Assembly (NCBI GenBank): GCA_026874595.1
Contig: CM049308.1
Location: 14,653,501-14,717,500 of the forward strand
Source of the DNA: Sipunculus nudus
Taxonomy: Eukaryota; Annelida; Sipuncula; Golfingiida; Sipunculidae
Direction of reading: 5' to 3'
DNA: 64,000 bases
Every line of letters begins with the position of its first letter. The first letter of the stretch is position 1. Made by a program: the position numbers and the translations under genes. The notes under the pieces are model-generated. The model saw only the letters and a list, made by a program, of their open reading frames with translations, searched no databases and was not told the origin of the DNA. Below are positions 1 to 64,000 of this stretch, piece after piece.

Positions 1-1155
1 AAAAAGCCGCACAAACATGTACAGCGTAGAGGCAAGCATTGTTTCTTTTGTGGTGGTGCGCCACATAAACGTGTCGACTGTCCAGCAAAGGACCAGGTAT
101 GTAACAAATGTCATATACAGGGACACTGGGGCAAAGTTTGCCAAAACACGAAAAAGGCGCACAAAACAAACCTGACAAAACCACAGTCCAAAAGAACCAA
201 CACCTTAGAGTGCCAAGAGCAGGAGCTACCTGACAACTTTGAGCATTTACAGTTCAGTACACTGACAGCAGACAGGTCAGAAACCGAAGCCTACGCAACA
301 ATACAAATCGTACCATACGCTAACCGTACCACAAACCTTAAAGGCAAGGTGGACACGGGCGCACAAGGCAATATTTTGCCAGCACGGACTTTCCGCCAGA
401 TATTTCCGAGGCGCATAGATAAGGATGGCTGCCTACAAGTTAACCCATCTGGTACCAAACTTTCTGTATATAACGGCACCACGATCAAACATTATGGGAC
501 AGTAAGCATGAGATGTAGTTTCGAAGGGAGCCCTTACAAAGTTTGTACTTTCTTCGTTGCCGAAACTGACGGACCCGTCATTTTCGGTCTGCCAACCTGC
601 ACTGATATCGGTCTCATCAGACTTAATTGCGAAAAAACACAGGGCACCGGCACCAACGAAACACCAATTGAATCATTTGTGCATCTTAAAGAAATGTACC
701 AAGATCGTTTTACAGGACTTGACAAGTTGCCAGGAGCCTATAAACTGACATTGAGAGATGGTGCGTGTCCAGTTATACACCCACCCCGACGAACACCTAT
801 CCAGCTGCGGGACAAAATAAAAGAGGAACTGGACCGAATGATATCCTTAGATGTAATTCGTCCTGTGACAGAACCCACAGACTGGGTTTCAAGCCTAACA
901 TATGTGCCCAAGCAAGACGGGTCTATTCGAGTCTGCCTAGACCCCAAGGCTTTAAATGCAGCACTTAAGAGGGGCCAACACCATATACCCACGATGGATG
1001 AGCTAGCACACAAGTTCAACAAGGCGACTGTTTTTAGCAAACTTGATGCCAAGTCTGGATACTGGTCCATCTGTCTGGAACCTGATAGTCAGCTACTGAC
1101 CACGTTCAAACCCCTTTCGGGCGATATTGTTTCCAACGCTTACCATTTGGCCTGA
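1..1155 (+). pseudogene. gag nucleocapsid - protease - RT palm, first pol segment
   Basis: Frame 1 is open from the window edge. Two CX2CX4HX4C zinc knuckles lie at 40-81 and 100-141 and would bind RNA in the nucleocapsid. A retropepsin active-site triad D-T-G is at 352-360 in the context VDTGAQGN. The reverse transcriptase fingers/palm follows, with the first catalytic Asp in LDAKSGYW (Asp codon at 1045). The frame is lost near 1108-1118 by what looks like a one-base deletion, so the 268-residue reading ends in unrelated residues at the stop at 1153-1155. No start codon need be sought because the ORF begins outside the window. Confidence 0.88.
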
Positions 1156-1440
1156 ATGTCAGCCAAGATGCTTTTCAAGCAACTATGGACCAAGCACTGG
1201 AGGGTCTGCCAGGTGTAGTCTCAATTGCGGATGACATCGCAGTTTTTGGCAGCACACAAGCAGAACATGATACTTACCTGCACAAACTGATGCAAAGAGC
1301 CCAGGAGGTCAACCTTGTCTTCAATGCTGACAAGTCCGAAATCAGGTCTCCAGAAATCCAGTTTTTTGGAAATATTTACACTAGTGATGGGGTTCGGCCG
1401 GACCCTAAAAAGTGGAGACAATCCGTGATCTCAAGGCTCC
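1119..1440 (+). pseudogene. RT catalytic segment (frame-shifted)
   Basis: After the first frameshift the RT continues in frame 3. The YXDD-type catalytic box appears as IADD at 1224-1235, with the second and third catalytic aspartates intact. The residues that follow (NADKSEI, then QFFG) match the usual RT primer-grip region. A second frameshift near 1410-1440 moves the reading to frame 2. The first position of the box is Ile instead of Tyr or Phe. Confidence 0.82.
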
Positions 1441-2310
1441 AACCAATGTGGCTGAACTGCAATCGCTGCTGGGGGTGATTACCAACCTGTCACCCTATAT
1501 ACCTCGTCTTAGTCAGCACACTACCCCTCTTCGGCAACTGCTTACTAAGGACAGTGAATTCCAGTGGATCCACGAACAAGAAGCAGCATTCAGTACGCTT
1601 AAAGACATCATATGCAAGGAAACCACACTGACATATTTCAATCCAGAGAAGCCGACTGTGATTGAAGTCGATGCAAGCCAGAAAGCTATAGGGGCCGCAC
1701 TTACACAAGAGGGCAAAACAATAGCTTTTGCCTCCAAGAGCCTGGCAGATGTCGAACAGCGATATGCAAATATCGAACGAGAGTTACTAGCTTGTGTTTT
1801 TGGTGCTGAACGTTTTCACCTATATATATTTGGTACCCATTTCGTTATTGTGAGTGACCATAAGCCACTAGAAATGATCGCCAAGAAGAGCCTCACAGCG
1901 GCACCGGCTCGTTTACAACGGATGCTGTTACGACTGCAGCAATACGACTACGAAATAAAATACCGACCCGGAAAGGAGATGACACTAGCTGACAGCCTAT
2001 CGCGACTCCCAGAAATAGCACTTGACATATGCGTATCTCTCATCCAGTTTAGCCAACCGAGGCTTGAACAACTTCGAACGGCTACTCAGAACGATCCAGT
2101 ACTTGCACAATTCACCAAATATGTTCTAGCGGGTTTTCCGGAGCATAGGAGAGAAACCCACACCAGCACACGCCTATACTGGTCATTCCGTGATGAACTG
2201 AGTATCGAAGACGGACTTATTCTCAAAGGTTCACAAGTTATCATTCCGTCCACACTTCGCCAGCAGTACCTCAGTGACATTCATGCTGGGCATCAAGGTG
2301 TTACGCAAAC
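1412..2310 (+). pseudogene. RT connection and RNase H segment
   Basis: This frame-2 stretch encodes the RT thumb/connection (SLLGVITNLSPYIPRLS) and a full Ty3-type RNase H. The RNase H acidic residues are visible: Asp in VIEVDASQKAIGAAL (about 1677), Glu in ERELLA (about 1780) and Asp in SDHKPLE (about 1854). The tether ending ADSLSRLPE (about 1990-2013) is typical of gypsy elements just before integrase. The start of the integrase zinc-finger region (HAGHQG) is reached before a third frameshift around 2300-2340. Confidence 0.87.
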
Positions 2311-2334
2311 CAGCAGCGAGCCAGAACATGTATT

Positions 2335-2895
2335 TACTGGCCAGGCATCAACAAGGACATTGAATCACTTGTCGCACAGTGCGAGCAATGCCAACGATAT
2401 CAAGCATCACAGTCCAAAGAAAAACTCATGCCTGTGACAGATGATCTCCCGTACGTGCCATGGTTTACACTTGGAACTGATCTCTTCACTGTCAACAATG
2501 ACAATTATCTCATCATATCTGATTATCATTCCAAGTACCCATTTGTTGAAAAACTGGGCCCAGACACCAGCAGCCAGAAGATCGCAACCATCACAAGTAA
2601 GATTTTCTCGATGTTTGGTGAACCTTACAAAATCATCTCCGATAATGGACCGCAATTTATCGGAAAAGCCTACCAACAGATGTTATCTGACTTCGGGATC
2701 ACACATATCACCAGTTCACCGCACCACCCCGGTTCACATGGCTTCATAGAGCGAGCCATCCGTACGGTGAAAGCCATGATCCGAAAATCGCCACGAGACA
2801 CCGATATCGCGTTACTAACACTCAGAACCAAACCCATTGGCCCACAGATACCATCACCGGCCGAGCTGTTATTTGGTCGAGAATTCCATGCAACC
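2335..2895 (+). pseudogene. Integrase zinc-finger remnant and catalytic core
   Basis: Frame 1 resumes with the Cys pair of the HHCC zinc finger (CEQC, about 2380) and then the rve-type core. The D,D,E catalytic residues are all present: Asp in GTDLF (codon 2479), Asp in SDNGPQF (codon 2641) and Glu in GFIERAIR (codon 2749). A fourth frameshift near 2890-2900 ends the segment within the region after SPAELLFGR. Confidence 0.87.
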
Positions 2896-3437
2896 TCCAA
2901 TTGCGCATCAGTGGCCCTAGTAATGACATGTTGCGACAAAAGAGGGAGGAAAACAGCAAGAAACTCACTAGCAGCATATATGACCAAGAGTACACCGAGC
3001 TGAACATGGAACAACCAATTTTGTTTCAAGATGTAGCAAAGAAGTTCTGGTCACCAGGGACCATTGTTGGGATAGGCCCTGAACCAAGGTCATACACAAT
3101 TCGCTGTAATCAGACTTGACGATATTTGAGGCGCAACCGAATATTACTGAAGGCATAACCACCACTATTTGTTGAACAACAACATACACCACCTATGATA
3201 AATTGTATGCCAGAAGATCCTGATCCATCTCCTCTGAGCAATTATGAGCGTCCAAGACTATCGTCAAAATCAGTCGTCAAAACCCCGAAGGCCAAGGATA
3301 CGCCACCTATACAAACACCGACCCGCGACAAACTCACTACCGTGGAACCACGCGATACTTCACATGTGACCAAAACTACTCATACCAGGTATGGACGCCA
3401 GTCAAAGAAACCTCACAGACTCATTGAAAACATGTAG
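2896..3437 (+). pseudogene. Integrase C-terminal region
   Basis: Frame 3 carries the coiled, charged C-terminal region of a gypsy integrase and then a short SH3-like segment (VAKKFWSPGTIVGIGPEPRS). In-frame stops interrupt it at 3117-3119 and at about 3156-3158. The tail at 3195-3437 ends with TRYGRQSKKPHRLIENM, a basic ending common in this group, and stops at 3435-3437. Confidence 0.78.
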
Positions 3438-3691
3438 TGTTGACCAATGAGATAGCTATCAAGTCTACAGGGCAGAATAATCCCTTCTTGATAGTATTAC
3501 GTGTTCCGCCTGGGGCAGTCTACCCCCAGAGCTGTCGACATATAGTTTAAGTGCAGTACTTTGCTGATACAACAGTAATTATCAGAGATAAGATCAAGCG
3601 CATAATGAGTTATTTTGCTTAACGAAAAAACTGTATAAGTTCACGTCTGGACACTATACTTATAAACACTCCTCTGTTTTGTGACTCTGTT
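3438..3691 (+). other. Retrotransposon 3' untranslated region
   Basis: Non-coding stretch between the pol stop and the polypurine tract. I see no domain or strong structure in it. Confidence 0.6.
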
Positions 3692-3693
3692 TA

Positions 3694-3704
3694 AACAAGG
3701 GGGA
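3694..3704 (+). promoter_or_regulatory. Polypurine tract (plus-strand primer)
   Basis: The purine run AACAAGGGGGA lies immediately before the TG that opens the LTR, where the plus-strand primer of an LTR element must sit. Confidence 0.78.
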
Positions 3705-3880
3705 TGTTATATTATCAAACAAAACATTTAAGAACTGATCCCCGATAATAGTGTATATGCACATGCGCAACTCTCTCTCTTCTCAATATGTCAGCCTCCT
3801 GTGGAGCACGCTCGAGTTTGCTGTATCTGTTTTAATAAAGTCCTATGTTACGTTCATGACAGTGTCAGTGAAATATTACA
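3705..3880 (+). repeat. 3' LTR, 176 bp
   Basis: It starts TGTTATATT and ends AATATTACA, an imperfect inverted pair of the TG...CA type, directly after the polypurine tract. A poly(A) signal AATAAA lies at 3834-3839. The length is close to the 177 bp recalled for the clam element Steamer. The 5' LTR is outside the window, so the exact right end is inferred from the inverted ends and from satellite resuming at 3883. Confidence 0.78.
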
Positions 3881-3882
3881 AC

Positions 3883-4745
3883 AATGCTTACCTTGGGTGG
3901 GATTTGTTTTGGAGTGTCTGGCTTTTGTCTGTCTGTATGTCTGTCACTTTGTCTGTCTGTCTGTCAGGTTTTTATTTCCATGCGATAATTTTCCTAATTA
4001 TTATCCTATTTCATTCAAATTTTGGTCAGTCACTGCTCTCATGCTTACCTTGGTTGGGATTGGTTTTGGAGTGTCTGGCTTCTGTCTGTCTGTCACTCTG
4101 TCTGTCCGTCTGTCAGGTTTTCGTGTCTGTGGCATTACTTTTCTAAATATTATCTGATTTCATTCAAATTTTGGTCAGTGATTGCTCTCATGCTTACTAT
4201 GGTTGGGATTGGTTTTGGAGTGTCTGGCATCTGTCTGTCTGTCTGTCTGTCTGTCTGTCACCCTGTTTGTCAGTCCGTCAGATTTTCATTTCCGTGCGAT
4301 AACTTTTCTAAATATTATCTGATTTCATTCAAATTTTGGTCAGACATTGCTCTCATGCATACCTTGGTTGGGATTAGTTTTGGAGTGTCTTGCTTTTCTC
4401 TGTCTGTCTGTCACTTTGTCTGTCCGTCTGTAAGGTTTTCGTTTCCCTGCTATAACTTTCCTAAATATTATCCGATGTCATTCAAATTTTGGTCAGTGAT
4501 TGCTCTCATGCTTACCTTGGTTTGGATTTGTTTTTAAGTGTCTGGCTTATGTCCGTCGATCTGTCTTTCACTCTGTCAGTTTGTCAGGTTTTCATTTCGG
4601 TGGGATAACTTTCTCAATATTTTCCGATTTTAATCAAATTTTGGTCAGTGTATGCTCTCATGCATACTCTGGTTGGGATTTGTTTTGGAGTGTCTGGCTT
4701 CTGTCTGTCTGTCTGTCACTCTGTCTGTCCGTCCTCTATTTCAAG
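3883..4745 (+). repeat. Satellite array, about 154-bp monomer, six copies
   Basis: Six tandem copies begin with a variant of ATGCTTACCTTGGTTGGGAT at about 3886, 4040, 4189, 4354, 4507 and 4661. Each holds a CTGTCTGTCTGTC-type tetranucleotide run and the phrase TTCAAATTTTGGTCAGT. Reading frames through this array are low-complexity by-products, not genes. Two copies of the same monomer occur on the minus strand at 40848-41110. Confidence 0.92.
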
Positions 4746-4797
4746 CATGAAAAACAACAAGATCCCAAAGCGGGGGACATTAATTCCACGAATTTGC
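4746..4797 (+). mobile_element. Terminus of the satellite-bearing element
   Basis: The array ends in a unique tail containing CCCAAAGCGGGG and finishing TTTGCTTGT. The same tail, reversed, is at 40553-40600 beside the other copy of this satellite, so it marks an element end. The sequence right after it matches intron 1 of the second arylsulfatase gene a few bases past the exon 1 donor. Confidence 0.6.
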
Positions 4798-5465
4798 TTG
4801 TTATTATTATAATTATTTTTATTATTACCGGCATAACAATAATAATAATAATTTTTATTATTACAGGTAATATTTATATTTTTGTTTACCGGTATTATTA
4901 TTATTGTTAATATTATTATTATTACTTTTATCCCACATTCATCTAGCACTCTTCAGTCGATGAGTGTTCGAAAGTCAGCTTAACAATGTACACTTCTTAT
5001 GTAATGATGAAAACAAACCATATGTATTAGTGATTGTCAGGATATAAATTACACAATGACTAATTCTTATGCAGTATAAACAGATTAAACATTAAAAATA
5101 CTAGGAGATCTTAAAACATTTGACAAGTCAAGAGAGTACATTAAAAAGTTAGAATTAAGAAGACTGAGATAGATAAAACAAAGTTTAAAAACAAATTTGA
5201 TAAAGTTCACTTGTGTACAATTATCAATCATTACAGCTAGGTTTTTATCTCAGCTGACTATAATTCATCTGAGCTATAGTCGTGATACGCTGTCTGTAGT
5301 CCGTCCGTCCGTCTGATAGACTGGCACATTTTGGAACCATTAGACCTATCAATCCAAAATTCGGCACACTGTTAGATGTCCCAAAGATATCCTACCAAAC
5401 CGACAACTGGGTCACTGTTACTTCGTTCCTTTAAGAAATTAAGGAAAAGCCTCAATTTTCCATTC

Positions 5466-8400
5466 ACAAGTGACCCATTGGTCATGACGCTCAGCTGTCT
5501 GGGAAGAGATTCGCAAAAGGAAATTTTATCATCTGAATGGTAGTATATACCCCTTCAACTGAAGCATCAAACAGATTAACCAACAGGCCAAGATTGTGTC
5601 TGTATTTATATATATATAATTTATATTTATATTTATATAATAGAGAAAAATAGCTTTAAAAGTAAACTTAAAAAAAAATACAGGTGGCTCCACCAGTCTG
5701 CAGAATCTAATAAAAACAGTTAATGGTCAATATTCATGCAAAGAATCATAGTGATCTCTACATTAGTTGTTCAGATACTTCAATTTTTGTATCAAATTTT
5801 CCATTATTCTGAGGGATACTTCGGAGTCCTATAACTTGAAGGATATGGGTAACAGAGACCTAATTTCAGGTTTCCACTGACGCTTTTAATGGGCCTCCTT
5901 GCAAGACAAGAATGAAGATTCTAGGTCAAGTTGTTACAATTTGTGCCACGTTAACAAATGACAACATCTTTAAAGGTTTCAAAAACATACAAAAAAATTC
6001 GTAAAAATTTAAAAAAAATAGAGGTGGCGAACCCAGTCTGCAGAAACTGATGGAAAACCTAATGATCAATATGTATGCCAAAAATCATGACCATCAGTGT
6101 TGTAGTTATTAAGATACTGCAGTTTTTGTATCAAATTTTTCTTTAATCTGGGGGGTATTTTGGAGCCATACAGCTTAAAGGATATGGGTAACAGAGACCT
6201 AATTTCAGGTTTCCAAGGAGACTTTTCATGGGTCTCCCTGTGTGTCAAGAATGAAGATTCTAGGACCAGTTGTTATGAATTGTGCCCTGTTAACAGATGT
6301 TCAAATTTTTAAAGGTCTCAAATATAGAGAAAACAATTCGTAATAATCGAAAAATACAGGTGGCGCCACCAGTCGGCAGAAACTGATGAAACATCTCTTG
6401 ATCAATGCGTATCCCAAAAATCATGACCATCAGTGTTGTAGTTATTGAGATGTTGCAGTTTGTTTTAATCAAATTTTTCATTATGCTGGGGGTAATTGGG
6501 AGCCCCACAGCCCAAAGGATATGGGTAACAGAGACCTTATTTCAGGTTTCCATGGAGACTTTTCATAGGCCCTTCAGTGTGTCAAGAATGAAGATTCTAG
6601 GTCCAGTCTTCACGATTTGTGTCCTGTTAACAGATGTTCACATTTGTAAAGGTCTAAAAAATAGAGAAAACAATTCGTAAAGAATCGAAAAATACAGGTG
6701 GCGCCACCAGTCTGCAGAAACTGATGAAACATCTCATGATCAATAGGTATGCCAAAAATCATGACCTGCAGTGATGTGGTTAATGAGATATTGAAGTTTT
6801 TGTATGAAATTTTTGACTATTCTAGGGGGTACTTTGGGACCCGATATCTCAAAGGATATGGGTAAGAGGGACCTAATTTCTGGTTTCCAAGAAGACTTTT
6901 CATAGGTCTCTTAGTGTGTCAAGAATGAAGATACTAGGTCCAGTCTTTACGATTTGTGCCCTGTTTACAAATGTTCACATTTTAAAGGTCTCAAAAATAG
7001 ATAAAACAATTCGTAAAAAATCGAAAAATACAGGTGGCGCCACCAGTCTGCAGGAACTGATGAAACATCTGATGATCAATATGTATGCCAAAAATCATGA
7101 CCTGCATAGATGTAGTTAATGAGATATTGAAGTTTTTGTATGAAATTTTTGACAATTCTAGGGGGTACTTTGGGGCCCAATAGCTCGAAGGATATGGGTA
7201 ACAGAGACCTAATTTCTTGTTTACATGTAGACTTTTCATAGGTCTCTTAGTGTGTCAAGAATGAAGATACTAGGTCCAGTCTTTACGATTTGTGCCCTGT
7301 TTACAAATGTTCACATTTTAAAGGTCTCAAAAATAGAGAAAACAATTCGTAAAAAATCGAAAAATACAGGTGGCGCCACCAGTCTGCAGGAACTGATGAA
7401 ACATCTGATGATCAATATGAATGCCAAAAATCATGACCTGCATAGATGTAGTTAATGAGATATTGAAGTTTTTGCATGAAATTTTTGACTATTCTAGGGG
7501 GTACTTTGGGACCCGATATCTCAAAGGATATGGGTAAGAGAGACCTAATTTCTGGTTTCTTAGGAGACTTTTCATAAGTCTCTTAATATGTCAAGAATGA
7601 AGATTCTAGGTCCAGTCTTTACAATTTGTGCCCTGTTAACAGATGTTTAAATTTTTAAAGGTATCAAAAATAGAGAAAACAATTCGTAAAGAATCGAAGA
7701 ATACAGGTGGCGCCACCAGTCTGCAGGAACTGATGAAACATCTGATGATCAATAGGTATGCATAAAATCATGACCTGCAATGATGTAGTTAATGAGATAT
7801 TGAAGTTTTTGTATGAAATTTTTGACTATTCTAGGGGGTACTTTGGGACCCGATATCTCAAAGGATATGGGTAAGAGAGACCTAATTTCTGGTTTCCAAG
7901 GAGACTTTTCATAAGTCTCTTAATATGTCAAGAATGAAGATTCTAGGTCCAGTCTTTACAATTTGTGCCCTGTTAACAGATGTTTAAATTTTTAAAGGTA
8001 TCAAAAATAGAGAAAACAATTCGTAAAGAATCGAAGAATACAGGTGGCGCCACCAGTCTGCAGGAACTGATGAAACATCTGATGATCAATAGGTATGCAT
8101 AAAATCATGACCTGCAATGATGTAGTTAATGAGATATTGAAGTTTTTGTATGAAATTTTTTACTATTCTAGGGGGTACTTTGGGGCCCCATAGCTCGAAG
8201 GATATGGGTAACAGAGACCTAATTTCTGGTTTCCATGTAGACTTTTCATAGGTCTCTTAGTGTGTCAAGAATGAAGATACTAGGTCCAGTCTTTACGATT
8301 TGTGCCCTGTTTACAAATGTTCACATTTTAAAGGTCTCAAAAATAGAGAAAACAATTCGTAAAAAATCGAAAAATACAGGTGGCGCCACCAGTCTGCAGG

Positions 8401-8748
8401 AACTGATGAAACATCTGATGATCAATATGTATGCCAAAAATCATGACCATCAGTGATGTAGTTAATGATGTATTGAAGTTTTTGTATGAAATTTTTGACT
8501 ATTCTGGGGGGTACTTAGGGGCCCCATAGCTCGAAGAATATGGGTAACAGAGACCTTATTTCAGGTTTCCAAGGAGATTTTTTTTTATGGACCTCTCAGA
8601 ATGTCAAGTTACAAGATTCTAGGTCCAGCGGTTACGATTTTTGCCTGGTTAACGGACAGACAGACGGACGGACAGACGGACAGACAGACGGACGACGGAC
8701 AAAGAGTGATCGCTATAGCTTAGATGACTTACAGTCAGCTGAGCTAAA
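5466..8748 (-). mobile_element. Helentron-like element with nine ~337-bp tandem repeats
   Basis: Read on the minus strand it begins TTAGCTCAGCTGACTGTAAG (at 8748) and ends with the inverted partner CAGCTGAGCGTCATGACC, a near-palindrome (TGACCNATGGGTCA type, 5471-5484) and ACTTGT (at 5466). This is the layout of Helentrons: asymmetrical terminal inverted repeats with a hairpin just inside the 3' end. The core is a tandem array of a 336-340-bp monomer. Just inside the head is a GTCCGTC-rich low-complexity run. It interrupts an older relative at 5245-9663. Confidence 0.78.
5681..8640 (-). repeat. ~337-bp tandem repeat array, nine monomers
   Basis: The marker CAGGTGGCGCCACCAGT or a variant starts at 5681, 6021, 6357, 6695, 7031, 7367, 7704, 8041 and 8377, giving steps of 336-340 bp. 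Most copies hold the perfect palindrome GGTGGCGCCACC. Monomers around 7565-8156 are almost identical, while 5681 and 6021 are diverged. Short reading frames that recur here (starts at 6916, 7252 and 8262) are repeats of one monomer and not genes. Confidence 0.93.
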
Positions 8749-9663
8749 AACATATTATCACACTTCAGGACTGCCTAATATCAAAACCACTTATCTGTTT
8801 TTCTTTCTTTTTACCATCAATATTCCCCTATCTAGTTTCTTTGTACATGTAAGGAATTAAGTCAGTATAACTAGAATTATAAAAGTTATAGGCCAACAGA
8901 TTATGCACTTTGTAAAAGTGTAGGAAAGATATTTACACACTTAACTTTATAAGTGTTGAAGCTAGAGACTTTTGTTCAGGTATATAAATTTATTTAATTA
9001 AGATTCAATTTGATACCATAAATTATATCTGAATTTAAAATTTTTTTAAAGTTATTAGCATTAATATAAAATCATTACCTTAAATTTTGTCCAACTTTGA
9101 CTATGGCACGTTTTTGTCATTTATAAAAAAAAATAATACATCTGTGTACATAATGTGATGTCACCTGACCAAATTAGCTATAGATTCTGATGCAATTTAG
9201 AATTGTGAATCAACTTAAATATTCAGATATATATGTTTGACTGTAAATGTATAGAAAAACTTTATAAACTTAAAAAATAAAATTGATGTAATGAAAAATG
9301 AGAATCTTATGTAAACATTCATTCATTATTCTTCTGCCTCAGTGGAATTGGAATTTTCTTTGTTTTTCAATCTATCTGCCTGTTTTTAAAAAGTTAATAA
9401 ATACAAATACTGTAAATAATTTATCAAAAAGTCTACGAATGATCATGGTAATAATATACATCTTATGTTCACAGACTTCACTTTTAACAAAAGGAAATAT
9501 ACTCGATTGGTCAAAATATTGTTTGCAATGATTTCATCATTAAAAACGAATCATGTCAATTAGCCATGGCCTATATTACCTTTTCCTCTTAGACTTTATC
9601 TCCTTTTGATATTTTAGATTTTTACCTTCAAAGTCAACTTACAGTTACCCATGGATCCCATGT

Positions 9664-12600
9664 TTATATCTGGTATGCACCAACCCAGTCAGGGACATTG
9701 ATGTTTTAATCACTGGAGGACTGGAGATGACAAGTTGTGTTAAAAGCACAACCAGGAGGAATTAGTGGCATACCATAGGGTTTTCAATACCTAGGATATT
9801 TTGCTGATAGGAAGGTGCCAATCTGGCACACCCAAAAAGGGAACCCATTCAAGAGAACCAGTGGGTAAAATTAAGTACCTTAAGTCTTAAAGAAGACACA
9901 GTCTTTTCCTTGTTAATAGTCTCTCTGGCCTTATTAGCTTTGGTTAGGTTAGGGCTGAAATGGGTATCAACTTTTGGCCTGAAGTCCTCAATAATCATTA
10001 CCTGACATGGGCCTGAGTACAGTTGCCATGGCAACAGTGTAAAGGTATAAATGGACATTTTTTTACCTGTGGAAAATATGTATAATTTTATTTTTTGAAT
10101 TCTAATTTTTTTTCAAGAAAGCAGGTATGTAATTATACATGTATATGTAATTGGTTTCTATGTAGCGTAGCAAAAAATTTCATATCAGACCTCTGTAAAA
10201 TGTACCAGTACAGGCACAATGCATTTGCACACATTGGCACTCGAAATAGTCCAAATTTTAAACTGGAATACTCTGCAAGTATTACCTAGACTCAAATACT
10301 CACTACTCCTTTCAGCCGAAGATAGGAAACTGTGAATGGATGATATGTAGCTGTTCCATCAATGATAACAAACTCTGTATTTATAGAAATCTAAAAATGA
10401 TTGTTGATTTGTAGGTGATATATTAAAGATTGGTATATACATTTGGCATAAATCAGCATCGTTACACTACCAAGCCTCTGGCAGCTTCCAGAGACCTTGA
10501 TTTAACGTGCTGTTCACATAAACCATTACCACATTTTCTTGATCAGACGCCGGGCCTTTAATAGTCGCCTGCCTTATTTAGTCGCCGGGGCAAAACATTG
10601 TCTCAGAAAAATAAACGCCGGCCTTAAATAGACGCCGGTCTTGTTCAGAGGTCGGGTGTATGAGTAGTTTCAATGTTTGCCGCCAAGTGTCTTTTCCCTG
10701 TCACTAAAACTGGTGCATTTACCGGTCAAATCGACCAGAGATTGTTGTGTAAATTTTGGTTTGTGTTTGTGATTATAATATGCTTAATTACTCTATAAAT
10801 CTTTCTTTTTTTCTTAAGTGCATTCCTGTTTCCAAAAGGGACACCAAATATTCCCGATTCCTCCATTATGATCAAAGTCGATCACCGATCATAGTAAATG
10901 CTTCACAAACATGCCAACCGTGAGGAGGCTAACACTATTACTGCTTTCAAGCTAAGTAAAAATATAACCGCTTGACACAAGCGGTATAACTTGGTACGAT
11001 GAGAGTCTACCACACGAATGCTTGAACAGAACTTTTCAAAATATGTTAGGGTACATATTTATTGTGTAGCATGGAGACACCAAATGATGGTGTCCTTGCT
11101 TTCATTTTGAAGCGCTTTTGAGTGCGTCCAAAATGTTACCAAAACAACGCTTCTGAGATTTTCTTAAAATTTATAAATAGTATTTGCTCTTGTCGACAAC
11201 CATACATTCAGTTGAATATTCACCGCAGTAAATGTCAGATACCAGTATGTACCAGGTCGGAAACGTTTGGATAGCTAAAGCAGTTAAAAGTGTCATGAAA
11301 ACGAATTACGCAGTGCCGTTATACGTACCAGCGTACCAAACCCCCATAATAGAAGAGCCCCCCCCCCCCCCCCCGTTTTCAGTAGGAAACAATTTGACCA
11401 ACTGCACGCGGTGTAAAAAAATGGAACAGCCACATGAAACCCCGGGGTACCTGGTTTCGAGAGGCCAGCGCGGATAGATTCTTGCGAACAGCTGCAAAAT
11501 ATCTTACTGTGATTCCCCGTAAATTATTATAATAATGCGTGATTATGGATATTATGGGTGTTCCATATCTCTATAGCATCTTCGGTTTTTTCGTAAACAC
11601 AATCCGTGTACCAACGATGTTTTCAATTGTGTCCTCAGGTCACAGGCCCTTGAAATCACCCTTAAAACATGTCTAAATGACTCCTATTTAGCCTTATGCT
11701 ACACAAAATAATATAAGCATAAGGCATGAAACGACTGACGGAGGACCCGAGTGACCTGCTGTATAAACTATCCAAATGGTTCCGTCGGACAAAAAAACTA
11801 ACTCGCGTTACGGTTCCTGGCCGCGTATAATTGGCTGTTTAATCAGGCTGAGCGGACAATGTTTGGCGGTCTTCCACTCCATGCAAGTCATCGTGGACCG
11901 TGCGGCTTCCGAGCACCATCACGGGATTGTCGACAGATCGGCGGCGCTCTTATTGGCCGGATATAAATAAAAATTAGATGTTTGAATCCAAAGAAAATAA
12001 AGAAGGTCATTTTAAAATGTTCCTCTGTTGAGTAGTCTTTTTGAACATGCTGATGATGGATTTGTAGTTTTTTTCTGTGTGCACTAATTTTATGTAGTTG
12101 ATTCCAGAGTTTTCAGAATAAAATTTTCATTTTTAAATCAGTTGGCTTATATTCAAACAAGACACACTCTGTAGAATGCAATTATCATTAAAAAGCAGGT
12201 CTGGCTTTTTGGAGAAATTTTGAAGAAATCTTTATGGTCATTGATAGGTCCAGCTAATTCTTCAATTATATATCAAACAAGTAATTTGCATTCTAACAGC
12301 CACAGGCATTCATTTATTTGCCCCATATTCCATGATACATTCATGCAAAAGTGACTGAATATTTGTGAATATTTCTTAATGATCTTCCTGGATACAGATT
12401 TAAACTAGAAATGTGCGTCCCAATGGATACATGCTTTCATCATGGGAGCACAAGTTTTAAAAGCACTCTGGACACACTGGACACTTTCACTCTGACGTGC
12501 TCGGGGATTTCCTGGGCAGGTGGCCAGGCCGCACTAACTAGGCAGGACCTGTGCATTCATTTATATTTTGGCCTACATTCCCAGGTTCATTTGTGCATAA

Positions 12601-12940
12601 GTGAATATACATTAGTGAATATTCCCTGATGATGCTCCAGATTACGGAGATGATGCTAGATCAACACCAAAATCTATTCGATTCTTCCTTAGCCCTTCCC
12701 TTAAATGGTTGCGTGAGTTATGTTGTGAACCATCACACACACACACACACACACATACACAAACACGCATGTGAAATGAACACATACCCTTCTGACTGAG
12801 TCAATACACTACAGATAAACTAGATGTACACTTTGCCAGAATACATCAATACATATACAGGGTTTCGTTAATTAATTTTTAAAAAAATTGGAATTCATCT
12901 TTACCAGGCTTACTGTGATGCTATTTTTACTATCATCCAG
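9664..12940 (+). other. Rest of arylsulfatase A-copy intron 1
   Basis: Bases 9680-10530 and 11990-12940 align with unit B (about 32270-33200 and 34475-35075). Bases 10531-11990 have no counterpart there. That insert begins with a GACGCCGG / AATAGTCGCC-type repeat (10548-10650), has a poly-C tract (11350-11374), and contains an 81-codon reading frame at 11232-11477 that I cannot tie to any family. A short (CA)n run lies near 12738-12753. Confidence 0.6.
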
Positions 12941-13090
12941 CTCGGCTGGCACAGAGGATCGGCATGATCGGTGGCCTCCATATTCTGCTTCCGAATACCC
13001 CTTATGGACTACCTCACTGGGAGATAACCATTCCCGAAGTCCTCAAGACTACAGGCTACACCACAGGGATAGTTGGGAAATGGCACCTAG
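12941..13090 (+). CDS. Arylsulfatase copy A, exon 2
   Basis: 150 bp, enters and leaves in phase 1. It encodes [11 protein letters not shown] through IVGKWHLG, where Lys and His of GKWHLG are conserved active-site residues. The acceptor is ATCCAG and the donor GTTTGT. It aligns with 35076-35225. Confidence 0.9.
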
Positions 13091-16000
13091 GTTTGTACCT
13101 GTTTTATCTTTCACATACTATTGTTCTGCTCACAACTGATTAAAGCTAGCTATTCACCTGCCGTATCTGTAGAATTTATGTGATATCTGGCAAGCTTTTG
13201 GTACATTTTAACACATGCAGGTATGTTCTGCTAGAAACGGTTCTTATAGTGCTTCTGTGATTGATGTACCGTATGAGCTTTTTTTTATCTGTAAGCTCCA
13301 AGTTAACATAGTACATGTGCCCATGTTGACAGAAAAAAAATCCACAGAGGTGGTTGGTTGCATATGTACAGCAGCTGAAATGTCACTAGTCGCAAAATTC
13401 TTTTTGCAAAACACTGGTTCATCTGATGTGCTGACAAATGTCTTTGATGAATGTGTTTGAATGATTATTTGGTGGGCTCCCCACATTTTATAAGCACATG
13501 GATATAAACAAAACGAACAGCCTATGTGCGGCGGGATTAGCGTTTTAGGACATTTTTCTATTAAAGGTTTAAGGAATTACCTGTTGCTTATAGACGTCAG
13601 ATTTTGGAATTGGCCCCTTTAAAAAAAATCACATTCTTCAATTTTATTGCAATCTTTCTGTGGGACTTCATCAACCAAAATTTTTGTTCAAATAATATAA
13701 GATGAAAAAAGCAAATATTCCATATACTTGCTTAAAGAAGCGTGGAAAAATTTTCAGACAGCTGTTGACAAAATAAAAGAGAAACATTTTGCCGCCATCG
13801 AAAATCGAGCAGATAAAGCAAGCAGTAATATCAGCACATGTGAACCAGAATAATAGTCAATTCACGACTCAATGCAGCCACAACAAAGAAGTTCTCAGAG
13901 GAAGATTTGTAAAACGTTATAGTGGTCCATCGATTGGAAAGAAATAGAAGACAAAAGACACAAGTACTGGGGGCTGCAGCTGGGATCCCTCTAGGTCGAG
14001 TCATCTCAACCGAGGAGATAATGAACTGCAGCTACAATCCCCCAAGGTCGACACCCGAGCGAGAGGCATCTCTGTATTGAGGCATCAAGAAAGGAACATA
14101 TTTTTATCGGACTATTTAGATCTATCATTCAAATATCGTCTGGAAGAACTTTCGGGGACTATGTCCATTCCAACCGTACATGTTTGATGACGTAAAAAGC
14201 CAGCTCTAGTACTAGTACATTCAGACCAGTATTTCTCACTTGGGTCAAGTACTTTTGAATGTTATTAGTGTGTTATGGATCATTTCCCTGGGAAAGAATA
14301 CCCGTTTCCTTACTGTCCCCTACTAAAAGCTAGCTCACAGAGCGCGATCTACCAACTAATAATGGTTATCAAACGATGTCAACAAGCGGTGCTTTCTTGC
14401 ATATTTCAGTTGGCTTATGATTAGTTCTCTGGGGTTGCAAGCCATATTAAAGTTATATATGAAGTATTTTATCATGAAAGCTTTAGATAAGATCAAACCT
14501 TAAGGTATCTAATTGATAAGTAAATCAATACAGTTCATTTACGTAAAAACCACTTATTATCACTCAATACTGGCTGACATTTTCCAGGTTTATGGCCCTC
14601 AAAAGATGTTTAATGCGGCAGGAAAATAGTTAGGAAATTTTGTCTCCATGTGTAATACGCACCAAGATTTTAGTTAAGATTTTATGAAGAAAAAATGTGA
14701 ATCATCTTTGGGGAAAGATGGTATGTGGCCATAAGGACAGGGGGTACTTCCTTTCAGATAAATCAAATACAATACCTGAGAAACATATTTTATATCATAC
14801 TGAGTTTACTTCACGGGATTAAATGCAATAATATAATAATACAATAACATAATACACCTTGGTTTGGTGATACCTTTTGAACACTTTGAAAATGTAGTCA
14901 TCTGAAATAAAGATTATTATCTCATCACTCAGATCATATGAAACTATTTTTTAGAATATATACTTCATATTTGTACCGGTAATCTGTAAAAGAACTCCAT
15001 TGTAGAAGAAGTAATATTTTATAAAGTAGAGTGTAAGCTGGTGATTCACAGTGTACAGGTAAACAGCGAGTTTACCTGTATTTGCAGGTACTAATGCCCA
15101 CAACAGCACAGATGGGACTTACTTGCCTCACACTCACGGATTTGATTACGTCGGCGAAATTCTACCACATTCACTAGCGTGGGACTGTGATACCAGCAAG
15201 GTAGGGTATTATGGGTACATTTTTAATTTATTTATTTTTAGGTAAATCCCTCCATGGCTTATAATGCTAGCTTAACTGAGTTGTACACCTGCAGAATCCC
15301 AATCCGGGTTCGGACTACCTGACAGGGCACACGCTTCCTTTCATTTATGTCCTGGTGTTAACCAGGCCCAGTGACTACTGTGCCTACAGGTTCTGGGTGT
15401 GTGATTGTCCCCATTGCTTGGTTATACCACCGAGGATCCTCTGAAAGATGCACTCATTTAGAAATGAAACATGGGTAAGGAGCATGGCCATTTAATAAAG
15501 CCTGCAGAGCACTCACCCTGAGTCGGACAAACTGTGAAAAAGCTCTCTGTTCCTGAGTGAAATTTAAACTCTCCCAGCTTTAACTCCTATGCTCGTCCCC
15601 ATAGACCACAGAAGCCATTTATATGGATATCTTTGTAAATGATTTAAATGAAATAAAGTTCTCTATCACTTTTTTCTCTTGTAGACATAAATAGTAAGTT
15701 TATGCTAAGCCTTTGATCAGAATTTTGTTTAAATCAACTTCATTAGCCAGAAGTGTAAGTTCACCTCTTTCAGTTTCAAAGTGATGATAATACCCTTTAT
15801 TCACTTATCCAGTAAAGTAGAGTCACACATTCTGTTACCATTTTAGAAGTGACATTGAATCATAATTCATAATAAGTTCATTTAGAAAATCTTTTATTCT
15901 ATGATAAGCGATAATATAAAGAAGTGAAACTCATACCAGCTTCTGTGGTTCAGGGTTAGAGCACAGCTTTCAAAACCAGGAGAAACATGAGTTAGAATCT

Positions 16001-19000
16001 CAGCTGAGGCAGTGAGATTTTTAAGTCGGCCCTTACTTAGGGTCAGTACTCTGCAGGTTTAAAGGGGAGATTGTGCGTAACAAATGTGTTACACTACGAG
16101 TGTGCCATGCACCCTTTTTGGGGTTCCTTGGTGTTATTACCAATCAGTAGTGATGACACACATCCCGGACCTGCTCGAGTGGTACACCGGCCCTGTGGTT
16201 GCCTCAAGGATAATAGAGTATTAAACCCGATGTCACACAGTCCAAAACTCTAATGTTCAACATAGTTGAGCTATCTTTAAAAAATGGAGGCGGTTACTTC
16301 CAACCCAAAAAAAGCTGAAAAAGTGAAACTCCACTGCAGACAGTTATAAGTCAGACCTGTGCATACATGGACTGTCTGATTCTTGGTTCTTACAAATCAA
16401 GTTTAAAATATCAACAGCTGCGCAACAAATACACCAACATTCCAAACACGATTTAAATCTCAATATCTTTCTGAAAAACTAAACAGAATATAGATAAATA
16501 TAAAGCTGGATACATCTGATCAAGGAGTATTTTTTTATTGTGAAGGAGGCTGCAGCCGGGTTTAGGAGAACTGTTAATTTGTGGAATTTAACATAATCGA
16601 CGACAGATAGTAGATCTGGTAATTGCTAGAAGTGTTAATATTGATATTTATTAAAAGGATTATGGATTAAATACAGTATTTGTGGTAAGAGAGTCTGATA
16701 AAGTTATAAAAATATCCACACCACTGAGGCTTAATTTAAAAAAAAATAGTTAGAGTGCTGCTTTGTCTTGATGATGCTTACAGTTTTGCTTGATAAACGT
16801 TGCATTTTATTTCATATATGGTACAGATTGGGATTTAAAAACATTATCAATTTACTGTCATAATTGAAAAAGGCTATATTTATTATCATTGGCAATGCTT
16901 GCATAATTATTGATTATCGTATCATTGATTCTTAATGTTCCCAGTAATAATATTGATTGTTTAACAGCTATCTATGCATAGAAGTTTTCTTTCATAGCTT
17001 ACTGTATTAATGCTTGTCAGAGCCATTAGTAATCATATAATCACTATATAGTTGTTATCCAAAGTGAAGGTTATCAGCCATAGGGATTTAGAGTATTTAA
17101 CAAAATCATACCGGGAATAATAGTATTGAGGGAATCAGGTATTTTATACATTTGAAATTGATTTTACTATATTCCTGTGATCTAATTTGAGCGTTCTGTT
17201 AAAATAACTTTCTGTTTCGTTTTGTTGTTTTTAAAGGTACACAAAAAACAAGCATCCACTCAAAGCTGTTACTTGTATAGAAACACCACCCTGGTGCAGC
17301 AACCAATACAGCTCGAGACACTGACAGACGCACTTCTTATGGACGCAAAGAGTTTTGTGTATAACGACACAGACAAACCCTTCTTCTTGTTTATGTCAAT
17401 GCCCCAGACACATACCCCTATGTTCAACCATCCTCGATTCAAAGGAACATCCAAGAGAGGTACGTGCATTATCCTGTATATGCCTCAGATCAATACACAT
17501 GTTAAACTGCACAATAACATCCAAATGAATTATTTTAATGTTGGAATTTGATATATACTGGAAGCCAGTTGTTCATTTTTATCAAAATGTCACCCTTTGG
17601 TTTTGTGATACACTTTTCTATTTTTTTTTAGATATGGGTATATATACATTAGTGAAATGAATATGGGATATATCAGGGATATAAATTAAAAAAAGGTAAA
17701 ATGTATCTGTATAAAATATGACTGTACCAGGAATTTCATGTCAAAATATTTCTCTGTCTTGTATCTGCTGAAACTGTTATTTATTTGGGTAAAGCCTAAA
17801 AACATATTCACTGCATACACTTGAGAATTGAGGGTTAAAATGCTCCACTGTCTTAACTAGCAACCCAGGATCGATCCCCAGTGTGGCTTTGGGAGTGGGT
17901 TGTAGTTGCCCGACCACGGCCAGTGGTTTTCTTCAGATTTTTCGGTTTCCTCTACCCATACAGACTACCGAACACCATCATCGGAGTCTTGGAGAGGGCC
18001 TTGATTAGTTATAATAGCTTTTTGTACAATCCATGTAAAATAAAAAATCACAAATCTCAAATATATGACGGGAAAACTTTTCCAACATATTTGATCTTCC
18101 TAACCCTGCAGCTTTGAACACCTATATCCACTTTTGTAGGAGCCTATGGCGACCAGATTAATGAGATGAACTGGGCCATTGGAGAAATGCGGGAGCTGCT
18201 TGAGAATGAAAACCTGACCAAGAACACCCTGGTATTATTTGTTTCAGACCATGGACCTCACAAAGAGATTTGTGCTGAAGGTGGAACAACAGGGGAATTT
18301 AGAGGTAGGACAGTCAAAATCAGGATAATTGTTAACATGTTATGTTAACAAAGAGAGAATCTACAAAGGGTATTTTTCCTTTTAGCTGAAAATTCATTAA
18401 GCCATTGGAATTCAGTGTTCTTACTACAGAGGGTATTTCTATTTCGTTTCAGTTAAAAAATCATCAAGCCATTAGCATTCAGTATTCTTACCACAGAGGG
18501 TCTGTCTGTTTTCTTTCAGCTGAAAAATGATTTAGCTATTGGCATTCAATATTTTTTCTACCAATTTTGCTTACTTGAAATAAACAGGACCATCCTGATA
18601 TTGTTGTTTTTGTTATACCAGTGAATAAACTCATTTTGGCCATTGACATTTTCAAGAATTTCCTATATATTGTTAACTTGGTTCAGTTGATAAAGTTGGA
18701 ATTATAAGAAGAAGCAATTTATTATAACAATATCATTGATCATTGAAATTTTATTTGGATCCGTTTGAAGAAAATATTATCCTGACACTAAAAATGCTTT
18801 TTGATAGAATAGCATTATATTTGATAAAACTGTTTATAGTTGGCAAATATTTAAATATCCTCGCATGCTCATGACAACTTTTTTATTAACCAGGAGGGAA
18901 GCTAAATTTTTTCGAAGGGGGAATCAGGGTACCTGCTATCGCCTGGTGGCCTGGGACCATCCCAGGGGGTCATGTATCTACAGCCGTGGCCGGATTAATT

Positions 19001-19519
19001 GACGTCATGCCGACCTTTGCACACCTAGCTGGTGTCCCCATGCCTCAGGACCGTGTCATCGATGGCAGATCCTTTGCTGATTTATTGCTCGACACTGACA
19101 AACACTTACATAAAGATATCCATGATGTACTCTACTTTTATGAAGAAGACATCCTGGTCGCAATGAGATACAAACAATACAAGATTCATTTTCAGTCATT
19201 ACGTGAAACTGATTACACAAATATATGGAAACAGAATTGTGATGGATATATACCAAGGAAATATGTTTACTTAAATGACTATTGGCCAGGATATGTTGTA
19301 AATGACCCGGTTGTTATATACGACCTCCATGTGGACCCTGCAGAACAGTTTCCATTAGATGCTACAAAACATGCAGATTTGGTCGAGAAAGTCAAAGCAA
19401 TTGCTGAAATCCATGAAAGGAACTTGGGCATTACATCATTCAGACCACTAGCGTTTGATCATTTTACAAGCAGGGTGACCCCATGTTGTAACCCTCCTTA
19501 CTGTGTATGTGGTTTGTGA
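12941..19519 (+). CDS. Arylsulfatase (arylsulfatase A / steryl-sulfatase-like), copy A, exons 2-6
   Basis: The enzyme would hydrolyse sulfate esters in the lysosome or outside the cell. Exons are 12941-13090, 15088-15200, 17237-17459, 18140-18304 and 18894-19519 (150, 113, 223, 165 and 626 bp), each with AG/GT borders and the same phases as copy B. Together they code for the residues equivalent to 87-511 of copy B and end [11 protein letters not shown]. Visible features are GKWHLG, the THTP histidine, VSDHGP (metal ligand), and [14 protein letters not shown], a second sulfatase signature. The exon with the signal peptide and the catalytic CTPSR motif is not in the window. It should lie left of 4798, but the satellite and retrotransposon are there, so it is either beyond the left edge or lost. 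No stops or frameshifts are seen in the five exons. Confidence 0.88.
13091..15087 (+). other. Arylsulfatase copy A intron 2
   Basis: Bases 13091-13480 and 14720-15087 match the shorter intron 2 of copy B (35226-35952). The middle, about 13480-14720, is specific to this copy and shows no recognisable coding or terminal-repeat structure. Confidence 0.6.
15088..15200 (+). CDS. Arylsulfatase copy A, exon 3
   Basis: 113 bp, enters in phase 1 and leaves in phase 0. It encodes [19 protein letters not shown] and then a segment ending WDCDTSK. An N-glycosylation sequon (NST) is present. The acceptor is TTGCAG and the donor GTAGGG. Confidence 0.9.
15201..17236 (+). other. Arylsulfatase copy A intron 3
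   Basis: About 15201-15600 aligns with two separated pieces of copy B intron 3 (36066-36300 and 41451-41600), giving the empty site of the large element there. A tRNA-like SINE follows (15935-16260). Bases 16900-17236 align with 42140-42470. The rest is AT-rich without recognisable features. Confidence 0.65.
15935..16260 (+). mobile_element. tRNA-derived SINE-like sequence
   Basis: GTGGTTCAGGGTTAGAGCAC (about 15950) resembles a polymerase III A box, and GAGTTAGAATCTC (about 15990) resembles a B box at tRNA-like spacing. A GC-richer body follows. It is absent from the paralogous intron, so it looks like an insertion. Boundaries are approximate. Confidence 0.45.
17237..17459 (+). CDS. Arylsulfatase copy A, exon 4
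   Basis: 223 bp, enters in phase 0 and leaves in phase 1. It encodes [18 protein letters not shown] through a segment with MPQTHTPMF, whose His matches a substrate-binding His of the family, and ends GTSKRG. It lacks the hydrophobic hairpin found here in vertebrate steryl-sulfatase. Confidence 0.9.
17815..18010 (+). mobile_element. SINE relic in intron 4 (shared with copy B)
   Basis: A B-box-like GGATCGATCC is followed by GTGGTTTTCTTCAGATTTTT and CGGTTTCCTCTACCCA, which resembles the conserved central domain of metazoan SINEs. The same relic is at 43085-43280, so it was in intron 4 before the gene duplicated. A 78-codon reading frame through it is not a gene. Confidence 0.55.
18140..18304 (+). 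CDS. Arylsulfatase copy A, exon 5
   Basis: 165 bp, phase 1 in and out. It encodes [20 protein letters not shown] through [13 protein letters not shown] and GGTTGEFR. Asp in SDHGP is the calcium ligand. His takes the place of the Asn of arylsulfatase A or Gln of steryl-sulfatase. Only one, synonymous, base differs from copy B. Confidence 0.92.
18305..18893 (+). other. Arylsulfatase copy A intron 5
   Basis: AT-rich intron with a short internal triplicated motif (ATTCAGT...TTACAGAGGGT, about 18405-18510). Copy B has two of these units (43670-43745). No gene is seen. Confidence 0.6.
18894..19519 (+). CDS. Arylsulfatase copy A, exon 6 (last)
   Basis: 626 bp, entering in phase 1. It completes GGK and encodes [17 protein letters not shown], the C-terminal domain with DPAEQFPL (a usual sulfatase phrase), and the Cys-rich end [11 protein letters not shown]. 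The stop is 19517-19519. About 17 of 208 residues differ from copy B. Confidence 0.92.
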
Positions 19520-19566
19520 TAATTTTGCAAATGTGCATTTTACCACTTTGTGAGTGTTTCTTTATA

Positions 19567-19572
19567 AATAAA
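19567..19572 (+). terminator. Poly(A) signal of arylsulfatase copy A
   Basis: AATAAA lies 48 bases after the stop codon in a conserved 3' UTR. The equivalent site in copy B is at 44758-44767. Confidence 0.75.
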
Positions 19573-22500
19573 TATAATTATACACATAGCACTCATGTTA
19601 TTTAAAAAACCCGGGTTGCCATTAGTTTATTGATGTATAATTTCATAGAAAACACAGATATAAAGTCACAATATTCATTAGTTTGTAAAAAGATCACATT
19701 CAGCTAAAAAGTCAAAGTACTAAGTAAACTAAAAGGGTTTCTCGGGTTTGTATAGTTAAACTAGACTGAAACTCCTTTTGGTGAAGAAGTGGGATCACGT
19801 GAATAAATGGCTAAGTTAATATTAATGAAATTTTGAAAAGAATTCACAAGTCTCCATGCAAAGATTGCAATGGATTTATAGTAACTTTAGTCTTACACGC
19901 GTTCGTGTTATGTTCATGTTGGCTCCAGTGATCGCGCCCGGTCCACCTTTTATTACTAGTTTACAGGAGTAAGCCAGTGGTTTCAGTGCAACATTTTGTC
20001 AAGTACTATTTAATTGCAAAGAGAAGACGCTATTTTTCGTGTTAATTCAACATGCTTACGACAAGATTATGCCCCTTTAAGATCAGTAAACGCTGAACAG
20101 CAATTCAAATGCCTTAACTGTGTAACACAAATACACAACACAAATACTCAGTCGTTAGTACAAAGTACATAGCTGGTACAGATACACCTTGACACCATGA
20201 ATTCGCATCTCGATGACGGTCCTTACAGGCGCACTTATCAACGAAATGGATATCGTAGTCTCTGGTTACAGAATAAATTAAAGAATCACACACAGTTTCT
20301 AGTATCCATATTAGTTAAGTAAAATATCATACAGCATGTTTGACATATCTTACATATTATAAACCTTTTAACATTCATATAAAATTGTTATTATATGGAC
20401 CTGCAGACAGTTTGTTAAAGCATACGCACGTCATATGCGTGAAGCTTTTTGTAGCCGCTCCAGTCTGCCAATCACCATATGGCATTATAGGCCCAGTTTC
20501 CACAACTGAAATTATTACAATATTGTTTATTGATTTAACAAAATGCTAAGTCTTAATGAGGAGAGCTAGGTAAATAACACTATTCACCCGAACATTTTAA
20601 ATAATACAAAATTTTTACAAGTTCTAGTTGAAAAAAGTGCTACCTGTTAAAGTTTTGTCAAGTTATGGCGAATGTTTCTATATAGAAAATTTTTTAACAA
20701 ACGTACGAGAAATTTCTTCAAAAAGGTCTTTTATGCTTGGATTCAGGATTGCGTTTCCATCCATATTAAAGGCACATAAATATTTGTAATCATGATCAAA
20801 TAATCTGACGCTTTTAGTTCATTTTGACTGAATATAAAAGTTTCCTAGCAAAACCATTCTGGCACACAGGCTTACTCTCTCCATTAATCATGTTTATACG
20901 TTGTTATGGTTCTGTGTGTGAGTAAACAGTCTACGTGTTTTTGGTAACCATAACAAGACCGCGTGCCCAGAGGTCCGATCTTGCACCAGCATGGCAACTC
21001 GAAACAAGGAGAAGAAACATGACACAAGAAAAACCGGTCGGAAGCGTAAAAAGTTGATTTGTGTAGTTGTGCGGGGCGGGTTTCAGCTGATGTCTGCACT
21101 GTTTATGTTTATGGCACTGATCGCGCCTGGTGCAAGCTTTTTGTCACTCGTGTAAAGCAGTAACCATTTTAGACTGATCTCCCCTCCCCTCCTGTCCCTC
21201 ATCTAATTGCGTCCATGACATTTGCTTGGTCATGAGAAAAATAAGTAACACATTTGGATTGCTTTTTTAATAAATGATGAGAAAATCACTGGGTATATCA
21301 GCTAAATTAAATTTTTCTGTATTTATCGCGCCGATTATATTACACGGTTTTTCGGTCTAATCGCTGTGTTTACTGAGCTGCTCCTGTAGGGATTCAGAGT
21401 GAGACATGCTGAGGCATGTATGTGCAGGTTGATTTATTTAGTTTATTTCACCAATGCAGTAAAATTTTACGATTGTTCTCTCGAACTAAATTCCTGTATT
21501 ATTTCACACATTGGCCGTTAGCGGATAAGAAATAAACGTAGAAATGTCAGGACAAGAACCAACATCTTTATTTATATTTTACATTTTTCTAGTGTCATCT
21601 GTGTCATATGACAAGATGACATAGCATCTCCCATTAATACAGTATAGTTTTTTTAGAATTCATGTATTTATGATACCGAGCAACCGATAATCATCTTAAA
21701 GTGCATGTGACCAATGGCTTTTTTATTTCTGCATGTATAACAAGAACGTTTTGGGTTTTATTACAGTATAGTCTGAATGACCCATTCCGTTATTTCAGCT
21801 TACTATTCCATACTTTTCTGGAAAATTATAAAAATTTAGGTAAAAATTTTCATATTCAAAAAGCGCTACCATGTGGACCAGACAAAATTTTGCTTAAGAG
21901 TTGAGCTACCTTGACAGACCCGGCCCCGTGTTTCACAAATTATTGGTGAGGCTCTAGCCTTTCCTGCCTCACCGCTTACGCCGCTGCCCTGCCGTTAAAG
22001 TGAAATGTATGTCCTAGACATGTTAAAAACACGAATCCTGTAATGTAATCCCTACCTTTGCATTATCTGTGATTTATACATATAGTAAAGTCTGTATTTA
22101 TTCATTTAAATGCTTGGAACTTTCTATTGTTGTTATGTTACGAGTCAACTGTTGAGTGTTCTTATGAATATCAAGGGTACATATACAAGACCACTTTATG
22201 CCTTTAAACTGCTAAAATAAAGCTCAGTGCATGTAGACAGGGCCAAAGCGTGAACAATTCGATAATCGTCACAAACAAACTTCTCTCAATTGAATATATC
22301 ATTACTTTATATGAAATTTAGTTTTTATACAGTAACTTGCAGATAAATTATGTAAATTAGGCAATTTCTTAAATTATTGTTAAAATGTGCATTCTTGTTT
22401 ATAAGAACAGCCTAACAAAGAAAATACTGATCCTTTTACTATGAGCGAATGAGTAAATTATCTTATAAAATGATGAACAGCATACATAATAAGGCTTAGT

Positions 22501-22617
22501 TAATAGTTATTTTAAAAGAATCTGGATGATATTAATTTTGTTTGTCCTTACGTTGGTTACCACGTACTTATTTTAAATATTGTAAATTCAAGATTTTTTA
22601 TTGTTTTTTTTTTCAGA
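19573..22617. other. 3' flank of copy A, no clear gene
   Basis: Collinear with unit B (about 48340-50440) except where that copy has insertions. A short motif GATCGCGCC(T/C)GGT with an ATGTT.ATG context occurs at about 19915-19950 and again at 21105-21135, and near 49725-49760 in unit B. A 54-codon frame at 20991-21155 is described separately. Confidence 0.55.
20991..21155 (+). CDS. Short ORF with basic N-terminus and hydrophobic segment (uncertain)
   Basis: 54 codons starting MATRNKEKKHDTRKTGRKRK, then a hydrophobic run (LMSALFMFMALIAPGASFL), a signal-anchor-like profile. In the second duplication unit the start region is recognisable at about 49602 but small indels and a stop break the frame. 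That decay argues against a functional gene. It could be a lost first exon or chance. I do not recognise it. Confidence 0.18.
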   Translation: MATRNKEKKHDTRKTGRKRKKLICVVVRGGFQLMSALFMFMALIAPGASFLSLV

Positions 22618-22859
22618 ATTCCATATGTGTTTTAATATACCGTTATATGTTTATATACATTCGGTTAGTTGGCATTAGTTGCTTCAGCCTTTACCTCTGC
22701 GCCTGCGCACACAGAGTTCTGGGTTCCCTGTTATTCAGGTATATGTCGTATCGGACAAATGATGTCAAGAGTCTCAACATGCACCTAATAAAACAATACG
22801 ATCACTTCAAATTGACATGTATGGCAACACGCAATAAACCCGTGCTGAGCTACAGTTAA
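22618..22859 (+). CDS. Candidate conserved exon or small ORF, unit A copy
   Basis: After a long polypyrimidine tract and CAG acceptor, an open frame of 80 codons begins NSICVLIYRY and ends with a conserved tail containing MSYRTNDVKSLNMHLIKQYD, stopping at 22857-22859. The duplicate copy (56004-56216) keeps the same frame although it differs by a 30-base (10-codon) indel. The last ~115 bases differ at only a few positions. The preserved frame hints at coding use. The family is unknown, and the whole neighbourhood is also well conserved, so chance is possible. Confidence 0.3.
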
Positions 22860-23052
22860 CACGGTGATAAAGAAGAGATTCATTAAACCGCATACACGTT
22901 CATGCCGCCATAGGGGACCTCAAATTAACAAGTATATTTTAACATTCAAAAAGTTGAGAAATTTTCTTTAACTGCTGGCGGTTTCAGATATATTGATATA
23001 TCGGTGAAAGTTCAGAATATGTGAATATGAAAAACGTACACTGGATTTTATC

Positions 23053-23640
23053 ATTATCTCAGGAAAGAGGGGTCTGACCTGCGGTGACTTGATAGCTTGT
23101 GATGTTTACATCCAAATGTAAACAAATTAATGTTGGTTTGTATAAGAGAATACTGTATGTCCTAACAATAATTGTGTGATGCTTGCCTCCTTTGTGATGA
23201 TATCTCAGGAAAGGGAGGTTTAACAGGGGGACCTGATAGCTTGTGAAGTTCACATCCATTTGTGATGTTTGCTATGCATGAAAGACTATTACTGTATGGT
23301 CATTCAATAAAATTGTGATGTTTGCATCCATTTGTGATGGCATCTGAGGAAAGAGGGGTCCGGCTGCGGTGACTTGGTAGCTTGTGATGTTTACTTCCAT
23401 TTCTGATGTTTGTTATGCATAAAACACTGCCGTTTGGTCATTCAATAAAATTGTGATGTTTGCATCCATTTGTGATGGTATCTTAGAAAAGGGGGGTCTG
23501 ACTGCGGTGACTTGGTAGCTTGTGATGTTAAATCCATTTGTGATGTTTGCTATGCATAAAAGGCTACTGTATGGTCATTCAGTAAAATGGTGATGTTTGC
23601 ATCCATTTGTGATGGCATCTGAGACATGAGAGGGTCCTGC
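23053..23640. repeat. Minisatellite, about 140-bp period, four to five copies
   Basis: Repeating blocks begin with ATCTCAGGAAAGAGGGGTC or a variant at about 23055, 23200, 23340, 23480 and 23615. Within each, TTTGTGATGTTTGC-like phrases recur. It starts where homology to unit B stops. Confidence 0.85.
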
Positions 23641-23797
23641 ATATTTCATGTAGCCCATAAAAGTACTCAGGCAACTCCAAATATGAGTATTGTGTATATT
23701 TCTAAAATATTTTATTATGATACACAAAAAAATTAACTGTTGCCACATTTCAATATGTAAGGTGTTTATAAAAAGAAAATATTCTCATAATCAATTT

Positions 23798-23828
23798 CAG
23801 ATGAGTGCCGTGACCCACAGGTCCCTTA
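23798..23828 (+). mobile_element. Isolated Helentron-like 3' terminus
   Basis: CAGATGAGTGCCGTGACCCA followed by CAGGTCCCTTA matches the tail CAGCTGAGCGCCGTGACCCA plus TGGGTCCCTTGT of the elements at 30441 and 41420. No matching head was found to its left, so it is likely a truncated copy. Confidence 0.5.
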
Positions 23829-24681
23829 TTTTACCTTCTCGTCATTTTAATCATATGCTAGCTGCACCACACAAAAAATACTAAATATTGAATTTACAGG
23901 ATCATGCATGCAAAAGTGATCCATTTCCCTCATATAAAGTCTTCTTGACGCCAACGTGTTTTAATTTAAATAAAAAACATAGGCGTGAATGGTATATGAA
24001 GCATGAAACAAATATATTGTGCAGGAGGCAATGGATATAGCATTTTCACACTTACATGAACTTTAACATGTAATTATCAACTCAATATGAACATTAACAA
24101 TTTATGGAACACTAAATGGAATTCAAGGATATAATTACACATCGTCATTTAAATTGTGATATTCCAAAGCAGACCCGTATTGATTAAGGTGATCAGTTGA
24201 CATATTTAGCACTAATTATTTTCTACCATTCTCATGAATATGACGTACATTATATGTCAATCCCTTGCATCTACAAAATGCAAAATACTGACCTTCATTA
24301 CTAGAGACACTGGATATTGATTCGTACATAACAAATTTAGAAACAAAGTCCCATAAGAAATCCCTCCCTCAACCTGTCAACAAACTGCAGGTTAATCATA
24401 AGCTGCAACCCCTTCTGCCCCCCCCCACCCGGGGGCAAAAGGTTTGTGTGTGTGTGTGTGGGGGGGGGGGCAGGACAAGACTATAGACTATGTAGATGTA
24501 TGCAATCGGGGGAGGCTTTTATATGCATGCTTGAAACCTATATGCCTCACGTGTTCAAGGCTATAAAGTTGCCTGTGCGGTCGGAACTGCGACTGATTTG
24601 TAACTCCATGTTACTATATCGACCCTTGATAATCTGTGCAGTTATATGGGACAAAGTCGTGTTGGCTTTGATAATGAACAT
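23829..24681. other. No gene seen
   Basis: AT-rich spacer. A poly-C run (24418-24425) and a (TG)n/poly-G stretch (24441-24470) are the only marked features. Confidence 0.5.
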
Positions 24682-24875
24682 CAGGGGCGGTTCCAAGATT
24701 TAGGAAAAGGGGGGTCCAACCTAGGAGGACAAATGAAAATCCTAAAAAAAAAAGGTCATCAGGTCTAGAAAAGGGGGGTCCAGGCCGCAAAATTACGTCT
24801 AATTTCGGGTGAAAAAAAGGGGGGGGGGGGTCCGGACCCGCTTGACCCCCCCCCCCCCCCCTGGATCTGCTTCTG
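24682..24875. mobile_element. Short TIR element with CAGGGGCGG... ends
   Basis: Left end CAGGGGCGGTTCCAAGATTT and right end CTGGATCTGCTTCTG are imperfect inverted copies of a CAGGGGCGGATCCAG terminus. The element is flanked by the 5-bp direct repeat AACAT. The interior is G-rich on the left and C-rich on the right. Related ends are at 45149, 48228 and 57339. Confidence 0.65.
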
Positions 24876-25320
24876 AACATCTCGTGTGACATGCAGTGTA
24901 AGCCGGTTAAAAATGCTCGGCAGTTAGTGTAATATCCTTAGAACTGTTTGTCCTGTACCATGACTGAGACTAGCTCCGCTTTCGAATGACTGAAAGGAAA
25001 TTCAACTCGTGACCACGACAGCAAAATATACTGTCTCTGTCTATATTTTCCCTGTGAGTTTATTTCCTAGTTCACGGTGGAACGGTCAGTGAAATAATAG
25101 GTCATCTGGCTTTCTCATTTGCATCAGCTCAGCGAACAGAGTGGATATAGCGCTTCATATAGCTCATATAGTCGTATAGTGGTACATGGAGCTGGATAAG
25201 TTCAAACGCGGTCATAACTGAAGAGCCTTGTTTGTAAACCTACCCTCAAACCATTCAGTAAATGTTCAAAGGACGTCTGCTTAGATGAGGTATGCCGTTC
25301 TGATCGATCTTTTATTGCTT
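24876..25320. other. No gene seen
   Basis: Spacer between a TIR element and a Helentron-like element. I see no coding potential or repeats. Confidence 0.5.
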
Positions 25321-25321
25321 T

Positions 25322-27362
25322 TTAGCTCAGCTGACTGTAAGTCATCTGAGCTTTAGCGATCACTCTTTGTCCGTCGTCCGTCCGGTCATCCGGCCGTCTG
25401 TCCGTTAACAAGGCACAAATCGTGACCACTGGACCTGGAATCATCTCACTTTACATCCGGAGAGGTCCATGAAAAATCTCCTTGGAAACTTGGAATTAGG
25501 TCTCTGTTACCCATATCCTTTTTCTCTATTTTTGAGACCTTTAAAAATGTGGACATCTGTTAACAGGGCACAAATCATAAAGACTGGACCTAGAATCTTC
25601 ATTCTTAACATTCTGAGAGACCTATAAAAAGTCTACATTGAAACCAGAAATAGGTCTCTGTTACCCATATTCTTCGAGCTATGGGGCCCCAAAGTACCCC
25701 GCAGAATAGTGAAAAATTTCATACAAAAACTTCAATATCTCATTAACTACATCACTGATGGTCATGATTTTTGGCATACATATTGATCATGAGATGTTCC
25801 ATCAGTTCCTGCAGACTGGTGGTGCCACCTGTATTTTTTTATTTTTTACGAATTTTTTTCTCTATTTTTGAGACCTTTAAAAATGTGGACATCTGTTAAC
25901 AAGGCACAAATCGTAAAGACTGGATCTGGAATCTTCATTCTTGACATTCTGAGAGACCTATGAAAAGTTTCCATGGAAACCAGAAATTAGGTCTCTGTTA
26001 CCCATATCCTTCGAGCTATGGGGCCCCAAAGTCCCCCCAGAATTGTCAAAAATTTCATTAAAAAAAACAATATCTCATTAACTGATGGTCATGATTATTG
26101 ACATACATATTGATCATGAGATGTTTCATCAGTTTCTGCAGACTGGTGGCGCCACCTGTATTTTTCAAAATTTTACAATTTTTTTCTCTATTTTTGAGAC
26201 CTTTGCGGATCTAGTTATCTGTCAACAGGGTTCAAATTGTAACGACTGGACCTAGAATCTTCATCCTTGACACGCAGGATTACCCATGAAAAGTCTCCAT
26301 GGACACCTGAAATTAGGTTTCTGTTACCCATATCCTGTGAGCTATGGCACTCCATAGTACAGCTCAGAATAATGAAAAATTTGATACAAAAGTTGAAGTA
26401 TCTGAACAACTAATGCAGAGATCACCATAATTGTTTGTATGGATATTGATCATGGAGTTTTTCATCAGTTTCTGCAGCCTGGTGGCACCACATATATTTG
26501 TTCGGACTTTTTTCGAATTTTTTCTCTATTTTTGAGACCTTTAGAGATATGAACATCTGTTAACATGGCACAACTCATAACAACTGGACCTAGAATCTTC
26601 ATTCTTTACACACAGGGAGACCCATGAAAAAATCTCCATGGTAACCTGAAATTAGGTCTCTGTTACCCATATCCATTAAGCTGTATGGCTCCAAAATACC
26701 CCCCAGAATAATGAAAAATTTGATACAAAAACTCCAGTATCTCAATAACTACAACACTGATGCTCATGATTTTTGGCATACATATTGATCATGACATGTT
26801 TTATCAGTTTTAGCAGACTGGATATGCCACCTCTATTTTTTTCAAATTTTTACGAATTATTTTCTCTTTTTTTTGAGACCTTTAAAGATATGGTTATCTG
26901 TCAACAGGGTACATATCGTAACATCTGGACCTAGAATCTTCATTCTTGTCATGCAAGGAGGTCCATGAAAAGTGTCTGTGGAAACCTGAAATTAGGTCTC
27001 TGTTACCCATATTCTTCAAGCAATAGGACTCCAAAGTATCCCTCAGAATAATGGAAAATTTGATACAAAAGCTGAAGTATCTGAACAACTAATCCAGAGA
27101 CCACCATGCTTCTTTGCATGGATATTGACCATTAAGTGTTTTTATTAGTTTCTGCAGACTGGTGGAGCCACCTGTATTTTTTTTAAAGTTTACGCATTTT
27201 TCTCTATTTTTGAGATATATTAATACAGACACAATCTCATCCTGTTGGTTAATATGTTTGATGCTTCAGTTGAATGATTATATACTACCATTCAGATGAT
27301 AAGATTTCCTTTTGCAAATCTCTTCCCAGTCAGCTGAGCGTCATGACCCATGGGTCACTTGT
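25322..27362 (+). mobile_element. Helentron-like element with five ~335-bp repeats
   Basis: Head TTAGCTCAGCTGACTGTAAG. The inverted partner near the 3' end is GTCAGCTGAGC (27329-27339), an exact inverse of GCTCAGCTGAC at 25325-25335. The perfect palindrome TGACCCATGGGTCA (27344-27357) and CTTGT close the element. The core has monomers marked at about 25811, 26140, 26480, 26815 and 27157. It lies in a T-rich target. Same family as 5466-8748 and 36892-39123. Confidence 0.82.
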
Positions 27363-27830
27363 TTTTACTATTTAACTGTTCAAAGAGAAAAACCCTGCAG
27401 TATCGCTAGATTAAAATCTTATTCATTCTAAATGTGTATCTTACATGTGAAAGAAATAGTGACCTTTAATATAAATGAAGTATCTAAAAAGGGCAGATAA
27501 AGTATGTGGATAACATTGTTTCGTGGTCATGATTTCCATCATTCAGTCCACGCAAAATATATTAAGCGCCCCCTTGTGTCAGCTGAGTGAACTAGTTATA
27601 GTGCAGCGCCATCGTGTGTCTATTGAACATACTATACTGTGACCATTCACTGTACAACGCCATTTCTTTCACAAATGTTGCGAACGGAAATTTTTGCGGT
27701 TGGCTGCTCAGTGGTAAAGATTTTCTGAATAATGGGACACAGGTGTAATCACGTGAAGTGGATGGATTTCCACTGATTACGTTATAAAGTCTTCAGCATC
27801 TGTTTCTATGAAGTCGTCACAGCCAGTTAT
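27363..27830. other. No gene seen
   Basis: Spacer with no recognised gene or repeat. Confidence 0.45.
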
Positions 27831-28469
27831 AGTCCGTTTCATCCCCTCATGTCCACCTTTTTTTTGCTATGAAAATTTTTATTAGTTACATTTCAAGGGA
27901 AACAATAATAGTGGGGAGCAGAGGATTAAAGGACCTAATTTTCAACATGGTAAATTAATACCTACCTTACACCGTATTTAAGAAACAGAATTATTTGAAA
28001 ATATGAGAAATGAGTCTACATTTTACAACATATCAGACCGATTTATGGCGGTCAAGGTCTTTGGTCACATGCAAAAACAGCCTTAGTCTCTCCAACAGAC
28101 GCCAGGTGCCGCTACCGCTCTTGCACCAGTACTGGTGCAAGAGCGGTAGCGGCACCTGGCGTCTGTTGGAGAGACTAAAACAGCCTCAACTGACAGCTGC
28201 TGATTGGATGATCTCATGTAAACACTCTAAAAAATATCACCAGCTAAAATAAAGATGGCTACTCATGGAGGGAAACATCATATCTGCCAGATCATGGTGA
28301 AGAGATTAAATTATTGTGAAACATAAACGGTGGATTTATTGTAAAATTGTTAATTACCATATTAGGTTGTCACTTCCATATTTTATTTTCTTGGGCATTA
28401 TTAAAAAATATAAAGTTTTGAGAAAATCATCAACAAAAAACAGGTGGACAGCAGGTGGTGAAACGGACT
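27831..28469. mobile_element. MITE-like element with ~34-bp imperfect TIRs
   Basis: The left end AGTCCGTTTCATCCCCTCAT then GTCCACCTTTTTTT is inverted at the right end (28440-28469, ending GGTGAAACGGACT). TTA lies next to both ends, compatible with a PIF/Harbinger-type target, which is an inference. The interior contains the perfect palindrome at 28083-28178 and no transposase. Confidence 0.6.
28083..28178. repeat. Perfect 96-bp palindrome
   Basis: Two 48-base arms with no spacer, centred at 28130/28131 (ACCAGT|ACTGGT). The arms begin TTAGTCTCTCCAACAGACGC and are GC-richer than their surroundings. A direct repeat AAACAGCCT flanks the palindrome on both sides, like a 9-bp target duplication. 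An 80-codon frame running through it is a by-product. Confidence 0.95.
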
Positions 28470-28532
28470 TTAACACTAATCACTATCCCAATTAGCACGT
28501 TTTCCACTTAAAAAAAAAACATTTTTTAATTT

Positions 28533-30471
28533 TTAGCTCAGCTGACTATAATTCATCTGAGCTATACTGGTGGTCCATTGTCCGTCGTCCGTCCGTTAAC
28601 AGGGCACGTTTTGAAACCATCGGACCTACGATTCTAAAATTTTGCATACCAGTAGATGTCCCCAAAATCTCCTACCATACCGAAAATTGGGTCATTAGGA
28701 CATCGTTCCTTCGAGATATAATTATTAAGGAAAAACCTCTGTTTTCCATAAAAAAAAACCATTGTTACACTTCAAGGCTGCCTAATATCAAAACCACTGA
28801 TCTGTTTTTGATTGTATCCAGTATTCATATTCTTCCATACATTTTCTACAAACATACAAAAAATTAGATCAGTGGTGGGTATTATTTTGAAGTTAAGGGC
28901 CAAAATATAATGCAATTTTTAAAAAATCGGGAAATATATTACTCACCTAACATGAGAATTGCTGAAGCTAGAGACTTTTTTTTCAGGAATATAACTTTAT
29001 TTAATCAAGATTCAATTGTTTACCCAAAATTAGATATGAATTTTGCAAATTTTTCAAGTTATTAGCATAAATAAAAAATCAATACCTTAAATTTAGTCCA
29101 ACTTTGGCATTGGCACTTTTTAACCTGTAAGCACTGTTGATTTAATTTTCACAGCATATATACATAAAGATTTAATCTTTTAAAATCTGAAATTTCAAAG
29201 GAATTGATTGAAAAGAGTAGCTTTTATTCAAGTTTTCATACACCATGTCAAGTGTTGTTTACATCTAGCCCACCTAGTAGTACAGCCTTCACTTGCATTA
29301 TGTAACCCACCCAAGGCAGCTTTCCTTGGCTCAGCATAGCGACTACCAGCAGGCTTCCCCTCTGCCCTGCACTCCCCCCCCCCCAGATGGTGCATAAACT
29401 AGATGAATGTTATTATTTTCTGTATTTGATTCATTCTTATTCTAGGCTATGCTACATTTTAGATTTTGTATTGTACCACAAGGGTTACAATGATTAAAGT
29501 GCACATTTAATTGTGTCCACAAAGTGGTGTATTGCTATGAAAGTGTGGATGTTCATCAGATAAGTAACTCCTTACTTCAGAAGAGTAAAAAATTTACCAG
29601 GTGTGAAATTGACTATTAATTCCAGTAATTAATTAAAGCTGAGATAGTAATTAGCACAATGATATTGTTTGTCCCTCATTCAACCAACAGTGTGTATACT
29701 TTATTTGAAAAGATGTTTTTATTTTATCAAATTTACTGAATCTTTTATTTTATCTCGATGAATAGAATTAAGCATGTACTGAAAACTCCAATGTGCAAAA
29801 CTTTTTAATAGTGATTCAAGGAATAATCTTGTAGATGCCATGTTGTGGCATTATTTCCTTTTAAATTCAGCTTAAACATTTGTGATTTAAAAATAATAAA
29901 ATATATGTGTATGCATAATATGACCCAATATGAGCTACACTCTGGATATATAATGATTGCAACTTTGGCAACATTCTAATATTTTAACTTATTTTCAGTT
30001 TTTTTTTACTCTGGATATATAATGATTGCAACTTTTGCAACAATTCTAATATTTTTTCACTAATATTTTCATTTTTTTTTTATTAAAAATTTATAAACTT
30101 GTAAATAAAAAAAATGATTCAGATAAAAACTTTTAATGGAAAAAAGGATATGCTAAAAAAATAGGCTTATATATAAACATAAATGCATTATTCCCTTGAA
30201 ATTGAAATAAAGGTATTAGTTCATCTGTAAATTTCATATGCATCACAGTATCTCAAAACTTTTACTGTTTTTCTTCATGACAGTCTTGTCAGAGTATTAG
30301 TTTGCAATCATATATTTAGAACTTTACTATAATCAAGTAGGAGGGCCCCTTTCCTCTTAGCTTCTCATATTCTTATATAAATGAAAAACATTACAATAGA
30401 ATATTTTGCATATTTTGCATTTGCAAAAATTTCAAATTTCAGCTGAGCGCCGTGACCCATGGGTCCCTTGT
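28533..30471 (+). mobile_element. Helentron-like element, uninterrupted copy
   Basis: Head TTAGCTCAGCTGACTATAAT, tail CAGCTGAGCGCCGTGACCCA then TGGGTCCCTTGT. It lacks the 335-bp array and has a unique AT-rich body. Its body provides the empty-site sequence for the nested insertions at 5466 and 36892. A short internal duplication of TCTGGATATATAATGATTGC lies at about 29940-30050. It has no coding capacity. Confidence 0.72.
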
Positions 30472-30624
30472 TCATTTAGCTAGAGCACAATAGGCTACTC
30501 AGATATATAAATAAAAACTAGGTCATGCTGACCTTATTTTAAATGCATTTAAATTTGGGAATGAAGCTGTAACATGCAAAACAAGTTTATTGACTGAGAG
30601 AATTATGTTCTGCATTGAGGCTTA

Positions 30625-31004
30625 TAATTATTACTTATCTGACATTTTCCTATCGTTTTTCACACTATATGGTCAGTCTCTTTATTATTTACTTAATATT
30701 TGAGATAGGCCTGCAAGGAGCCTCTGTTGTTAGGCTGGACAGCCATGGCACATCAGTTTCAGGCTAAATTTGAAGTACATGCATAATTGGCTAAACCTTT
30801 GTTGCATCAGCGGTGTCACCATCTGAAGACTCCAGTAGCAGACATATAAACCAATCAGAAAGCACGTCCTCGGTTGCTATGCCATGGCTGTCAGACCTAA
30901 TGATGGGCTTCTTGCTTGCCTATCACAAATATTAGGTACATTATAAGCAGATGGACCTGTATAGTGTGAAATACGCCAGGAAAATGTCAGATAAGTAATA
31001 GTTA
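30625..31004. mobile_element. Foldback MITE with ~125-bp inverted repeats
   Basis: The left arm (30625-30750) begins TAATTATTACTTATCTGACA and ends GACAGCCATGGCA. The right arm (30880-31004) is its reverse complement with roughly 20% mismatches. A loop of about 130 bases separates them. It lies 500-880 bases upstream of the arylsulfatase B start codon. Confidence 0.8.
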
Positions 31005-31503
31005 AAAGGAAATGACCCAGAAAAGTAACAAATTTAACAAAAATCAACATATACAGGAATTCAAGCCCCTGTGTTTAAAAATTCAGCCATTTCACTAGAT
31101 GAAAAAATACTAATAGAATGTGTCAATTAACCTTAAATTATCATAATATATGAAGGGCTGAGTTTGTGGGGGGGGGGGGGGGGGAATACTTGGTTAAAGA
31201 GTAGTGTATAGCATACATAATTTTGTTGCAAACATGTACACAGTTACCATACACAGTATTAACAAGACCACACTTGTTTGAAATTTTCTACATATAGCTG
31301 TTAACTGCAGCAGTTCAAAATATGATACAAAATATGAAATAAGTTTATACAATTGCACCTTACATTAAGGATTTTTATTTAAAATTATACACACCAGTAA
31401 CACCATAGGTACAGCATTTGCTTTAGAAAGAAAGTTGTATTGTTAATGAATTGACTATTATTTTTTTTCAGTTTCCATGTTTACAGCTGAAAAATTATAA
31501 AGA
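31005..31503 (+). promoter_or_regulatory. Upstream region of arylsulfatase B
   Basis: Contains a G18-like homopolymer (31169-31186). TTATTTTTTTTCAG ending at 31471 is a good splice acceptor 32 bases before the ATG, so the transcript may have a non-coding first exon upstream. No TATA box can be assigned with confidence. Confidence 0.4.
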
Positions 31504-31762
31504 ATGAGGTACCTTGGGGTACTTTCAATATGTTTACTGGTTGTCATGGTGACTGTCTCAGGAGTAAGTCGGCCAGTCCTTGACAGGCCCAATATCATCC
31601 TGATAGTGGGAGATGACATGGGGTATGGAGACTTACAGGTATACGGTCACCCTACCCAGGAGCCGGGAGCGCTGGACAAGATGGCTTCAGAGGGCATCAG
31701 GTTTACTCAGTTCTACGCACCCGCGGTGCTTTGTACCCCAAGTAGGGCAGCTCTGATGACAG
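31504..31762 (+). CDS. Arylsulfatase copy B, exon 1
   Basis: Encodes the signal peptide ([20 protein letters not shown]) and the N-terminal sulfatase motifs [14 protein letters not shown] and [11 protein letters not shown]. The ATG at 31504 is the only one giving a signal peptide in frame. The donor is GTTTGT, leaving phase 1. No copy of this exon is visible next to copy A. Confidence 0.92.
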
Positions 31763-34700
31763 GTTTGTAATGTTATTATTATTATTATTTTACTAATTAT
31801 TATTATTATTACCGGTATTATAATAATTATTATATTTTCTTTTATTATTTTTGTTGTATTATTAACTGTATTATAATTAATATTATTATTATTGTTATCA
31901 TCCAATATTTATTTAACACTTGTTGAGTGTTTGAAAGTGCTTAACACTATACATTTTTTATGTAATACTGAACAAAATCCATTTGTATCAGTGATTGTCA
32001 GTACATAAATCACACAATAACTATTTCTTATGCAGTAGAAACAGATTAAATATTTAAAATACTAGGAGATTTAAACACTTTTGACAAGACAAGAGTACAT
32101 AAAAAAGTGAGAATTTATAAGAACTGAGATAGAGGATAAAAGTTTAAAAACAAATTTGAAAAAAGTTCACTTGTGTACAACTATCAACCAATATAGATTG
32201 TGACTGTAGTGGAGCTCTTGGCTCTTGGGAGTTCCTGGGTTTTTGAACTGGAGAACTGGGTTTTTGTTATCAGGCATGCTCCATCCTAGTCAGGGACATT
32301 GATGTTTATATCACTGGAGGACTGGAGATGACAAGTTGTGTTACAAGCACAACCAGTCTCTCCAGGAGGAATCAGTGGCATGCCATAGTGTTTTCAATAC
32401 CTAGGATAGTTTGCTGACAGGAAGGTGCCAATCTGGCACACCAAAAAAGGGAACCCATTCACGAGAAGCAGTTGGTAAAATTAGGTACCTAAAGTCCTTA
32501 AGAAGACATAGTCTTGCTGATAGAGTGTCAGGGCTTGTTAGCTTTGGTTAGGGCTGAAATGGGTTCAAATTTTGGCCTGAAATCCTCGATAATCATTACC
32601 TGACATGGGCCTGAGTACAGTTGCCACAACAACAGTGTAAAGGTATAAATGGACATTTGTTTACTTGTGGAAAATATGTATAAATTTATTTCTTGATTGC
32701 TTAAATTTTGGCAAGAAACAGGTATGTAATTATACCTGTATATGTAATTGATTTCTATGTAGCATAGACAACAAAATTTCATATCAGACCTCTGTTAAAT
32801 GTACAAGTACAGATTTAAATTCCTTTTAATCGACATATATAGACTATAAGTACCTGGTACATTTGCAGTAATAATACTAATATTCAGATGTGCATGTGCA
32901 CACGTTGGCACTGGAAATAGTCCAAATTTTAGACTTGAGCACTCGGCTAGTATTACCAAGATTCATATACTCCGTACTCCATTCAGCCCTAGATACCCAA
33001 CTATGAATGAAAGATATGTAGCCTGTTCCATCAATGATAATTAAACATCTCTGTACTCATATAAATCCAAAAATGATTGAAGGTTTGAGGTGACATATTA
33101 AAGATTGATATATACATTTGGCACAAATCAGCATCTTCACATTATCCAGCCTCTGGCTAGTGACAGCCTCCGGAGACCTTGATTCAGTGAGCTGTTCTAA
33201 TGAACCCTTAAAGAGGCCCAATCACCTTTCTGACCTTTATAAACTAAAGGTAATTACTTGGAGCTTTTATAACAATAGGCCAGAAAACAGGGATCTAACT
33301 ACACACCTCTGCTTGTTTTGTTTATATAAATGTGTTTATAATATGTGGGAGCCAGCCAAAATTAACAAAACAAATTCAACAAGGGCATCTGTTAGCAAGT
33401 CACTTAATTCCTTTTTCAAAAGGTAGGTGAATAGGCACCTATAATTTAAACTAGTCAGGAGACTTGCATACCCATGTTCTACATAGCTATTTAGAGACCA
33501 AACAGTGAGCATTGCCAGGAGTCTGGCAGTATGAGAATCTGACCACATGTAAAGCCATATAAACTTGTCACATTTCAGATACATATGTTCTTGTTCAGAC
33601 AGCATGTGAAATATATAGTTTACATTTGGTTCATTGGATTTGATTGGCAGTTGTGCTTTTACTCCAAACACTTACAGGTTTGTTCATTTTTTATGAAGTG
33701 ACCACCAGAGTAGCTCACTGAATCAAGGTCTCGGAAAACGTAGCTGCTAGAGGCTTTTTATTGTGAAGATGGCAGCTTATGTTTTGAGACCCACAACTAA
33801 GTTGTGGTGGTATCAATGAGGGCATCCACGCCATGTTGATGCCAGGGGACTGATATGATTACAAATGTGTGTGCCAAAATCAACATATTTTTATCATGCT
33901 ACTATACTGAGTTTGATTATCTAAAGCTATGGCAAGAATTTACAACAACAAAAAATAGAAAAATGCTGTCAGCAAGACTAGACCAACAAACTTAACAACA
34001 TTAAAAATAGTTCTTTATCAGCATCACATAGAAAATATTGTAACAGAGGCTGTGAGAGACTATCATGATATTTCAAGTAAAATTTAGTAAAATTTAGTGT
34101 AGTTGAAACACACATTTCTTTTGGCTCCTATAATTTCTTAACCAATCCTGTGCTGCTACCAGTGTTGGTAATTTAAAGAAATTTAAAAGACTTTTGTAAT
34201 AAAGTTAGCAATATTTTATCCATAATCACTTTGCTGATAATCAATATTAATGTTGCTGTCAAATGTTATCCCTAATATCACTTTATTGATACTCCACTGA
34301 TAATTGATATAAATTCTGTGTTTAAAAAGCTCTAGTGTTGTAAGAATCTCTTCAGGTGCTGCCTGGTCTTCCATCTTCAAGGGATTTAATCAACCATCTG
34401 TTTTTTGTAATATTCTTCTCAACAGAGCCGTCAAAGAGCTCTAAATAGGAATCATTAGCAATTACCTGTTAAAATCCATAGAAAATAAAGAAGGTCATTT
34501 AAAAAAGTTCCTCTGTTCAGTAGTTTTTTTTTAATATGCTGATGATGGATTTGTAGGGTTTTTTTCTATGTGCACTTATCTTATGTAGCTGATTCTAGAG
34601 TTCTCAGAATAATATTTTTCATTTTTTTTTAGTCAGTTGGCTTATTATTCAAACAAGAGACACCTCTGTAGATACAGTTGTGTACAGGTGGCCAGGCCAC

Positions 34701-37700
34701 ACTGACAAGGCAGGACCTGTGGATTCATTTATTTTTTGGCCTTCATTCCAAGGTTCATTTGTGCATAAGTGAATAAACATTAGTGAATATTCCCTGATGA
34801 TGCTCCAGATTCTGGAGATGATGCTGGATCAACACCAAAATCTATTCAATCCTCCTTAGCCCTTCCCTGAAATGCCTTGAAATTACATAAGATTCCATTC
34901 ATGATTGCATGAGTTATATTGTGAACCATCACACAAACAAACAAACTATAGATAAACTAGATGTACACTTTGCTAGTCACATCAATATATAAATACAGGG
35001 ATTTGTTAGTTAATTAAAAAACCTGGAATAAATGTTTACAAGGCCTTCTGTGATGTTATAATTGTTATCATACAGCTCGGCTGGCACAGAGGATCGGGAT
35101 GATCGGTGGCCTCCATATTCTGCTCCAGTATACCCCTTATGGACTACCTCACTGGGAGATTACCATCCCTGAAGTCCTCAAGACTGCTGGCTACACCACA
35201 GGGATAGTTGGAAAATGGCACCTAGGTTTGTACCTGTGTTATCACCCACATACTATTGTTCTGCTCACAACTTATTAAAGCTAGCTATTCACCTGCCATA
35301 TCTGTAGAATTTATGTGATATCTGGCAAGCTTTTGGTACATATTAACACATGCAGGTATGTTCTGCTAGAAAAGATTCTTAAAGCACCTCTGTGATTGTC
35401 ATATGAGCATTTTACCTTTAAGCTGTTAGTAAACATGGTACATTTGCCTATGTTGACAAACAGAAAGTCCATTAATCATGTAACCATGGCTGGTTGCATG
35501 TATGCAGCAGTTGAAACATCACCAGTGCAAAATTCCATTTCCAAAACACTGGTTTATCTGATGCATACACACATATGGAGTGTTACCTTAAACTGTGACC
35601 ACAGTCCATGTCACCATACTGATCGGGGGTACCTTCTTTCAGATAAATCAGATACAATACCTGAGAAACATATTTTTATTTGATACTGAGTTTACAAGAT
35701 TAAATGCAAGAACAAACAGAATACACCTTTGTTTGGTGATAACTTGTAAACACTTTGAATTTGTAGTGAGCTGAAATGGAGATTAATATCTCATCACTCA
35801 GATCATATGAAAGATTTGACAATTTTATAAGATATATACTTGATATATATTTTTAATCTGTAAAAGCACTCCAGTAATATTCTATTAAGTATGGTGTAAG
35901 CTGGTGATTCACATTGTGTACAGGTTTTCAGCGAGCTCACCTGTATTTGCAGGTACTAATGCCCACAACAGCTCAGATGGGACATACCTGCCTCATACTC
36001 AGGGATTTGATTATGTTGGCCACATTCTACCTCATTCACTGGTGTGGGACTGTGATACAAGCAAGGTAAGTCTGTTGTTCCAAATATAGATATCTCAATA
36101 TCTTTAATTATTTTTTGTAGGTAACTGCCTCCATTGTTTAATGCTAGCTTAACTAAGTATGTACATCAGCAGGATTCCATTCCGGTTCTGGACTACCTGA
36201 CAGGGCACTTGCACATGCTTTCTTTCATTTATGTCCTGATGGTAACCAGGCCTGGTGACAATTGCACCTGCAGGCCCTGGGTGTGTAATAGTTCCCATTG
36301 TTAGCTCAGCTGGCTATAAGTCATCTGAGATATAGTCGTGGTCCATGGTCCGTTGTCCTTCCATCCATCTGTCTGTCTGTCGTCTATTAGACTTGCATGT
36401 TTTGAAACCGTTAGACCTATAAATAAAAAAATTCAACATACTGTTAGATCACCTACCAAACTGAAAACTGGGTCACTGAAACATCTTTCCTTTGAGAAAT
36501 TAAGGAAAAACCTCAAAATTTCCTTTAAAAACCTTTTATCACACTTTAGGACTGCCTAATATCAAAACCACATATCTGTTTTTCTTAAAATTTACCAGGA
36601 GTATTCTCCAATATATTTCCCATAAACATGCCAGAATGAAGACTATTAAGTGTAATATTTATAAGTTATTGGCTTGAACATATTGGACTTTGTAAAAAAT
36701 CAGGAAAAATATTTGCTCACTTAACATAAAAATTTTTTTTAAGCTAGAGACTTTTTTCCAAGTATATAACTTTGTTTAATTAAGATTCCATTGTATACCC
36801 AAAATAAGATCTGAATTTCGTTAATATATTAAGTAATTAGCATAAAAAACCAGAACCTTAAATTTATCCAAACTTTGACCATGGCACTTTTTTAGCTCAG
36901 CTGACTGTAAGTCATCTGAGCTATAGCGATCACTCTTTGTCCTTCTTCCGTCCGTCTGTCCGTTAACCAGGAACAAATTGTAACTGCTAGACCTAGAATC
37001 CTGTAACTTGAAATTCTGAGAGGTCCATGAAAAATCTCCTTGGAAACCAGAAATTAGGTCTCTGTTACCCATATCCTTCGAGCTATGGGGCCCCAAAGTA
37101 CCCCCCCAGAATAGTCAAAAATTTCATACAAAAACTTCAATATCTCATTAACTACATCACTGGTGGTCATGATTTTACACATGCATATTGATCATGGGAT
37201 GTTCCATCAGTTCCTGCAGACTGGTGGCACCACCTGTATTTTTCGCTTTTTTATGATTTTTTTTCTCCATTTTTGAGACCTTTAAAAATGTGAACATCTG
37301 ATAACAGGACACAAATCATAAAGACTGGACCTAGAATCTTAATTCTTGACACACTAAGAGACCTATGAAAAGTCTCCATGGAAACCAGAAATTAGGTCTC
37401 TGTTACCAATATCCTTTGAGCTATGGGGCCCCAAACTACGCCCCCCCCCCCCCCAGAATAGTAAAAAATTTCATACAAAAACTTCAATATCTCATTAACT
37501 ACCTCACTGATGGTCATAATTTTTTGCATTCATATTGATCATGAGATGTTTCATCAGTTTCGCAGACTGGTGGCGCCACCTGTATTTTTCGATTTTTTAC
37601 AAATTGTTTTCTCTATTTTTGAGACCTTTAAAACTGTGAACATCTGTTTACAGGGCACAAATCGTAAAGACTGAATCTAGAATCTTCATTCTCAAAACAG

Positions 37701-40700
37701 TGAGAGACCTATGAAAAGTCTCCATGGAAACCTGAAATAAGGTCTCTGTTACCCATATCCTTTGAGCTGTGGGGCTCCTAATTACCCCCCAGGATAATGG
37801 AAAATTTGATAAAAACAAACTGCAACATCTCAATAACTACAACACTGATGGTTATGATTTTTGGCATACATATTGATCAAGAGGTCTTCCATCAGTTCTT
37901 GCAGACTGGTGGTGCCACCTGTATTTTTTCAAATTTTTACCATTTTATTTGATCTATTTTTGAGACTTTTAAGGATGTAGTTATCTGTCAACAGGGTACA
38001 AATCATAACGACTGGACCTAGAATATTCATTCTTGGCACACAGGGAGACCCATGAAAAGTCTACACTGAAACCTGAAATAAGGTCTCTGTTGCCCATATC
38101 CTTTGAGCTATGGCACTCCAAAATACCCCCCAGAATAATGAAAAATTTGATACAAAAATTGCAGTATCTCAATAACTACAACACTGATGGTCATAATTTT
38201 TCGCATACATATGGATCATGAGGTGTTCCATCAGTTTCTGTAGACTGGGTGCGCCACCTCTATTTTTTTAAAATTTTTACTAATTTTTTTTCTCTATTTT
38301 TGAGACCTTTAAAGATGTGGTTATCTGTCAACAGGGTACATATCGTAACATCTGGACCTAGAATCTTCATTCTTGTCATGCAAGGAGGCCCATGAAAAGT
38401 GTCAGTGGAAACCTGAAATTAGGTCTCTGTTTCCCATATCCTTCAAGCTATAGGACTCCAGAGTATCCCTCAGAATAATGGACAATTTGATACAAAAGCT
38501 GAAGTATCTGAACACTTAATGCAGAGATCACCATGATTCTTTTCATGGATATTGATTATGGAGTGTTTCATCAGTTTCTGCTGACTGGTGGTACCACCTG
38601 TATTTTATTCAATTTTTTGCATTTTTTCTCTATTTTTGAGACCTTTAAGGATGCTGTCATCTGTTAACATGGCACAAATTGTAACAACAGGATCTAGAAT
38701 CTTCAATCTTGTCATGCAAGGAGGCCCATGAAAAGTGTCTGTGGAAACCTGAAATTAGGTCTCTGTTACCCATATCCTTCAAGCTATAGGACTCTGAAGT
38801 TTCCCTCAGAATAATGGATTTTATACAAAAGCAGAAGTATCTGAACAACTAATGCAGAGATCACCATGATTCCTTGCATGGATATTTACCATTCAGTGTT
38901 TTTATTAGTTTTTGCAGACTGGTGGAGCCATCTGTATTTTTTTTAAAGTTTACACATTTTTTCTCTATTTTTGAGATATATATGTACAGACACAATCTTG
39001 GCCTGTTGGTTAATCTGTTTGATGCTTCAGTTGAATGGGTATATACTACCATTCAGATGATAAAATTTCCTTTTGCGAATCTCTTCCAAGTCAGCAGAGC
39101 GTCATGACCCATGGGTCACTTGTTCCTGTGAGTAATGCTGATTTAATTTTCACAGCATGTAAACATACATATTTAATTTGTTTAACTCTGAAATTTGAAA
39201 ATAAAAGCTTGAAAATTAGGGTAGTTATTTAATTTTTTCTTGAGGCTCTATTGTAGTCACTTGCTTTGTCATGATGCAGGCAATTCACTCCTGGTCACTG
39301 GAAGAAAGCTTTGCCCGAGGACTATTGTTCATATGAATAACGCTTGCTTTCAGTGAGGGATTTGACCCACGTGCGTGGTCAGTAAAAGAGAAAAACACTT
39401 GTTTCTCACTTTATGAAATGGAGAGTTCAACCCAGTAGGATTAATGACAAAACCTAATTCAAGGTCCCAATTTCAGGAACAGGCGTGGGCTGGGGTGGAG
39501 TGGTATCTGGGGTTAAAGGCCTCAAAATTTGTCTGATACGATGAAAAAAAAAAACATTGCGGTGGTTGAAAATGAATACGGACCCTCTGCATAGAGTCCT
39601 GTTGGGTCTGCTTCTGTTACTTACGAGGTATGCATATATATGTTTCTTTCTTCAGGAACAGTTTCCTTGCAACGTACATTAAATAAATCTTTCATGTGTG
39701 CCTCACATCAACCTAATCTTTATACGTCCACTGAGAGAATCCAGTCAAATATCATTGAAAACCTGAATGCCCCTGCGTTTCATTCCGGTTTGCAATGTCA
39801 ACACCATCACTGGCCAGGTCATCAAGGTAAACATACCCGGGTATAAATTTCTTGCCACGAGGACAGAACCACAAAATAAATGTTAAAAATATTGGAGCGA
39901 CTGCAGGATCACTCACACACTGTCTCCACCAGATTATGAGTTTATACAGACGGACGGTATGATGTTAAGGATTCATGTTATTTAAAAGTAAGTGGTAAAA
40001 TTAAGATACAAGCAGCTGTACATAGAATTGTTTTCTGTTCACAGAAGTGTTGTGCCTCAGAGAGGTGGGTGAGTTATTCTGCAGTCATGCCAAAATGTTT
40101 ATACAAATCTTATGGAGACAGTTTCCCCCTGAAAACCTATATTTTCTGTTAACTTTTAGAATAAAAAAAATGAGCCAACATTTCACATCTCAGTTAATAA
40201 ATCTCCCCATGCCCAGTAATAAGCCCGGTGTACCAGGTCTATCAGCTAGTTATTCATATAAGCCTTGTAAATATAACTTTCATATGTTGTATGTGTATGG
40301 ATTTAAGCCATTAAAGTCAGAAATTTGAAAGCAACTTATATATTCAGTTGTGTAATTTTGCAGATGTTAATCTTTAAATAATTTGATATATTAAAAAAAA
40401 GAAATAATTGAAACTTCATATATATTATCAGCTTTGTTGACCAGTCTGTTTGTCCTTTTTTAAATATTGAGTTTTTGTGAATGAACTTTTTTATCCTGTG
40501 AACATTGTTGAAATAATTAAAAATCTTATGTATATACACTATTACAAGCAAGTTTGTCAAATTTCCCGCTTTGGGCTGTTGGGGCTCTTTCATGCTTGAT
40601 TAGCAACCAAAATTATGACATAAAGAGAAAATCGTGGGGGCACATGAAAACTTAAACAGATGCACTATGACTTGTTGAGACATCTGCAGGCAAACCTTTA

Positions 40701-43700
40701 TAACTAAAACACAATTAGAAATAGCACCAAAATCCACTACGACATGTGGAGACATCTGCAGGCCAAACAAAAACTTAAACATATTGAAAAATTGGACCAA
40801 AATTTGATAATTTTGTTTTTGAGCTGGAGAGAATTATTTTTCTGATAGAAACACCAACACCAGTCACAACCAAGGTATGCATGAGAGCAATCACTGACCC
40901 AAATGTGAATGAAATTGGAAAATATTTAGGAAAGATATCACATGGAAATAAAAACCTGACAGATGGACAGACAAAGTGACAGACAGACAGAGGCAAGACA
41001 CTCCAAAACCAATCCCAACCAAGGTATGCATGAGAGCGATAACTGACCCCAATTTAAAATAAATCGGATAAAATTTAGGAAAGTTACCGCACTGAAATGA
41101 AAAACCTCCCCTCATTCAATCCAACCCCCCACCACACACACCTCCACCACCACCAATCGTTGCATTACTGAACTGTCAACAATTTATCAAAAAGCCAACC
41201 AATGGTCATAGTAATAATATACATCTTATGGTCACAAAATGCTCACATGCTTCAATTTTAACATTAGGAAATGCATGGTTTGGTCACAAAATATAATTTG
41301 CAACAATTTTTTACTCATCAATACAAACCAATTATGTCAACCAGCCTATATTACCTTTTCTTCTTAGACTATATCTCCATTTGATATTATTTTAGATTTT
41401 TACCTTCAAGGTCAACTTCAGCTGAGCACAGTGACCCATGGGTCCCTTGTTTGGTTATACCACTGAGGCTCCTCAGATGCAATCATTTAGAAGTGAAACA
41501 AGGGAATGGGGCATGGCTGTCCCATTAAGTCTGCAGAGCGCTCACCCTGAGTGGGGCAACTGTGAAAATTCACTGCTCATAGGTGAGATTTAAACTCACT
41601 GTCTTTGGGCTTTGAGTCTTAGGGTTTGGGTCTGTGGGCTTTGAGTCTGTGGGATTTGAGTCCATGGGCTTTGGACCAAGGATAGTGTTTTGCAGAAAAA
41701 GCTGGGAAGAATGTTTCTCTATGAAAAGTCTAAGGTACTGAGAGCATATTTTAAGACAAGAGTGAAGTGACGCAGACATCACAGAGGTTGGTCACACATG
41801 ACGTTGTATTATCTTACATCACCAGCTGGAATGGCTCGTCTAAGTTCACCGGAGATGACCATGTTGCAAACATTGATGATTGTTCTGTCATATTTTGGAT
41901 TATTTGTTACATAGAAATTCAGTTCAACATAAATTAATATATTTCACTCAGGCTTTTGGCAGAATAGATCCTTTGTAGTGCTCACATGTATGAAATAATT
42001 ATCCCAGAAATCATGCAGACAATGGTACAGGGATGGACTATATATGGTACAAATGTGGATTTATATAAAAATTGTGTTAACTTGCTGAACAAATTGATGA
42101 AGTTTGTATTTATTATCAGGGACAATTCCAGAAGATTCTTTGTTAATCATATCAGTCATTCTTAATGTCCATAGTAATTTTATTGATTTTTTACACAGCC
42201 ATCTATGCATAAAAGTTTTCTTTCAAAGCTAACTGTATTGATGCTTGTCAGAGCCTTTAGTAATCACATAATCATGGCACTGTGTAGTTGTTACCAAAAG
42301 TGAAGGTTATTCAGCCATATATGAATTAAGAGCAGTTTTAAAAATCATATATGAAAAAATAGTATTGGGGAAATCAGGTATTTTACACTGAAATTGATTT
42401 TACTATATTCCAGTGTTCGTATTTTGATTTTTATGTTAAAATCAATTTTGTCTCTTTGTTTTATAAAAAGGTACACAAAAAACAAGCATACACTCAAAAG
42501 TGTTACTTGTACAGAAACACCACCCTGGTGCAGCAACCAATACAGCTGGAGACACTGACAGACACAATTCTTATGGATGCAAAGAGCTTTGTGTATAACA
42601 ACACAGACAAACCCTTCTTCTTGTATATGTCCATGCCCCAGACACATACCCCCATGTTTAACCATCCTCGATTCAAAGGAACATCCAAGAGAGGTATGTC
42701 CACTATCCTGTAAATGCCTCAGACCTACAAACATATGTTCAACTGCACAATTACACTCCAATGAATTATTTTAATGTGAGAAAACAATAACATTCAAATG
42801 AATTATTTTAATGTAGGAATTTGATACATACTGGAAGCCAGTTGATCATTTTTAACAAAATGTCACCCTTTGGTTATGTGATACACTTTTCTATTTTTTT
42901 TAGATATGGGTATACATTAGTGAAATGAATATGCTAAAATCAGGGATACAAGTTAAAAAAGGTAAAATATATCTGTATAAAATTATGACTGTACCAGGAA
43001 TTTCATGTCAAAATACTTCTATGTCTTGTATCTGCTGAAACTTTTATTTATTTGGGTAAAGCCTATAAAAATATTCACTGCTTACACTGGAGAGTTGAGG
43101 GTTAAAATGCTCGGTTCTCTCAACAAGCAACCCGGGTTTGATCCTCGGTGTGACTATGAGAGTGGGTTTGTAGTGGCCCGACCACGGCAAGTGGTTTTCT
43201 CCAGGTTCTCCGGTTTCCTCTACCCATACAGACTACCGAACGGCATCATCGGAGTCTTTGAGAGTGCCTTGATTAGTTATAATAGCTTTTTGTACAATCC
43301 ATCTAAAATAAAAATTCACAAATCTCAAATATATGACGGGAAAACTTTTCCAACATATTTGATCTTCCTAACCCTGCAGCTTTGAACACCTATATACACT
43401 TTTGTAGGAGCCTATGGCGACCAGATTAATGAGATGAACTGGGCCATTGGAGAAATGCGGGAGCTGCTTGAGAATGAAAACTTGACCAAGAACACCCTGG
43501 TATTATTTGTTTCAGACCATGGACCTCACAAAGAGATTTGTGCTGAAGGTGGAACAACAGGGGAATTTAGAGGTAGGGACAGTCAAAATTAGGATAATTA
43601 ATAACATGTTATGTTAACAAAGAGAGAATCTACAAAGGGTATTTTTCCTTTCAGCTGAAAAATCATTGAGCCATTGGAATTCAGTATTCTTACCACAGAG

Positions 43701-44716
43701 GGTCTGTCTATTTCCTTTCAGCTGAAAAATCATTGAGCTATTGGCGTTCAATATTTTTTTAACCAATTTTGCTTACTTGAAATAAACAGGACCATCCTGA
43801 TATTGTTGTTTTTGTCATACCAGTGAATCAACTCATTTTGGCCATTGACATTTTCAAGAATTCTCTATATGTTGTTAACTTGGTTTAGTTGATAAAGTTG
43901 GATTTTTAAGAAGGAATTTATTATAACAATATCAATGATCATTGAAATTTATTTGGATCAGTTTGAAAAAAATTTATCCTGACACTAAAAATACTTTTTG
44001 ATAGAATAGCATTATGTTTGATAAAACTGTTTATAATTGACAAATATTTAAATATCCTTGCATGCTCATGACAACTTTTTTATTAACCAGGAGGGAAGCT
44101 GAATTTTTTCGAAGGGGGAATCAGAGTACCTGCTATCGCCTGGTGGCCTGGGACCATCCCAGGGGGTTATGTATCTACAGCCGTGGCCGGATTAATGGAC
44201 GTCATGCCAACCTTTGCACACCTGGCTGGTGTCCCCATGCCTCAGGACCGTGTCATCGATGGCAGATCCTTTGCTGATTTAGTGCTCGACACTGACACAC
44301 TCTTACATAAAGATATCCATGATGCACTCTACTTTTATGAAGAAGACATCCTGGTCGCAATGAGGTACAAACAATACAAGATTCATTTTCAGTCATTACG
44401 TGAAACTGATTACACAAATATATGGAAACAAAATTGTGATGGATATAAACCAAGGAAAGATGTTTACTTAATTGACTATTGGCCTGGATATGTTGTAAAT
44501 GACCCAGTTGTTATATACGATCTCCATGTGGACCCTGCAGAACAGTTTTCATTAGATGCTGCAGAACATGCAGATTTGGTCAAGAAAGTCAAAGCACTTG
44601 CTGACATCCATGAAAGGACCTTGGGCATTACATCATTCAGACCACTAGCGTTTGAACATTTTACAAGCAGGGTGACCCCATGTTGTAACCCTCCTTACTG
44701 TGTATGTGGTTTGTGA
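31504..44716 (+). CDS. Arylsulfatase (arylsulfatase A / steryl-sulfatase-like), copy B, complete
   Basis: Six exons, 31504-31762, 35076-35225, 35953-36065, 42471-42693, 43408-43572 and 44091-44716, join in phase to 511 codons plus stop, close to the ~507 aa of arylsulfatase A. Residues 1-22 are a hydrophobic signal peptide, so the enzyme enters the secretory or lysosomal route and would hydrolyse sulfate esters. D37 and D38 (GDDMGYGD) bind calcium. C77 in CTPSR is the residue converted to formylglycine. K133 and H135 (GKWHLG), H233 (THTP), D285-H286 (SDHGP) and K306 (GGK) match active-site positions of the family. The Cys-rich C-terminus [11 protein letters not shown] recalls steryl-sulfatase and its paralogues, but the membrane hairpin of that enzyme is absent. 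The first signature ends MTA where MTG is usual. The natural substrate cannot be told. Confidence 0.92.
31763..35075 (+). other. Arylsulfatase copy B intron 1
   Basis: Starts with a TTATTATT-type low-complexity stretch (31771-31900) that aligns with 4798-4920. Then it is collinear with unit A except about 33210-34475, which is specific to this copy and holds nothing recognisable. It lacks the Helentron-like element seen in the copy A intron. Confidence 0.7.
35076..35225 (+). CDS. Arylsulfatase copy B, exon 2
   Basis: 150 bp, phase 1 to phase 1. Encodes [11 protein letters not shown] through [10 protein letters not shown]. Acceptor ATACAG, donor GTTTGT. The codon split with exon 1 gives Ala at the last position of the sulfatase signature, usually Gly. 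Confidence 0.92.
35226..35952 (+). other. Arylsulfatase copy B intron 2
   Basis: Compact intron that matches the two ends of the copy A intron 2. A 95-codon frame inside it (35396-35683) is not conserved in copy A. Confidence 0.65.
35953..36065 (+). CDS. Arylsulfatase copy B, exon 3
   Basis: 113 bp, ends in phase 0. Encodes [19 protein letters not shown] to WDCDTSK with an NSS glycosylation sequon. Acceptor TTGCAG, donor GTAAGT. Confidence 0.92.
36892..39123 (+). mobile_element. Nested Helentron-like element with six ~340-bp repeats
   Basis: Head TTAGCTCAGCTGACTGTAAG, tail ...GCGTCATGACCC then ATGGGTCACTTGT. Host sequence GGCACTTTT before it and CCTGTGAGTAATGCTG after it are contiguous in the uninterrupted copy near 29120. 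Monomer markers lie at about 37218, 37566, 37905, 38247, 38586 and 38918. A poly-C tract (37441-37455) is inside one monomer. Confidence 0.85.
39124..40552. other. Body of the intron 3 element, no gene seen
   Basis: Continues the host element. A phrase ending TCTGAAATTTGAAAA recurs at about 39185 and in similar form near 40315. Reading frames up to 93 codons show no recognisable domain. Confidence 0.5.
40553..41115 (-). repeat. Satellite-bearing element with two ~154-bp monomers
   Basis: Minus-strand copy of the satellite at 3883-4745, with the same terminal tail (CCCGCTTTGGG, 40580-40590). An ~85-bp tandem pair holding GAGACATCTGCAGGC lies at 40660-40775. Its other end is not clear. Confidence 0.75.
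41451..42470 (+). other. Arylsulfatase copy B intron 3, right part
   Basis: Resumes alignment with copy A intron 3 at TTGGTTATACCACTGAGG. A short GGGCTTTGAGTCT-type tandem repeat is at 41600-41665. The last ~330 bases align with 16900-17236. No gene is seen. Confidence 0.6.
42471..42693 (+). CDS. Arylsulfatase copy B, exon 4
   Basis: 223 bp, phase 0 to phase 1. Encodes [18 protein letters not shown] through [14 protein letters not shown] to GTSKR. Acceptor AAAAAG, donor GTATGT. H233 is in THTP. Confidence 0.92.
42694..43407 (+). other. Arylsulfatase copy B intron 4
   Basis: Collinear with 17460-18139 and contains the shared SINE relic. A 31-base stretch ACATTCAAATGAATTATTTT is locally duplicated near 42760-42815. 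Confidence 0.6.
43085..43280 (+). mobile_element. SINE relic in intron 4 (shared with copy A)
   Basis: B-box-like GGGTTTGATCCTCGG, then GTGGTTTTCTCCAGGTTCTC and CGGTTTCCTCTACCCA, resembling the metazoan SINE central domain. Less decayed than the partner at 17815-18010. Confidence 0.6.
43408..43572 (+). CDS. Arylsulfatase copy B, exon 5
   Basis: 165 bp. Encodes [20 protein letters not shown] to VSDHGPHKE and GGTTGEFR, identical in protein to copy A. Acceptor TTGTAG, donor GTAGGG. Confidence 0.92.
43573..44090 (+). other. Arylsulfatase copy B intron 5
   Basis: AT-rich and collinear with copy A intron 5, with one fewer copy of a short repeated motif. No gene is seen. Confidence 0.6.
44091..44716 (+). 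CDS. Arylsulfatase copy B, exon 6 (last)
   Basis: 626 bp. K306 and the [15 protein letters not shown] signature are at its start, DPAEQFSL further on, and the Cys-rich end [11 protein letters not shown] last. The stop is 44714-44716. The same length as copy A to the base. Confidence 0.93.
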
Positions 44717-44757
44717 TAATGTTGCAGATGTGCATTTTACAAATGTCCAGTTTTCAT

Positions 44758-44767
44758 AATAAATAAA
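44758..44767 (+). terminator. Poly(A) signals of arylsulfatase copy B
   Basis: Two overlapping AATAAA motifs about 42 bases after the stop codon, matching the single site after copy A. Confidence 0.75.
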
Positions 44768-45148
44768 TATAATTATATACATAGCACTCATGTTATTTAA
44801 AATATAGGTTGCCATTAGCTAGAACTGTAAGATTAGTTTATTGATGAATAAGTTCATAGAATACACATAAATGAATTTACAATATTCATTAGTTTGAAAA
44901 AAATATTACGATTTAGCTAACAGGTCACAGAACCAAGTAAACTAAAAGTGTTTCTTGGGTTTGTATAGCTGAACTTCACTGGAACTGCTGTACAAAAAAC
45001 TGGGCTATGCATTTATGGAGTTATTAGAGGATAAGACAAAGATGACACTCTTGACGGCACTCTCTAAGGTCTCTTAGGTCTTTTGCAAGAATGTGGTAAA
45101 AGGGATGTAATCAGGAGTAAAATAACTATTCTTTCAAACAGTCAGTTT
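44768..45148. other. 3' flank of copy B
   Basis: Aligns with the start of the copy A flank for about 250 bases, then diverges. No gene is seen. Confidence 0.5.
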
Positions 45149-48038
45149 CAGTGGCGGATCCAGAGGGGGAGCTTTGGGGGCTTTCAGCCCCCCCCTAGAT
45201 TGAAACATTGTTATCATTTTTTTATCAGAGGAGATTTTTTTTTATATTATTTTTAGTTGCCATCACATATCATCCTTTCAACTGAAAAACAAAGGTTGAA
45301 AACCCCAGGAATCCCTAGGAGAAACGCATGTCTGCACCAGTATCAGGCATCTTTTTATTCCCACACTGATAGGAGAAAGGTCTACTAAAATGGTCCCCGT
45401 CTGTCAGTCCCTCAGTCCTTTTGTCTGTCTGTCCTTCAATCCATCCGTCCGTCCCGCACCATCACTGATGCCACACTTTCATAGTTAAATAAATGACCGG
45501 GGACAATGGTGGCCCAAGGTCCTTGTTACATTTTTATATAATTCATTGGGCATTTTACAACAATGGTTTTAGACGTTAAAAATTTCGATCTACATGATCT
45601 ATCATCCGTTGCCCCTTAAGCATTTCTCGTGCAATGTTCCAGCTGTCCTTTGGCTTGGACATCTTGCTTGTGAACATGATTAAGCGTTAAAATAAAAAGC
45701 AAGTCTTAATCACCTCTCTTTATGCTAGAAATAGAAATGCATTTTAGAATTCAGACGTATATATAAAAGGCATCTGACATTTGAACGTATAAAAGCAAGT
45801 TATAGAATAATGAAGCAAATGCACACATGGAAAAGTAATTTTAAGCTATACCAGTTATTCAAAATAAACGCTGGTGAGTAATACCTCAAAAAGTAGTTCG
45901 AGAATAATATTCAGTTTTTCGTTTGCCTTTTTCAATGATGTTTAATGCACTTAAAGATTTTAATATGTAGGGGTGTCTTTATTTTATGACTGATAAATTA
46001 TTTGAGATTAAATAATGAACGAAATGTTTACATCGTTAGGAACTTGTGCTCACGTCATGTTCATCTCAATACGATACTTTAAAAAGAGATTATTAAAATA
46101 CCCAAGTCTTATTTTTATTGTTACGGTACCTGATTATAACAGATCACGTAATCATGACAAGCATTAATTTTGTTACGGAGTTAAAAAAATGAGATTCCGC
46201 AACACTAGGCAGCGTGATATGTTTAGGGGAATGAATGAAGAAGTCAATGGTTTTTGTTCACAAATAATTAAAATTTATTCTTAGAACAGTCCTTACATTA
46301 CAATACACTAAATAAATACAATTACACAGTATAACAATAATAATAAAAATGTACATCACCAGAGTGTCCGGATCCTAGGCTTTGATTTCTGGATAATACC
46401 ACTGCAACAGCTCAACGAGAGTCCTTTAACACAAATAATCCCCGTAAATAGTTCAAATAAATCTTCCCAGAGAATAGTCCGATTCAATCCCGAAATCAGT
46501 GTGTTGTAATCCAAAAGTGAAGCTCTGGTAATAATCTACGCTCTTTACACAGCGCTTTACCTATAGGGTTACTACCTATATCGTAAGGCGCTGTTTGTTA
46601 TGACCTCGTATCCTGAATTGCAACACCAGAGGGGAGCACTGTATTTTTGTCCAATCAGATGAGACCTTGTGCTGGAAGACAAAGCCAAGCGAGGAATACT
46701 CAGAGCCAATTCATTTCTTTTTGAGTGACAGCTCATCCCCCAGCGTAACCGTCTGAACAGGTCACAGGCTCAGAGAGAATTGCCCCTGACGTGGTTTGCT
46801 TAGGGCCTTGGGCACATAGGATGCTCGGCGGGTGAGCTGTAATTCAAACGAAACGTAACAACAAAGGCTGCGTGCACACTTCGCTGGCTGGTTTCAGTTC
46901 TGCAGACAACAAATACATGGCTACGCTAACACAGTCATAATGTCATAATCGAAACGGTCGATGATGCGAGAATGCAGAGGGAGCAATTTAAATTCGACCG
47001 GAAACTCATCAAGCGGCGCTTGAAGCGCAGCAATGGGCGGAGCCAGGATGTTTGTCGAGTGTTTGTTTATTGGCATCTGATTGGCTGCTTGTCACATCAT
47101 ACGCACGTTTATTTTAGTGGACAACGAACCCCCATCTGGTGACTAAATATATCATAAACGGTCAAAGCTGGCAGCGTGAAAATCAGTTGCTTCTTTAGAA
47201 TCGCAAGATTTCCGCTGCCTCGGGAGCGTAGTAATAATCCCAAAGGCAGACTGAAGACAATCCGTATATAAATTCTGTATAAAATCCGTTGAAGATCTGT
47301 AAGTTCTGCAATTATCATTGAGTCCCCCTCCCCCCCCCCCCCCCCCCCAAAAAAAAACACGGACGAGAGAGTCATACTCATCGTGTCCGCTGGTATTTTT
47401 CTCTCTGCCGGCTCTGAACATATTTATAGCTTTTTTCACCCGAAGCCAAGAAACTTCCATATTCACGAATACTTCAAAGAACACAACAATACACACGTGC
47501 TCATACCGCATGAACAATCCCGAAAATTCTAGACTACAACGAGCGCTGTGACGCTAAACGCCAGAGTTCAGCCAGTGCGGTTCCCATAGCAGCGCACAGG
47601 GTTTGCGCTTAACACGAATGAGAATTCCGAGCACATGCCAAGTTATGTAATATCCCAAGCATAACAAACAGATACATGTAACATTATTTACAAATCGGTT
47701 GATAAAAGGAAACAAAATAATGTCCAGATCATTTATTCTTTTGCTATCGATTCCCCATTCTTACTGCTTGCTCCGGAGAAGTTTTTATTTGTCAAGTTAA
47801 TTTTTCCTCTGCGAAGCAAGGTTAATCATGTAATTATCGACGTTGGTTGATTCGTTGATTTGAAACATTTTTTAAAAATAATTATTCTGAAGTTAATGAA
47901 TAGAAAAAGGGCAGTTTTTCGTTTTAAAATGGCAAAGAATTCAGTTTTTTTAGGTTTAAAGTGACTTAAATTCAAATAACGTATCCAACAATGGACTGAT
48001 TATAACCTTTTGAACATCAGAAGTTTACACTATAATAA

Positions 48039-48089
<51 letters not shown>

Positions 48090-48124
48090 GATAATAAGAT
48101 AAATGTCTATGGCAAGTGCCTGCG

Positions 48125-48176
<52 letters not shown>

Positions 48177-48228
48177 AAGTGTCAACTAGCCCCCCCCCCC
48201 CTCTTGCAAAATCCTGGATCCGCCCCTG
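45149..48228. mobile_element. 3.1-kb segment bounded by inverted CAG(T/G)GGCGGATCCAG termini
   Basis: Left end CAGTGGCGGATCCAGAGGGG and right end CCTGGATCCGCCCCTG are inverted to each other, with AGTTT on both outer sides as a possible 5-bp target duplication. No equivalent segment lies in unit A. Inside are a CTGTCTGTCC-type run (45395-45450), a GC-richer stretch (46600-47600) with poly-C (47329-47348), and two (TA)n tracts (48045-48082, 48129-48172). No transposase is visible. It may be one large non-autonomous element or two single ends brought together. Confidence 0.5.
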
Positions 48229-50686
48229 AGTTTAGTTTACCAGCAAAGCCATCCCTGCGCACGGTCTCAGTATCTCAACTTCAAATAATTCTGCGTGTGA
48301 GTAAACACGGTCCAAATGTCTCTATTAACAATAACAATCTTACATTATATCTTACATATTATAAACTTTTTAACATTCATAAGAATTCTTAACATATGGA
48401 CCTGTAGACAATTTGTTAAAGCATTAATATATTTCACACGTCATATGCTCTAAGCTTTTTGTAGCCGCTCCAGTCTGCTAGCCACTATATGGCATTATAA
48501 GCCCATTTTCCAAAACTGAAATTGTTACAATATTGTTAATGGATTTAACAAAATGCTTAGTCGAAATGAGGAGAGCTTGGTAAATTACACTATTCATACG
48601 AACTTTTAAACTAATAAAAAAAAAACTTTTACAAGTTTTTTTTTTAAATAAAAAAGTGCTGGCGGTTCAGGTATTGTCAAGTCATGGTGAATATTTCTAT
48701 AAAAAAAGCTTTTAAACAAACGTTTGCGAAATTTCTTTAGAAAGATGTTTTATGATAGGCTTCAGGATTTCGTTTTCCATCCAAATTTATGGCACATGAA
48801 CATTTAAAATATTTGTCATATTATCTGACGCTTTTAATTGAATTTGGCTGAATATGAAAGTTTCCTAACAAAACCATTGTGGCACACAGACTTACTATCT
48901 TCAGTTGTGTTGTTTTATACGTTCTAATGGTTCTGTGTATGAGTAAACACAGTCAGCATGTTTTTTTCATTACCATTGCAAGACTGCGTGACCAGAGGTC
49001 CAATCTTTCAATAGCCGTGACAACCCGACTCAGCAGGCAATCGGATAATTGGGCTGGTAAGCCTACTCGAGTCGTGATACAAGTTATATCAAGGAATGTA
49101 TCGCTGTGGTCTTCCATCAGGTTGCATTCATATTTTGGTAAACGGTCCATAATCTCAATATTATGCTAAAAATAATGAATTTACACAATAGTATACATAT
49201 GAGCTCACACCTTAAACTGAAACACCGTCTCCATGGACACGGGCAATTTCGTATATCGCCTGCAAGCTACCTGCGTCCTGTACCCCGTGCGAGCCATGCT
49301 TGTGTTCATGCGGTCATAAATTCAACAAACACGCCAAGGGGTTTACCAATGTGCTGGGTTAAAACGGAACTTTTCTCGCTCATGTTTGGTATTAAAAGAA
49401 AGTACATAAAAAAAGCCAACGACTGGTCTGGTTTATGTTGATTGGCAGTATACCTGTAGGCTATAAACGTCAGATATGACGAAAATCATTTGCATTTTTA
49501 TAAGGCCTTATAATGCGTTCCTCAGAATTAGATGTAATGACACTGAGCCAGTAATCTGGTCGTAATGCCAGAAGATCGATATGACGCTTATCTTGCACAT
49601 GCATGGCAACTCCTAAACAAGGAGAAGAGGCCCTAAAGAAGAAACACACAAGAAACACCAGTCGGAAGTTTAAAAATCTTGATTTGTGAAATTGCGGGGG
49701 ACGGCTTTCAGCTGGCGTGGGCGCTATGTTTATGGCACCGATCGCGCCTGGTGGATACTCTTTGTCAATTGTGTACAGCAGTAACCACACCCTTTCAGAC
49801 CGAAATGTTATGCAGTTACCATACGATTTTAAGGATAATGTATATTTAACATGCTTGGTTTATGAATAGGTCCCTTTAGGAAAAAACGTTCTTTCCCATT
49901 GTACTTCCAAGTTGATTCTTTAACTATCATGATTATGGCTAGTTCCGTTCCCAGCCATCCCACTCTATTATAGAAAACTTTTTTTCATATGTTTATAAAA
50001 TGGTTAAGGACCAAACGTAAAATAACCGGGCATTTTATAATACGTTGTGTCTAAATGATAACATTTATGAAGTACTAGCTAATATTTAAACTTTTGTATT
50101 ATTCCGTGCATGCCACAGACATGAAAAAACTTGAATAGGAATAGATGGTGAGCTGTCGGTTTTGAGGAGTGGCCTGTACTTAAGCTTACGGGGATTTTAG
50201 ATTTTCTGCAATGCATTTTCTGTTTAATAGAACAAAAGTACTCGGGGGGGGGGGGGGGGGGATTGCAGTATCTGCGATTTACACATATAATAAAGTTTGT
50301 ATTTATTCATTTAAACGCTTGGAACTTTCTGTAGTTGTTAAGTTAAAGGTTAACTGCTGTGTGTTCTTATGAATATCAAGGGTACATACATGCCCACTAA
50401 ATGCATTTAAACTGCTATAATAAAGCTCAGTGCATGGTGACGTCATCCATGTCACATCTGTGATCACGATTGTTTTATCATGTATTAACGACATCAATAA
50501 CACGTAAAGAAAGAAACAAAACAACACGTGACTGGTACTAGTCAATAGTAGGCGTCCTTAAGTAGATTTGATTTTATCGAATCACGCAGAAATTTTGTAT
50601 TTGCTTAATCGTATAAAAAATGTATGTCAGGCCACACAAATCAATTAATTGTTCGACAAATTCGCCCTTTCCATTTTTCATTATTG
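48229..50686. other. Intergenic part of unit B, no clear gene
   Basis: From about 48340 it aligns with 20330 onward of unit A. The short ORF of 20991 is broken here (about 49602). A poly-G tract lies at 50246-50262. Reading frames up to 106 codons are not conserved in unit A. Confidence 0.55.
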
Positions 50687-50730
50687 TATCCCCAGACAAA
50701 GTCGGGGGATACTATGTTTTCATACCGGTC

Positions 50731-50763
<33 letters not shown>
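50731..50763. repeat. (CCG)11 microsatellite
   Basis: Eleven uninterrupted CCG triplets. Reading frames here give poly-Pro or poly-Ala only. Confidence 0.95.
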
Positions 50764-50764
<1 letters not shown>

Positions 50765-51399
50765 ATATGAATCTTGTTGGCGCGATAACCCAAAAAATAT
50801 TTCACGGAACTTTACCAAACTTGGTATATGTATAGATATGGGTAAGAGGACGACGCCTATTTTAAATGAGGTCATGACCTTTACTAGGAGAGTGTCCTTG
50901 ACCTTGAATAGGTCCATTTTTGGGGAAAATCACACAAATTCTTTAATATCTCAAGAAATCTTGCATGGATTTATCCCAAAATCAAGTTGATGGAAGATCA
51001 TGGATAGGGTTGTCATGTTCCACAAACTGGTGGCGCCACCTATTATTCTTTACTTGTTTTTGTGCCGTGTAATACCCCCTAAATTGCCACCTTACAGCAC
51101 TGTGAGCATTATAAGTCAAAAACTAATGGACAGATTTCTTTTATATTATGCATATACATAGGTATGGGTTATGGGATGATGCTTATTTAAATTGGGGTCA
51201 TGACCTTTCCTATGATAGTGGCCTTGACCTTGAATATTGCCATATATGGTGAAAATCAAACACCTCTTATGATATCTCCAGTGTTGATAGCCATATGGAA
51301 TTCAAACATGACTTATGTATGGCCCACCACTAAAGTAAGAACCCTATAGGTTCTAGGGTCATGAGGTCAAGGTCACTGGACTGGCATTTTAAAAGATAC

Positions 51400-54010
51400 T
51401 GTGGATGCATTTTAAGCCAAACTTTCATCCCAGGTCTTCCATCTTGAATATATAGCTCACTTGCCAATAATGGATGATCCATATAAATTTTGGGGTCACA
51501 AGGTCAAAGGTCAAGGCCACAGGAGCTATCTGTCCAAAAATTAGTTTCTGGATGATAATTCCTGCTTTTATTGATGTAATGATTTCAAAATTGACTTATA
51601 TATGTCCCATTGAAAAAGCAAGACCCAAATTGATTTTGAGGTCAAAGGTCAAGGTCACAGGAAACCTCTTTAAAAAGATTGTGGATGCATTTTCAGCCAA
51701 ACAATTCATCTCAGATCTTTCATCTTGCACATATAGTTCACCTGCCAAGAGTGGAAGACCCCTATCAACTTTGAGGTCACAAGGTCAAAGGTGAAGGTCA
51801 CAGGAGCCATATGTCCAAAAATTAGTTTCTGGATGATAATTCCTGCTTTTATTGATGTATGGATTTCAAACTTGACTTATATATGTCCCATTGGAAAAGC
51901 AAGACCCAAATTGATTTTGGGGTCATGAGGTCAAAGGTCAAGGTCACAGGACACATCTTTAAAAAGATGTGGATGCATTTTCAGCCAAACATTTCATCTC
52001 AGACCTTTCATCTTGCACATATAAGTCATCTGCCAATAGAGGAAGACCCCTATCAATTTTGAGGTCACAAGGTCAAAGGTGAAGGTCACAGGAGCCATCT
52101 GTCCAAAAATTAGTTTCTGGATGATAATTCCATCTTTTATTGATGTATGGATTTCAAACTATACTTGTATTTGACCCATTGGAAATGCAAAACCGGAATT
52201 GAATTTTGGGTCATGAGGTCAAAGGTCAAGGTCACAGGACACATCTTTAAAAAGATTGTGGATGCATTTTCAGCCATACAATTCATCTCAGATCTTTCAT
52301 TTTGCACATATAGTTCACCTGCCAAGAGTGGAAGACCCCTATCAATTTTGAGGTCACAAGGTCAAAGGTGAAGGTCACAGGAGCCATATGTCCAAAAATT
52401 AGTTTCTGGATGATAATTCCTGCTTTTATTGATGTATGGATTTCAAACTTGACTTATATATGTCCCATTGGAAAAGCAAGACCCAAATTGATTTTGGGGT
52501 CATGAGGTCAAAGGTCAAGGTCACAGGACACATCTTTAAAAAGATGTGGATGCATTTTCAGCCAAACATTTCATCTCAGATCTTTCATCTTGCACATATA
52601 GTTCACCTGCCAAGAGAGGAAGAACCCTATCAATTTTGAGGTCACAAGGTCAAAGGTGAAGGTCACAGGAGCCATCTGTCCAAAAATTAGTTTCTGGATG
52701 ATAATTCCTTCTTTTATTGATGTTTGGATTTCAAACTTGACTTGTATTTGACCCATTGGAAAAGCAAGACTGGAATTGAATTTGGGGTCATGAGGTCAAA
52801 GGTCAAGGTCAAAAGAAACCTCTATAAAAAGATTGTGGATGCATTTTCAGCCAAACAATTCATCTCAGATCTTTCATCTTGCACATATAGTTCACCTGCC
52901 AAGAGTGGAAGACCCCTATTAATTTTGAGGTCACAAGGTCAAAGGTGAAGGTCACAGGAGCCATATGTCCAAAAATTAGTTTCTGGATGATAATTCCTGC
53001 TTTTATTGATGTATGGATTTCAAACTTGACTTATATATGTCCCATTGGAAAAGCAAGACCCAAATTGATTTTGGGGTCATGAGGTCAAAGGTCAAGGTCA
53101 CATCTTAAAAAAGATGTGGATGCATTTTCAGCCAAACATTTCATCTCAGGTCTTACATCTTGCACATATAGTTCACCTGCCAAGAGAGGAAGAACCCTAT
53201 CAGTTTTGAGGTCACAAGGTCAAAGGTGAAGGTCACAGGAGCCATCTGTCCAAAAATTAGTTTCTGGATGATAATTCCATCTTTTACTGATGTATGGATT
53301 TCAAACTTTGCTTTGTTATTGACCCATTAGAAAAGCAAGACCCAAATTGATTTTGGGGTCATGAGGTCAAAGGTCAAGGTCACAGGAAACCTCTTTAAAA
53401 AGATTGTGGATGCATTTTCAGCCAAACAATTCATCTCAGATCTTTCCTCTTGCACATATAGTTTACCTGCCAAGAGTGGAAGATCTGTATCAATTTTGAG
53501 GTCACAAGGTCAAAGATGAAGGTCACAGGAGCCATATGTCCAAAAATTAGTTTCTGGATGATAATTCCTGCTTTTATTGATGTATAGATTTCAAACTTGA
53601 CTTGTATATGTCCCATTGGAAAAGTAAGACCAAAATTGATTTTGGGGTCATGAGGTCAAAGGTCAAGGTCACAGGACACATCTTTAAAAAGATGTGGATG
53701 CATTTTCAGCCAAACATTTCATCTCATATCTTTCATCTTGCACATATAGTTCTCCTGCCAAGAGAGGAAGAACACTATCAATTTTGAGGTCACAAGGTCA
53801 AAGGTGAAGGTCACAGGAGCCATCTGTCCAAAAATAAGTTTCTGGATGATAATTCCTGCTTTATTGATGTATAGATTTCAAACTTGACTTGCATATGTCC
53901 CATTGGAAAGCAAGACCAAAATTGATTTTGGGGTTATGAGATCAAAGGTCAAGGTCACAGGACACATCTTTAAAAAGATCAAGGTCACAGGACCAACATC
54001 TTCAACAAGA
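51400..54010 (+). repeat. ~288-bp dimeric satellite, nine copies
   Basis: The phrase GATGCATTTTCAGCCAAAC or a variant recurs at about 51403, 51683, 51970, 52258, 52546, 52838, 53115, 53406 and 53698. CAAAAATTAGTTTCTGGATG alternates with it midway. Each unit has two half-units, one with GAGGTCAAAGGTCAAGGTCA and one with GTCACAAGGTCAAAGGTGAA. Recurrent frames of 60-106 codons are by-products of the repeat. Confidence 0.93.
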
Positions 54011-54152
54011 TTGTGGATCGTTAGATGGAATAAACAATAAATGTGCCAAGTGTCAGTATATGCTGCTAAAAATGGGGGTCCGTTCTTGTAGGAGGGGGGC
54101 CTACTATGTCTGGGGATACTCTGGCACCTGCGGTGCCAAGAAATGTCTAGTT

Positions 54153-55282
54153 ATTTTTTTTTTTGCAGATGAGGACAAGGTTTTCTGTAATGGTGCTAAT
54201 TTGTGCTCTTACACCGATTCCCTAAAAGAACCCTTAATTAGTATTGAAAATGGAATAAATATTGTGTTGATTATATGCAACAAGTCAAGAACTGATTCGA
54301 TGTTTATTATTTTTCCTAATAAATTCCACGCCATATAAATTTTTTTCCCGTTTATGTTTTTCACCAATTTGCCAATGAAGAAACAAACATGGCTGTGTCT
54401 TCATTCAAATAAAGTTTCTAGACTAGAGAACTGTCTGCGGGTGGCTGTGATGCTCAGCCGTTCATCACGGCGTGGGCGTGGTTGCTGCTGCTCTGCTAGC
54501 ACGCACGGCTTCTCGTCTTTACCTCGGTGCTGGGCGTCTTGGATCTCTCTTCGCTTGGCTTGGTGTGGCCTCTTCAAGAATCTTCACAGACTTCGCTACT
54601 TTTTCTTTTTACGATATATGGAGGACAAAATACCTGGAAACAAACTTCTGAACTGTTTCCTATGGTGAGTGAGCCGATGCAGGCCCCGGCTCGCTGGAGT
54701 CTTCGCGATCGGCCCGAGCCCGGAGTCCACTTTTTTCGTACTTTTGTCTCCATAGTCCGTATAACAATTATTTTTGTGTGTGGCCTTTTCTGTCTGCTAT
54801 TTTCAATAATCTGTGTACCAGGATATATAAAAGATAACCACATCAAACACTTGGGGTACATAGTCAACAGGTGCATGTCTTATCATTTTTGGTTGTGAAT
54901 GGTCTACTCCTGGTTTAATCCCACTGTACTGGTGTTCATTACATAACTAAAGCACAAATACTTTATAATGTATTGATACAGGGCCATGCACGAAACCTGT
55001 GTCAAGTCAGAGCTATTATATTTCGAAATGTGCATGAATAAAGGCAACAAATTTTGCATTGTTTATAAAATTAACCGAAGCGCAAACTTTTCAAAAGTAA
55101 GTATTTAAGGAAAACAACGGCACTCTTGGATTTCGTTTTAAACTGGGTTTTATAGGAGTTGAAACTTGGTCAAGGAGCTAAATCGTTGCAAGCTTTCCTG
55201 ATCACATTTAGATAACGTTCTCCTTAATTGCCTAGTTAAATCGGATAAAAATTAAAGTGTCTAAATCAGGAATTATATATAC

Positions 55283-55345
<63 letters not shown>

Positions 55346-56003
55346 CGGGTTCAATCAGTAGTTATTACAGTCATGAAGATTATTTTATAATATCTGCTTT
55401 TCCCCTCTAAATTACATATATTTCCTATATTTTATGGATTCTATAACCTTTGTCGCTAAATTTAGCGAACACTCTATTTGTAGATAATTACATGTAGTGA
55501 GAGTTTGGGCAACCTGACCGGATTAGTGTCAATTACAGGCTCAGAACACTAAATTGTTTGGGAGACCATCGTCATCCGTATAAATAAATAACACTGGTGT
55601 AAGTAAACACACCTTTATTAATGCAACAAAACCCAAGGTACATAAATGAGTTTAAAAGTTTCCAAAGTTATGTTCAGGGCTGCCCTGCTTATTTAAAGTA
55701 CCACTGAGTGACCCATTTGATTGACAGTGGGGCAGGTCATACATTTAAACACATCACAAAACACATTATACAATACACAGTACAAAATGAATATTCATAC
55801 AGCTCCAAATTCCGTTCCCAGCCAAACAGAATTAAAGTGCATGGTTCAATGGCGCAGCGTCCAATTATTTCTTGAATTTACAACATTTAAAATAAGTACT
55901 TGGCAACCAACGTAAAGACAAACAAAATTAATATCATCCAGATTCTTTTACAATTTTTTTTCGCAATTTGATACAAGAAAGAAAATAATTGATTTTTTTT
56001 CAG
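54153..56003. other. No clear gene
   Basis: Contains a GC-rich stretch (54420-54730) without a recognisable product, a long (TA)n tract (55275-55342), and sequence that rejoins unit A homology near 55890. Confidence 0.5.
55275..55342. repeat. (TA)n microsatellite
   Basis: Long near-pure TA run. Others are at 48045-48082, 48129-48172, 57496-57537, 59850-59906 and 60811-60861. Confidence 0.9.
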
Positions 56004-56216
56004 AATTTCATATGTATTTTAATATACCGCATTAGTTGCTCTAGCCTTGACTTCTGGGCCTGCGCACACAACGTTTTGGGTTCCCTGCTGTTCAGGTTGA
56101 TGTCGTATCGGACAAATGAAGTCAAGAGTCTCAACATGCACCTAATAAAACAATACGATCACTTCAAATTGACATGTATGGCAACACGCAATAAACCCGT
56201 GCTGAGCTTAAGTTAA
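56004..56216 (+). CDS. Candidate conserved exon or small ORF, unit B copy
   Basis: After TTTTTTTTTCAG the frame reads NFICILIYRISCSSLDFWAC and ends with a tail containing MSYRTNEVKSLNMHLIKQYD, stopping at 56214-56216. It is 10 codons shorter than 22618-22859 by an in-frame gap, and the tail is nearly unchanged. No family is recognised. Confidence 0.3.
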   Translation, partial: NFICILIYRISCSSLDFWACAHNVLGSLLFRLMSYRTNEVKSLNMHLIKQYDHFKLTCMATRNKPVLSLS

Positions 56217-57338
56217 CATGTTGATAAGGAAGTGATTCATTAAACCGGAGACCCGCGCCCGGGCATACCCGTTCATGCCGCAATGGTGGTCCTCAAATTA
56301 ACAAGTATATTTTAACATTCAAAAAGTTGAGAAATTTTCTTTGACTGCGGGCGGTTTCAGATATATTTCATCGGTGAAAGTCCAGAATATATGGAAATGA
56401 AAATCGTACACTGGATTTTATCAGCATGGGCTTACGGGATTTCTGCCGGAAGCCCAGCTTTTCTGAACACAGGTGAGCACTTGTGATTAATCTTCACTCC
56501 AGGTGAGGTAATGTAATCCTCACTCCCGATTGATATGGGTTAATTAATCAGTCATTCTTGATGTAAAGTTCATTTTCAGTGAAATACCTATGTGACTGTC
56601 TAATATATATTTATACAGATGATCTGAAAGTGTATGTCGCCTCTGATATCACATGAACACGACTGAGCGAGTGCGTTATGTTTTTGGGCTTTCAAAACAA
56701 CTCTGGGTAAATGATTAACTGTAGGTGTGTCATGTCTTAAACAATGTTCATATACCCTTGAGCGGTTGGTACTGGGAAATCTAATAAAATTGATAAATAA
56801 TGTAGCACAGCATAACCCGGCCTTGGTGGGGTAGTACTTCAGCCAGACCCCAAAATTTGGATCATCGGTACCATTTTGGTGACAAATTTTCACCATGTGT
56901 GCTTGATAGATATACATGTGTAGGTAATAAAAATGCCTGATAACAGTATGAAAGTGGTAGCTTTCAGTGGATAAATGGATGTTTTATGTCGGATGACATA
57001 TATTTTTTTTTCATTTCAAGAACATTGACTTCAGAGTGGTTATAAACCCATACTCCTTAATATGCTAAAAGTATCCAGTCAAATTCGGTCTCAAATGATA
57101 GCTTAAACCATACGCTTCAGTATTACATGCTATTTAGGACCACTGGGTGTATACTGCTTAAGTAATATATTCTTACAGTTACACTCACCCCTAAGGAAAA
57201 CTACAAAGGAGTGGTTATATAAATTTACTTAAAACAACTTAATATTCCAAACTTATATCCAGCAAAATAATCTTTCCAATTATGTATCATTTATGATCAA
57301 TAGGTGTTTACCTACAGTTATTCTTTCTTATGCCCTCA

Positions 57339-57440
57339 CAGGGGCGGATCCAGGATTAAAGAAAGAAGGGGTCCACCCCAGGACTGATGGCAAAACCTGT
57401 AAAAAAGGTCCCAAGGTCCGGAAAGGGGGGGGGGGCAAGG
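57339..57440 (+). mobile_element. Single end of a CAGGGGCGGATCCAG element
   Basis: CAGGGGCGGATCCAGGATTA with the usual G-rich interior (GGTCCACC, poly-G at 57426-57433). No inverted partner was found to the right, so it looks truncated. Confidence 0.5.
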
Positions 57441-57491
57441 ACACAGTCAAAAGTCTGATACCCACTTCTGCCTCTCTCTTGAGAAAAATAC

Positions 57492-57539
<48 letters not shown>

Positions 57540-58383
57540 ATACGTCAACAGATATAACGTTATGTCGGTAACCTGCCGCATCTGTCGTCTCCAAGTTCTG
57601 TGGTAATATTGATCACTGGACTGGTATTTTGTTTGTAAGCTATAGGTTGTCCTAACTTGTGCAAGCCTAAAAATATAGCTCCTTTCATTCAATTGCTCAT
57701 TCATTGGAGATAATCAAAAAATGACTAAACAGGTATGAGGTGTGCTGAATTATTATATTATTTGTCTTGACACTATTTTAACTTTGCTGATCACAAGTGT
57801 TTGTATTAAAATGTTATGTCCAGTACCACGCATAATGATCCCATGACTGGTATGTCAGTGTTAGTTGCAAGTCTCGACACTTATGTTGACTTGAGTCAAA
57901 ATAATCTTTTTTCAGTTCTTCCTTTCTCAAGTCAGGAAATAAAAAAAAACCTTTTATGTGATGGATAGCGTTACCTTAGCGTAGTTAAACTTATACTCGC
58001 TTATTGTTGTATTTCATATTTGATTTTAACTATAATTTGTATTGTGCTTTACCAAACATTGATCATGTGACAGATTATAATGTATTTAAGATATAATATT
58101 TGTTTACTTATGTAAAGTTTCACTGTTCAGCGTGAATGTTCGCTGTGATAAAGACTCCCTTTAAAAATTGTTTGTTTTATTATTTCACAACAAGGCCCAT
58201 GTGTATTTTGAACTTATATATTTAAAAATAAAACTAGTAAAGTAATATTCAATGTGAGTTTAAAGGGAAAATAAGCAATATCAGTTAGTTATTTCATAAG
58301 CATATGAATATGCAATCGCTTTCTGAAAGAAAAATATCAAATCTGACGAGTTCTATTTTGCATGGTTGGAAAGATAACACCGA

Positions 58384-58593
58384 GTGGAATATGAAAAATC
58401 ATTTCATCATTTTTTATTTTGGATTATAACCGGGGCATTTATAAGTCTATTATATCTTATAGTTATTTTAAGCCTGGCTGCCTTGCCAAATCAAGTCATA
58501 AGAAAGTTAGCACTTGCAAGGAATCAAAATAGAAATCACAAGAAGAATGACAAATCAGTTACTTTCATGTCTGTTATCGTGTGTTTCTACTGA
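58384..58593 (+). pseudogene. Possible GPCR fragment (very uncertain)
   Basis: A 69-codon frame reads as a hydrophobic helix (FLFWIITGAFISLLYLIVIL) followed by a basic loop (RKLALARNQNRNHKKNDKS) and a short hydrophobic end (VTFMSVIVCFY) before a stop. That pattern resembles TM5, loop 3 and the start of TM6 of a rhodopsin-like receptor. The first codon is GTG and there is no supporting exon, so it may be chance. Confidence 0.15.
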
Positions 58594-59845
58594 AATGTTT
58601 AAATTAAAGAAAATAATATAAAACCAAAGCTTTTTATAGAATATATCTCTCGTTTTTGTGATCTAACAGTTACAACTATATCCTACTGAGTGAGAGATGA
58701 TATTCTTTCAAGGGCAAAACCATAAACCCCATTGTCATTTTAATTGTTCGGCCAGTACAACAGTGAGTGATTAACATGATCTCCCTTAAACTTGGGGAAT
58801 GACAGGGACACAAGTTGCTTCGACCGTTTAGTGAAAATTACATTTTGAAGATTTAAACAAAAGGATCTTATTAATTGCACTCTATATGGTGCAAGTACAT
58901 AGCCCAAGGCGAACCATGCATGTCTTCCAATCCGGTTAGGTTAGTTGACACTGGACTGCTATTGTTTTGTTTGAAACATCTTTCCTGAACTCCTGAGTCA
59001 AAGCAATTTAGAAAAAAATCAGATTTGTTCAACTTCAGCAACTGATTTGATCAATTCTGGCTTATCACTAGCATTCACTAGACTTTGTATTTACATAAAA
59101 CCGGAACAGGATGAGTCATTGTACTTACTGGCAATATAGCAAACTGGTATATATTCTCGTTAAAACTCTGTTTGCCCCACGGTTCAAATAAACATCTGGT
59201 TTGCGTTATAGAAAGTGGTATTTATTTAGAATATCTCTCCTGTCAAAAATGTGAAAAGTATAAAACATAGGCAACTCTGAATGAATAACTTACAGCTCTG
59301 CTTCACATTTAGTCCTGACACAAAAGTCAAAACTGCAATATCTATCATTTATTTATGGTGCAACCCAACCAAAATGTTGTAGGTAAATTTACTGCTCTTG
59401 TCTTGATTTTATATGTTAACTTTGTAGGAAATAATTGCATGGAAATATTTCAGCAGACAACATAGCCCTTTCTCAGCCGAAGGCTCTCTTATATTTCGTG
59501 TAAGAAAGCGAACTTGGCCAGAAGTGCAGATACGACGGCTTAGTTTGTACGATATCACAAGTGACTTAGGCACCAATACCACAAAAACATACAAATAAAA
59601 ATATACTGCTTCAAAATGACTTGTCGCACTTTTCTTTTTTTTCAACCAAAGACATGCAAAAAACTCATATTCAAACAACTAGCCGAGTACCAGTGCCTGC
59701 ATACATATCACGTGTGACATACGGCTTGAGACGCTGAATTTTAAAGGATATAGCAGAAAGTCCCGTGTCTGCAAGTCAATAAATTCAAAGTAAAACAACA
59801 ACAAACACGCACACACTTATGGTATTTTAAATTGTATGATCAGGC

Positions 59846-59849
<4 letters not shown>

Positions 59850-59906
<57 letters not shown>
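59850..59906. repeat. (TA)n microsatellite
   Basis: Uninterrupted TA run of about 57 bases. Confidence 0.9.
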
Positions 59907-59908
<2 letters not shown>

Positions 59909-60235
59909 CGTCAGTTGTTAAAGTTTAGTAATTTCTTGAAGATTTTTACTTCAATACCTGGAATAAAAGCGTTGCCTGTTAAATACTTGAAAGCCAGGTG
60001 TTTACATTTTGTTAACTGTCAGTGTAGATGAAAACTAAATTTTTGGATTAACAATAAATTAATATCATTTAAGATCAGATTAAAAGGAGCAACAAACGAA
60101 GACTTGGCTCTTTTAGTTAAAACCTTAGCCGATCATACCATAAATATCTATAATTAAAAAAAATCATTTAATTTTTGTTATCATCATTGAAATATATCAG
60201 TAAACAAACAATCCAGGATTTGTAATAGCAGACAA

Positions 60236-61377
60236 ATGGACGAGCAAGTAAGTTTGTCTTTTGAAGACCCGCTTGCCATCCTTGCAAGACAGTTGTTTAG
60301 CTCATCTCTCAATTCTTTTTATGGTGGGGTATCCGTCCTAAATCGACCGTCTTCCACCGTACCCTTGGAGGGATATCTTCCGTATTTATTTGTGCGAAAT
60401 CACAGGTTATATCAGTTAATATATGTAGCCTTTTTTGGCTATATGGAAACAATCTATTTTGATACCATGCCAGGTTGTTACGCCAGCATGGTTTCATCGA
60501 TAAGAAAAGTAAGATGTGAATTGTCTCCACATATCCCTGTGACCAAGGAAACATTTGATAAATTGAACCCAGTAGTTTTTCAAAAAATTGTCAAAGCCAC
60601 ATGTGTGCAGTTGTGGAATATTAAACCTGAAAAGGTAGTTTATTTTTATCTTAATAATATCGGATTTATTAAGCATTGCCAGAAAATAATGCAATATAGT
60701 TTATCGTATTACTGACCTTTAATACATTTAAATTTTTCTGGACTGTTTGCGTAGATCTGCATTATCTACAAATTTCACATGTTCATATAAATTTATAAAA
60801 TTAAATATAAAATAGTTATATATATATATATTAATATTATATATATATATATATATATTAATAAAATAAACTCGTGACATTTGGGGTTAAGTCAATATAC
60901 TTCTTATTTGACATAAAATAGTTTAACTGTGTGTTTGCTATCTATTTGAATGCACTTAACTTGCGCACAGCGGCTGTACAAACCTCCTAACTTTAAATGG
61001 GTTATTATTCTTTTAAACATACTATAGGTTTATAGTGTTATAAAGTGACTATGGAAAGAATATTTGCATCTAGAATCAACAAAGAGATGGAAACTAAACT
61101 TCCGTAATTATTTTTAAGCAAATGGCACTAAATACTTGTTTACATGTGATAAAATAATCGTTAAATATTTGTAAATAAAAATGTCTGTTACCAAAACAGG
61201 TTAGGCCACAAAACGTTAATCTTCTGGTGGATTCAGAGATCAAAATTACTGAGACGGATGCTCTTTATATGGTGCATATTAACGACACAACATTTCCGTG
61301 TCACTTTCCGTTACACTTTTATGAATTCATTCAGGGTATATATAAACGTGCAGATGACCCCCATTTGCGCAGATGTT
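60236..61377 (+). CDS. Unrecognised gene, two candidate exons
   Basis: Exon 1 (60236-60634) starts MDEQVSLSFEDPLAILARQL and ends NIKPEK before the donor GTAGTT. Exon 2 begins after AAACAG at 61200, keeps phase 0, reads VRPQNVNLLVDSEIKITETD and either ends at a TAA at 61375-61377 (about 192 aa in total) or leaves at a phase-1 donor at 61335. There is no signal peptide. One short hydrophobic patch (LYQLIYVAFFGYM) is present. Part of it resembles the broken frame at 61717-61887 (V-R-x-E-L ... T-K-x-x-F). I do not recognise the family. The unspliced 159-codon frame is the longest outside repeats in this half of the window. Confidence 0.35.
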
Positions 61378-61716
61378 AATGGAAATGTGCAGTTGTAATT
61401 CTTGACTTGTACATTTCTAAAATACAAAGGTTTTGACATAGAGTCAAATTTATCCCACAGAGCACTCATGTCAAGGCTATAAACACCATTTAATTAACTC
61501 TGTCTTTTTAACTATTATAAGTGTTCAAAAATCTTGTTAAACTTCTGTAATAGTTATATGTATTTGTCATATTTTCATTCATAATATCAATATTATATTA
61601 ATAAGCTACACACTCGAGATTAACTCTGATTGGTAATGCTTCAACCTTAAAATTCAAAGGCCTCTCTCTCTTTCTCATGGACGCGTGTTCTTAATTTGCC
61701 TTCGGCTTCTCTGCAG

Positions 61717-61887
61717 GTTGACTCTAAATATGCCACATTTTTCGCTTACGGGGAACGCTGGTTTCACAAGTATTTGCAGTTCTAAGATTTCCTTGAAATA
61801 TACCCTGAATTCTATGAAGGGGTTCGTCAAGAGCTCAAGTTAGTACCATTAACGAAGGCTTCCTTTAAAATAAGCGGCTGTTTTTAG
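61717..61887 (+). pseudogene. Broken relative of the 60236 ORF
   Basis: After CTCTGCAG the frame reads VDSKYATFFAYGERWFHKYL, meets TAA at 61783-61785, and continues in the same frame with FLEIYPEFYEGVRQELKLVP then LTKASFKISGCF to a TAG at 61885-61887. FF-x-Y, then 26-28 residues, then VR-x-EL and TK-x-x-F are shared with the ORF at 60236. One in-frame stop suggests a pseudogene or a small spliced copy. Confidence 0.3.
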
Positions 61888-61996
61888 ATAATCAACAATC
61901 TGGGTATATGAACCATTATACCGATAAGAAAGAAATAGCATCAGGAAAGGTTTTGATGGTATTAACTAGTTTAAATTGTCTCAGTTTTCTCCTCAG

Positions 61997-62174
61997 ACCA
62001 GGACTTGCCGTCTCAGAACTTCCCGTTTATCGTGAACGGATGGGAGGCTCAGAGGGGATGCTGGCCCTGGCAGGCGTCGCTAGGGAGACGGTCAGGTGAC
62101 CGATACTATCATGTGTGCGGAGCAGTCCTCATAACTCAAAACTTCGTTCTGACGGCGGCTCACTGTGTTCAAAG
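61997..62174 (+). CDS. S1 protease exon with the catalytic His
   Basis: 178 bp. N-terminus of the mature enzyme (IVNG) and TAAHCVQ with His57. The exon boundary just after AAHC is a common splice position in this family. Confidence 0.87.
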
Positions 62175-63181
62175 GTTAGCTTAAAAGATATCACCGCTCT
62201 TAACTATACGTGGACTGACTCAATAATAAGCTACCCCTATGTGTTAAAGTAGACTTCCTAGGAAAGGGTTCAATAAACGTCACTTAGTCTTTGATGCCTA
62301 AAGAGGATGAGTGGGCCGCTATTCAGCCGTTGGTGAAGTATTAGTAACCTGGCCGATAGACCTGCATCTCATAAGATGGTACTTAGAAAAGTAACTTTAG
62401 CTGTCACATTTAACTAATACACTGGCAGTATTTGTTTTGGCTTAGTAATAACAACCATTACGAATTCGGACAGACCTTTCGGCCTTTTAATGAATTTAAA
62501 CTTAAATTGGTGTGTTGTTCTATTTCATCTTTGGAAAAACCCTTCAGGTTATATCTTATTTCATAGTCTTGAGATAATAAAAAGTTGATAAAATATAAGA
62601 GCTTATCCAAACAAAAGAGCTGATACAAAATAAATACATGGTTATTTTTTGCTTGTATATTTTGTTAAAAAGGAAAACATATCCTCAAATGAGATGAAGT
62701 GTGTCTCGGTAAAATGAGGCCTGTATTAAATTTTGGAGCTTATACATTGGCGGTGGTATTTATGCACTCTAATGAGATGATTTGACAGCGAAGAGCAGGG
62801 CGTATCCATAAATCTTTTACGTATATCTGTATGTCCTTATATCTTGTTTGTATTATCGGTAAGTTTTAAAATCAACTCTTATTTTCCTTTAATCACGTCT
62901 GCCTATATTAAAAAAATCATTTAAAAAATTTTTAATTTCAATTTTTTCTGAGACAGACATCGCATTTATCACATAGTAACTTGTCAAAAATTTCTACTCT
63001 GCCTGAACCATTAAAATTGAAACCAGGCTGTCGTGTACTATGTGAAAATGACATGGAACCCCCTTTCCCCGTTCACGATGTCTTTTGTTACAGAGTTTAC
63101 CAGTACGCCGTTCGTTTAGGAGGACATGATCTTCGTTTAGATGATTGGGGAGATTCCATCACAGTATCCAGGTTTGTTACG
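61997..63181 (+). CDS. Trypsin-like serine protease (S1 family), two exons, partial
   Basis: A secreted-type S1 protease gene continues past the right edge. Exon 61997-62174 (acceptor CTCCTCAG, donor GTTAGC) encodes the activation site FIVNGWEAQ, the WPWQASL strand, CGAVLI and TAAHC with the catalytic His. It enters in phase 1 and leaves in phase 2. Exon 63094-63181 (acceptor TTACAG, donor GTAGGT) completes the codon and reads [17 protein letters not shown] to SRFVT, the usual next strand. The Asp and Ser exons are not in the window, and no upstream exon with a signal peptide was identified. The Cys in GCWPWQ is unusual, since Ser is common there. Confidence 0.82.
62175..63093 (+). other. Intron of the S1 protease
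   Basis: AT-rich intron with no repeat or gene recognised. Confidence 0.6.
63094..63181 (+). CDS. S1 protease exon with VRLGGHDL strand
   Basis: 88 bp in matching phase. VRLGGHDL corresponds to the VRLGEHDL strand after the His motif. The open frame runs on at both sides into intron sequence. Confidence 0.8.
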
Positions 63182-64000
63182 GTAGGTAATATGCATAAAA
63201 CGTGTAAAGAATTAACAAAACGTTTCAAGTATTTACGTCGCCAATTTTACGAAATGCTGATAAGCGTTAGGGCCTATCCAGAAAAAGAATTGTTCAAAGG
63301 AATCGCCTATTTTTCCTTAATTCCCTGAATGGGACCCGGGTCACCATGCATTGGCAAGCACCATTTTTAGTTACTGATATTTACTAATTGTTTCTCGTGC
63401 CTTGATCCCTTAAAAGAAATCACATCCGGTATAAATAATTTTCATAACCACTTAAAAATATATAAAATTTTTGGTGTTCATATTTAGATTTAGCCTTTTA
63501 AGGACGTATAAACATTTTGCGAAATTCATTATTGTTTCCAGACCGATACAGGAGGCAACGTGATCCTCTTTGAAGGCCTTATAAAATACCTGAACCTAAT
63601 TTAAACGTTTGATCCTATTTAAGCATAACAGTGAAGGGGCTGGTTAATTCTTTTTCAGTAATTTCGGCCAAGGTGTCATTACTTTCTAGCTATAGCCCCA
63701 ATAAAGACAATAAAAGTAAATATGTTGTTGGTATTATACAAAAATACAGGGTATTCTAAGGTGGCTGAAAGTAAAAACACAAAGAACGAACGGGTGACCT
63801 GATGTTTTATTCTTTTGTCGTGACAATAAGTGTTGTCCTTCCAATTTCAAGAAATTGTGAAAATGTGGTTTAGTTCATGAAATGGTGTACGTGGAGTCCA
63901 TTTTCCTAGAACCCTGGATATATAAGTCTACATTGAATGAACTGTTGTAAGACCACCTGTAGCAACGATTCCAGGCTTATCTACAACAGTAGGATGGGCG
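63182..64000 (+). other. Right edge, probable intron of the S1 protease
   Basis: No NDIAL-type exon or other coding signal is seen before the window ends. Confidence 0.5.

Follow-up and report, generated by a model that had tools for sequence, protein, structure and literature searches.

A Helentron-like HINE family with ordered tandem arrays and a nested HINE in Sipunculus nudus

A HINE family, here called HINE-I, was characterized in the genome of Sipunculus nudus. Its copies very probably form one family that is moved in trans by Helentron protein and inherits its tandem arrays, and in which a composite with a second element, HINE-II, has multiplied. The family is large and ordinary in kind. 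Its particulars are the ordered arrays and a nested HINE that spread within its carrier.

The window is a 64,000-nucleotide stretch of the S. nudus assembly GCA_026874595.1 (contig CM049308.1, positions 14,653,501–14,717,500), and coordinates below are positions within it. Three HINE-I copies of the simple form are present: copy 1 at 5466..8748 on the minus strand, and copies 2 and 3 at 25322..27362 and 36892..39123 on the plus strand. The head TTAGCTCAGCTGAC is exact in all three (8734–8747, minus; 25322, plus; 36892, plus) and at 28533 in a relative, element B. Allowing ≤2 mismatches, it has 8 matches in the window against 0.25 expected. The palindrome TGACCCATGGGTCA lies five bases from the 3′ end of HINE-I. 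It is exact in copies 2 (27344–27357) and 3 (39105–39118), carries a single mismatch in copy 1 (5471–5484), and with ≤2 mismatches has 5 matches in the window against 0.25 expected. The end CTTGT of copy 1 occupies 5466–5470. Arrays with a unit of about 337 bp lie at 5674–8653, 25519–27215 and 37025–38976. The 5′ subTIR is GCTCAGCTGAC, and its complement GTCAGCTGAGC stands upstream of the 3′ palindrome. This partner is exact in copy 2 only, and reads GACAGCTGAGC in copy 1 and GTCAGCAGAGC in copy 3, with one mismatch each. The first 29 bases of HINE-I are predicted to fold into one hairpin (−9.8 kcal/mol, DNA parameters) with the subTIR in its first arm. A tetranucleotide microsatellite (GTCC/GTCT tract) follows directly behind the head. 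The window has 23 stop-to-stop open reading frames of ≥120 aa, and none lies inside the three copies.

The initial annotation of this DNA had described three copies of one family at these positions, and the head, palindrome, CTTGT end and ~337-bp array are all there, far above chance. Its statement that the copies share a subterminal partner and a palindrome before CTTGT was slightly too strong, given the single mismatches in copies 1 and 3 for the partner and in copy 1 for the palindrome. It had also given nine, five and six monomers. These figures agree with Tandem Repeats Finder (TRF) counts of 8.8, 5.1 and 5.8 units of 336–340 bp but take in partial units; counted by anchor, copies 1, 2 and 3 have 8, 4 and 5 full monomers plus partials. 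Array length, which the annotation proposed to compare between copies, does differ. The 5′ hairpin, the microsatellite and the nesting of copies 1 and 3 in larger relatives are additions to that description.

Ends of HINE-I type are abundant in the genome (1.43 Gb, 153 contigs). The 3′ palindrome occurs at 10,844 exact places, and the reversed control at 3. A longer tail, GTCAGCTGAGC-(0-6)-TGACCCATGGGTCACTTGT, occurs at 4,382 exact places (2,177 + 2,205), with 0 for the control. Searches of IMG/VR viral contigs with the HINE-I head and tail gave 0 matches each. The family was sampled by fetching 20 of the first 24 tails listed, each with 10 kb of surrounding sequence (loci named L0xx). A head was found upstream of the tail within the fetched stretch in 15/20 loci at ≤7 mismatches, and was not found within about 8 kb at that threshold in the other 5/20. 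At some loci, such as L016, the nearest head is part of a nested element.

Insertion sites were read from relatives and paralogues on the plus strand of the window. Element A (5245..~9663) has the same head type and a decayed 3′ end, placed by eye, and is interrupted by copy 1. Element C (36301..41450) ends in the tail TGACCCATGGGTCCCTTGT and is interrupted by copy 3. Element B (28533..30471) has the same tail and serves as the empty-site reference for both copies: B and C are uninterrupted at the position matching copy 1, and B at that matching copy 3. Element C itself is inserted in one half of a tandem segmental duplication, and the paralogue of its insertion site in the other half (CCCATTGCTTGGTTATACC, 15410..15434) is uninterrupted. 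The duplication is collinear over 4798–23053 and 31782–56423, and each half contains a sulfatase C-terminal exon (18890–19519 and 44087–44716). Repeats of about 153 bp, rich in TGTC, lie at 3853–4737 and 40847–41107, with an inverted 83% match within element C.

None of the three paralogous empty sites (copy 1, copy 3 and element C) revealed a fixed-length target duplication; only Ts are ambiguous. Among 41 distinct tails, a set that takes in type B and C relatives, CTTG is followed by T in 41/41 and then by a second T in 40/41. Among 35 distinct heads, T precedes AGCTC at positions −5 to −1 in 34, 34, 30, 35 and 33 cases. The run stops sharply after these five bases, and position −6 has no excess, with T in 8/35. 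This absence is not predicted by a pure poly-T target and counts against the preferred explanation. The T5 ahead of the head may be the element's own, or it may be a measured target.

The HINE features found are subterminal inverted repeats near both ends (~11–15 bp in HINEs generally), an inverted repeat after the 5′ subTIR, a microsatellite with central tandem repeats, a 3′ palindrome, and T-rich insertion without target duplication. The copies hold no open reading frame of ≥120 aa, copy number is very high, and autonomous Helentrons are present in the genome. Together these observations support the HINE/Helentron biology suggested in the initial annotation, and the three empty sites and the invariant T after CTTG bear out its T-rich targets without long target duplication.

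Monomer order was surveyed in the sampled loci and the window. Twenty-one arrays have ≥2 full monomers, and 17 are complete at both sides. None exceeds 8 full monomers, so the sample gives no sign of the satellite seeding suggested in the initial annotation. Classes were labelled after monomers 1, 7 and 8 of copy 1, so copy 1 fits the order by construction. The first monomer is of class 1 in 17/17 complete arrays; the last is of class 8 in 14/17 and is not of the 3′ class in 3/17. An order this extreme appeared in 0 of 20,000 within-array shuffles. Identity between arrays is 90.4% for first monomers and 86.9% for last monomers. Within arrays it is 88.5% for the first two monomers and 81.6% for the last two. 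The same class order in separate arrays indicates that arrays are inherited with their order. Array length varies mainly by the number of class-1 units, which is six in copy 1 and two in copy 3, for example. Units 2 and 3 of copy 1 are 98% identical, which marks a duplication that was local and recent. The 337-bp monomer contains no half-length repeat, with a best self-match of about 33–34%.

The last 337-bp monomer is interrupted ahead of the common tail in 11 of the 20 sampled copies, counted by the 3′ junction, and the 5′ hairpin side of the interrupting block is also present in 10/11 of these composites. Six other copies are uninterrupted like those of the window, and three have different interiors. 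In the window copies the matching site is an unbroken T8–T9 run, and copy 3, which is uninterrupted there, was counted as simple. The interrupting HINE-II block in L032 is 1,171 bp long with 3.0 units of 280 bp. It starts with the hairpin GTATCCGCCAAAACGAAGTTTTGCGGATAC and ends in GATTTTGGCAGATAC..TTCTAG before T; the 3′ motif in other copies is GGCGGATAC, the complement of the block start. A full-length HINE-II copy (86.6%) lies between Ts in L018, at a different position of a 337-bp monomer, and at L018:1116 and L020:544 the HINE-II 3′ end stands in different flanks, with T as the next base in both cases. HINE-II is therefore an independent element. A separate array at 51294–53979 of the window has about 9 units of 288 bp (AGGTCAAGGTCACAGGAC...) that are roughly 90% alike.

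The exact 28-base junction from HINE-I monomer to HINE-II start occurs at 956 places (489 + 467; control 0), which suggests that the composite multiplied as a unit. Composite tails have a mean identity of 97.1% (93.3–100, 55 pairs), and simple-copy tails one of 89.7% (72.0–97.3, 36 pairs), lowered by the badly aligning L029. The tail variant ACTAAATC is found in 10/11 composites (the exception is L023), and ACACAATC in 8/9 simple tails. These data are read as a single nested HINE-II insertion followed by multiplication of the composite. A partial literature search, mostly of titles, found no report of nested HINEs spreading as a unit. L016 adds a third nesting level: within a composite copy, an A/B-type element occupies a T5 of the second array. 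The right flank of this A/B-type element is ~9 bases longer than the uninterrupted repeats, and the site is therefore not clean.

Autonomous Helentrons are represented in the genome by at least 143 matches to PF14214 among the 150 of 195 candidates that were scored; the open frames reach 2,426 aa. Ten of 12 fetched Helentron loci encode mutually similar proteins. One Helentron, pieced together from L036 and L045, encodes DUF6570, OTU (PF02338), Helitron_like_N (PF14214), PIF1 (PF05970) and Exo_endo_phos (PF03372) domains. It thus combines Rep and a helicase with a C-terminal AP endonuclease, the Helentron hallmark, with the OTU domain that often accompanies them; OTU, Rep, PIF1 helicase and AP endonuclease are the domain set described for Helentrons in PMC4067079. 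The HINE-I tail (≤5 substitutions) and subTIR (≤1) are absent from the 7,501 bp on the 3′ side of this intact Helentron (L045). The search turned up no Rep/helicase gene flanked by both HINE-I ends, the 3′ side being readable in that one Helentron only. This single readable side lacks the HINE-I tail, so a Helentron partner of HINE-I is putative. The protein of this Helentron, F1, had no match better than E 3.2 in the window and L001–L032, and no coding remnant of it was found there. At 1089–3119 the window also contains the remains of a broken retrotransposon, which match RNase H-like and integrase core domains.

Canonical Helitrons have 5′ TC and 3′ CTRR ends and insert between A and T. Assignment of the family to this group would account for the rolling-circle hallmarks, namely the 3′ hairpin and the absence of target duplication, and the CTAG end of HINE-II fits CTRR. 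HINE-I, however, has subTIRs and ends in CTTGT between Ts, and the readable autonomous elements carry the Helentron OTU and endonuclease domains. A canonical Helitron is thus very unlikely and was rejected on the CTRR end and the A/T site. A cut-and-paste, MITE-like family with terminal inverted repeats (TIRs) that makes target duplications and has tandem repeats inside would likewise show inverted repeats close to its two ends and a very high copy number, and the oyster element Pearl was at first named a MITE (as recounted in PMC7492417). In HINE-I the 3′ inverted repeat is subterminal with a palindrome after it, and T always follows the end. The TIR/MITE reading was rejected for want of a fixed-length duplication at the three empty sites, and we regard it as exceedingly improbable.

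Each copy might instead have captured its satellite array separately, or the arrays might be ordinary satellites with end-like neighbours by chance. Array length does differ among copies, and some arrays at sampled loci have no nearby ends of HINE-I type. Separate capture would lose the monomer class order, which is constant across copies, and both ends stand in fixed relation to the array; we consider separate origins highly improbable. Two-array copies could also arise by recombination between elements with common flanks; PMC7492417 considers this possibility for elements of the oyster. The stretch GGTGGCGCCACCTGTA, present in both monomer types, offers possible homology for such an event. 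Against it, the HINE-II block has complete ends of its own, its site in simple copies is an uninterrupted T8, and the same block is found elsewhere between Ts. Recombination is accordingly an improbable origin of the composites, and nested insertion is preferred.

Under the preferred explanation, HINE-I would be a non-autonomous Helentron mobilized in trans by the Rep/helicase/endonuclease protein of a Helentron. The 5′ signals for transposition would be the head, the subTIR in its hairpin and the T-run in front, and the 3′ signals the subTIR partner, the palindrome and CTTG followed by TT. Copies would enter T-rich sites and make no target duplication. The ~337-bp array would be an inherited internal part that moves along with the element, and its length would shift as units, mainly those of the head-side class, are added or lost. 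One lineage would have received HINE-II, with its own hairpin head, ~280-bp array and TTCTAG end, in the T-run of the last monomer, and the HINE-I/HINE-II composite would have multiplied afterwards. The data show the anatomy, copy number, empty sites, monomer order, recurring composite junction and presence of autonomous Helentrons; rolling-circle replication, the choice of partner Helentron and the mode of unit gain are inferred. More speculatively, and in our view less likely than not, the transposition cycle itself could set array length and content: head-side units would be gained and lost while the tail-side order is frozen, foreign HINEs in internal T-runs would be adopted and spread with their carrier, and the family would be a series of nested, co-mobilized arrays. 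The ordered monomer classes allow one to ask on which side arrays grow.

In bivalves and other animals, tandem-core HINEs are believed to disperse satellite-like DNA. HINE-I resembles DINE-1 and HINE-Mo, as described by Thomas et al. 2014 (PMC4067079), in its subTIRs, 3′ palindrome, T-rich sites, lack of target modification, very high copy number and non-coding sequence. It belongs to another lineage, and only for DINE-1 and HINE-Mo have partners with near-identical ends been found. The bivalve elements Pearl, DTC84 and MgE (as cited in PMC7492417) likewise have short central arrays between HINE-type ends, although Pearl repeats are about 160 bp against ~337 bp here, and the likeness is one of description. 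Arrays associated with Helitrons, and insertions of one element into another, are described in PMC8268682 and PMC12628747. Cg_HINE of Crassostrea gigas, by the account in PMC7492417, has the same sequence of parts (5′ subTIR, inverted repeat, microsatellite, central tandem repeats, 3′ subTIR, palindrome), occupies oligo-T sites without target duplication, and includes elements with two successive arrays. Most Cg_HINE monomers are 140–180 bp, against ~337 and ~280 bp here, and this likeness too is by description. As in S. nudus, the autonomous Helentrons of the oyster could not be related to its HINEs, and that account leaves open which autonomous element moves them. It also leaves the origin of two arrays in one element undecided, between recombination and a captured junction. 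In S. nudus the second array is part of a HINE that has ends of its own and lies nested in the first. For one family, the two-array origin thus gains a concrete and countable answer: a HINE in the T-run of another HINE, with at least 956 exact junctions after multiplication.
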